From positions 1 to 30,410 of the IMG/VR virus record IMGVR_UViG_3300008459_000244: a stretch of 30,410 bases of DNA. One strand, written 5' to 3'. Every line of letters begins with the position of its first letter. The stretch's first letter is position 1. This document shows, one piece after another, positions 1 to 30,410 of the stretch. The position numbers and the translations under genes are program-made. The notes below the pieces were generated by a model. The model was given only the letters and a program-made list of their open reading frames with translations, was not told the origin of the DNA and made no database searches. The DNA is from a virus.

Positions 1-60
1 GGCGTCGAAGCCGCGCTCCTCCATGCGCTGACGATGAGCCGACTCAAGGTAGGTCTTCAT
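1..60 (-). CDS. Hypothetical protein, N-terminal fragment cut by window edge
   Basis: Only the first 20 codons are in the window; they start at ATG (58-60) and read MKTYLESAHRQRMEERGFDA with no stop before the edge. The start overlaps the stop of the next upstream gene by four bases (ATGA), the same coupling seen in the long minus operon, which is the main reason to believe it. No function can be given. Confidence 0.6.
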   Translation of the reverse strand, partial: MKTYLESAHRQRMEERGFDA

Positions 61-221
61 GCGGGTTCGACCTCCATGTTGGCGATTGAAGGGAACCGTT
101 CAAATAGGGTGCGGAGACCCGTCACCAGATTCGTGATCCCGGTTTGCGTCTTTCGGAATGCGGTCAGTCTGTTTTCCGCGAAGTAGAAGACGGTTCCGTT
201 TGGGATATGCTTGAGCTTCAT
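57..221 (-). CDS. Small hypothetical phage protein (54 aa)
   Basis: A 54-residue ORF beginning MKLKHIPNGTVFYF and ending NMEVEPA. The first half has the alternating hydrophobic pattern of a beta hairpin (GTVFYFAEN), followed by a basic, partly helical stretch. It is translationally coupled (ATGA) to the gene running off the left edge. It is not recognised as a named family; it resembles the short single-domain proteins common in phage early operons. Confidence 0.65.
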   Translation of the reverse strand: MKLKHIPNGTVFYFAENRLTAFRKTQTGITNLVTGLRTLFERFPSIANMEVEPA

Positions 222-253
222 TTTGTGTTTCGGTTGGAGTTGCCGGGAAAGTG

Positions 254-418
254 TTATGGAATTTTGATTCCTTTGTTGTACTCGGCGACGTAAGCTTCTG
301 CTTCTTTGCCCGTCTTGAAAGTCTTGTGAGGGGTCGTGGAGTAAAGCCCGATCACCACTTCCCAGTTTTTTCCACGCTTGGAATAACAGGCGATTTTGTT
401 TTTGAGTTCTGTGTTCAT
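254..418 (-). CDS. Small hypothetical phage protein (54 aa)
   Basis: A 54-residue basic protein starting MNTELKNKIACYSKRGKN and ending NKGIKIP. The order beta strand (NWEVVIGLYS), basic linker, then helix (GKEAEAYVAEYNKG) is typical of small phage proteins with a strand-strand-helix fold. It lies 32 bases upstream of the 57-221 gene and is probably cotranscribed. The upstream sequence is A- and C-rich with no ribosome binding site. Function unknown. Confidence 0.65.
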   Translation of the reverse strand: MNTELKNKIACYSKRGKNWEVVIGLYSTTPHKTFKTGKEAEAYVAEYNKGIKIP

Positions 419-441
419 GTGAAAACGAGATTGAGTTGGGA

Positions 442-723
442 TTACAGCCAGCGACCCTTATTCATTACATCCTCGCCATTGATGAGGAGGGTGGCAGTGT
501 CGCAGAATTCGTCGTCGTCGCGCAGGTTCAGAATGTCGATGGCTCGCCAAGCCTCAGATTCACCGTCAAACGAGATATCAATCAGTCCGTGCTTGTCGTT
601 GGAGTTGACGGTGGACTGGCGGTCGATGGTGATACAGAACTCTGCATCCCTGACTTCAGAGAAGTGAATGGTGGCATGGGCAATGCCTGCGGCGTCGAGC
701 TGGGAGGAATAGTCTGGTTTCAT
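442..723 (-). CDS. Acidic hypothetical protein (93 aa)
   Basis: An acidic 93-residue protein without membrane segments or a recognisable motif. It has an N-terminal alpha/beta stretch and a D/E-rich second half (DGESEAWRAIDILNLRDDDE). Its start follows an A/C-rich leader (CCACAGAACAC). It sits 23 bases upstream of the next minus-strand gene and downstream of a hairpin at 761-789. Real coding is supported by even amino acid use and clean spacing. Function not known. Confidence 0.75.
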   Translation of the reverse strand: MKPDYSSQLDAAGIAHATIHFSEVRDAEFCITIDRQSTVNSNDKHGLIDISFDGESEAWRAIDILNLRDDDEFCDTATLLINGEDVMNKGRWL

Positions 724-760
724 GTGTTCTGTGGATTGAGATTAAATGGAGCTGAACTCC

Positions 761-789
761 CTGCTGCCCCCGGCGTGAACCGGGAGCAG
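761..789 (-). promoter_or_regulatory. Intergenic hairpin
   Basis: CTGCT (761-765) pairs with AGCAG (785-789) and CCCGG (769-773) with CCGGG (780-784), giving ten pairs with a 3-base bulge and a 6-base loop. There is no following T-run on the minus strand, so it is more likely an attenuator, RNA-processing or stability element between two cotranscribed genes than a full terminator. Confidence 0.35.
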
Positions 790-802
790 ACGGGAATGCA
801 GG

Positions 803-1144
803 TTACCAGACTCCCATCGACTGCAAAGCATGACGGTCATAATCCAGCCAAGCAGGGAAGCGGTATTCGGAGAGCTTCGTCGCGAATTCTTTTGCCGCCG
901 GATCCCTGAGCATCATGACTGCCGAGATGCTTAGCTTGTATGCATTCGGCTGCATCCCCTGCCATGCGGCACACGCCATCTGGTCGTCAAAGGCGGAAGG
1001 GGATTTGGCCTTGAGGTAGCCTTTCTTTTTGCCTTTGGAGGCGATGGCCCGCAGCATGGCTGCTTTTTGGTCCGGGGTGAGCCATTCGATTTTGCTGGCA
1101 AAGAAATTGATGATGTCGGCAGGTTCGGTGTAGGGGCGTGTCAT
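803..1144 (-). CDS. Hypothetical protein, basic mid-region (113 aa)
   Basis: A soluble, mostly helical 113-residue protein. Residues 37-47 form a lysine-rich loop (SKGKKKGYLKA) between helices, suggesting nucleic acid contact, but no named DNA-binding fold is evident. The start is preceded by CCTACTGAATATATG, a 15-base sequence also found at the start of the plus-strand gene at 1932. A TACG-N6-CGTA palindrome lies 64 bases upstream (1208-1221), so this gene probably heads the leftward unit that leaves the window. Confidence 0.8.
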   Translation of the reverse strand: MTRPYTEPADIINFFASKIEWLTPDQKAAMLRAIASKGKKKGYLKAKSPSAFDDQMACAAWQGMQPNAYKLSISAVMMLRDPAAKEFATKLSEYRFPAWLDYDRHALQSMGVW

Positions 1145-1207
1145 ATATTCAGTAGGTTGATGCGGTGATTCTGTTACAGATTGCGATTAGGTCAAAAAGA
1201 ATCTCAA

Positions 1208-1221
1208 TACGCAAAGACGTA
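1208..1221 (-). promoter_or_regulatory. TACG-N6-CGTA palindrome
   Basis: An exact copy of the window-wide palindrome (spacer CAAAGA on the plus strand). In the minus direction it is followed by TTGAG and lies 64 bases before the ATG at 1144. It is read as the promoter or operator of the leftward genes. Confidence 0.55.
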
Positions 1222-1446
1222 TCAATCGGTTGGGAGGTGAGCGTCAGCGTAAACAGTAATCCATTTGGCGTGTTGCTCGCTCCAATATTGGAGGGTATAC
1301 CGGACCAAGGAGTCGGGTTCCTCGTCGAAAAAGCACCGCTCCTCAGCCTGCTCGTCACAGGTTGCCTGACCGCTCCAAGCAGTTTCTCCGTTTTCCAGCA
1401 TGCGGTACGTGCGTGTTTTCGTGCGATGGTAGTCTTCAGGTGTCAT
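1222..1446 (-). CDS. Hypothetical protein (74 aa)
   Basis: The ATG at 1446 begins MTPEDYHRTKTRTYRM; an in-frame GTG at 1464 is a less likely start. The protein is acidic and aromatic-rich, has two cysteines, and ends WITVYADAHLPTD. A similar tail motif, YADAGLPTE, is found inside the unrelated-looking protein at 13164-13535, so this peptide may be a shared structural element. A near copy of the palindrome lies 49 bases upstream. Function unknown. Confidence 0.7.
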   Translation of the reverse strand: MTPEDYHRTKTRTYRMLENGETAWSGQATCDEQAEERCFFDEEPDSLVRYTLQYWSEQHAKWITVYADAHLPTD

Positions 1447-1494
1447 ATATTGCGATTGTGTCACCCGCGATTAGATCGTCCAGAGATTTGTTTA

Positions 1495-1508
1495 TACGCG
1501 ATTGAGTA
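1495..1508 (-). promoter_or_regulatory. Near copy of TACG-N6-CGTA palindrome
   Basis: On the plus strand TACG-CGATTG-AGTA, one mismatch from the palindrome. It lies 49 bases upstream of the ATG at 1446 on the minus strand and next to the 12-bp repeat array. Probable promoter or operator of the 1222-1446 gene. Confidence 0.4.
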
Positions 1509-1520
1509 CGCGAGGGAACG

Positions 1521-1588
1521 CCCCAGCTCCGCCCCAGCTCCGCCCCCAGCTCCGCCCCCAGCTCCGCCCCCAGCTCCGCCCCCAGCTC
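1521..1588. repeat. 12-bp tandem repeat array
   Basis: The unit AGCTCCGCCCCC recurs with its A at 1525, 1536, 1548, 1560, 1572 and 1584, so the first period is 11 and the rest 12. There are about six copies, the last degenerating after AGCTC. The array sits exactly between two outward-facing palindromes (1495-1508 and 1602-1615) in the divergent region 1447-1693. It could be an iteron-like binding array, a regulatory array or a slippage repeat. ORFs through it are low-complexity (proline/alanine or glycine/alanine) and look non-coding. Confidence 0.85.
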
Positions 1589-1601
1589 GTTTTCGCCGCC
1601 T

Positions 1602-1615
1602 TACGTGAATGCGTA
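1602..1615 (+). promoter_or_regulatory. TACG-N6-CGTA palindrome
   Basis: An exact copy (spacer TGAATG), followed by GTAAAATAAT on the plus strand, 79 bases before the ATG at 1694. Likely promoter or operator of the plus-strand unit 1694-3518. Confidence 0.5.
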
Positions 1616-1693
1616 GTAAAATAATCATGCGGAGTGACTGACGGTGGCGTTTAATAGGGTGGGAATTATCCCAACCAACCACATACTGAGTAA

Positions 1694-1906
1694 ATGAACA
1701 CCCTAATCCTCACCACGTATCACGGCCCGACTAATTGCAAGGGCTCGCGCATCAAATGCCAATCATGGAAAGGCGTAACCTGGCATAGTTTCGACTATGG
1801 CGCGAGGTGCCCGCATGAAGCCGCAGCAAAGGAGCATGCGGAAAAACACGGGCTTCCCTCACCCGTCGCAATCGCCGGAATCAACTCCCCCGCGTTCATT
1901 GCTTGA
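1694..1906 (+). CDS. Small phage protein, GPTNxKGSRIK type (70 aa)
   Basis: The protein begins MNTLILTTYHGPTNCKGSRI and carries a helix rich in A, E and H (HEAAAKEHAEKHG). The opening, a tyrosine followed by GPTN and GSRIK, is a pattern met in small accessory proteins of many phages, of unknown role. It leads the plus-strand unit that starts at the palindrome 1602-1615. The start follows ACTGAGTAA, not a ribosome binding site. Confidence 0.7.
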   Translation: MNTLILTTYHGPTNCKGSRIKCQSWKGVTWHSFDYGARCPHEAAAKEHAEKHGLPSPVAIAGINSPAFIA

Positions 1907-1931
1907 ATTGAACCCCTCACCTACTGAATAT

Positions 1932-2639
1932 ATGTCACATCACACGTTTCACTTGTCACTCTCCTCTAATGCGAAAACGGGGAGGATTTATGTTTCCACT
2001 ACATCCGGCGATACCTGCCCCGCAGCATGCCCATTCAGGCATGACAATGCGGGAGGATGCTACGCCGGATCCGGTCCTCTTGCGCTTCACTGGCGTAAGG
2101 TGACGGCAGGGGAGCGGGGAGGGAATCTGGAAAGCTTCACCGCTCAAATCCGCGCAATCCCGGAGGGTTCACTATGGCGACACAATCAAGCGGGGGATTT
2201 ACCAGGGGAGGGAGACGCAATTAATGCGTCAGCACTCGCGGCAATTGTGGAGGCTAATCGCGGGAGGCGCGGTTTTACGTATACCCACAAGCCCGTGCTG
2301 GGGAGCGGTGCGCAAGAGGCGTCGAACCGTGACGCAATCGCGAGCGCAAACGCCAACGGTTTCACCGCGAACCTGTCCGGAAATACTCTCTCCCACGCTG
2401 ATCAGCTCTCGAGCCTAGGGATTGGCCCCGTTTGCGTGGTCCTGCCATCGGATGCGCCCGATACCTCATTCACTCCGGAGGGGAGAAAGGTGATTGTTTG
2501 CCCAGCCCAGCAAAAGGAGGGGATTACTTGCGCAACCTGCCAGCTATGCGCCAGGGGAAGCCGTTCAATAATTATCGGATTTCTGGCGCATGGCACAAGC
2601 CACAAAAAGGTGTCGACGGTAGCGAGGGGGGAAGCATGA
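1932..2639 (+). CDS. Cysteine-motif phage protein, resembles DUF7227-type family (235 aa)
   Basis: The start at 1932 (MSHHTFHLSLSSNAKTG) is chosen because the family resemblance begins there and because it shares the leader CCTACTGAATATATG with the gene at 1144. Motifs in order are SSNAKTG; a cysteine cluster TCPAACPF followed by GGCYAGSGPLALHWRK; LWRHNQAGDLPG; NRGRRGFTYTHKP; NANGFTANLSGN; VVLPSD; TPEGRKVIVCPAQ; and a second cysteine cluster TCATCQLCARG near the C-terminus. This order matches a widespread phage protein often annotated as DUF7227, placed here from memory. The two cysteine clusters suggest a bound metal or iron-sulfur centre (inference); the reaction is unknown. The stop overlaps the next start by four bases. 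Confidence 0.8.
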   Translation: MSHHTFHLSLSSNAKTGRIYVSTTSGDTCPAACPFRHDNAGGCYAGSGPLALHWRKVTAGERGGNLESFTAQIRAIPEGSLWRHNQAGDLPGEGDAINASALAAIVEANRGRRGFTYTHKPVLGSGAQEASNRDAIASANANGFTANLSGNTLSHADQLSSLGIGPVCVVLPSDAPDTSFTPEGRKVIVCPAQQKEGITCATCQLCARGSRSIIIGFLAHGTSHKKVSTVARGEA

Positions 2640-2722
2640 GTGAAGAGCGAATTATGAAAATAACGGCCATAATCGCGCTCATTCTGGCGGTTTTGGGGGC
2701 AATCTTGTTTGCTTCACCGTAA
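2636..2722 (+). CDS. 28-residue single-pass membrane peptide
   Basis: An ATGA overlap with the preceding stop starts a 28-codon ORF, MSEERIMKITAIIALILAVL and onward, consisting of a short charged head and one hydrophobic helix (about residues 8-26). Translational coupling and the clean membrane segment argue that it is real. It could be a small membrane partner of the preceding cysteine protein or a holin-like peptide; neither is proven. Confidence 0.5.
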   Translation: MSEERIMKITAIIALILAVLGAILFASP

Positions 2723-2770
2723 GCGGCAGACAGACAGAAAGCGGGGCCTCACCTTCACGGGTGGGGCCTT

Positions 2771-2784
2771 TCCGCGTATGCGTA
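2771..2784 (+). promoter_or_regulatory. Near copy of TACG-N6-CGTA palindrome
   Basis: TCCG-CGTATG-CGTA, one mismatch, 72 bases before the ATG at 2856. Further downstream a TTGACA-like hexamer occurs in GAGGGTTGACAAG. Either could drive the 2856-3518 genes. Confidence 0.4.
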
Positions 2785-2855
2785 GAAGAAAAAGGGTGGC
2801 GCGAGGGTTGACAAGATTCATATTTGGACCTCAGGCAGCAAACACGAACAAGAAA

Positions 2856-3053
2856 ATGAACACCGAAAAACGTGAAATCAAAAAACTAAAAGCGAACGCA
2901 TTAGCCGATTTTATTGCGGATAACACGGCGGTTTACGTCACCGAAGAGGATGCAGACAACGAGGACCGTCCGTTGGATTGCTCCCATACGCCGCATTCAA
3001 TCCTAATGTCTGATCTTCAGGCACAAGCGAAAGACGGGCATGGTTTTTTCTGA
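2856..3053 (+). CDS. Hypothetical protein (65 aa)
   Basis: The start MNTEKREIKKLKANALADF at 2856 follows an A-rich, ribosome-site-free leader (ACAAGAAA). The protein has a basic N-terminal helix, an acidic centre (TEEDADNEDRP) and a polar C-terminus. It has no membrane segment or known motif. It lies between the small membrane peptide and another membrane protein on the same strand. Confidence 0.65.
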   Translation: MNTEKREIKKLKANALADFIADNTAVYVTEEDADNEDRPLDCSHTPHSILMSDLQAQAKDGHGFF

Positions 3054-3083
3054 ATGATTCCAGAGCAACGCCCCCCCCCAATT

Positions 3084-3290
3084 ATGAACACCCTCGACCT
3101 TCTCCTTCTCTCCCTCGCGTGGGCCGTCGTCTCCTCCTATGGGGCCGCGTATGCATGGACTCACTCCCCCGCAATCATCCGCTCCATCTCCTCCCACCTT
3201 ACAAACGCTGGCGCTCGTAAAGTCGGGGGGATATGGTTCATGAGGGCCGGGAAAATCCGCGTCTCATTCTGCATCTCCTCTAAATCCTAA
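3084..3290 (+). CDS. Small membrane protein (68 aa)
   Basis: ATG at 3084 gives MNTLDLLLLSLAWAVVSSYG, a hydrophobic segment of about 20 residues, then a basic tail (RKVGGIWFMRAGKIR) that would lie in the cytoplasm if the N-terminus is outside. An in-frame ATG at 3054, directly after the previous stop, would add ten residues across a run of nine C. It could be an envelope or lysis-related protein, but no family is recognised. Confidence 0.6.
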   Translation: MNTLDLLLLSLAWAVVSSYGAAYAWTHSPAIIRSISSHLTNAGARKVGGIWFMRAGKIRVSFCISSKS

Positions 3291-3302
3291 TCCCCTCCAC
3301 AA

Positions 3303-3518
3303 ATGAAAATCAAATGGACACAAGCAGACGGCGACCCTGTCGCTGAATTCCCCAACGGCGAAATCCTCCGCTTTTACTCATCAGGCGGCGGGGGAATGCT
3401 GACGCATCCGGCGAGGGGAGATGTTGGCAGCTTCTCGTTCCCTCTCCGGAATGCAGGTGATGCGTTCCACGCCCTACGCTTAGGGAAGCCGCTCCCCGAT
3501 CACTGCAAGGGTTGGTGA
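3303..3518 (+). CDS. Hypothetical protein (71 aa)
   Basis: A soluble beta-rich protein, MKIKWTQADGDPVAEFPNGE, with a glycine-rich turn (SSGGGGM) and a C-terminal helix. It is 12 bases after the preceding gene and is the last gene of this plus-strand unit; a strong terminator follows within 25 bases. No family recognised. Confidence 0.7.
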   Translation: MKIKWTQADGDPVAEFPNGEILRFYSSGGGGMLTHPARGDVGSFSFPLRNAGDAFHALRLGKPLPDHCKGW

Positions 3519-3538
3519 TGCCCCCCCTCCCCACACAA

Positions 3539-3571
3539 GCCCGCTCCTTTTCACTAGGGGGCGGGCTTTTT
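3539..3571 (+). terminator. Intrinsic terminator
   Basis: GCCCGCTCC (3539-3547) pairs with GGGGCGGGC (3558-3566), nine pairs including one G-T wobble, with a 9-base loop and five T directly after. This closes the plus-strand unit that ends at 3518. Confidence 0.85.
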
Positions 3572-4327
3572 CGTGCCCGGATGCTGCAACCCTGAAACGT
3601 GGTCAGCTACAAGGAGAGACTGAACACAGGGGAGGGCAGGGATGAACGCGGGGACGGTGCCGGCACTGAATCCCCACTTGACAAGCACCGCAGCTTGAAT
3701 CGAAAGACGGGGGGGAAGGGGGGCCGATTGAAGAGAGTTCGATGGTTCAAGCGGAACAAGTGAAGGTGAAGGTGAAGGTGAGAGAGTGTGAAGGATGAGG
3801 ATGAGGATGAGAGAAGCGGAGGGGAAGGAGAGAAACGGAACAAAGAAGCGAGGGAGGAAAGGAGCGGATCCGCAACCCGGATCGAATCAGGAGGGGAGAG
3901 ACAAGCGAGGGAACCTGGAACCCCAGGGAAAGGATGAAGCCGGAAAGGGGATGCAGACTGGGGAGTGACTCAGGAAAAAGAGCGCCCTCAGCTACGGGAA
4001 AGAAGGGAGAAAGAAGGGAACGGCTGATTCCCTCCGCCCCCTCGATACCAAACAATCCGCGCCCCCTCGCGCCCCGACGTTTGCCAATATGGGCAAATAT
4101 CCCCCTGATCCAGCCCTTCCATCCCCTCCTTTCCATGAAGAACCGTTCACGTTTTACATTACGGGTATTGTAGGTAGTTATGGAATGCCGGAAATCCCCC
4201 CGGTGGATACCTCGAAGCCGTCCCGGCATGCAGTGACTGTGGTGCGGTGGTGGCGGTGGTGACGGTGACGGTGCGAGCCATGCCGCTCTCTAATGCGTTG
4301 AATGTGAGGGAGTTGCGACACCACCAC

Positions 4328-4348
4328 GGGTAGGGGCGGGGGAGGGGG
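4328..4348 (+). other. G-quadruplex motif
   Basis: Four G-runs of 3, 4, 5 and 5 separated by TA, C and A. This is a very stable canonical quadruplex pattern with short loops, located 15 bases before an AT-rich stretch. It is the most evident structural element of the gene-free region. Confidence 0.75.
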
Positions 4349-4533
4349 CGGCGAGTCCATCTTTTATATATCCCCCCCTCTTCAAAAATTTCCCTTATTT
4401 TCTCCCCCTACTCTTTCTTCATCGTTCCTTCATGTTCTCATTTCGCCCCTCTTCATGCTTGCCCTGGTCCTCCACTTAAATGCCTTCTGTGGAGCCATGG
4501 TTCCTGTTGTCTGGGATCTACCCTTCCTCCAAG

Positions 4534-4549
4534 TGTAGCACATGCTACA
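4534..4549. terminator. Short hairpin, possible weak terminator
   Basis: TGTAGC (4534-4539) and GCTACA (4544-4549) pair around a 4-base loop; on the plus strand TTTTC follows. It lies just past the end of the long minus-strand operon (4589) and could terminate plus-strand readthrough or stabilise the 3' end of the minus transcript. Confidence 0.35.
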
Positions 4550-4588
4550 TTTTCGTCCCTGCGAGGTCCATGGGATTCCCGTCTACCT

Positions 4589-4828
4589 TCATCTATGCAG
4601 CAGCGCCGTCCATTTCCCTTCGCGTTTGTAGATTCCGCATGGCTGGAACTTCAGCAGTCCGGTGTCTCGGCTGATTGTGTACGGCACTCCGGCGAAGAGG
4701 CAGATGGCGCAGGCTTCTTCCTTGGTGAGATCGGAGGCGTACTCTTTGGCTGCGGCGGATCTGGCGGCGTTCTTGAAACGCTTGATGTAGTGGTTGGCTA
4801 TGCCGGGTGTTGTTGTTTCTTCGTTCAT
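4589..4828 (-). CDS. Hypothetical protein, last gene of long minus operon (79 aa)
   Basis: The start MNEETTTPGIANHYIKRFKN at 4828 is preferred over an upstream in-frame ATG that would run through the previous gene. Helical N-terminal half (RSAAAKEYASDLTKEEACAI), then beta-rich C-terminal half with two further cysteines. No family recognised. It is the promoter-distal end of the operon. Confidence 0.7.
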   Translation of the reverse strand: MNEETTTPGIANHYIKRFKNAARSAAAKEYASDLTKEEACAICLFAGVPYTISRDTGLLKFQPCGIYKREGKWTALLHR

Positions 4829-4902
4829 TTTTTGATTATACCCTTTGCTACATTCCGTCCCCGAAGAAACCCCGGAGATTGCTCTGCCGGGGGGGGTGCT
4901 TC

Positions 4903-5106
4903 TTACTCTTCGCCATGGAGCATCCTGCGGAGTTCCCCTTCCATTCGGATTAGTGCATCGGCGCGGCCTTGGTTGTACATGCTCCACTTGCTTTCATCGC
5001 CGTTGTCTTCGTTCCTGTATGCGGACGCTTGTTTCTGGATTTCATCCAGCCACCCGTGTAGAGCCTTGCTGTTTATCTTAGTGTCTTCAATGATGTCTTT
5101 ACTCAT
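4903..5106 (-). CDS. Helical hypothetical protein (67 aa)
   Basis: MSKDIIEDTKINSKALHGWL begins a fully helical, acidic protein with regularly spaced leucines at the C-terminus (ALIRMEGELRRML), possibly a small dimerising protein. The start overlaps the upstream stop by four bases. The 74 bases downstream, before the next gene, hold a C/G-run and no ORF. Confidence 0.7.
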   Translation of the reverse strand: MSKDIIEDTKINSKALHGWLDEIQKQASAYRNEDNGDESKWSMYNQGRADALIRMEGELRRMLHGEE

Positions 5107-5360
5107 GGATTGTTTGATTTGCCTCCCTCCAGCGCCAGAATATGCGCCATAGCCTCCTTCTTGGCGGTCTCAAGATCGGTTGGGGTTGAGTAGGTGTTCT
5201 GTCCGCCACCATGCCAGAACCATGATCCGTCCTTGTTTTTCTGAACGATTGCGAGCCAGTCCTCTCCTCCTCTGCTTAGGCGGCGGGTCTCTGGGCCGTA
5301 CCTTTGCTTCTCCTTTCGCCAAGAGAGGCGAGGTTTCGTGGATTTGGGTTCGTTGTTCAT
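5103..5360 (-). CDS. Hypothetical protein with W-rich beta hairpin (85 aa)
   Basis: A basic, disordered N-terminus (about residues 1-28) precedes a compact domain of two strands (DWLAIVQKNKDGSWFWHGG) and a helix (ETAKKEAMAHI). This strand-strand-helix unit with the pattern aromatic-x-dGSW-aromatic is frequent in small phage proteins of unknown role. Four-base overlaps on both sides indicate coupled translation. Confidence 0.72.
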   Translation of the reverse strand: MNNEPKSTKPRLSWRKEKQRYGPETRRLSRGGEDWLAIVQKNKDGSWFWHGGGQNTYSTPTDLETAKKEAMAHILALEGGKSNNP

Positions 5361-5560
5361 GCTTCCTCCTTCCTCTTCGCCTCTTCCAGCAACCTCTCCA
5401 GCTTGAACTTCACGGAGAAGAACCCATCTTCCGGGAGCCTTGCGGTGAAGAAGGACATGCCCATGCAGGAGTCTTCGTCGGCCTCGTAGGCAAACTGGTC
5501 GAGAAGGTAAATAAGCTCATCCAGGTCTTCCACTGAGATATTGATCGTTGGCTTGTTCAT
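5357..5560 (-). CDS. Acidic helical protein (67 aa)
   Basis: Starts MNKPTINISVEDLDELIYLL at 5560. Strongly acidic, with a first helix rich in leucine, a turn with C-M-G-M, and a C-terminal charged helix (KLERLLEEAKRKEEA). No named motif. Coupled by ATGA to both neighbours. Confidence 0.72.
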   Translation of the reverse strand: MNKPTINISVEDLDELIYLLDQFAYEADEDSCMGMSFFTARLPEDGFFSVKFKLERLLEEAKRKEEA

Positions 5561-5763
5561 ATCCCCACCTCCGTCCAACGTACAATCTCCCCATCTGGCG
5601 CTACCCACCAGTCCGTCTGTGTTTCGTAGTAGGCGTTGAGTTCCGTAATCTTTTCTGGAGTAAACGCACGCCAGTAGCCCTTCGGATCAAATTTGTGCCT
5701 ATGCGGTCTGTACCCTCTTTCGATCAGGGCGGCTTTGGTTTCTTCGGGGATGCCTTCGTTCAT
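5557..5763 (-). CDS. Hypothetical protein (68 aa)
   Basis: The start at 5763 gives MNEGIPEETKAALIERGYRP; the in-frame upstream extension runs inside the preceding gene. Aromatic-rich second half with FDPKGYWRAFTPEKI and TDWWVAPDGEIVRW, suggesting a small alpha/beta domain. Function unknown. Confidence 0.72.
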   Translation of the reverse strand: MNEGIPEETKAALIERGYRPHRHKFDPKGYWRAFTPEKITELNAYYETQTDWWVAPDGEIVRWTEVGI

Positions 5764-5969
5764 GGATTTTGCGTAAGGATTGCTGATAAGCGGCGCGTCC
5801 TGTGTCCCCAGCACCAGCGGCAGAGATGGATTTCGCAGTCTTTCCCTTCGTAGAAGATGCCTGATTTTCGTGTGCGGCATGATCTTCGGTTGAGGCACCC
5901 GTCACACCAAGTCAGCAAGCGATCCGCTGGTTTTGGAGCGGCACAGGTTTTCGGGGCTTCTTCGTTCAT
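5760..5969 (-). CDS. Zinc-knuckle protein (69 aa)
   Basis: Cysteines at 22, 25, 31, 45, 50 and 53 form CxxC pairs (WCDGC and CRWCW), the layout of a small zinc ribbon. The remainder is basic (RRSCRTRKSG), so nucleic acid or protein binding is plausible. One of several cysteine-pair proteins in this operon. The target is unknown. Confidence 0.75.
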   Translation of the reverse strand: MNEEAPKTCAAPKPADRLLTWCDGCLNRRSCRTRKSGIFYEGKDCEIHLCRWCWGHRTRRLSAILTQNP

Positions 5970-5982
5970 GCCTTCAGTCCCT

Positions 5983-6321
5983 TCACGACTTCCGTGGTGT
6001 CTTCATTCCAATCGCTATGGTCGCAGCCATTGGACATACGGCAAAGTGCCATACGGAGCAGTCTGTCATTTCGATGAGCTTTGCCCGTCCCAGCATCCAT
6101 GCCCCGCGTTCGGGTGTGATCTTCTTAATCCTGCGGAATCCGTTTCCCCGGAAGCTCCGACCTTCACCGTCCACCACGTCATGCCTTGGCGGGTTGTGGC
6201 TTGTTGGTCCTGCGTAGAATCCGATGCACCAGTGATCTCCGGGGTCTCCGTCACTGTACTTGGTGGCGAGGACGTAGTCTCCGATGGTCGGGAGCGGGCG
6301 TTTGGTTTCGCGTGTATTCAT
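5983..6321 (-). CDS. Phage hypothetical protein, GDHWCIGF type (112 aa)
   Basis: Residues 11-40 form a beta barrel-like opening (TIGDYVLATKYSDGDPGDHW), followed by GFYAG, then RSFRGNGFRRIKKITPERG and WML. The combination DGDPGDHWCxGF with a later G-F-R-R-I-x-x-I is found in uncharacterised phage proteins and looks SH3-like; the role is unknown. It lies 13 bases upstream of the zinc-knuckle gene. Confidence 0.75.
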   Translation of the reverse strand: MNTRETKRPLPTIGDYVLATKYSDGDPGDHWCIGFYAGPTSHNPPRHDVVDGEGRSFRGNGFRRIKKITPERGAWMLGRAKLIEMTDCSVWHFAVCPMAATIAIGMKTPRKS

Positions 6322-6325
6322 AATT

Positions 6326-6403
6326 TCACTCTTTATCCCTGAACTCCATGGAGCAGGCGAGGGCTACGAGGTTTGCGCTTAGGGTCAAGAGGATGTATTT
6401 CAT
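6326..6403 (-). CDS. 25-residue lipoprotein-like peptide
   Basis: A 25-codon ORF, MKYILLTLSANLVALACSME and RDKE, fills the only 86-base gap between two operon genes, with 4 bases to each neighbour. A short basic head, a hydrophobic stretch and a cysteine at residue 17 preceded by ALA resemble a lipoprotein signal, although the -3 residue is Ala, not Leu. Tiny lipoproteins of this size serve in phage and colicin lysis (Rz1-like, release proteins); that role is inference. Confidence 0.5.
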   Translation of the reverse strand: MKYILLTLSANLVALACSMEFRDKE

Positions 6404-6407
6404 AATC

Positions 6408-6617
6408 TCACTCCGGGACGAGTCTGAATCTGCGCCATTCGTAGCCGGGATTGAGGGTGTACCGCCACTCCTCCCACACCGCCAGATCCGTCATATCCAC
6501 TTCTCCAGTCTTGGTATCCACGACAGCCCAGACAAAGAGATCGGTGGATTCCGTCCGGTAACGCATCCCGTCAACGACAGGATAGTCAACGCGGAATAGT
6601 TGCGGTTCTTCGTTCAT
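6408..6617 (-). CDS. Hypothetical protein (69 aa)
   Basis: Starts MNEEPQLFRVDYPVVDGMRY at 6617. Beta-rich, acidic and aromatic (FVWAVVDTKTGEVDM and WEEWRYTL), probably a single small sheet domain. Coupled by ATGA to the upstream gene. No family recognised. Confidence 0.72.
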   Translation of the reverse strand: MNEEPQLFRVDYPVVDGMRYRTESTDLFVWAVVDTKTGEVDMTDLAVWEEWRYTLNPGYEWRRFRLVPE

Positions 6618-6862
6618 GCCTTCGCCCTCAGCACCCTCCGGGTCTTGGTTTCTTCCTCCTCGACGATCTCGTAGTTCTCCTTCAGCTTCTTGGCCTCTTG
6701 GAGGATCTGGGCTTGGACGGCGTCGTTCAGTGACTTCCCGGCCCATGCGTCTGCGTGTATTGCAAAGTCCATCAGGGAGATGAGGTACGTCCGTTTGTCA
6801 GATTCCAGATACCAGATGACCGAGTCGATGTACTGGATGGCTTCTTGGATTTCTTTGTTCAT
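6614..6862 (-). CDS. Helical hypothetical protein (82 aa)
   Basis: The ATG at 6862 (MNKEIQEAIQYIDSVIWYLE) is preferred to an upstream GTG at 6883 that overlaps the preceding gene. Three predicted helices, the last highly charged (LQEAKKLKENYEIVEEEE) with a basic end, a likely coiled-coil dimer. Function unknown. Confidence 0.72.
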   Translation of the reverse strand: MNKEIQEAIQYIDSVIWYLESDKRTYLISLMDFAIHADAWAGKSLNDAVQAQILQEAKKLKENYEIVEEEETKTRRVLRAKA

Positions 6863-6870
6863 AGTAAAAC

Positions 6871-7503
6871 TCAATACGCCCACTTCGCATCTCCCAGGAT
6901 CTCATCGGAATCCTGCCACCATTCATCCCATTTGGCGTTGGAGGCTGCGTCCCAGTCTGGGATTGCGGAGATTGCGTCCTTCTTGGTGAGCGAGGTTGGC
7001 AGGTACTTGATGCGGTTGTTCGGGTAGATGGCGATCTGTCCGTTGGAGAGACGGATGACATTCCCCTCCTTGTGTTCTTCCAGGAGTTCAGCGTCCCCGA
7101 CATCCAAGGTTCCTGCGGCTTGTCCCTCTGGGAGATAGTCGATGGTGAACATGTAATGCCCCGACATTGGCGGATGTCCCTTGCCTAGATTGACGAGGAC
7201 GGGCACGTCGTTCAGTTGATCCTTCCTCCAGACTTCGATGGAGCCAGAGAGGCATTCCCACATCTGGACCTTGTGGAGAGGGATGGCTTTGTCCGTCGCT
7301 TCCGGCAGGCACCAGTAGATGCAGTGCGGCGGGACTTTGTCGTAGCAGGCTGCGTACTTCTCGACCCAGACTTGGAAGCAGAGCGGGCGGTTTCGCATTG
7401 CACGGACGGATACCAGCCATGCGGGTTCGTACTGGGACGGATCACCGCCGAATGCGTCACAACGGACGAAGACTTTGGCTTTGGGGAGGTTGGCGTTTCT
7501 CAT
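6871..7503 (-). CDS. Large hypothetical protein (210 aa)
   Basis: One of the largest operon proteins, starting MRNANLPKAKVFVRCDAFGG. It is alpha/beta with many aromatic and cysteine residues in the first third (WVEKYAACYDKVPPHCIYWC), a beta-rich centre (GHYMFTIDYLPEG) and an acidic, tryptophan-rich C-terminus (SNAKWDEWWQDSDEI). No catalytic motif is recognised. It is coupled upstream by ATGA and leaves an 8-base gap downstream. Confidence 0.78.
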   Translation of the reverse strand: MRNANLPKAKVFVRCDAFGGDPSQYEPAWLVSVRAMRNRPLCFQVWVEKYAACYDKVPPHCIYWCLPEATDKAIPLHKVQMWECLSGSIEVWRKDQLNDVPVLVNLGKGHPPMSGHYMFTIDYLPEGQAAGTLDVGDAELLEEHKEGNVIRLSNGQIAIYPNNRIKYLPTSLTKKDAISAIPDWDAASNAKWDEWWQDSDEILGDAKWAY

Positions 7504-7775
7504 TTGTCCCCCAGCAATAACTTAGCTGCCCGCTCAATGAAAGCCTTCGCCTCATACGGTTCTGCGTATCCGGCACCGTATGGGCTTACGCCATCGTATA
7601 TCTCATGGTGGTGGAAGCGGGCGTCGTGGTCGAGCGGATCTCCATCTGGCGTTGCTGCGATGGACAGGGACCAGTTGTTACCCCTGCTCCGGAAGTAGAA
7701 CGGCAGTCCGTTGATCTTGCCTTCTGCCTGCACGGGGCAGAGTCCGCAGGGGCCTTGTTCGTATTCGATGGTCAT
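7500..7775 (-). CDS. Hypothetical protein with CxxC (91 aa)
   Basis: The start at 7775 (MTIEYEQGPCGLCPVQAEGK) is fixed by the ATGA overlap with the upstream gene. One CxxC pair at residues 10 and 13 and a histidine cluster (DARFHHHEIYDG) could together hold a metal. Helical C-terminus. Role unknown. Confidence 0.72.
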   Translation of the reverse strand: MTIEYEQGPCGLCPVQAEGKINGLPFYFRSRGNNWSLSIAATPDGDPLDHDARFHHHEIYDGVSPYGAGYAEPYEAKAFIERAAKLLLGDK

Positions 7776-7957
7776 GGCGTATCCTTCGGCTTGATGTAAA
7801 GCGGGCATTCCTCTTCTTCGATGTCCGTAGGCATCACCCGCACAACGCAATCTCCTGGCGGGCATGTCCTACGCAGGCAGTCCTTGCAGTCTTTGCGCCA
7901 TCCGGTTGCGGTGGCGATCCCGTAACATCTGGCTACGTCGTTTGGCAGTGTATTCAT
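7772..7957 (-). CDS. Cysteine-rich small protein (61 aa)
   Basis: MNTLPNDVARCYGIATATGW is followed by CKDCLRRTCPPGDC, giving cysteines at 11, 24, 27, 32, 37 and 51. Spacing of the middle four resembles the small zinc or disulfide knots repeated in phage early regions. Function unknown. Confidence 0.75.
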   Translation of the reverse strand: MNTLPNDVARCYGIATATGWRKDCKDCLRRTCPPGDCVVRVMPTDIEEEECPLYIKPKDTP

Positions 7958-8151
7958 GGCTTCCTTTCCTTCATTTGCAGATAATCCGCAATCTCCCCGA
8001 CTGCCCCAATCAGAAGGAACAGCGCGAACTCAATCGGCGTAGACCCCGGTGGCGTTTCGGCTTTGTTGTTAAGTACGTCGCGCCCGCTTTTACAGCCAAG
8101 CTCGGCACGTAGCAGCGCCCACTCTTCCGATGTTTCTGGTTTCTTGCTCAT
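7954..8151 (-). CDS. Hypothetical protein with hydrophobic C-terminal segment (65 aa)
   Basis: MSKKPETSEEWALLRAELGC starts a polar N-terminal part; residues 40-58 (IEFALFLLIGAVGEIADYL) are hydrophobic but contain two acidic residues, so it may be an amphipathic or membrane-associated helix. ATGA-coupled on both sides. Confidence 0.7.
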   Translation of the reverse strand: MSKKPETSEEWALLRAELGCKSGRDVLNNKAETPPGSTPIEFALFLLIGAVGEIADYLQMKERKP

Positions 8152-8375
8152 GGATTCGCAAGCGGCAGAGATGACGGAAGAAGACCCTCCGCACTATCGG
8201 AGATCCCGATTCGGGTTGGATACTCATCCTCGGATTTTCCTGTGTAGCCCCCGTATCCAGCGCAGATTACGCAATACGTTCCGTCCGAGAAGTCGAGCTT
8301 GAGCCATCCAGTGTCATCAAACTCCGGCATTTTCATCTCGGTGACGCTTGTGATTGTTTTTCCAATTATGTTCAT
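8148..8375 (-). CDS. Beta-rich hypothetical protein (75 aa)
   Basis: MNIIGKTITSVTEMKMPEFD opens a sheet-rich protein with GWLKLDFSDGTYCVICAGYG. The pattern of a ligand-binding or regulatory small barrel is suggestive only. A glycine-rich turn follows, and the C-terminus is hydrophobic and proline-containing. No assignment. Confidence 0.7.
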   Translation of the reverse strand: MNIIGKTITSVTEMKMPEFDDTGWLKLDFSDGTYCVICAGYGGYTGKSEDEYPTRIGISDSAEGLLPSSLPLANP

Positions 8376-8378
8376 AGA

Positions 8379-8717
8379 TCATTTCTCGCAGCTTGGCTGA
8401 ATAATATGGTACTTCCGGGTGAACTTGTCGCCCTCAAAAGCAGGTTCTCCGTAAACGAGTATCGGGTTGCCGTCGAGGGTGACGGTCTTCAAATCCACCC
8501 CGATCTGTGCATGAAGCTGTATCCGCCACCTTACTTCGTTTACGTCCCAATCCTCCGTGCCGAGATGAAGGCTGATTGCTTTGCGGTACAAAGCGTCTAG
8601 TCCGCCAATCACTGCTCTCACAGCCTCATCCTGAATCCTCTTCATGGCATCCGCGAACTCCTTGTCCACAAGATACTCGGGCTCAAAGCCTGCGGTGGCG
8701 TATGGGTTTTCGCTCAT
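8379..8717 (-). CDS. Hypothetical protein (112 aa)
   Basis: Starts MSENPYATAGFEPEYLVDKE at 8717, next to the methyltransferase-like gene. It has a long helical region (FADAMKRIQDEAVRAVIGGL) and a beta C-terminus. The N-terminal N-P-Y-A-T-A-G-F-E-P run is proline/aromatic rich. No family recognised. Confidence 0.72.
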   Translation of the reverse strand: MSENPYATAGFEPEYLVDKEFADAMKRIQDEAVRAVIGGLDALYRKAISLHLGTEDWDVNEVRWRIQLHAQIGVDLKTVTLDGNPILVYGEPAFEGDKFTRKYHIIQPSCEK

Positions 8718-8718
8718 A

Positions 8719-9306
8719 TCAACCCCAGGTTTCCGCCATGGCATCGGCAATTCCTTGATATGTCGTGGACCGAATCTTCCAGCGGTCGGCACTTGGCGGT
8801 AGCTTGTTCTGTCCTGAATCCGTCTGATTTCCCCAGCGAGGTCTTCCGTTTACGATACGAGGCGCAATTATGTTTGTGGGTTGGAGCTTCGGTAGATTCT
8901 TGAGCCAGAGACAAGTTGCCTTGCTGGCGTCGTGCCCGAACTGGTATGGATGGATGATTTGATCCGGCTTCCTAATTCTGGATGAGATGATGGATACTGG
9001 GTTCTCCAAGGCGATTTTCGGGATATTGGCGCTAAGGAGGAGTCGAACGAAGTCGAGGGCTTTGTCTGTTTCTTCCCAGCCTCTGCCCCGGTTGTTCCAA
9101 TGGATGCCAGAGACGCTGAGGTATGTGCATGGAGGGTGTGCGATCATCAGATCCCAACCGTCATCCAGAATATCACAGACATCCCCTTGGTAATGCGGAC
9201 CCGGCTTATCTGTTGGCAGAAGGTCGCAACTCATGGCGTCGTGTCCTTTTGCAATGAACGCATCCCGGACGGTTCCTGAGTATTCGCAGGCGACTAGGAC
9301 TTTCAT
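8719..9306 (-). CDS. Small DNA cytosine-methyltransferase-like protein (195 aa)
   Basis: The start MKVLVACEYSGTVRDAFIAK at 9306 places a motif I-like SAM-binding loop (ACEYSG) at residues 6-11, the catalytic-type PPC at 58-60 (AHPPCTYLSVSG) and the ENP motif at 101-103, the order of C5 cytosine methyltransferases. The end, TYQGIADAMAETWG, matches the terminal motif (G-I-A-x-A-M-A). At 195 residues it lacks a full target-recognition domain, as do many phage homologues, so it may act as a minimal methyltransferase or a host-modification factor. Methylation could protect phage DNA from restriction (inference). It overlaps the upstream gene by four bases. Confidence 0.82.
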   Translation of the reverse strand: MKVLVACEYSGTVRDAFIAKGHDAMSCDLLPTDKPGPHYQGDVCDILDDGWDLMIAHPPCTYLSVSGIHWNNRGRGWEETDKALDFVRLLLSANIPKIALENPVSIISSRIRKPDQIIHPYQFGHDASKATCLWLKNLPKLQPTNIIAPRIVNGRPRWGNQTDSGQNKLPPSADRWKIRSTTYQGIADAMAETWG

Positions 9307-9638
9307 ACAAAGTCCTCCATCTTGATTACGGGGTGAATGTGGTGCGGGTCGTCCGATGATCTCATCCACGGGTGATTGTGTTCGCTTTTGAACGGGACTA
9401 CTGGATCTGCACCGTCGTTTAGAATTGCCTCTGCGTAGGTGATCCAGTCCCTTACGTATTCGATATACCGCTTGGCTTCGTGGTAATGACGCATGTCGAA
9501 GTCGTAGTGGTGCATCTGGCTTTCAGCCCAATCCACTTTCTTCCTCCACTGCTTAACCCTGATTCGCGGACGGTTCCACGGCTTGGCTTTCGGCGTGGTA
9601 ATCGGATTCCGCATCCGTTCGTAGACAGGGATTATCAT
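9303..9638 (-). CDS. Basic, histidine-rich hypothetical protein (111 aa)
   Basis: MIIPVYERMRNPITTPKAKP begins a strongly basic N-terminal third (RPRIRVKQWRKKV), then a helical region rich in H and Y (HHYDFDMRHYHEAKRYIEYV). Likely nucleic acid binding by charge. Coupled to the methyltransferase-like gene by ATGA. No named family. Confidence 0.72.
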   Translation of the reverse strand: MIIPVYERMRNPITTPKAKPWNRPRIRVKQWRKKVDWAESQMHHYDFDMRHYHEAKRYIEYVRDWITYAEAILNDGADPVVPFKSEHNHPWMRSSDDPHHIHPVIKMEDFV

Positions 9639-9808
9639 TTCATCTTCAGTTTCCGGATTGCGGCCTTGAACTCCACCGCCATGTCACGGTGGTACTTCGC
9701 TTCCTCTTTGGCTCCGACCCAGCCTTCCTTCGCCTTCGATGTCTCCATCTTGGCGAGCCTGATGTGGGATTGGTGAATGCTCTTTAGTGTTTCGAGTACG
9801 TGCTTCAT
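9635..9808 (-). CDS. Helical protein (57 aa)
   Basis: A 57-codon ORF, MKHVLETLKSIHQSHIRLAK through AAIRKLKMK, fills the space between two genes and overlaps both by four bases, which strongly supports it. It is all-helical and basic and probably forms a coiled coil. Function unknown. Confidence 0.72.
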   Translation of the reverse strand: MKHVLETLKSIHQSHIRLAKMETSKAKEGWVGAKEEAKYHRDMAVEFKAAIRKLKMK

Positions 9809-10029
9809 GTGAGTTTCAGTGTTTGTTCTTGTTCCGGCAGCTTGAACGTCCCCGGCTTGACCCGGATGAGCATTCCTCGCTTCACCATATTAGACAGAAT
9901 CGCGCCTGTGTGCTTTTCCGTATTCGCGTAAACGTCGCCGCCGACTAAGCGGACTGCCTCTTTCAGGGTGACGAAGCCGTTCGTCTTTGCCGAGCGGAGA
10001 ACCGCCTGCTGCTTACGGGAGGGCTTCAT
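9805..10029 (-). CDS. Winged-helix-like DNA-binding protein (74 aa)
   Basis: MKPSRKQQAVLRSAKTNGFV is followed by LKEAVRLVGG and AILSNMVKRGMLIRVKPGTF, a helix-turn-helix then wing pattern (recognition helix around residues 41-52, hairpin around 53-65). Small phage winged-helix proteins of this kind act as local transcription regulators or partners of larger enzymes; the target is not evident. Confidence 0.7.
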   Translation of the reverse strand: MKPSRKQQAVLRSAKTNGFVTLKEAVRLVGGDVYANTEKHTGAILSNMVKRGMLIRVKPGTFKLPEQEQTLKLT

Positions 10030-10340
10030 GGGTGCAGATGGATCGGTAGCGGGAGGAGATGCCTCCAGTGGGTCACAGTGAGTTGATACTCCGTCATACT
10101 ACTCCACCAATAGTCAGATCCATCCCACCATGCTTGGCTTTGCGTCTTGGTCTGGTCAAGAACTAGAACACCAACCTCCTCTTCCGGAAGCTCATCCTCT
10201 ACGGATACCCACCCAAAGTTCGCTTCCCGTTTCTGGGCGAGCAAGTCTCCGAGTTGATCTTGGAGTTGCCGCTTGAGTTCAGGGTCTCCTTCAAGGGCAA
10301 TGATCTCCTTGAGGTTTGGAATGGCAATAGCTCGGTTCAT
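10026..10340 (-). CDS. DUF551-domain phage protein (104 aa)
   Basis: An N-terminal helix (LKEIIALEGDPELKRQLQDQ) precedes GWVSVEDELPEEEVGVLVLD and the closing THWRHLLPLP, the signature of DUF551: W-x-S-V-x-D-x-L-P, a strand, then V-T-H-W at the end. The family is common in phages and has no known activity. The N-terminal helical addition is not part of the domain. Confidence 0.82.
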   Translation of the reverse strand: MNRAIAIPNLKEIIALEGDPELKRQLQDQLGDLLAQKREANFGWVSVEDELPEEEVGVLVLDQTKTQSQAWWDGSDYWWSSMTEYQLTVTHWRHLLPLPIHLHP

Positions 10341-10579
10341 ACTTCAAAAAGCCTGCATCCAAAGTTTGCGTCCGTTTCAATGGAGTCAACGACGCCTCCA
10401 CTCCACCCGGCGCTTACGGTAATGTGAACCCCGCAATTCATCCTCGTACATACCCCATCAACCCAGCCGTCGTCCGGGTGAATACTGCGCGAGTAGTTCT
10501 CCAGTGACTCCTTTGTTTTCGACGTAGCCAGCCAGTGCTTGCAGTCCCGGCATAGGCCGAATTGCGGAGGCGGGTTCAT
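10337..10579 (-). CDS. Cysteine-pair protein (80 aa)
   Basis: CRDCKHW near residue 10 and later CTRMNC plus a C-terminal cysteine (NFGCRLFEV) form a four- to five-cysteine set, as in the phage proteins with opening C-x-x-C-K-H-W and closing C-x-x-F/Y. A small metal- or disulfide-stabilised fold is likely; role unknown. Confidence 0.75.
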   Translation of the reverse strand: MNPPPQFGLCRDCKHWLATSKTKESLENYSRSIHPDDGWVDGVCTRMNCGVHITVSAGWSGGVVDSIETDANFGCRLFEV

Positions 10580-11262
10580 GCTTCCTCCTTCCAGTTGTAG
10601 ATTGGCTCTCCGTGGAAATACTTGCCGTCCACCTTATCGGATCGGACATACTTCCCAAGGAACTCCACGTTGCCTTTGCGCTCCATGCGCCAGACAGCCC
10701 CTTCGCAGAGACCGACCGCCCCGTGATGTGATGGCTCTACTGCTTCCATTGCAGCCTCAATGCTCATCGGTGGACCTTCGCTCAGAACCCTTGGCGTGAT
10801 GAACCCGCACTTCCCGGCCCTGTGTGCCACCATCTCGCACGTAATCCGCTCGGTTCCAACCATGATGTCGAATGGGACGAATGGTTCGTGCCAGAGCTTG
10901 TAGATCGTACCGTGCGCCATGTGAAGCCATTCGCCGCAGACTCGCTCGCCTGGGTTGAGGAGCGAGAAGAAGCGGTCTCGGTGCTTCATGACCCAGCGAT
11001 GGAAGACTTGGTGAGTCTCAAACTTACTGGTTTCTGCCCGGTATCCAGTACGGGTGAGAGAGACGATCTCGTCTCCGATTCGCGCAACGGCAACGCAGCT
11101 CCCGTCGAGCTTTTCTTGGACGACAACATGGTCATGCCTGTCCCTTGCCTTGATGGTAAGGAGTGCTGCTTGTTGGTCGGACAGCCCTTTGTCTGCCGGA
11201 CCTCTACGGGAACCGGGCAGGTGGGGGATTGATCCGTAGGCTTTTGTATTCAGTGGTTTCAT
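10576..11262 (-). CDS. RNA ligase family protein (228 aa)
   Basis: The nucleotidyltransferase motifs of ATP-dependent RNA ligases are in order: motif I EKLDGS with the adenylated lysine at K51, motif III GEW at 110-112, IIIa PFDIM around 130-134, motif IV CEGAVWR at 186-192 (E187), and motif V FLGKYVRSDK with K204. The enzyme would seal 3'-OH/5'-phosphate breaks in RNA after self-adenylation. At 228 residues it holds essentially the catalytic domain, shorter than T4 Rnl2 with its C-terminal domain. Together with the phage tRNA at 13542-13617, it suggests tRNA repair against host anticodon nucleases (inference). No polynucleotide kinase/phosphatase is visible. Confidence 0.85.
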   Translation of the reverse strand: MKPLNTKAYGSIPHLPGSRRGPADKGLSDQQAALLTIKARDRHDHVVVQEKLDGSCVAVARIGDEIVSLTRTGYRAETSKFETHQVFHRWVMKHRDRFFSLLNPGERVCGEWLHMAHGTIYKLWHEPFVPFDIMVGTERITCEMVAHRAGKCGFITPRVLSEGPPMSIEAAMEAVEPSHHGAVGLCEGAVWRMERKGNVEFLGKYVRSDKVDGKYFHGEPIYNWKEEA

Positions 11263-11489
11263 TTTGCGCCTCCAATCATTGAATCAGCGATACCTTTTGC
11301 CATGGTGGAAATGATCTCTTTGTCCATCCCAGAGAGCGCCTTGAAAAGCTCCGGGTTTGCACAGAGGCCGGAAATTGCCTGCCCCTCAAACCATTGGCGT
11401 AGAGACATCCCGTAAGCGCCAACTGCGCCCCTGTGATCCAGCGTCACAGGAAACGCGGGTCCGTCATTATTACTTATTGATTCACTCAT
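11259..11489 (-). CDS. Conserved phage protein, GMSLRQWFxGQA type (76 aa)
   Basis: The segment GPAFPVTLDHRGAVGAYGMS followed by LRQWFEGQAISGLCANP is a recurring phage signature (G-P-A-F-P, then G-M-[ST]-L-R-x-[WY]-F-A-x-x-A) of unknown function. Helical C-terminus. An exact TACG-N6-CGTA palindrome lies 54 bases upstream inside the preceding gene. Confidence 0.8.
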   Translation of the reverse strand: MSESISNNDGPAFPVTLDHRGAVGAYGMSLRQWFEGQAISGLCANPELFKALSGMDKEIISTMAKGIADSMIGGAK

Positions 11490-11716
11490 CGTTTTGTTCT
11501 TTGTTCGTATTCACTTTTGCTCAGTTCTATGTACCAAGCACCTACGTATCTGCGTAGATTTCTCAGTTTCATCCAGATTTCCGGGCGATCCACGTCGAAG
11601 GCGAAGAACACCGAGTTGTAAAGCCACACTTTACATCTGGCTTTAATCGGAGGAATTCCAAAGGCAAAGTAGATAGTGTCCCCGTGCATAACATCTATGC
11701 CGTCGTCGTCTTTCAT
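11486..11716 (-). CDS. Hypothetical protein (76 aa)
   Basis: MKDDDGIDVMHGDTIYFAFG begins a beta-rich domain (KARCKVWLYNSVFFAFDV) followed by a basic segment with several arginines (MKLRNLRRYVGAW) and a charged tail. It may be a small nucleic acid binding fold. The palindrome at 11543-11556 lies within its 3' half. Confidence 0.72.
   Translation of the reverse strand: MKDDDGIDVMHGDTIYFAFGIPPIKARCKVWLYNSVFFAFDVDRPEIWMKLRNLRRYVGAWYIELSKSEYEQRTKR
11543..11556 (-). promoter_or_regulatory. TACG-N6-CGTA palindrome inside a gene
   Basis: An exact copy (spacer TATCTG on plus), located in the coding end of the 11486-11716 gene and 54 bases upstream of the ATG at 11489. The spacing is like that of the intergenic copies, so it may be an internal promoter or operator, but it is the only copy inside a gene and could be chance. 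Confidence 0.3.
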
Positions 11717-11979
11717 GGCTTCTCCTCCTTGCCGTGCATCTCAATTCCGCCACGGTTCATTCGCTCCCACGGTAGCGGCTCGCTCCAGTCTGAGTATGCG
11801 CGGACCCATCGTGGGATTGCGGCACTGCACTCGGGGTGGTAGTTTGATTTGTATGTGTCCCCCTCGAAAGTTCCAAACGCGGCTGCGTATGGAGTCCCCC
11901 TTGGGATCGCTTCCCAGCACCAATCGCACTCCCTTTCCTTCCGGGATTGCTTAACATGTCGTTCGGTGTGGAAGCTCAC
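11713..11979 (-). CDS. Zinc-binding phage protein with GTG start (88 aa)
   Basis: The GTG at 11979 overlaps the upstream stop as GTGA, giving a start at SFHTERHVKQSRKERE; upstream ATGs at 12006 and 12000 would overlap the previous gene by about 30 bases. A zinc motif CDWCWEAIPRGTPYAAAFG plus YHPECSAAIPRW (two cysteines, then H and C) resembles a treble-clef found in phage proteins. Function unknown. Confidence 0.75.
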   Translation of the reverse strand: MSFHTERHVKQSRKERECDWCWEAIPRGTPYAAAFGTFEGDTYKSNYHPECSAAIPRWVRAYSDWSEPLPWERMNRGGIEMHGKEEKP

Positions 11980-12251
11980 TTCGGCACCTCCTTCTCCCAT
12001 CGGCACAAGAATGATTCAGGCCCATCATCTCCAGACACAAGCCAGTCCACCCGTTGAGTCATTGCCGCCGCCCTACGGAGTGTATGCACAGCCTCCTTGA
12101 ACTTGGCAATGATCTCTGGTTGAAAGAAGTTCCCTTTCTTTCCGCCCCATTCATTTGGGGTCTCGTCTTCGTTGTCGAGAATCAACTGCTCAATATCCTC
12201 AGCAATCTGGTCAATCCTATATTGATTGTAATCAAAGTGTCCTCCACTCAT
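11976..12251 (-). CDS. Conserved phage protein, MSGGHFDYxQYRI type (91 aa)
   Basis: The start MSGGHFDYNQYRIDQIAEDI at 12251 matches a well-spread phage family with this N-terminus, followed by an acidic helical middle (LILDNEDETPNEW) and a C-terminal helix-strand part. The in-frame upstream extension is not needed. Role unknown. Confidence 0.82.
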   Translation of the reverse strand: MSGGHFDYNQYRIDQIAEDIEQLILDNEDETPNEWGGKKGNFFQPEIIAKFKEAVHTLRRAAAMTQRVDWLVSGDDGPESFLCRWEKEVPK

Positions 12252-12436
12252 GGTTTTTCTTTGTTCGTTGTTTGTTTCTTCTGCTCCTCCACCCATTGAC
12301 GGGCGCGTTTGATCTGGTCTTCCAGCTTGGCAATCTTCTCTTCGTTGTAGTAGTACCCGCCTTCGATCTCGAAAATCCACTCGTCGAACTCAAAGAAAGC
12401 GTCCACTCCGCCGAAGGTTTTGAGGTGAGTAATCAT
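12248..12436 (-). CDS. Helical acidic-basic protein (62 aa)
   Basis: MITHLKTFGGVDAFFEFDEW starts an aromatic N-terminal strand pair followed by a long charged helix (NEEKIAKLEDQIKRARQWVE) with heptad-like spacing, so a coiled coil is likely. Coupled by ATGA to both neighbours. Not recognised. Confidence 0.72.
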   Translation of the reverse strand: MITHLKTFGGVDAFFEFDEWIFEIEGGYYYNEEKIAKLEDQIKRARQWVEEQKKQTTNKEKP

Positions 12437-12615
12437 GCGTTCTCCTCTCTGATTTCAAAAGATAGCTTGCTTTGCTTTTGCTGGTTTTTCGCCTCGTTCA
12501 TACATTCATCACAGACATCCTCTGTGTAATGCTCGCCATATCTATCAACATCAATGGTGTTCATATCGTCTGGATGGAGCTGTTTTCCGCAGCCGTAACA
12601 CGGGCAATGGTTCAT
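12433..12615 (-). CDS. Zinc-ribbon protein (60 aa)
   Basis: MNHCPCYGCGKQLHPDDMNT gives a CxxC knuckle (CYGCGK), and VCDECMNEAKNQ gives the second CxxC about 25 residues later: a classic four-cysteine ribbon. It could bind nucleic acid or a host protein. Start set at 12615 by the ATGA overlap. Confidence 0.77.
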   Translation of the reverse strand: MNHCPCYGCGKQLHPDDMNTIDVDRYGEHYTEDVCDECMNEAKNQQKQSKLSFEIREENA

Positions 12616-12851
12616 ACGCCCTCCTCTCCGCGCCAGAACTGAGGATACCACTTTTTCGCAATGGACTGATCTATTGCGTCCAGCACGCCTTCAAAAGTCT
12701 CAGCCCAGACTTCGTGGTCACTCCCGGATGCCGCGCCGAACGCAGGTTGTACTGATGCAGCGAATCCACCCACGTTGGTTTTGTGGTTTCTCCAAGGGGT
12801 TACGTCGAGTTGGTAGTGGCTCATCATTTTAATCAACGCCGGGTATTTCAT
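12612..12851 (-). CDS. Hypothetical protein (79 aa)
   Basis: MKYPALIKMMSHYQLDVTPW begins an alpha/beta protein with a C-terminal helix ending in aromatics (SIAKKWYPQFWRGEE). No motif recognised. ATGA-coupled on both sides. Confidence 0.72.
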   Translation of the reverse strand: MKYPALIKMMSHYQLDVTPWRNHKTNVGGFAASVQPAFGAASGSDHEVWAETFEGVLDAIDQSIAKKWYPQFWRGEEGV

Positions 12852-13171
12852 TCCTCCTCCTCTCCCTCAAGCAGCATCCGCGCAAGATCCATCCCGGACG
12901 TAATCTTCCTCACAGGCTTCTCCCCAAGCGATGCCTCGTACTTCTTCCTGCCACCATCGTTATCGGTGATGTGCCACTCAATCCAGCCGTCTGTATCCAG
13001 CATCTCCAGCATGGTGTCCCACGCCTTCCAAATCGCGTTACAGAGCGGCCCGTCGATGTCCAGTACGCCCGCGAGAGCCCCGGCTTCGATACGCAGGGTG
13101 ATGTCCCTGTGGGTGGCGTAGAGCCTGTCGATCTTCTCCGCGAGTTCTGTGATTTGTTGTTCTTTACTCAT
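12848..13171 (-). CDS. Acidic helical protein (107 aa)
   Basis: MSKEQQITELAEKIDRLYAT starts a long N-terminal helix, followed by DIDGPLCNAIWKAWDTMLEM and an acidic beta part (DGWIEWHITDND); the C-terminus is poly-acidic (LLEGEEEE). The overall charge is strongly negative, as in phage proteins that mimic DNA or bind host enzymes; this is a hint only. It overlaps the upstream gene by eight bases. Confidence 0.73.
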   Translation of the reverse strand: MSKEQQITELAEKIDRLYATHRDITLRIEAGALAGVLDIDGPLCNAIWKAWDTMLEMLDTDGWIEWHITDNDGGRKKYEASLGEKPVRKITSGMDLARMLLEGEEEE

Positions 13172-13535
13172 GTGTTTCAGTTTTTGCCAAAAGCTCCCGA
13201 TACGCGGCGGCTACGATTCTTGCGGCAGTCCGATTCAAGTCCTCGCCTTCTCGGCTGTACGGAACCATTGCCGCAGCCAGCGGAACCCAAGCCCAAGCAT
13301 CGCACCTGTTTGGATCTCGCGGATCAAAGTCAATGAACGCCAGCGCATCCTTTAGTTCTTGTTTCATATCTTCAATAGATCGCACGTTTACTTCTGTCGG
13401 CAATCCCGCGTCCGCGTATGCTGTACATTCAAACCAAGACTTAGTCTCCCGTTCCAGCACTGATTCTGGCATCAGCTTGTCGTGCAGCCTTTTTGATTCT
13501 GCTGTCATCGCTCGCCATCTTGCTTCGTCGTTCAT
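13164..13535 (-). CDS. Helical hypothetical protein (123 aa)
   Basis: MNDEARWRAMTAESKRLHDK begins a mainly helical, acidic protein with a central YADAGLPTEVNVRS that resembles the C-terminus of the 1222-1446 product. Residues 66-76 (LAFIDFDPRDP) form a strand-turn. It immediately follows the tRNA gene in the transcript; its ATG is seven bases from the tRNA CCA end. Confidence 0.73.
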   Translation of the reverse strand: MNDEARWRAMTAESKRLHDKLMPESVLERETKSWFECTAYADAGLPTEVNVRSIEDMKQELKDALAFIDFDPRDPNRCDAWAWVPLAAAMVPYSREGEDLNRTAARIVAAAYRELLAKTETHE

Positions 13536-13541
13536 AAGTGT

Positions 13542-13617
13542 TGGTGCGCTTGACAGGACTTGAACCTGCGACTGAGGAAAAATTGAACCTCCGCTCTGAC
13601 CGCTAAGCTACAAGCGC
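13542..13617 (-). tRNA. Phage tRNA with irregular anticodon arm and encoded CCA
   Basis: On the minus strand: acceptor GCGCTTG pairs perfectly with CAAGCGC, followed by A and an encoded CCA. The D arm is GCTT/GAGC with an 8-base loop containing GG. The T arm GCAGG/CCTGT (one wobble) has loop TTCAAGT. The variable loop is 4 bases. The anticodon arm is 18 bases rather than 17: GAGG pairs with CCTC, leaving a 10-base loop TTCAATTTTT, or an 8-base loop with a T-T mismatch. Reading U33 before the triplet, CAA, UUU and UCA are all conceivable. CAA would be leucine, but a leucine tRNA should have a long variable arm. Identity is therefore unassigned. It is embedded in the minus operon between 13535 and 13626. 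Confidence 0.75.
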
Positions 13618-13625
13618 ATAATTGA

Positions 13626-13871
13626 TTACGCCTTCTGATTCCTCAGCCAGCGACGGCAGCTCTCGGACATCTTCTTCGACGGGACCAGAAGCGAGCATCC
13701 CTCCGTCTCGGACGGCAGTAAAGAGAAGTCCCCGTCCACGCGGGCGAGGAGGTACGTCACGGCCTTTCTGGCAAAGACCTCCGGCATCTCGCACGGACGG
13801 TTCTCGGAGATCGCTTGGATCAACTGCCCACCGTCTTTCGGGCGAAATGTGTTTTCTTGGAATTGGTTCAT
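13626..13871 (-). CDS. Hypothetical protein (81 aa)
   Basis: MNQFQENTFRPKDGGQLIQA starts a protein with two helices and a basic C-terminus (SKKMSESCRRWLRNQKA). It ends nine bases before the tRNA gene. The leader CCACAAACA has no ribosome binding site. No family recognised. Confidence 0.72.
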   Translation of the reverse strand: MNQFQENTFRPKDGGQLIQAISENRPCEMPEVFARKAVTYLLARVDGDFSLLPSETEGCSLLVPSKKMSESCRRWLRNQKA

Positions 13872-13883
13872 TGTTTGTGGCTC

Positions 13884-14171
13884 TTATTTTGCAGTGCGCT
13901 TGAAGTGCAGTTCATTGTACCGCCGGACTCCTTTCTGGCAAGTATAGCGGAGAACGATAATCTTTGCCCCTTTATCCGCAATGCGATCCAAAGATCGGCA
14001 GTGGCGCTCTGCTGCTTTTTTGGTTCGGCAGTCCTTGTGACTGGAGTACCCTTTGTGTGGAACTTGACCGTAGCGGTCGTCGCTCATGTTGAGCCATCGG
14101 TTTAGCTTGCGGCACCACATGGTCATTCCAAACGACGTAACACTATACGAGACCTTAACTTTTCTTTTCAT
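13884..14171 (-). CDS. Very basic hypothetical protein (95 aa)
   Basis: MKRKVKVSYSVTSFGMTMWC begins a lysine/arginine-rich protein (KDCRTKKAAERHCRSLDRIA), strongly positive throughout. Likely nucleic acid binding by composition; cysteines are scattered rather than paired. Coupled by ATGA to the upstream gene, 12 bases from the downstream one. Confidence 0.72.
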   Translation of the reverse strand: MKRKVKVSYSVTSFGMTMWCRKLNRWLNMSDDRYGQVPHKGYSSHKDCRTKKAAERHCRSLDRIADKGAKIIVLRYTCQKGVRRYNELHFKRTAK

Positions 14172-14500
14172 TGTTTGATCTGCTTGTTCAGAAGTTCGCG
14201 TGCATCCTTGATTGCAATGGCAACCATTCCCGGCTCAAGCCAGTGCAGCCTCAACTCTCCATCATTCATGTACGACAGGCGATACATCGCATCCGCCGCA
14301 TCATTCATGCAATGCGCCTGATCTGGATACGGAGCTTTGACAATGTCCTTCCTGTACCCGAATATATCTTCCGGTAGCGGTTCCTTGGATCGCAGGAACT
14401 CGTTGACCAGCGGCTCCCAATGAGGAGGGACTAAGCCTTCTTGCCGAATCTCCTCAAGGAGTTTGATTAGATCCTTGGTGACTTTTGAATAGTGGTTCAT
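14168..14500 (-). CDS. Helical hypothetical protein (110 aa)
   Basis: MNHYSKVTKDLIKLLEEIRQ opens a helical bundle protein (MNDAADAMYRLSYMNDGELR). No motif. Its leader, the 122 bases 14501-14622, holds alternative hairpins (see 14514-14550), so its translation may be regulated. Confidence 0.72.
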   Translation of the reverse strand: MNHYSKVTKDLIKLLEEIRQEGLVPPHWEPLVNEFLRSKEPLPEDIFGYRKDIVKAPYPDQAHCMNDAADAMYRLSYMNDGELRLHWLEPGMVAIAIKDARELLNKQIKQ

Positions 14501-14513
14501 TGGAAATTAGTGC

Positions 14514-14550
14514 CGCTTCGTGGATTGAGCCAAGCGTGCGGCGGCGCTTG
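14514..14550 (-). promoter_or_regulatory. Alternative hairpins in leader of the 14168-14500 gene
   Basis: On the minus strand CAAGCG and CGCTTG (plus positions 14545-14550 and 14531-14536) form a 6-bp stem with an 8-base loop. The same CGCTT can instead pair with a later AAGCG (14514-14518). The two stems are mutually exclusive, as in an attenuator. The 14501-14622 gap otherwise shows no ORF. Confidence 0.35.
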
Positions 14551-14622
14551 TATGAATCAGCCCAACGGCTTTAGCTCTGCGCTCTCACGATTTACGCTGT
14601 GCATGACGACACGCCTAGGAAA

Positions 14623-15198
14623 TCAAGTAACCTGCTTCAGATGAAGCGGGGTTTCAAGTGGAGGATCTGGAAGTGGCGTGTTGAAGCACTTGGACTCGTC
14701 ATCGCAGACCCAGCGACCCTCGCCATCCGACTTGTACAGATAAACGTCCCATGGGAAAAGCATGCCCAGCACAAGATAGATCACAGAATCTACGGCTACC
14801 GTATTGATTGCGTCTTTCTCGACATTGCTGGCATTTTGCTTTTGCCTTGAAGACAGAACGCATTTTTGGGTTGCGCCATCTTCCCCGAGTTGCGTGATGA
14901 GGTACTTTTGACGGCGGGATTTATCCAGCCCGAAATACTCCACCCGCAGGGACCACTTCGTATTTGGGAGGCCGCCAAGAACACCCGGCTTGCCGACTTC
15001 CGAGAAGTCTTTGGATGCCCATCCCTTCAGTTTATCCCACATGGCACTGGAAACCCCGTTGAGGTAACGAAGCCTTTCATCCTTGTCGCCACATACACCA
15101 GGAAGGCTGTACAGGACCAGCGCATCGTCTGCGAAATGAACCCGCAGCCAGTCTGCCCCGCGTTGCATTGTGAATAGTTCGATTGGGTATGCTTGCAT
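14623..15198 (-). CDS. Hypothetical protein (191 aa)
   Basis: The ATG at 15198 (MQAYPIELFTMQRGADWLRV) is favoured because it follows an AAACAACC leader typical here; in-frame ATGs at 15219 and 15240 would overlap the upstream gene more. Alpha/beta with aromatic-rich strands (WSLRVEYFGLDKSRRQKYLI), a hydrophobic segment (VDSVIYLVLGMLFPWDVYLY, about residues 145-164) and a proline-rich end. Family unknown. Confidence 0.7.
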   Translation of the reverse strand: MQAYPIELFTMQRGADWLRVHFADDALVLYSLPGVCGDKDERLRYLNGVSSAMWDKLKGWASKDFSEVGKPGVLGGLPNTKWSLRVEYFGLDKSRRQKYLITQLGEDGATQKCVLSSRQKQNASNVEKDAINTVAVDSVIYLVLGMLFPWDVYLYKSDGEGRWVCDDESKCFNTPLPDPPLETPLHLKQVT

Positions 15199-15212
15199 GG
15201 TTGTTTGATATA

Positions 15213-15491
15213 TCACCATTTCGTAGCCGAACTCCACCACGCCGCAGATAAACGTCCTTTTGCGATGTTCTTCGCGTGTCTTGCCTTGAAGGACTCCCTC
15301 CTTGCTTTTGCTTCCTTGGACTCACCCTCCCGCTTCGGACTGCCGCTCACGCCTTGCTGTCCAAATCGAATCGTCTTCACTGTATCACCAACCTTGGCGA
15401 CAACAACGTGGCTCTTGGTTGGATGCGACGGGGTGCGCTTTGGCTGGTTGTATCCCTTAAGATCAAGGCGGGTGAGGCGGGAATCTTTCAT
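15213..15491 (-). CDS. Conserved basic phage protein (92 aa)
   Basis: The segments TPSHPTKSHVVVAKVGD, KTIRFGQQGVSGSP and SFKARHAKNIAKGRLSAAWW form a highly conserved block seen in many phages, ending with W-x-x-x-x-K-W. The protein is strongly basic. Function unknown; the strict conservation suggests a nucleic acid or virion-core role (inference). Confidence 0.85.
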   Translation of the reverse strand: MKDSRLTRLDLKGYNQPKRTPSHPTKSHVVVAKVGDTVKTIRFGQQGVSGSPKREGESKEAKARRESFKARHAKNIAKGRLSAAWWSSATKW

Positions 15492-15506
15492 GCGGTAGAG
15501 TACCTG

Positions 15507-15815
15507 CTACTGGCAACTGTCGCAATCAGGATTGTCGATACTGCAAGCCTTGCCCAGTGGAACGTCGTCAAGATCGTCGTCAACGGATGCCCCAGCGGCA
15601 GAAGGGAGCGGAGTGATCCTAGGTTTCTCCACAGCCCCGCTGCCACCGGGAAAGTCTTTGAGCGCATCCATGACACGCTTCCGCATATATGCTGCCTTGA
15701 TATACAGCCGCTCAGTCTCCTCACTCGTAGTCGCATTGATCGACGCCTCCCACGCCAAGATGGTGTCGCGCATCAACGGGGCGAGGTCGTGTAGCTTCTG
15801 TTCGTCCCCGTTCAT
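15507..15815 (-). CDS. Hypothetical protein (102 aa)
   Basis: A helical N-terminal half (MNGDEQKLHDLAPLMRDTIL) is followed by a proline/glycine linker, an acidic stretch and a cysteine-bearing tail (CSIDNPDCDSCQ). The tail could bind metal. Its start overlaps the stop of the PEP-CTERM gene upstream by four bases. Confidence 0.72.
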   Translation of the reverse strand: MNGDEQKLHDLAPLMRDTILAWEASINATTSEETERLYIKAAYMRKRVMDALKDFPGGSGAVEKPRITPLPSAAGASVDDDLDDVPLGKACSIDNPDCDSCQ

Positions 15816-16033
15816 TTCCGTGTCCTCCTCATCAGCAAAGCGAACCCGGCAGCAGTCAGCAGGACGATTGGCGAAGACGGCTCTGGAGCCGCAATAGGAT
15901 CGACATGGATTCCATTGTGGTCCCAGTGATCGTTGTGCCAGTAAGAGGGGACGAGTGGCCCGTCCCTGCCAAGGGTAAAAACGGCAGATGCGTTGGTGGT
16001 AAATGCGAAGAGTGCGAGTAGTGCGTATTTCAT
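15812..16033 (-). CDS. Exported mini-protein with PEP-CTERM-type sorting signal (73 aa)
   Basis: The layout is that of an exosortase substrate. Signal peptide MKYALLALFAFTTNASAV (residues 1-18, Ala-x-Ala end). A short W/H/D-rich exported domain (SYWHNDHWDHNGIHVDP, residues 30-46). The C-terminal motif APEPSSP at about 49-55. A hydrophobic helix (IVLLTAAGFALLM). A basic end RRTRK. PEP-CTERM proteins are anchored or released at the outer surface by host exosortase; phage examples are not something I can cite. A histidine- and aspartate-rich domain may bind metal. It is ATGA-coupled to the gene after it and 5 bases from the second PEP-CTERM gene. Alternatives: a small spanin- or holin-like double-membrane protein. 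Confidence 0.8.
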   Translation of the reverse strand: MKYALLALFAFTTNASAVFTLGRDGPLVPSYWHNDHWDHNGIHVDPIAAPEPSSPIVLLTAAGFALLMRRTRK

Positions 16034-16038
16034 TGGTT

Positions 16039-16299
16039 TTATTTATTTCGTGTCATCAAAAGTGCGGCCCCGGCGAGAGTCAGGAGAACCAACGGTGAGT
16101 CTGGCTCTGGAACTGAGGGTGGTCTCGTGTCTTCAGTCCAGCGTGTCCCGGCGGAGGTATCCCTGCTGTGATCTCTGGATGTGCTTTCCGACTTGTCCTT
16201 GTCCTTCCCCCGGCCCTTGTTCTGAAAGTCGAACTCTGGTCCGATAACGGCAACCGCAGTAGCTCCGGCTGCGAATAGCGAGATGAGAATTGTCTTCAT
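16039..16299 (-). CDS. Second exported mini-protein with PEP-CTERM signal (86 aa)
   Basis: Signal peptide MKTILISLFAAGATAVAVIG. A hydrophilic, K/D/S-rich, probably disordered region (KGRGKDKDKSESTSRDHSRD, residues 28-47). The C-terminal SVPEPDSP followed by LVLLTLAGAALLM and TRNK. The motif V-P-E-P then a hydrophobic helix and basic end is the PEP-CTERM pattern, closely parallel to the neighbouring 73-residue protein (PEP-[SD]-SP-[IL]-VLLT-A-G-x-ALLM). The two are likely paralogues with different middles. ATGA-coupled to the upstream gene. Role likely at the host envelope. Confidence 0.8.
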   Translation of the reverse strand: MKTILISLFAAGATAVAVIGPEFDFQNKGRGKDKDKSESTSRDHSRDTSAGTRWTEDTRPPSVPEPDSPLVLLTLAGAALLMTRNK

Positions 16300-16652
16300 G
16301 GTTGGTTGGCTTCAAGTCCTGCGGCGAATGCGATCCGTGCAACTTCCTTTAGTTGGCACATCAGGATCTCGCCGCTCTTGTTAATCTCAAGCAGCTTCTT
16401 TTCAAGCGCCGCGTTTGCGGATTCTGTGGCGAGCCAGCAGACGGCTGCGGCATCGAATTCCCCGGTGGCGATATAGTCCTGCATCAGGCTTTCCGCTTCA
16501 TCCGGGTTGACCCAGGCGCATGTGAAGCACTCAGGGGAATTAGACTGGTGCCCTTGCCCGCACTCAGGGCATTCCCAGACGAACCCCATGCAGGTATCGC
16601 AGTCGCAGGAAACGATGGCTCCGGGGCATTGGCAGGCTGGGTTGTAGTTCAT
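16296..16652 (-). CDS. Cysteine-rich zinc protein (118 aa)
   Basis: Cysteines at 7, 9, 16, 18, 21, 28, 31, 42 and 45 form several CxxC/CxC pairs (SCDCDTC, ECPECG, ECFTC), then a helical C-terminal part (EKKLLEINKSGEILMC). Probably two small zinc knuckles, resembling rubredoxin- or ribbon-like domains. It lies just upstream of the PEP-CTERM pair in the operon; a functional link is not shown. Confidence 0.75.
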   Translation of the reverse strand: MNYNPACQCPGAIVSCDCDTCMGFVWECPECGQGHQSNSPECFTCAWVNPDEAESLMQDYIATGEFDAAAVCWLATESANAALEKKLLEINKSGEILMCQLKEVARIAFAAGLEANQP

Positions 16653-16858
16653 GGCAGTTTCTGGGCAATCAGTTCGTCAATCATGTCGTCCCATCGCTCG
16701 CCGTTTAGGTTGCGTATATGGAGTTCAGAAATCTTCAGCGGGCTCAGCTTCCGCATCTCCTCGTACCGGAGGTAGCCTCTGGCGCACGGAAGTCCCCCTT
16801 CTTCGATAAGAACGCGCCGCTCTTCTTGCCAGATAAGATTCAAATCAGATTCACGCAT
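16649..16858 (-). CDS. First gene of the long minus operon (69 aa)
   Basis: The start at 16858 (MRESDLNLIWQEERRVLIEE) is preferred to an in-frame ATG that crosses the divergent promoter. Charged helical protein with C-terminal MIDELIAQKLP. The palindrome at 16894-16907 is 36 bases upstream, so this gene heads the roughly 12-kb operon. Confidence 0.72.
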   Translation of the reverse strand: MRESDLNLIWQEERRVLIEEGGLPCARGYLRYEEMRKLSPLKISELHIRNLNGERWDDMIDELIAQKLP

Positions 16859-16893
16859 GTGAGATATTCCTTCGTTCTCGCCGCCATCACAAA

Positions 16894-16907
16894 TACGCAA
16901 TCGCGTG
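16894..16907 (-). promoter_or_regulatory. Near copy of TACG-N6-CGTA palindrome, long operon promoter
   Basis: On the minus strand CACG-CGATTG-CGTA followed by TTTG, one mismatch, 36 bases before the ATG at 16858. The same downstream TTTG occurs at the copy serving 19838. It probably sets the start of the long minus operon. Confidence 0.5.
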
Positions 16908-16918
16908 TTTGCAAAGAT

Positions 16919-16932
16919 TACGCATCCACGTA
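16919..16932 (+). promoter_or_regulatory. TACG-N6-CGTA palindrome, divergent copy
   Basis: An exact copy (spacer CATCCA), directed toward the plus-strand 16942 gene. It ends only 10 bases before the ATG at 16942, or 55 before an in-frame ATG at 16987. Together with the 16894 copy it makes a divergent control pair. Confidence 0.5.
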
Positions 16933-16941
16933 GATTCCGGT

Positions 16942-17295
16942 ATGACCCCATCGGCAGATCAAATCTCTCAAGACTACACAAAGCAGATGTCAGACCTCGG
17001 CTACTCGGTATTCGTCGTGGCTATCTCTGGAGTTCCAGATGACGAACGCGAGACAGACGACACGGCGATTGCCGTCTGCGCCTTGCCTCCTTCCGCTGGA
17101 GAGATGCCCGGTGACGAGTACCTGAACTTCGCCCTGAAGCGCATCGGTCAATCCTCCCGCGTGGCATACGACCTGTTCCGGCAAACCGGAGTTTCGGTCG
17201 TGAAGAACATGACGGACGACGAAGATGCCATCGCTGCCGTGCAAGCCATGGTGGATGAGATCCTGCCGCCCGCGTTTGAAGAAGGAAGCAACTGA
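16942..17295 (+). CDS. Hypothetical protein upstream of endolysin (117 aa)
   Basis: Begins MTPSADQISQDYTKQMSDLG at 16942; the palindrome position argues that the next ATG, 16987 (MSDLGYSVFVVAISGVPDDE), may be the real start, giving 102 residues. Acidic alpha/beta protein with a conserved-looking strand (SVFVVAISG) and a C-terminal helix. No membrane segment, so not a holin. It is 9 bases from the endolysin, so probably part of the lysis unit. Family unknown. Confidence 0.68.
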   Translation: MTPSADQISQDYTKQMSDLGYSVFVVAISGVPDDERETDDTAIAVCALPPSAGEMPGDEYLNFALKRIGQSSRVAYDLFRQTGVSVVKNMTDDEDAIAAVQAMVDEILPPAFEEGSN

Positions 17296-17304
17296 ACCAT
17301 CACC

Positions 17305-17943
17305 ATGAGTACCCTAGAACTACGCCAGAGATTAGTCGAGATCGCCCGCAGAGACGTGGGCAAAGTCGAGATCAGCCACAATAGAGCGCCGTGGGTCCAA
17401 AAATACTGGGGATCTACGGATTACCCAAATGGACACAGGGATCGGGCTCCATTTTGTGCAGCCGCCGTAGCTTATTGGGTTCACCAGTGGCTCAAGGACA
17501 AAGAAGTCTTGGCTCAGTTGAAGTTGACTCTCGAAATGGCAGAACGCTGGCGCTGTAAATCTGCCGCTGCGTTTGCTTGGGCAACATGGGCGCAAGGACG
17601 GATCGCTTCATTCAACAAAGAGAAGGCAGCGAGAGAGGCCGCTGGATACAAGCCAAAACCCCAGGACCTACAGGTCGCCGGATTCAACGCCAACAGACAG
17701 GTCCAAATTATCTACGAGCAAAAAGACAGGAATGAAGGCAAACCCCGCCAAAGACTCAGGGCTGGTGATTTAATGATTTTTTCGATGTCCCACATAGGAA
17801 TAGTCGAGAATGACAATGCCAACATTGTCCAGACAGTGGAGGCAAACACAGGGGCTAACGGAAGCCGGGACGGTGACGGTTGCTTTTCAAAGACGCGAGA
17901 CCGCAAAGAGGCCCGCTTCTTCGTTCGCCTCATGGACCCGTGA
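17305..17943 (+). CDS. CHAP-like cell-wall amidase/endopeptidase, probable endolysin (212 aa)
   Basis: Catalytic residues of the CHAP/NlpC-type cysteine peptidase fold are visible: C51 in APFCAAAVAYWVHQW, H163 in GDLMIFSMSHIGIVE (GD at 154-155) and N181 in VEANTG. The fold would cleave peptidoglycan peptide or amide bonds for lysis. A helical insert of about 90 residues (roughly 60-150) separates the cysteine and histidine motifs, larger than usual. There is no signal peptide, so a holin or other carrier would be needed; none is recognised in this unit. Start MSTLELRQRLVEIARRDVGK follows AACCATCACC. Confidence 0.82.
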   Translation: MSTLELRQRLVEIARRDVGKVEISHNRAPWVQKYWGSTDYPNGHRDRAPFCAAAVAYWVHQWLKDKEVLAQLKLTLEMAERWRCKSAAAFAWATWAQGRIASFNKEKAAREAAGYKPKPQDLQVAGFNANRQVQIIYEQKDRNEGKPRQRLRAGDLMIFSMSHIGIVENDNANIVQTVEANTGANGSRDGDGCFSKTRDRKEARFFVRLMDP

Positions 17944-18032
17944 CGCACTTGCACTTCCCGGCGGTCAGCGCCCGCCCCCACTTGTGCCAGCACAGAGGGC
18001 ACCATCCTTCCGGCGTGTACAACTTGGAATAG

Positions 18033-18422
18033 TCACGCTGCGCTTGCGGAGAGGAGTCTTTTCCCGCAGTTCCTGATGCACTTATCTGCGACGAGTCCAC
18101 GTTTATTGACGATTCTAAGGAACAGTTCATTGGAGATCGTCCACCCGTCCGACAGTTCAATCAACTGGTCAAAGCGGAAACCTAGGGCGATCCAGTAGCG
18201 CCGGAAATTCGACGCATTGGTGCCTTCTCCGTTTTCGATCCTGCGGACCAAGTCATCTCGGCAATCCATCAGCCTTGCGACTTCCTCTTGGGTCAGCGGG
18301 TTCTTCGTCTTCCCTTGTGTGTTCCGGCTGAGACGCAGAAACTTCAGCATTTCTCTTGGCTTCCCGACAACGTCATTCGGATCAATTTTCGTCAGGTCTT
18401 TTCTACGGCTTTTTCTTGGCAT
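18033..18422 (-). CDS. XRE-family helix-turn-helix regulator (129 aa)
   Basis: The HTH of the Cro/C1 type spans roughly residues 42-66 (LTQEEVARLMDCRDDLVRRI and ENGEG), preceded by a basic arm (MPRKSRRKDLTKI) and followed by a helical dimerisation-like C-terminus (WIALGFRFDQLIELSDGW). As a phage transcription regulator it is the best candidate to bind the palindromic TACG-N6-CGTA sites. Its own leader (18435-18932 genes) begins at such a site, so autoregulation is expected. The C-terminal C-x-x-N-C is not a zinc site by itself. Confidence 0.82.
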   Translation of the reverse strand: MPRKSRRKDLTKIDPNDVVGKPREMLKFLRLSRNTQGKTKNPLTQEEVARLMDCRDDLVRRIENGEGTNASNFRRYWIALGFRFDQLIELSDGWTISNELFLRIVNKRGLVADKCIRNCGKRLLSASAA

Positions 18423-18434
18423 ATGGTTGGTGGT

Positions 18435-18653
18435 TTAATCTTGGTGCAGCAGAATCCAGAGCGCGAAGTCACGGGCATCAATACTAGGGATCTCCACCAG
18501 CGTCTCTTGATCGTGCGCCATAAGGACGAAGTCGCCGTTCTCATCCCGGCGCATGATGAGCTTCTTGTCTAGCGAGCGGGATAGGAAGTGCTTCTTCTTC
18601 CATGCGGCAGGCTGGATCAGGTTTGCGTTGTACTTGATTGGTGCCTGGCTCAT
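18435..18653 (-). CDS. Hypothetical protein (72 aa)
   Basis: The start MSQAPIKYNANLIQPAAWKK at 18653 follows the upstream stop directly; the in-frame extension reads through another gene. Basic centre (SRSLDKKLIMRRDENGDFVL), acidic end. No family recognised. It is 12 bases upstream of the XRE gene. Confidence 0.7.
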   Translation of the reverse strand: MSQAPIKYNANLIQPAAWKKKHFLSRSLDKKLIMRRDENGDFVLMAHDQETLVEIPSIDARDFALWILLHQD

Positions 18654-18654
18654 C

Positions 18655-18882
18655 TTACGACATCCTCCAGATCCGCGTTTCGGTTGCAGAGACCTTGCGG
18701 GTGCAGAGTTTGATTCCCCGTTGCCATGCCGTTGTGCGAATCGAATTCGCGTGCTTGCTCGGAAGCAGCACCGAGTCCCCGACCTCCATCGCATCCAGTA
18801 AAGCCTTGGCGCTTCCGTAGCTTCCAATTTCCCTCGGCACTGGAATCCCTTTTTCGATCTTTGGTAGTTGTGTTTCGCTCAT
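18655..18882 (-). CDS. Conserved phage protein, KGIPVPR type (75 aa)
   Basis: MSETQLPKIEKGIPVPREIG, then LLDAMEVGDSVLLPSKHANS and CTRKVSATETRIWRMS match the short phage proteins with K-G-I-P-[VI]-P, M-x-V-G-D-S and a final R-[VI]-W-R; they are thought to be small nucleic acid related domains of unknown role. The palindrome 18919-18932 is 37 bases upstream. Confidence 0.8.
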   Translation of the reverse strand: MSETQLPKIEKGIPVPREIGSYGSAKALLDAMEVGDSVLLPSKHANSIRTTAWQRGIKLCTRKVSATETRIWRMS

Positions 18883-18918
18883 CTGGTAGAAGTAATGGTT
18901 GTTTGATCTGTCTGCAAT

Positions 18919-18932
18919 TACGCAACGCCGTA
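18919..18932 (-). promoter_or_regulatory. TACG-N6-CGTA palindrome
   Basis: An exact copy, minus strand TACG-GCGTTG-CGTA followed by ATTG, 37 bases before the ATG at 18882. It would drive the 18655, 18435 and XRE genes. Confidence 0.6.
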
Positions 18933-19526
18933 TCAGGACGGGCGGTAGAACTCGCCAAAGTGTTCGCGGGCCGCTCTGTCGTAGGCGGCAGCAGCATCCG
19001 CGATCTCTTCAAAGTATCCGAGGTGCAGCGTTTTGCCGTCGATCTGGATCTTCGCTTCCCATTTCCCGCGATTCTTGATCCGTGTAACGCCCTTGCAACC
19101 ACTAGTGTTGTTCTTGTTCTTCCCGCGATTCCTGCCGTTCTCGGTCGGGGTTGCCAACCTGAGATTGCTTGGGTTGTTGTTCAGGCTGTCGCCGTCCCGA
19201 TGATCTGTATGTAAAACGCCTGGGTCTGACCCGGTTGTCAGCGCAAGGACAATTCGGTGGCATGTGCATTCATGCGTGCCTACGCGCACCCGGTAGTATG
19301 TTTTTCCGTATCCGACATTCACGGTAGATCCGGCTTCTTTTCCTGCATACATCGCATTGAAGATGTTCCACCCGCGTTGATTCTGGAAGTGATGCCTTGG
19401 TCTGATCTTCCAGCGGAGCCATGTTTTGCTGGTCGGGTCTATCTCGAAAGCCTCGCGGATCAAATCCATTTGCAGCGGAACCGCAGTTTTCGGCAGGTGT
19501 TTTCTGGATACTTTCGACTGACTCAT
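18933..19526 (-). CDS. HNH endonuclease with C-terminal AP2 domain (197 aa)
   Basis: The start MSQSKVSRKHLPKTAVPLQM at 19526 is favoured over an upstream TTG. Central HNH: CHRIVLALTTG, LHTDHRDGDSLNNNPSNL with its D-H pair, then NLRLAT and EN, the pattern of phage HNH nucleases. A basic linker (NRGKNKNNTSG) leads to an AP2 DNA-binding domain: SGCKGVTRIKNRGKWEAKIQ and HLGYFEEIADAAAAYDRAA. HNH-AP2 proteins act as homing endonucleases or nickases, free-standing here. Palindrome 41 bases upstream. Confidence 0.88.
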   Translation of the reverse strand: MSQSKVSRKHLPKTAVPLQMDLIREAFEIDPTSKTWLRWKIRPRHHFQNQRGWNIFNAMYAGKEAGSTVNVGYGKTYYRVRVGTHECTCHRIVLALTTGSDPGVLHTDHRDGDSLNNNPSNLRLATPTENGRNRGKNKNNTSGCKGVTRIKNRGKWEAKIQIDGKTLHLGYFEEIADAAAAYDRAAREHFGEFYRPS

Positions 19527-19566
19527 GTCTGGCTGGTAGGTTGTTGCTTGTTCGGTATATTTCAAT

Positions 19567-19580
19567 TACGGGATGGCGTA
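19567..19580 (-). promoter_or_regulatory. TACG-N6-CGTA palindrome
   Basis: An exact copy, minus strand TACG-CCATCC-CGTA followed by ATTG, 41 bases before the ATG at 19526. Probable promoter or operator of the HNH-AP2 gene. Confidence 0.55.
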
Positions 19581-19838
19581 TTAGGATTCTCGTTCATCCT
19601 GGAACGCACCAGAAAGCCTTTCCAGCATGTTCGCAATTCGGGCATGGTCCGGGATTAAATCCGACCCATCTTCTTCTCGTAAATACGGATTAACCACACG
19701 GGTGATATTTTCCCGATAGCAGTAGGCGTGAGACAACCGGGTGGCAAGCTCTGCAATTATTGGGCCATGCTCACCGCCAACGCTTGCCTTTTCAAAGGCT
19801 GTGGCGATCAGGACTAGGAGCGACATTTCGTCGTACAT
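19581..19838 (-). CDS. Hypothetical protein (85 aa)
   Basis: MYDEMSLLVLIATAFEKASV begins an acidic helical protein (AELATRLSHAYCYRENITRV, then ARIANMLERLSG). Its first 15 residues are hydrophobic but too short and charged for a signal peptide. The palindrome at 19881-19894 is 43 bases upstream, the same spacing as the other leftward genes. Function unknown. Confidence 0.72.
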   Translation of the reverse strand: MYDEMSLLVLIATAFEKASVGGEHGPIIAELATRLSHAYCYRENITRVVNPYLREEDGSDLIPDHARIANMLERLSGAFQDERES

Positions 19839-19880
19839 AATTCAGGCTTTCTAGTATCTGCCTGTGTTGTGTGGTTCAAA

Positions 19881-19894
19881 TACGTTTCTGCGTA
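19881..19894. promoter_or_regulatory. TACG-N6-CGTA palindrome, divergent
   Basis: An exact copy (spacer TTTCTG). On the minus strand it is followed by TTTG and lies 43 bases before the ATG at 19838; on the plus strand it lies at the left end of the structured noncoding region. It may serve either or both. Confidence 0.55.
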
Positions 19895-19895
19895 T

Positions 19896-20390
19896 TCTGG
19901 AAGAGAGAGGTAATCCGGCAGGAAGAACCGGAGCGAAACAGCTATCGCCTCTACGGATTAGGTAAAGGAGATGAGCTGAGGAGAGATGCGATCCGTATAG
20001 GAGATCACCATCGCGTTCAGGTGCTTGCTTGGGAGGTGTCAAACTCACGGGTCCGTTGGAACTCTAAAGAAGCATCCGGCTTCTCTCCAAACAACGGTTC
20101 GCACTCGCCTCCGCAGATCCCTGCGGCGTTTTGCTGTTCACCCGTTCTCCCACACGGGTCGGCGACCTTCCCTTGGAGGAGATTTTCCGAGTGGGGCAGC
20201 AATAGCGTCTCCGGAAGATTCCTGTCCATCGCAGGTTATATGGATGATGGATGACTGGGAACTTTGTTGCACCTCTGGATCAACCCGAATCAATGCAAAA
20301 AAGAACCCCCGCCGACTAGAGACTTCGGAAGGGGTTCTTTACCGGATTAGGTCCGGTGTTGAGGGAATCTTGCCGCCAGTCTCTAGTTAG
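19896..20390 (+). ncRNA. Candidate large structured noncoding RNA with 3' pseudoknot
   Basis: No gene is convincing in 19839-20524, but the plus strand is dense in stems. TAATCCG/CGGATTA at 19911-19917 and 19954-19960. 19986-19992 with 20010-20016. A nested arm CCGTT/AACGG (20053-20057, 20093-20097), GGA/TCC, AGAAGC/GCTTCT (20068-20073, 20079-20084). CCGCAG/CTGCGG (20111-20126). ACCCGT/ACGGGT (20140-20159). TTCC-GAG with CTC-C-GGAA (20185-20216). CCTG/CAGG (20221-20235). At the 3' end AAAGAACCCC (20300-20309) pairs with GGGGTTCTTT (20331-20340), while its loop ACTAGAGACT (20315-20324) pairs with AGTCTCTAGT (20378-20387), an H-type pseudoknot, with hairpin ACCGGA/TCCGGT (20341-20357) between. 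Size and style recall the large ornate phage RNAs such as GOLLD and ROOL, though identity is not claimed. Confidence 0.45.
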
Positions 20391-20446
20391 CGCAGGACTT
20401 GCTTACGGCGTGCCGCTACAATCGTCAAGCGGATTCCTTCTGCAAA

Positions 20447-20460
20447 TCCGCATTCGCGTA
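20447..20460 (+). promoter_or_regulatory. Near copy of TACG-N6-CGTA palindrome
   Basis: TCCG-CATTCG-CGTA, one mismatch, followed by TTTCCGGGATTGACA, 65 bases before the ATG at 20525. Likely promoter of the single gene 20525-21016, and by readthrough of the packaging genes. Confidence 0.45.
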
Positions 20461-20524
20461 TTTCCGGGATTGACAATGGCTTCCCGGAGATGCACTCTCC
20501 CTGAAACAACCCCGACCACGACCC

Positions 20525-21016
20525 ATGCTTTCCGCTCAATTTATCCCAGGGGGCAACCCCGTCGAGTTCGTCACCACCGGACCCACCAAGCTCGCCCTGC
20601 CTACGGTTGGTGCGCTGCCCGGCGTGACACAGAACAACATCGCAGCATCCACGCTGACGACTGCTGATTCCGGCAAGACGATCTTCCTAAAGCTGGCTGC
20701 CGGGTTTGCGACAACCCTTCCTCTCCCGGAAGCGGGGCTGAGCTTTGAGTTCATCGTCGGGACCGCCCCAAGTTCCGGCTCCTACACCATCGTCACCAGT
20801 GGCTCCGCAAACATCATCAAGGGGCAGGTGTATACCTCCGACTTCAGCGGCACGGTGGACTCTGATATTGAAGTTTCTGGCGGCGACACCGTCACCCTCG
20901 TCACATCAAAGTCCGTTGCTGGCGACCGCGTCGAACTCCGGTGCGACGGAACCAGTTGGTTCGTGTACGGCTTCTGCTCCGTCTTCGACGCCATTACTAT
21001 TACGCAGGCTTCCTAA
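20525..21016 (+). CDS. Beta-rich virion-like protein (163 aa)
   Basis: Starts MLSAQFIPGGNPVEFVTTGP. A Ser/Thr/Gly/Val-rich, almost all-beta protein; the second half alternates strands (YTIVTSGSANIIKGQ, VTLVTSKSVAGDRVELRCDG, SWFVYGF). This composition is that of capsid decoration or fibre tip proteins of tailed phages. It has its own upstream palindrome and is closed by a terminator at 21038-21073, so it may be made in different amount from the packaging genes. No exact family is recognised. Confidence 0.7.
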   Translation: MLSAQFIPGGNPVEFVTTGPTKLALPTVGALPGVTQNNIAASTLTTADSGKTIFLKLAAGFATTLPLPEAGLSFEFIVGTAPSSGSYTIVTSGSANIIKGQVYTSDFSGTVDSDIEVSGGDTVTLVTSKSVAGDRVELRCDGTSWFVYGFCSVFDAITITQAS

Positions 21017-21037
21017 TTTCGTGGCCGACATCACGAA

Positions 21038-21073
21038 GCGCCAGTTCAAGACACCCTTGGACTGGCGCTTTTT
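21038..21073 (+). terminator. Intrinsic terminator
   Basis: GCGCCAGT (21038-21045) pairs perfectly with ACTGGCGC (21061-21068), 15-base loop, then five T. It separates the 20525 gene from the terminase, whose ATG is only 12 bases after the T-run; the terminase must therefore be expressed by readthrough or from a promoter not recognised here. Confidence 0.85.
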
Positions 21074-21084
21074 CTTGAACCACC

Positions 21085-22932
21085 ATGCCAGTTCCGATCA
21101 TTCAGAGAAAAGGAGGGCTTTCTCCGAAGCCTCCGCAGTTTGACTACGATTCTTGGGGAGAAGACGAAAACGGGAACATCTACCATGAACTCTACGGGGA
21201 ATGGTGGGACGGCAAGATCGGGTACTCTCGACTGGATATTGAGCTGTCGGCGTACATCCGGGGGCTGAAACCGGAGGATGGGGGCGCAGGGAAATATCAG
21301 CACCTGCGGGAATGCGTTGATCTTCTCTGGAACTCAGACGGAAGGAGCATTGTGGAGTGGAATCCCTGGCTGGAGAAGATGCTGGAGGAGTCGTGCGAAC
21401 ACAACTTCCTTGCAGTCGCCGGATGTTCCTCGTCGTCCAAGTCGTTCGGGGGAGCCATCATCGCCATCGTCAACTTCATTGCGGACCCGGAGAATACCCT
21501 GGTCCTCGTCACCTCAACCTCCATCGGCGCGGCCAAGAAGCGGATCTGGAAGTCCGTCATCCAGCTTTGGAACAAGCTGCCGGAGAAATACCAGAAGCTC
21601 GGGAAGATCAAGCCCAGCTTGAATATGATCCACTACCAGCCGCAGGATGGATCAACGGCACACGACGCCGCCTCAATCACGCTGGTTGCCGCTGAGCAGA
21701 AGCAGGAAGCCTCCGCCGTCCAGAAGCTCGTCGGGTTGAAGAACGAGCGGGTGATCCTGATTGCGGACGAGCTTTGCGAACTCTCACCTGCCGTCCTCCA
21801 GGCATCCGACAACCTGATCTCAAACCCGTGGTTCCAGATGATTGCGATGAGCAATCCAAAGGACCGGGAGGATTCATTCGGTCTGATGTGCGAGCCCGTC
21901 GATGGTTGGTCTTCCTTGGACGAGTCAATGATGGAGTGGGACACGAAGTACGGGAAAGCCATCCGCTTCGACGTTCTTCAGTCTCCAAACTATCTGGAGC
22001 AGGAATGTATTTATAAATACATGCTGACCTACGAGAAGATCGAAAGGTTCCGCAACCAGCATGGGGAAAACTCAGCCCGGTTCTACCGCTTCTACCGAGG
22101 ATTCTTCCCTGTTCAGGGTGCCGAGGATACGATTTATACGGACACGGACTTCAACGCCTTCATGGCAGAGAAGATCAAATGGAAGGGTGAGCCAACGAAG
22201 GTTGCCGGACTGGACTTGTCCTTCTCCTCGGGTGGTGACAAAACCAGTCTGTGTATCTGTCTGTTCGGTGAAAGCGTGGACGGATTAACGTGCCTCCAGT
22301 TTGAGAAGTTCTACCAGATCCACGAGAACGCCGCCGACAAGCTGAACCCGCGAACGGATCAGATTTGTACCGAGGTGAAGAAGATCCTAGACCAAGAAGG
22401 CGTCGGGTATGCGAACGTGGCTGTCGATAATACTGGCGGCGCAGGCACGGTTGATCGACTGACTCAGTTCATGTCTAGGGATCTCATGCGAATCAACTTT
22501 GGCGGCAAGGCTACGGATCGCCCGGTATCTTCCAACGACAGAACTCCGTCGCACAAAAAGTACAAGAATCGCGTTTCCGAACTATGGGGTGTCGGAATTG
22601 AATACTTCCGTGGCGGGCAGCTTGCCGGATTCCGCAAAGACCATGATCTCTGCACCGAGATGAAAGCTCGCCGCTACAACATGGTGAAGGGCGCAGACGG
22701 TGAACGAATGGAGGTTGAGCCAAAGCCGAAGATGAAGCTCCGCATCGGTCGTTCACCCGATAAAGCTGACTCGCTTATGCTTTGCATTGAAGTCTGCCGC
22801 GAGAGATTCCACTGGCGATCCAAAGAACGCGGGCTGGCAGTGTTGCCTAAAAAGGATTTCTATGATGTAATGCGGAAGCTGGATGTGGTGAGTAGATCGA
22901 ATGGCGGTGGCGATTGGATGGCTATTGCTTGA
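21085..22932 (+). CDS. Terminase large subunit
   Basis: The DNA packaging motor ATPase/nuclease (615 aa). Deviant Walker A AGCSSSSKS (112-120); Walker B VILIADE (223-229, D228 E229); coupling motif AMSNPKD (254-260). The C-terminal RNase H-like nuclease has acidic residues D377 (AGLDLSF), D448 (VAVDN) and D562 (SPDKADS). This set and order define the large terminase. The N-terminus (about 1-90) is acidic and aromatic-rich. Start MPVPIIQRKGGLSPKPPQFD follows CTTGAACCACC. No small terminase is recognised in the window; it could be the 20525 gene only if that assignment is wrong, which is unlikely. Confidence 0.93.
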   Translation: MPVPIIQRKGGLSPKPPQFDYDSWGEDENGNIYHELYGEWWDGKIGYSRLDIELSAYIRGLKPEDGGAGKYQHLRECVDLLWNSDGRSIVEWNPWLEKMLEESCEHNFLAVAGCSSSSKSFGGAIIAIVNFIADPENTLVLVTSTSIGAAKKRIWKSVIQLWNKLPEKYQKLGKIKPSLNMIHYQPQDGSTAHDAASITLVAAEQKQEASAVQKLVGLKNERVILIADELCELSPAVLQASDNLISNPWFQMIAMSNPKDREDSFGLMCEPVDGWSSLDESMMEWDTKYGKAIRFDVLQSPNYLEQECIYKYMLTYEKIERFRNQHGENSARFYRFYRGFFPVQGAEDTIYTDTDFNAFMAEKIKWKGEPTKVAGLDLSFSSGGDKTSLCICLFGESVDGLTCLQFEKFYQIHENAADKLNPRTDQICTEVKKILDQEGVGYANVAVDNTGGAGTVDRLTQFMSRDLMRINFGGKATDRPVSSNDRTPSHKKYKNRVSELWGVGIEYFRGGQLAGFRKDHDLCTEMKARRYNMVKGADGERMEVEPKPKMKLRIGRSPDKADSLMLCIEVCRERFHWRSKERGLAVLPKKDFYDVMRKLDVVSRSNGGGDWMAIA

Positions 22933-22967
22933 CTTTACTCAGATACGTATTAAGCCTACAATCAGAA

Positions 22968-25319
22968 ATGACTTCATCGCGTGCCGACTTGCTACTAGAG
23001 AACATCCCGGATGACGAATCTCCGGCACCAGAGGAGCGGATCAAAAACGCATCGACGGGACGAGAATTCTACCGTGCGATGCTTCAAGCGGACAGGGCAT
23101 CTGCCGCGCAACGGGTTCGACATCAGTCAATGCTGGATGGTGAACCGCCACACGATCAGGCTGTCCTTGCCGCTACCGGGCAGGGAAGTATGACAAACCT
23201 CAACTGGGGTGATGCGGAAAACATTGTTGAGTACACGAAGTCCGGGATGATCGACTTGGTGAACTCAGTGGAGAACCTTGTCCGCACACCATTGCTGGCT
23301 CAGTATTTCGAGGATGAGGAACAAAGGCGCGAGTATGAACAGACGTTGGCAGAGGAAATCACCAAGACGTTCCGCCGCTGGGAAGGGTTTGATTTCAACT
23401 ACCAGAACCTGATCCATCACTGGCTCTGCTTTGGCGTTGGCATCGGCTACTGGGAAGACTCCATCGACTGGCGCTGGAAGACAACCGGGCTGTCAGACTT
23501 CTGCATTCCACGGCAGACTCTTGCTTCCGAAGAGAGGATCACCGTCGCTGGATGCCGCCGCAGGTACGAACTCCATGAACTTTACGAGAAGATTCGCGAT
23601 GAAGCCCGTGCTGAAAAGATGGGCTGGAATGTTCAAGCGGTGAAGCAGGCGATGCTGCGTGCGGATCATCCATCTGGCTCAACATCCGCATGGTCGGAGA
23701 CAGAATGGGAACGACTTCAAGCGCAGTTCAAGAACAACGACCTCGGAGCAACTGCTGCTGGTCGCACGCAGACTGTCGAAATGATTCACCTTTGGGTGCA
23801 AGAGTTTGACGGTTCTGTCTCCATGTACCTCGTCTCCGACAACCCACTTCAAGAAGACGGGAAGCAAGATCCATGGATGTACGTTCGTCGCCATGAATAT
23901 CCGGCAGTGCGGAATGCGTTCACGTTCTTCTGCTACGGCATCGGGACCAATGGAAGCTACCACTCCATCTCGGGCATTCTCCGTAAAATCTACCCACAGG
24001 TACAGGTCTCCAACCGTCTCCGCTCCAAGCTGGTTGATGCCGCCGCTATGTCGTCCGGCGTGATGCTCCAGCCACTCAACGAGACATCCTACGATAAGAT
24101 CGTCTACACCACGCTCGGGCCATACACAATGCTTCCAGCAAAGGACATTGCCGAGTACGTCGAACGGGCATCTCCGAATCTCGGGAACAACGTCACGCCT
24201 GTTCTTGCGGACATGGAGCGGACGATGAACCAGCGGGCAGGGCAATTCCAAGGCGGCTCCGCTTTCGGTGGCAGTCAAGAAAAGACCCGCTTCCAAGTTC
24301 AGGCAGAACTCGAAACACTCTCCCGCGTTGGCGCAACACAGCTCAATCTGTTTTACCCATCATGGGCAAGACTGATGCAGGAAGCCGTGCGCCGCCTCTG
24401 CCGGGTTGGATATTCAGACGCATCGCCTGGAGGCAAGGAAGCCGCCGATTTCCGCAGGCGACTTGCTCGTCGTGGATTCCCTGTCGAGATCCTTGAAGTC
24501 GTTGACTTTGATGCCGTCACCTGTGAGCGGGCAATCGGCTCCGGCTCCATGGTTCAGCGTAACGCCATGCTGGACGACATCGCCCCATACGCAGGCAGCT
24601 TTGATGAAGCGGGGCGGCACAACTGGATGCGGGACCGTGTCGCTGGCGCTCTCAAATCCTACGAGGTGGCAAACAGGTACATTGATCGGATGCCAGGGGA
24701 TCAGCGTCCGCCAGTAGACAAGAAGATTGCTGAGTTGCAGAACTTCGTCATGCGCTCCGGCTCGCCAATTCCAGTGGAGCCAAATGATATGCACGTCGTC
24801 CATCTGGACACGCACATTCCGTTCATTGCACAGATCCTCAACGACGTGGAAACCGGAGCGCTCAGCCTTGAAGAAGCCGTGCAGCCACTGCTCATCATCC
24901 ACGAACACTGCATCAATCACCTGTCGATTCTCTCCAATGATCCGACAGTCGAGTCAAAGGTCGCTGAGTACAATCAGGCTCTACAGCAAGCCGGGGAGAT
25001 TATCTGGAACGGCACGAAGAAGATTGAAGCCGCGCAGAAACGGGCCGCGCAAGAACAGCAGGCTCAGCCGCAGGAAGGACAGAATCCAGAAGCTGCCCAA
25101 AAAGCAGAGGAAATCAATTCCGAGATGCAGCGCAAGATCATTGAATTCCAAGTGAAGATCAAGGGGATGAATGACATCAGTGATGCCAAGCGCCAGAACA
25201 TGCTTGCGGATGCAGCCGTTAAGCGGAGGATTGAAATCGAAAAAGCCCAGCAAGGCGCGGCTTTGAAGGATGCAACCACGGCAGCGGAACTCCTCTCGAA
25301 ATCACGAACAATGCAATAA
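22968..25319 (+). CDS. Portal protein
   Basis: The dodecameric ring protein through which DNA enters the capsid (783 aa). The start MTSSRADLLLENIPDDESPA at 22968 is used; an earlier in-frame TTG overlaps the terminase end. Supporting traits: its place between terminase and scaffold/capsid; a central core rich in W and Y with INHA-like beta sections (IHLWVQEFDGSVSMYL, YVRRHEYPAVRNAFTFFCYG); RSKLVDAAAMSSGV typical of the clip/stem region; and a long C-terminal helical and Q/E/K-rich tail (AAQKRAAQEQQAQPQEGQ) extending into a charged coiled coil. It is long, like podovirus-type (P22-like) portals. Family placement is from architecture, not a search. Confidence 0.85.
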   Translation: MTSSRADLLLENIPDDESPAPEERIKNASTGREFYRAMLQADRASAAQRVRHQSMLDGEPPHDQAVLAATGQGSMTNLNWGDAENIVEYTKSGMIDLVNSVENLVRTPLLAQYFEDEEQRREYEQTLAEEITKTFRRWEGFDFNYQNLIHHWLCFGVGIGYWEDSIDWRWKTTGLSDFCIPRQTLASEERITVAGCRRRYELHELYEKIRDEARAEKMGWNVQAVKQAMLRADHPSGSTSAWSETEWERLQAQFKNNDLGATAAGRTQTVEMIHLWVQEFDGSVSMYLVSDNPLQEDGKQDPWMYVRRHEYPAVRNAFTFFCYGIGTNGSYHSISGILRKIYPQVQVSNRLRSKLVDAAAMSSGVMLQPLNETSYDKIVYTTLGPYTMLPAKDIAEYVERASPNLGNNVTPVLADMERTMNQRAGQFQGGSAFGGSQEKTRFQVQAELETLSRVGATQLNLFYPSWARLMQEAVRRLCRVGYSDASPGGKEAADFRRRLARRGFPVEILEVVDFDAVTCERAIGSGSMVQRNAMLDDIAPYAGSFDEAGRHNWMRDRVAGALKSYEVANRYIDRMPGDQRPPVDKKIAELQNFVMRSGSPIPVEPNDMHVVHLDTHIPFIAQILNDVETGALSLEEAVQPLLIIHEHCINHLSILSNDPTVESKVAEYNQALQQAGEIIWNGTKKIEAAQKRAAQEQQAQPQEGQNPEAAQKAEEINSEMQRKIIEFQVKIKGMNDISDAKRQNMLADAAVKRRIEIEKAQQGAALKDATTAAELLSKSRTMQ

Positions 25320-25322
25320 CGA

Positions 25323-25631
25323 ATGGACATCAAAAAGCGAATCGCAGAACTCAAACAAGACTTCAAATCTAATGCAATCCTCCGAGCCGAATGGGACACA
25401 ATTAGGCATTCGGTCGCATACGGGAAAATATCGGAACTCGTATTCCTTACGAGTGCAGATGCACTGTCAAAAGTCTCTTCAGCGCAGCACGACATTGTGG
25501 CAGCAAGGGAGCTGTTCAAACACCAAGCAGTTCAAGAAGTCTTCAGGGCGCTGAACGAAGTCCACATCCCAGAACCGGAGAAGACTCCAATCCCTGCTGC
25601 GTGGGAGCATATCACCGCAGATCCTGAGTAA
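25323..25631 (+). CDS. Hypothetical virion-assembly protein (102 aa)
   Basis: MDIKKRIAELKQDFKSNAIL is helical and basic, followed by helical SADALSKVSSAQHDIVAARE and a proline-rich end (IPEPEKTPIPAAWEH). It starts 3 bases after the portal stop, so it is coupled to it. Proteins at this position often help head assembly or connect portal and scaffold; not recognised individually. Confidence 0.7.
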   Translation: MDIKKRIAELKQDFKSNAILRAEWDTIRHSVAYGKISELVFLTSADALSKVSSAQHDIVAARELFKHQAVQEVFRALNEVHIPEPEKTPIPAAWEHITADPE

Positions 25632-25654
25632 TTTAGCCGAACCACCACAGACCA

Positions 25655-26809
25655 ATGGAATCACCATCCGCCATCGTATCGTCCGACCCTGGAGACTTTC
25701 TCTCCGTTATCAACGCCGCCATCGACAACCCGACCGAGGTTGCCGAAACGCCAGCCGCGCAGGAAGAAGTCTCGCCAGCACTGGATCTGAAGCCGTCCAC
25801 GCCAAAGGAATCGAAGTCCACGGAAACCAAGAAAGGAGCAGATGCCCTGCTTGGTGATGAGGAATCCACAGAGGAAGCCGCCGAGACGGATGAGGCTGAT
25901 GATACCCCAGACGAGATTAAGGAGGACAAGAAAGCCGCGTATAAGTGGGGCGAACTGCGGGCCGAAGCCAAGCAGGCGAAGGTTCTCGCCAAGGAAGTCG
26001 AGCAACTGAAGGCGCAACTGGCTGAGCGTGAGAAGCTGCGTGATGCCGATCCGCTGAAGCAGGAAGCAGAAGAACTGCGAAAGAAGTACGACGACCTTGA
26101 GAAGGAAGCCTACGTCTGGAAGATTGAGAAGACATCCGCATGGAAGAACGAAGTCGAGAAGCCAATCGCGATTATTCGTGAAGGCATCGAAAACATCGCC
26201 AAGGAGTACGAGGTGTCAGAGGAGTTGCTCTTTGAGGCATTCGCTGACGGCAATATGAAGTCCCGCGCCGAGAAGTTCGACCAAATCTTTGAGCATCTGC
26301 CACGGATCGTGCAAAACGAACTCGCCCGCTTGGATGCTGCCGCGACAGATGTCTCGCGCCGGAAGGCGGAACTGGAGTCGAACGCAGAGCAGGCTTACAA
26401 GGAACTCACTCAGCGGGAAACGGAGACGACCGAAAAGCAGAAGCTGGAATCCAAGGCCGCGCAGTTGCGGGCAATCGAATCCGACATGGCGAAGATCAAG
26501 AAGGTCGCCGCGAACTTTGTCTATGACGACTCGCCTCCAGAGAATGTCATCCGCGAGATCGAACAGGAAGTCGGCGCTACCTCGTTTGAGGACATGACGA
26601 CAGAGGAGAAAGCGTTCGCGATCATTGCATCGGCGGCACTTCCAAAGATGAACAAGACGGTCGTTGAGCTTCGGAAACAGATTGCTGGCTACAAGAAAGA
26701 GATCGCGCAAATCACCAATTCACGCCCCGGTGGCGCTGCATCTGCATCCAATTCCGCGAAAGGACAGCCGGACGGGAAGGGATTCCTAGAGGCAATCGGC
26801 ATTGCCTGA
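25655..26809 (+). CDS. Scaffolding-like protein (384 aa)
   Basis: Highly charged and helical, with a disordered acidic N-terminal region (EESTEEAAETDEADDTPDEI, around residues 69-88), then coiled coil (AKEVEQLKAQLAEREKLRD; EAEELRKKYDDLEKEAY) over roughly residues 105-160 and again 220-260 (RRKAELESNAEQAYKEL). The end is glycine/serine-rich (GGAASASNSAKGQPDGKG). Position directly before the capsid gene and composition fit the scaffold that templates procapsid assembly. It is followed by a strong terminator. Confidence 0.75.
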   Translation: MESPSAIVSSDPGDFLSVINAAIDNPTEVAETPAAQEEVSPALDLKPSTPKESKSTETKKGADALLGDEESTEEAAETDEADDTPDEIKEDKKAAYKWGELRAEAKQAKVLAKEVEQLKAQLAEREKLRDADPLKQEAEELRKKYDDLEKEAYVWKIEKTSAWKNEVEKPIAIIREGIENIAKEYEVSEELLFEAFADGNMKSRAEKFDQIFEHLPRIVQNELARLDAAATDVSRRKAELESNAEQAYKELTQRETETTEKQKLESKAAQLRAIESDMAKIKKVAANFVYDDSPPENVIREIEQEVGATSFEDMTTEEKAFAIIASAALPKMNKTVVELRKQIAGYKKEIAQITNSRPGGAASASNSAKGQPDGKGFLEAIGIA

Positions 26810-26828
26810 TTTACACCCAGCCATGGGT

Positions 26829-26864
26829 GCCCGCCATGTGTTTACAGACACTGGCGGGCTTTTT
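26829..26864 (+). terminator. Intrinsic terminator
   Basis: GCCCGCCA (26829-26836) pairs with TGGCGGGC (26852-26859); an inner stem GTGT/ACAC (26838-26841, 26848-26851) closes the loop; five T follow. It ends the packaging/scaffold unit, and the palindrome for the capsid gene starts 18 bases later, so the capsid gene is set apart for independent, high expression. Confidence 0.85.
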
Positions 26865-26882
26865 GTGTTGACAAAACGCAAG

Positions 26883-26896
26883 TACGCATACACGTA
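26883..26896 (+). promoter_or_regulatory. TACG-N6-CGTA palindrome, capsid promoter
   Basis: An exact copy (spacer CATACA), 10 bases after a TTGACA (26868-26873) and 167 bases before the capsid ATG. It starts the long capsid leader. With the terminator immediately before, this is the clearest promoter site in the window. Confidence 0.6.
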
Positions 26897-27062
26897 TCTG
26901 TGCGCCATCCAGAAGGCGAGAATCTACTGGGAAACCAACCTGAGCATAAACAACCGTCCGACTTCGGATGCGTGCTTTCCCCGGCTCAAGGAGAGGAAAA
27001 CAACCAATTCCTGATACCAGGAAGAAACCTCGTTCCTTCAACCCCAATAGACAACAAGCACT

Positions 27063-28673
27063 ATGGCAGCTACTACCGTACCAGCAACCTCTACAACTGG
27101 GTCGCAAATCATTCAGCAGAACTTCATCAACGAATCCGGTCGGATCGGTGAAGGTCTTTTCCGTTACGCCTACGATACCTCCCCTTGGGCGCGTATCGTT
27201 AAGCGTGGACTCTGGCCAGACGGAATGGGTGATTCCATTCGCGTTCTGAACTACGAGCGTGCGCTCGCAGGCACTACCGGAAAAGGCACTTGGTCCAATC
27301 ACCGGGCTCACGGGTTCTCTTCCGCCGCTACCACGAACAGCCCTCCAGACATCAGCACTAGTCGCGGTCTTCCTACGGCTTCCGTCGTCCAAGTGACACA
27401 GCGTCTCCGCGAATACAACTTGGCGTGGACCGCTGTTGAATCCATGCGGATTGACGTTCGTGATGCTGCCTTCTCGTTCCAGTTCAAGGAGCAGATGAAG
27501 ACGCTCTATGACTGCTTGCTTGATGCTGGTATGCGTGTCTGGAGCTATCGCACCCGCGAGGAATACTTCCGCCTCTGTGCGAACAAGGTCGTCATCGGTA
27601 CGCCTGAGTCCGGTCAGCTTAACTCGCTTGCCGATGTGTCTGTCACTGGCGCTACGGACTTCGCTACGCTGACTGGTTTCTCGCTGGCGAACCTGAATAT
27701 GACTGGCGCAGCTCCATCCGGTGGCTTCTCCACGAAGCATTCAGTTCTGACTGGCGGTGTCCTTCGCGACATCTACGCTCGCCTCTGCCGGAACGGTGCA
27801 GGCAAGAACTCTGGCGGCATGAGCGACGGCGCTCCGGTGTTCCCGCTCCTTACGTCTCCAGAAACGTCCGACTACCTCATCCGTGAGGCTGGCACGCGGA
27901 ACGATCTGCGCTGGGGTAACTCTGGCGAGCTTCTGAAGCCACTCGGCGTGACTCGCTCCCTCTGCGGATACAGCCACGTCCTTGACCACGAAGTCCCTCG
28001 TTTCACGCTGGCGATCAATAGCTCGGTCTACGACTTCACAGAAGTTCCTCCGTGGGCGTACCAGGCAGGCAGTATCAGTACGGCGATTACTAATGCGACC
28101 GGAAGCGTTGGACCGCCCATCACGAACACGACCTTGACGGTCGATTCAACTGTTGGGTTGGTGACTGGATCGGTTGTTACAATCTCCGCAACTTCTGCGA
28201 ATGATTCTGAATACAACGGAACATGGCGGGTTCTTTCCGTCGTCAGCGCCACAAGCGTTATCATCGACTGCCCGTATTCGGTGGATACGCCGCTCACCGG
28301 ATTCTTGACGACGAACACCAACGGTCAAGCTGGCTGGGTTGAAAACCCCGCATACCACACGGCTCCATACGAGATGTCCTTCATCCTTCACCCAGAAGTG
28401 ATGGAAGCCCTCACGCGGAATGCGACGACCAGCCTCGGCGCTGGGACGAACTTCGATCCGACCACTCGGATCGGAGACTTCAACTGGCAGAACATCCGCA
28501 ACGAAACGACCAACCCAGATGGTACGTTCGGATACTTCCGAGGCATCATGGAGTTCGCCAGCAAGCCGATGAAGACCCAGTACGGCTGGGCTATCATCCA
28601 TCGCCGCCCAGATCCGACCGTCCTCGCTGCCCCGTCCATCAGTGTGACGAGTGGCCTCGGACTCACCGCATAA
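27063..28673 (+). CDS. Major capsid protein
   Basis: MAATTVPATSTTGSQIIQQN opens a 536-residue protein placed directly after the scaffold and before the small head/fibre genes. The body is HK97-like in outline: N-terminal arm, a long E-loop region with acidic/basic and T/G-rich turns (about 60-110), and a helix-strand peripheral core. An extra beta domain of about 90 residues (336-424; TTLTVDSTVGLVTGSVVTIS, EYNGTWRVLSVVSATSVII) is inserted before the segment SFILHPEV, as in capsid proteins with surface Ig-like domains. The fold assignment is inference. Confidence 0.85.
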   Translation: MAATTVPATSTTGSQIIQQNFINESGRIGEGLFRYAYDTSPWARIVKRGLWPDGMGDSIRVLNYERALAGTTGKGTWSNHRAHGFSSAATTNSPPDISTSRGLPTASVVQVTQRLREYNLAWTAVESMRIDVRDAAFSFQFKEQMKTLYDCLLDAGMRVWSYRTREEYFRLCANKVVIGTPESGQLNSLADVSVTGATDFATLTGFSLANLNMTGAAPSGGFSTKHSVLTGGVLRDIYARLCRNGAGKNSGGMSDGAPVFPLLTSPETSDYLIREAGTRNDLRWGNSGELLKPLGVTRSLCGYSHVLDHEVPRFTLAINSSVYDFTEVPPWAYQAGSISTAITNATGSVGPPITNTTLTVDSTVGLVTGSVVTISATSANDSEYNGTWRVLSVVSATSVIIDCPYSVDTPLTGFLTTNTNGQAGWVENPAYHTAPYEMSFILHPEVMEALTRNATTSLGAGTNFDPTTRIGDFNWQNIRNETTNPDGTFGYFRGIMEFASKPMKTQYGWAIIHRRPDPTVLAAPSISVTSGLGLTA

Positions 28674-28697
28674 TCTGGTGGTGGTTCACTAGAACTG

Positions 28698-28726
28698 GGG
28701 GTGTCAGCCAAGTAGGCTGGCACCCC
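28698..28726 (+). terminator. Strong hairpin after the capsid gene
   Basis: GGGGTGTCAGCC (28698-28709) pairs with GGCTGGCACCCC (28715-28726), 12 pairs with one wobble and a 5-base loop. No T-run follows (TGCTC), so termination is probably partial; it likely trims readthrough into the two small downstream genes or marks an RNA-processing end. Confidence 0.55.
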
Positions 28727-28749
28727 TGCTCTAAACCGAAACTCTTACA

Positions 28750-29103
28750 ATGGCAGCACCCCATACAGCAAACGACGAGCAAGTCATTGCGAATGGACTC
28801 GCTCAAGCGATGGGGAAAACGGGTGCGCCAAGGATTTACAATTACGGTTCACCAAGCCCTCAGTTTCCAATCGCGGCAATCTACTGTGTTCAGGACTGCG
28901 TGCTTTTTGGTCTTAGTTTTTATGTAAACGAGAACAGCGTAATGTATAACGCAAAAGAAAACCAAGAGATTTCTGTTGATGTGGCAGGAGAGAGCGGTGG
29001 GAATATATCAAGTATTGCAGTTATCCCGGCGGGAACAATCATCAGGGGAAATATCTATTCATTTACTTTAGACTCAGGACTACTAATCGCATACCCAGCA
29101 TAA
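28750..29103 (+). CDS. Small virion-associated protein, paralogue 1 (117 aa)
   Basis: MAAPHTANDEQVIANGLAQA, then MGKTGAPRIYN. Beta-rich with C-terminal strand (AGTIIRGNIYSFTLDSGLLI). The first 30 residues align with the following gene (see 29108), so the two are tandem paralogues. The second half is more AT-rich than its neighbours. A head decoration or small fibre protein is likely from position; no family is recognised. Confidence 0.75.
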   Translation: MAAPHTANDEQVIANGLAQAMGKTGAPRIYNYGSPSPQFPIAAIYCVQDCVLFGLSFYVNENSVMYNAKENQEISVDVAGESGGNISSIAVIPAGTIIRGNIYSFTLDSGLLIAYPA

Positions 29104-29107
29104 TACC

Positions 29108-29440
29108 ATGGCAGTTCCATACTCAGCACCACATCAGCAAATCACATCCAATGCGATTGCTCAATTCATGGGCAAGACTGGCGCTCCAGTAATCTACAAC
29201 GGAGCCGCAGCCTCGCCGCCAGCCGGATCGTACTGTGGGATCTTCTTCATTGCCGACACGGTCCTTACATCACTCCGCTTTTGGGAGGCTGGCAGAGCAG
29301 ACGTAACAACCGATGCTTCCGTAAACAACGTAGTCGGCGGCTCACTCGCCGGGATTACTTTCAAGGCGAACTCTTGGCTCTTCGGAAACATCAACGATCT
29401 TGTGATCTCATCCGGAACTCTACTCCTTTACAAAGCCTGA
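29108..29440 (+). CDS. Small virion-associated protein, paralogue 2 (110 aa)
   Basis: MAVPYSAPHQQITSNAIAQF, MGKTGAPVIYN, then a beta-rich body (SYCGIFFIADTVLTSLRFWE) and ending SGTLLLYKA. The shared MGKTGAP-x-IYN core and matched closing strand (SG-[LT]-L-[LI]) show common descent with the gene four bases upstream. Likely head or fibre component. Confidence 0.75.
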   Translation: MAVPYSAPHQQITSNAIAQFMGKTGAPVIYNGAAASPPAGSYCGIFFIADTVLTSLRFWEAGRADVTTDASVNNVVGGSLAGITFKANSWLFGNINDLVISSGTLLLYKA

Positions 29441-29441
29441 T

Positions 29442-30410
29442 ATGCCGTACCGTTTAGACCCGAACACAGGACAGCTTGTATGGGATGGGCCTTCCGTCAC
29501 ACAGGCGACCCGTGATTCCCTCGGGACTCAGATCAGGGAGCTTCAGGCGCAGATCGACGCACTGAGCTTTATTGATCTGGATGATGTCCCGACTACGTAC
29601 ACGGGGCAGTCTGGGAAGATCCTCTCGGTAAAGAGCGCGGAGAACGGATTGGAGTTCATCACAAACAGCGGGGGCGCAGGCGTAACGGATGGAGATAAAG
29701 GCGATGTGGTGGTCTCTGGAACAGGCACCGTCTGGACTATTGATGCAGGCGCAATCACCACGGCGAAGATTGCAGACGGACAAGTGACGGTTGCAAAAAC
29801 CAGTGGCTTCGGGTCAATCGCAACCCAAGCGTCAAGCAGTGTCGCCATCACTGGCGGCACCATCACAGGCACCACGGTCAGCGGAATCACCCTCAGTGGC
29901 AGTGCCACCCCCACGCTGGCGGTGACGGGCACGACGGCGGTGTCAGGCACAAACACAGGCGACCAGACTATCACGCTGACGGGCGACGTTACCGGATCCG
30001 GCACCGGATCATTTGCCGCAACCATCGCAGCCAGCGCCGTCACATATGCCAAGATGCAAGCCGTCTCGGCGGCGTCCCGACTGCTCGGGCGAGGCACCGC
30101 AGGCACGACGGCAGTGCGGGAGATTTCACTGGGCACCGGATTGTCCATGTCCGGGGATGTTCTATCAGCTACGGCCACGGGCGGCGGCACTAACACCATT
30201 CTCCAATTCTTCCCACGGGACGCGGAGTTTCCGGCGACGAACTTTGCGACTATCGACACTCGAAACAACCACCCGTGTCTGGACTTTGACGACACCACCG
30301 TCGAAACCGTTTTCTTCACCGGGTTTATCCCGCAGGGGGCGACGTTTGCCGGAACGGGAACGGCTCTGACCTTCGTCCTTGAGTCAACTGCCACTAGCGC
30401 AACCAGTGGA
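29442..30410 (+). CDS. Tail-fibre-like protein, N-terminal part, cut by window edge
   Basis: Starts MPYRLDPNTGQLVWDGPSVT and stays open to the edge (323 codons). A coiled-coil start (SLGTQIRELQAQIDALSF) is followed by threonine/glycine-rich repeats (GGTITGTTVSGITLSG; TGTTAVSGTNTGDQTITLTG; GDVTGSGTGSFAATI; AAGTTAVREISLGTGLSMSG) and then a probable jelly-roll-like unit (ILQFFPRDAEFPATNFATID). The order coil, repeats, beta tip is typical of tail fibres and head fibres of metagenomic tailed phages. It begins one base after the previous stop. The C-terminus, which would carry receptor binding, is outside the window. Confidence 0.75.
   Translation, partial: MPYRLDPNTGQLVWDGPSVTQATRDSLGTQIRELQAQIDALSFIDLDDVPTTYTGQSGKILSVKSAENGLEFITNSGGAGVTDGDKGDVVVSGTGTVWTIDAGAITTAKIADGQVTVAKTSGFGSIATQASSSVAITGGTITGTTVSGITLSGSATPTLAVTGTTAVSGTNTGDQTITLTGDVTGSGTGSFAATIAASAVTYAKMQAVSAASRLLGRGTAGTTAVREISLGTGLSMSGDVLSATATGGGTNTILQFFPRDAEFPATNFATIDTRNNHPCLDFDDTTVETVFFTGFIPQGATFAGTGTALTFVLESTATSATSG

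Follow-up and report, generated by a model that had tools for sequence, protein, structure and literature searches.

The window, the whole 30.4-kb stretch of DNA analyzed here (an IMG/VR record), is that of a tailed phage and carries genes for a terminase, an HNH endonuclease, an endolysin and a DNA methyltransferase. The relatives are likewise contigs from metagenomes. In an annotated collection, the nearest phage records are only ~20-30% identical in the terminase, and a search for a cultured relative gave distant terminase matches only. A search for more relatives with gene 803-1144 returned a single match, an already known 52-kb contig, and when GTDB genome contigs were searched for prophages with the capsid gene, in order to find a host, there was no match. 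We compared the window with relatives that include G010 (52 kb), G011, G006 and G008, and with a distant 72-kb relative, G017. The sites described below offer an initial map of cis-regulatory elements in a phage clade without an isolate in the collections searched.

Nine exact copies of the palindrome TACG-N6-CGTA are scattered along the window, compared with 0.11 expected from dinucleotide shuffles (maximum of two in 100 shuffles), and 19 copies are found when up to one mismatch is allowed, compared with 4.1 expected. When all 4-mer half-sites with spacers of 0-15 were compared, TACG with N6 was the most frequent palindrome in the window. A preliminary description of this DNA, whose chance figure of 0.5 exact copies was conservative, had located eight exact and four one-mismatch copies correctly. 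It overlooked the exact copy at 7555-7568 and the conserved one-mismatch copy at 22936-22949, as well as the fact that the copy at 16894 serves genes on both sides. Seven of the nine exact copies are intergenic, while the non-coding share of the window is 16% (P = 7e-5). The remaining two, at 7555 and 11543, lie inside genes and neither is at a conserved gene start; the former is not conserved and is probably not part of the regulatory set. The one-mismatch copies at 279, 3138, 9917, 11876 and 19297 look like background. The other copies are collected in Table 1.

Table 1. Palindrome copies, adjoining putative promoters and a candidate regulator in the window.
Feature	Position	Strand	Surroundings	Relatives
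Site A, exact	1208-1221	-	12 nt upstream of TTGACC-N16-CAGAAT, before gene 803-1144	G010 42796, with TTGACG-N16-CAGAGT
Site B2, one mismatch	1495-1508	-	Before gene 1222-1446	G010 42506
Site B, exact	1602-1615	+	Followed by GTAAAAT; before gene 1694-1906 and the DUF7227 gene	G010 42408
Site C, one mismatch	2771-2784	+	Before gene 2856-3053	G010 41206; G017 42719
Exact copy in gene	7555-7568	-	Within gene 7500-7775	G010 counterpart of the gene lacks the site
Exact copy in gene	11543-11556	-	Within gene 11486-11716	Gene without match in relatives searched
Putative leftward promoter, TTGTGA-N17-GAATAT	16858-16892	-	Ends near ATG 16858	G010, TTGTCC-N16-TAAAAT
Site D2, one mismatch	16894-16907	both	Between two divergent genes; T-TTG directly on each side	Identical arrangement in G010, G011, G006, G008
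Putative rightward promoter, TTGCAA-N16-TAGATT	16909-16942	+	Ends near ATG 16942; endolysin gene 17305-17943 next after that gene	
Site D, exact	16919-16932	+	Within spacer/-10 of rightward promoter; 25 bp from D2, centre to centre	D2/D pair retained in G010, G011, G006, G008
XRE-like HTH protein, earlier proposed regulator	18033-18422	-	Weak candidate	
Site E, exact	18919-18932	-	Followed by A-TTGCAG-N17-TACTTC-N6-ATG of the 18655-18882 / 18435 / 18033 operon	G010 25776
Site F, exact	19567-19580	-	Followed by A-TTGAAA; before HNH-AP2 endonuclease gene	Also in relatives
Site G, exact	19881-19894	-	Followed by T-TTGAAC-N17-TACTAG; before gene 19581-19838	
Site H, one mismatch	20447-20460	both	Rightward, 8-9 nt before TTGACA of late operon (20525 on); leftward, heads candidate non-coding RNA	G010 23597; G017 57778
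Site I, one mismatch	22936-22949	+	Terminase-portal junction, 18 nt before portal ATG	Exact in G014 9282
Site J, exact	26883-26896	+	9 nt after TTGACA, over expected -10; before major capsid gene 27063-28673	Palindrome identical in G010, G011, G006, G014, G016, G012

At least one exact copy is present in 15 of the 18 related records searched. As a control, the pattern read backwards is rarer in these records, and scans of reversed sequences give few such sites. Counterparts with zero or one mismatch are found in G010 at the starts of the 803, 1222, 1694 and 2856 genes, the 16649/16942 pair, and the 18655, HNH, 20525, portal and capsid genes, and most of them are also present in G011, G006 or G008, as mapped on gene order. 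Even in the distant G017, where palindromes are few (three in 72 kb), counterparts precede two gene starts, those of 2856 and 20525. Relatives that do not keep the motif at the same gene starts had been named in the preliminary description as evidence that would count against it; the relatives do keep palindromes there. When the window and G010 are aligned at the palindrome, 90 of 96 half-site positions (94%) and 49 of 72 core positions (68%) are identical, compared with 55% of the flanks, indicating that the half-sites are more constrained than their flanks.

In the window (18917-18935), in G010 (24820-24836) and in G011, G008, G003, G007, G009, G012 and G015, HNH-AP2 genes end exactly at a palindrome, with TGA followed by TACG. 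Given that the same palindrome-promoter block is also found before different genes, these sites appear to be junctions between gene modules. The abutting stop codons, and the different upstream genes that meet the same palindrome, could be taken to mean that the palindromes are joints or targets of mobile HNH-AP2 endonuclease genes. We consider this very improbable, since most sites lack an HNH gene, and sites A, B, C, H, I and J are kept where none is present.

Many sites share a promoter-like layout, which we refer to as the main class. TTG follows the palindrome by exactly 1 nt (W-TTG) at 13 of 15 gene-facing sites, TA is found at offset 23-24 at nine of the 15 (P about 1e-5), and ATG is mostly 34-42 nt away; the scored sites were chosen for lying shortly before a gene and several are paralogous HNH-gene promoters, so that these P values are too small and indicative only. 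From the sequence, the main class reads as a -35-like TTGnnn, 16-17 nt, and a weak -10-like TAnnnn, and the transcript would begin at or just before the ATG. A looser scan detected the same layout at a RecT gene of G010 (47646) and, in G006, at the counterpart of Site E (13632). Sites B, C, I and J are without it. The preliminary description was correct that CGTA is followed by ATTG or TTTG, and its spacing of 36-43 bases to four leftward ATGs agrees with the 35, 36, 40 and 42 bases that we count between them. Its statement that the sites do not match the usual -35/-10 pair holds for consensus promoters (a sigma-70 scan at the sites found one, compared with 5.5 expected, and the -10-like elements resemble the E. 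coli consensus poorly), but overlooks the TTG at the -35 place and the weak TA 16-17 nt further. Leaderlessness does not mark the sites: most genes lack a Shine-Dalgarno sequence, with no difference for genes that have a site (P = 0.26; a few listed starts are off by about one codon). We rejected an RNA hairpin reading of the palindrome, as the stem is only 4 bp and the core varies.

The intergenic enrichment, the retention of half-sites while flanks diverged and the fixed spacing to TTG and ATG all bear out the earlier claim of a promoter-linked element. Some restriction-modification and partition systems typically have bipartite symmetric sites, and a DNA methyltransferase gene is present. 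Nevertheless, such a role apart from transcription, or mere chance, is extremely improbable with counts far above those of shuffles, half-sites that outlast their flanks, and ties to both gene starts and TTG. The CGTA plus T/A-TTG at fixed spacing acts like one block, and G006 and G010 keep the TTG-side half at sites with two mismatches in the far half. The TTTG-extended palindrome could therefore be the promoter itself, used by an atypical sigma factor or a variant of the host polymerase without a separate regulator. This seems quite improbable to us, since the majority of sites retain dyad symmetry, among them B, I and J, which lack the TTG layout, and no sigma factor or phage RNA polymerase appears in the family matches listed for the scanned proteins (one list being the best 25 of 57 families).

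Between the promoter and operator options raised in the preliminary description, we favour a site for an activator or dual regulator. Starting from the observed sites, their conservation and their fixed spacing, we hold with moderate confidence that the palindrome is a clade-specific dimer site of one such protein, built into most promoters of the clade; binding, activation, repression and transcription starts are deduced from position. One putative DNA-binding protein thus probably controls most of the virus's genes. The palindrome would be bound by one symmetric (dimeric) regulator. If TTG is the -35 element, the palindrome would be centred near -43. Class II activators bound at this position contact both sigma and the alpha subunit of RNA polymerase, from which we infer that the bound protein would activate weak host-polymerase promoters. 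Both the weak -10 elements and the scarcity of consensus promoters are consistent with promoters that depend on an activator. The single palindrome at 16894 could serve both divergent promoters.

At 16919, 22936 and 26883 the site overlaps the core promoter, and the same protein would be expected to repress there. Activation at the main class together with repression at these sites would make the protein a dual regulator, determining which blocks of phage genes are expressed. The two palindromes at 16894-16932, 25 bp apart, are located between early leftward genes and rightward lysis genes, and a second dimer bound in the rightward promoter (16919) could hold back lysis. The core-promoter overlaps would also suit a purely repressive operator of the kind scattered through temperate phage genomes, with one repressor shutting most promoters in the lysogen, as would the intergenic sites scattered on both strands and the presence of an HTH gene (18033-18422) in the operon headed by Site E. 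We regard this possibility as serious although rather unlikely: sites of the main class have a set position, 1 nt before a -35-like TTG, which is an unusual place for a repressor-only site, and no integrase is among the best 25 of 57 families for 34 proteins scanned from partial genomes.

If the dual role is correct, a single protein chooses among early, lysis and structural genes, and the layout rule allows promoters to be predicted in metagenomic contigs of related phages. The dual-regulator reading can be extended to a regulon-wide version, in which a single dimer, from a new regulator family or borrowed from the host, would drive nearly every unit from a -35-abutting site, fire divergent promoters both ways and produce mRNAs almost without leaders. 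Selfish HNH genes would each bring a copy of the site with them. In its entirety, this version is unlikely.

The XRE-like HTH protein encoded at 18033-18422 had been proposed to read the palindrome. It is ~70% identical in four relatives and conserved only in the near clade; no relatives beyond that clade were found in the viral or genome contigs searched. Its predicted recognition segment differs among members (CRDDLVRRIENG, CTDGVISKIEHG, ANDDLVRKIENG), whereas the half-sites are the same. G017 has no credible match (best E = 3.9), yet keeps the syntenic palindromes; it encodes a different XRE-like protein (48420-48782). The proposal is thus not supported, and the protein is a weak candidate. 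An AlphaFold model of the HTH protein (mean pLDDT 52) was too poor for a structure search. Across the protein and its relatives, the recognition segment is strongly variable and the ends are conserved, as if DNA specificity diversifies. It is possible that a host protein reads the palindrome, and TACG-N6-CGTA provides a short DNA bait for finding the clade's regulator. A search for other phage groups with the palindrome plus TTGCGTA-W-TTG returned six viral contigs, which we take to be chance matches because each has a single copy; the two that were checked have no similarity to the window.

Class II activators such as CRP or FNR bind near -41.5, and phage lambda CII binds at the -35. With a putative dimer site abutting the -35-like element, weak promoters and fixed spacing, the palindrome would, by analogy, work most like a class II activator site. 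It differs from the CRP, FNR and lambda CII sites in its sequence, in being recognized from sequence only, in being used at most units of one phage, and in its apparent use in both directions from 16894. The late promoters of phage P2, activated by Ogr/Delta, have a dyad near -55 and serve late genes. As at the sites described here, a dyad is common to several phage promoters, with one phage activator as its reader in P2. In contrast, the sites in the window are mostly centred near -43 and serve early, lysis and structural genes; only sites A (about -54) and H (about -51) come near the P2 position, which the main class does not share. No zinc-finger activator of the Ogr/Delta type appears in the family matches given for the scanned proteins (one list again being the best 25 of 57). 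A small Cys-containing protein (7772-7957), common to the window, G010, G006, G008 and G017, has no known link to the site.

Streptomyces phage phiC31 likewise has conserved inverted repeats scattered near its promoters and read by one phage protein. They differ from the palindrome in sequence and spacing, and are repressor sites. The verrucomicrobial LexA box, TGTTC-N4-GAACA, was ruled out, the half-sites here being TACG and CGTA with N6. The virion-polymerase promoters of phage N4 have a 5-7 bp stem and a 3-nt loop and are used by a phage T7-like polymerase. This type of hairpin promoter was also ruled out, given the 4-bp stem and 6-nt loop of the palindrome and matches of a giant G017 protein only to a helicase family and weak unknowns. 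The reading frame for that protein (G017 9193-23916) has 4907 residues with a helicase-like stretch.

Scattered sites read by one protein are already known in phages, and the palindrome of this clade is a further case: as is general for scattered phage operators, many near-identical promoter sites are found in one clade and are kept by selection. Stoperators of the L5 type are bound by an immunity repressor of the phage, which halts transcription. The genome of mycobacteriophage L5 likewise has numerous operators and stoperators, located in promoters and in short gaps between genes, and these sites are 13 bp, asymmetric, bound by a monomer and oriented with transcription (PMC9283540). Unlike these, the sites in the window are palindromic and promoter-linked, with one symmetric site used both ways at 16894, and because of this symmetry the palindrome is not an L5-type stoperator.

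Several other features of the window may be of interest. To the left of Site H, on the minus strand, there is a candidate structured non-coding RNA (~20297-20432) that ends in a terminator hairpin, with complementarity between the hairpin loop and a segment further upstream. Judged by eye, three different sequence versions in relatives keep this complementarity (ACTAGAGACT/AGTCTCTAGT, AAGGGACG/CGTCCCTT and CTGAGGGG/CCCCTCAG). In an Rfam scan the candidate had no match, the sole match being a tRNA; a tRNA-Leu (anticodon CAA) is encoded at 13542-13617 on the minus strand, within the leftward gene cluster. Between sites B2 and B (~1520-1590) there are tandem repeats of ~12 bp (CCCCCAGCTCCG). Finally, two adjoining genes on the minus strand, 15812-16033 and 16039-16299, encode small secreted-looking proteins with PEP-CTERM-like ends that are kept in relatives. 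The first passes the TIGR02595 cut-off (22.2 compared with 16), and the second has a similar end with no profile match. Phage proteins of this kind suggest a host with an exosortase, which the phage may use.
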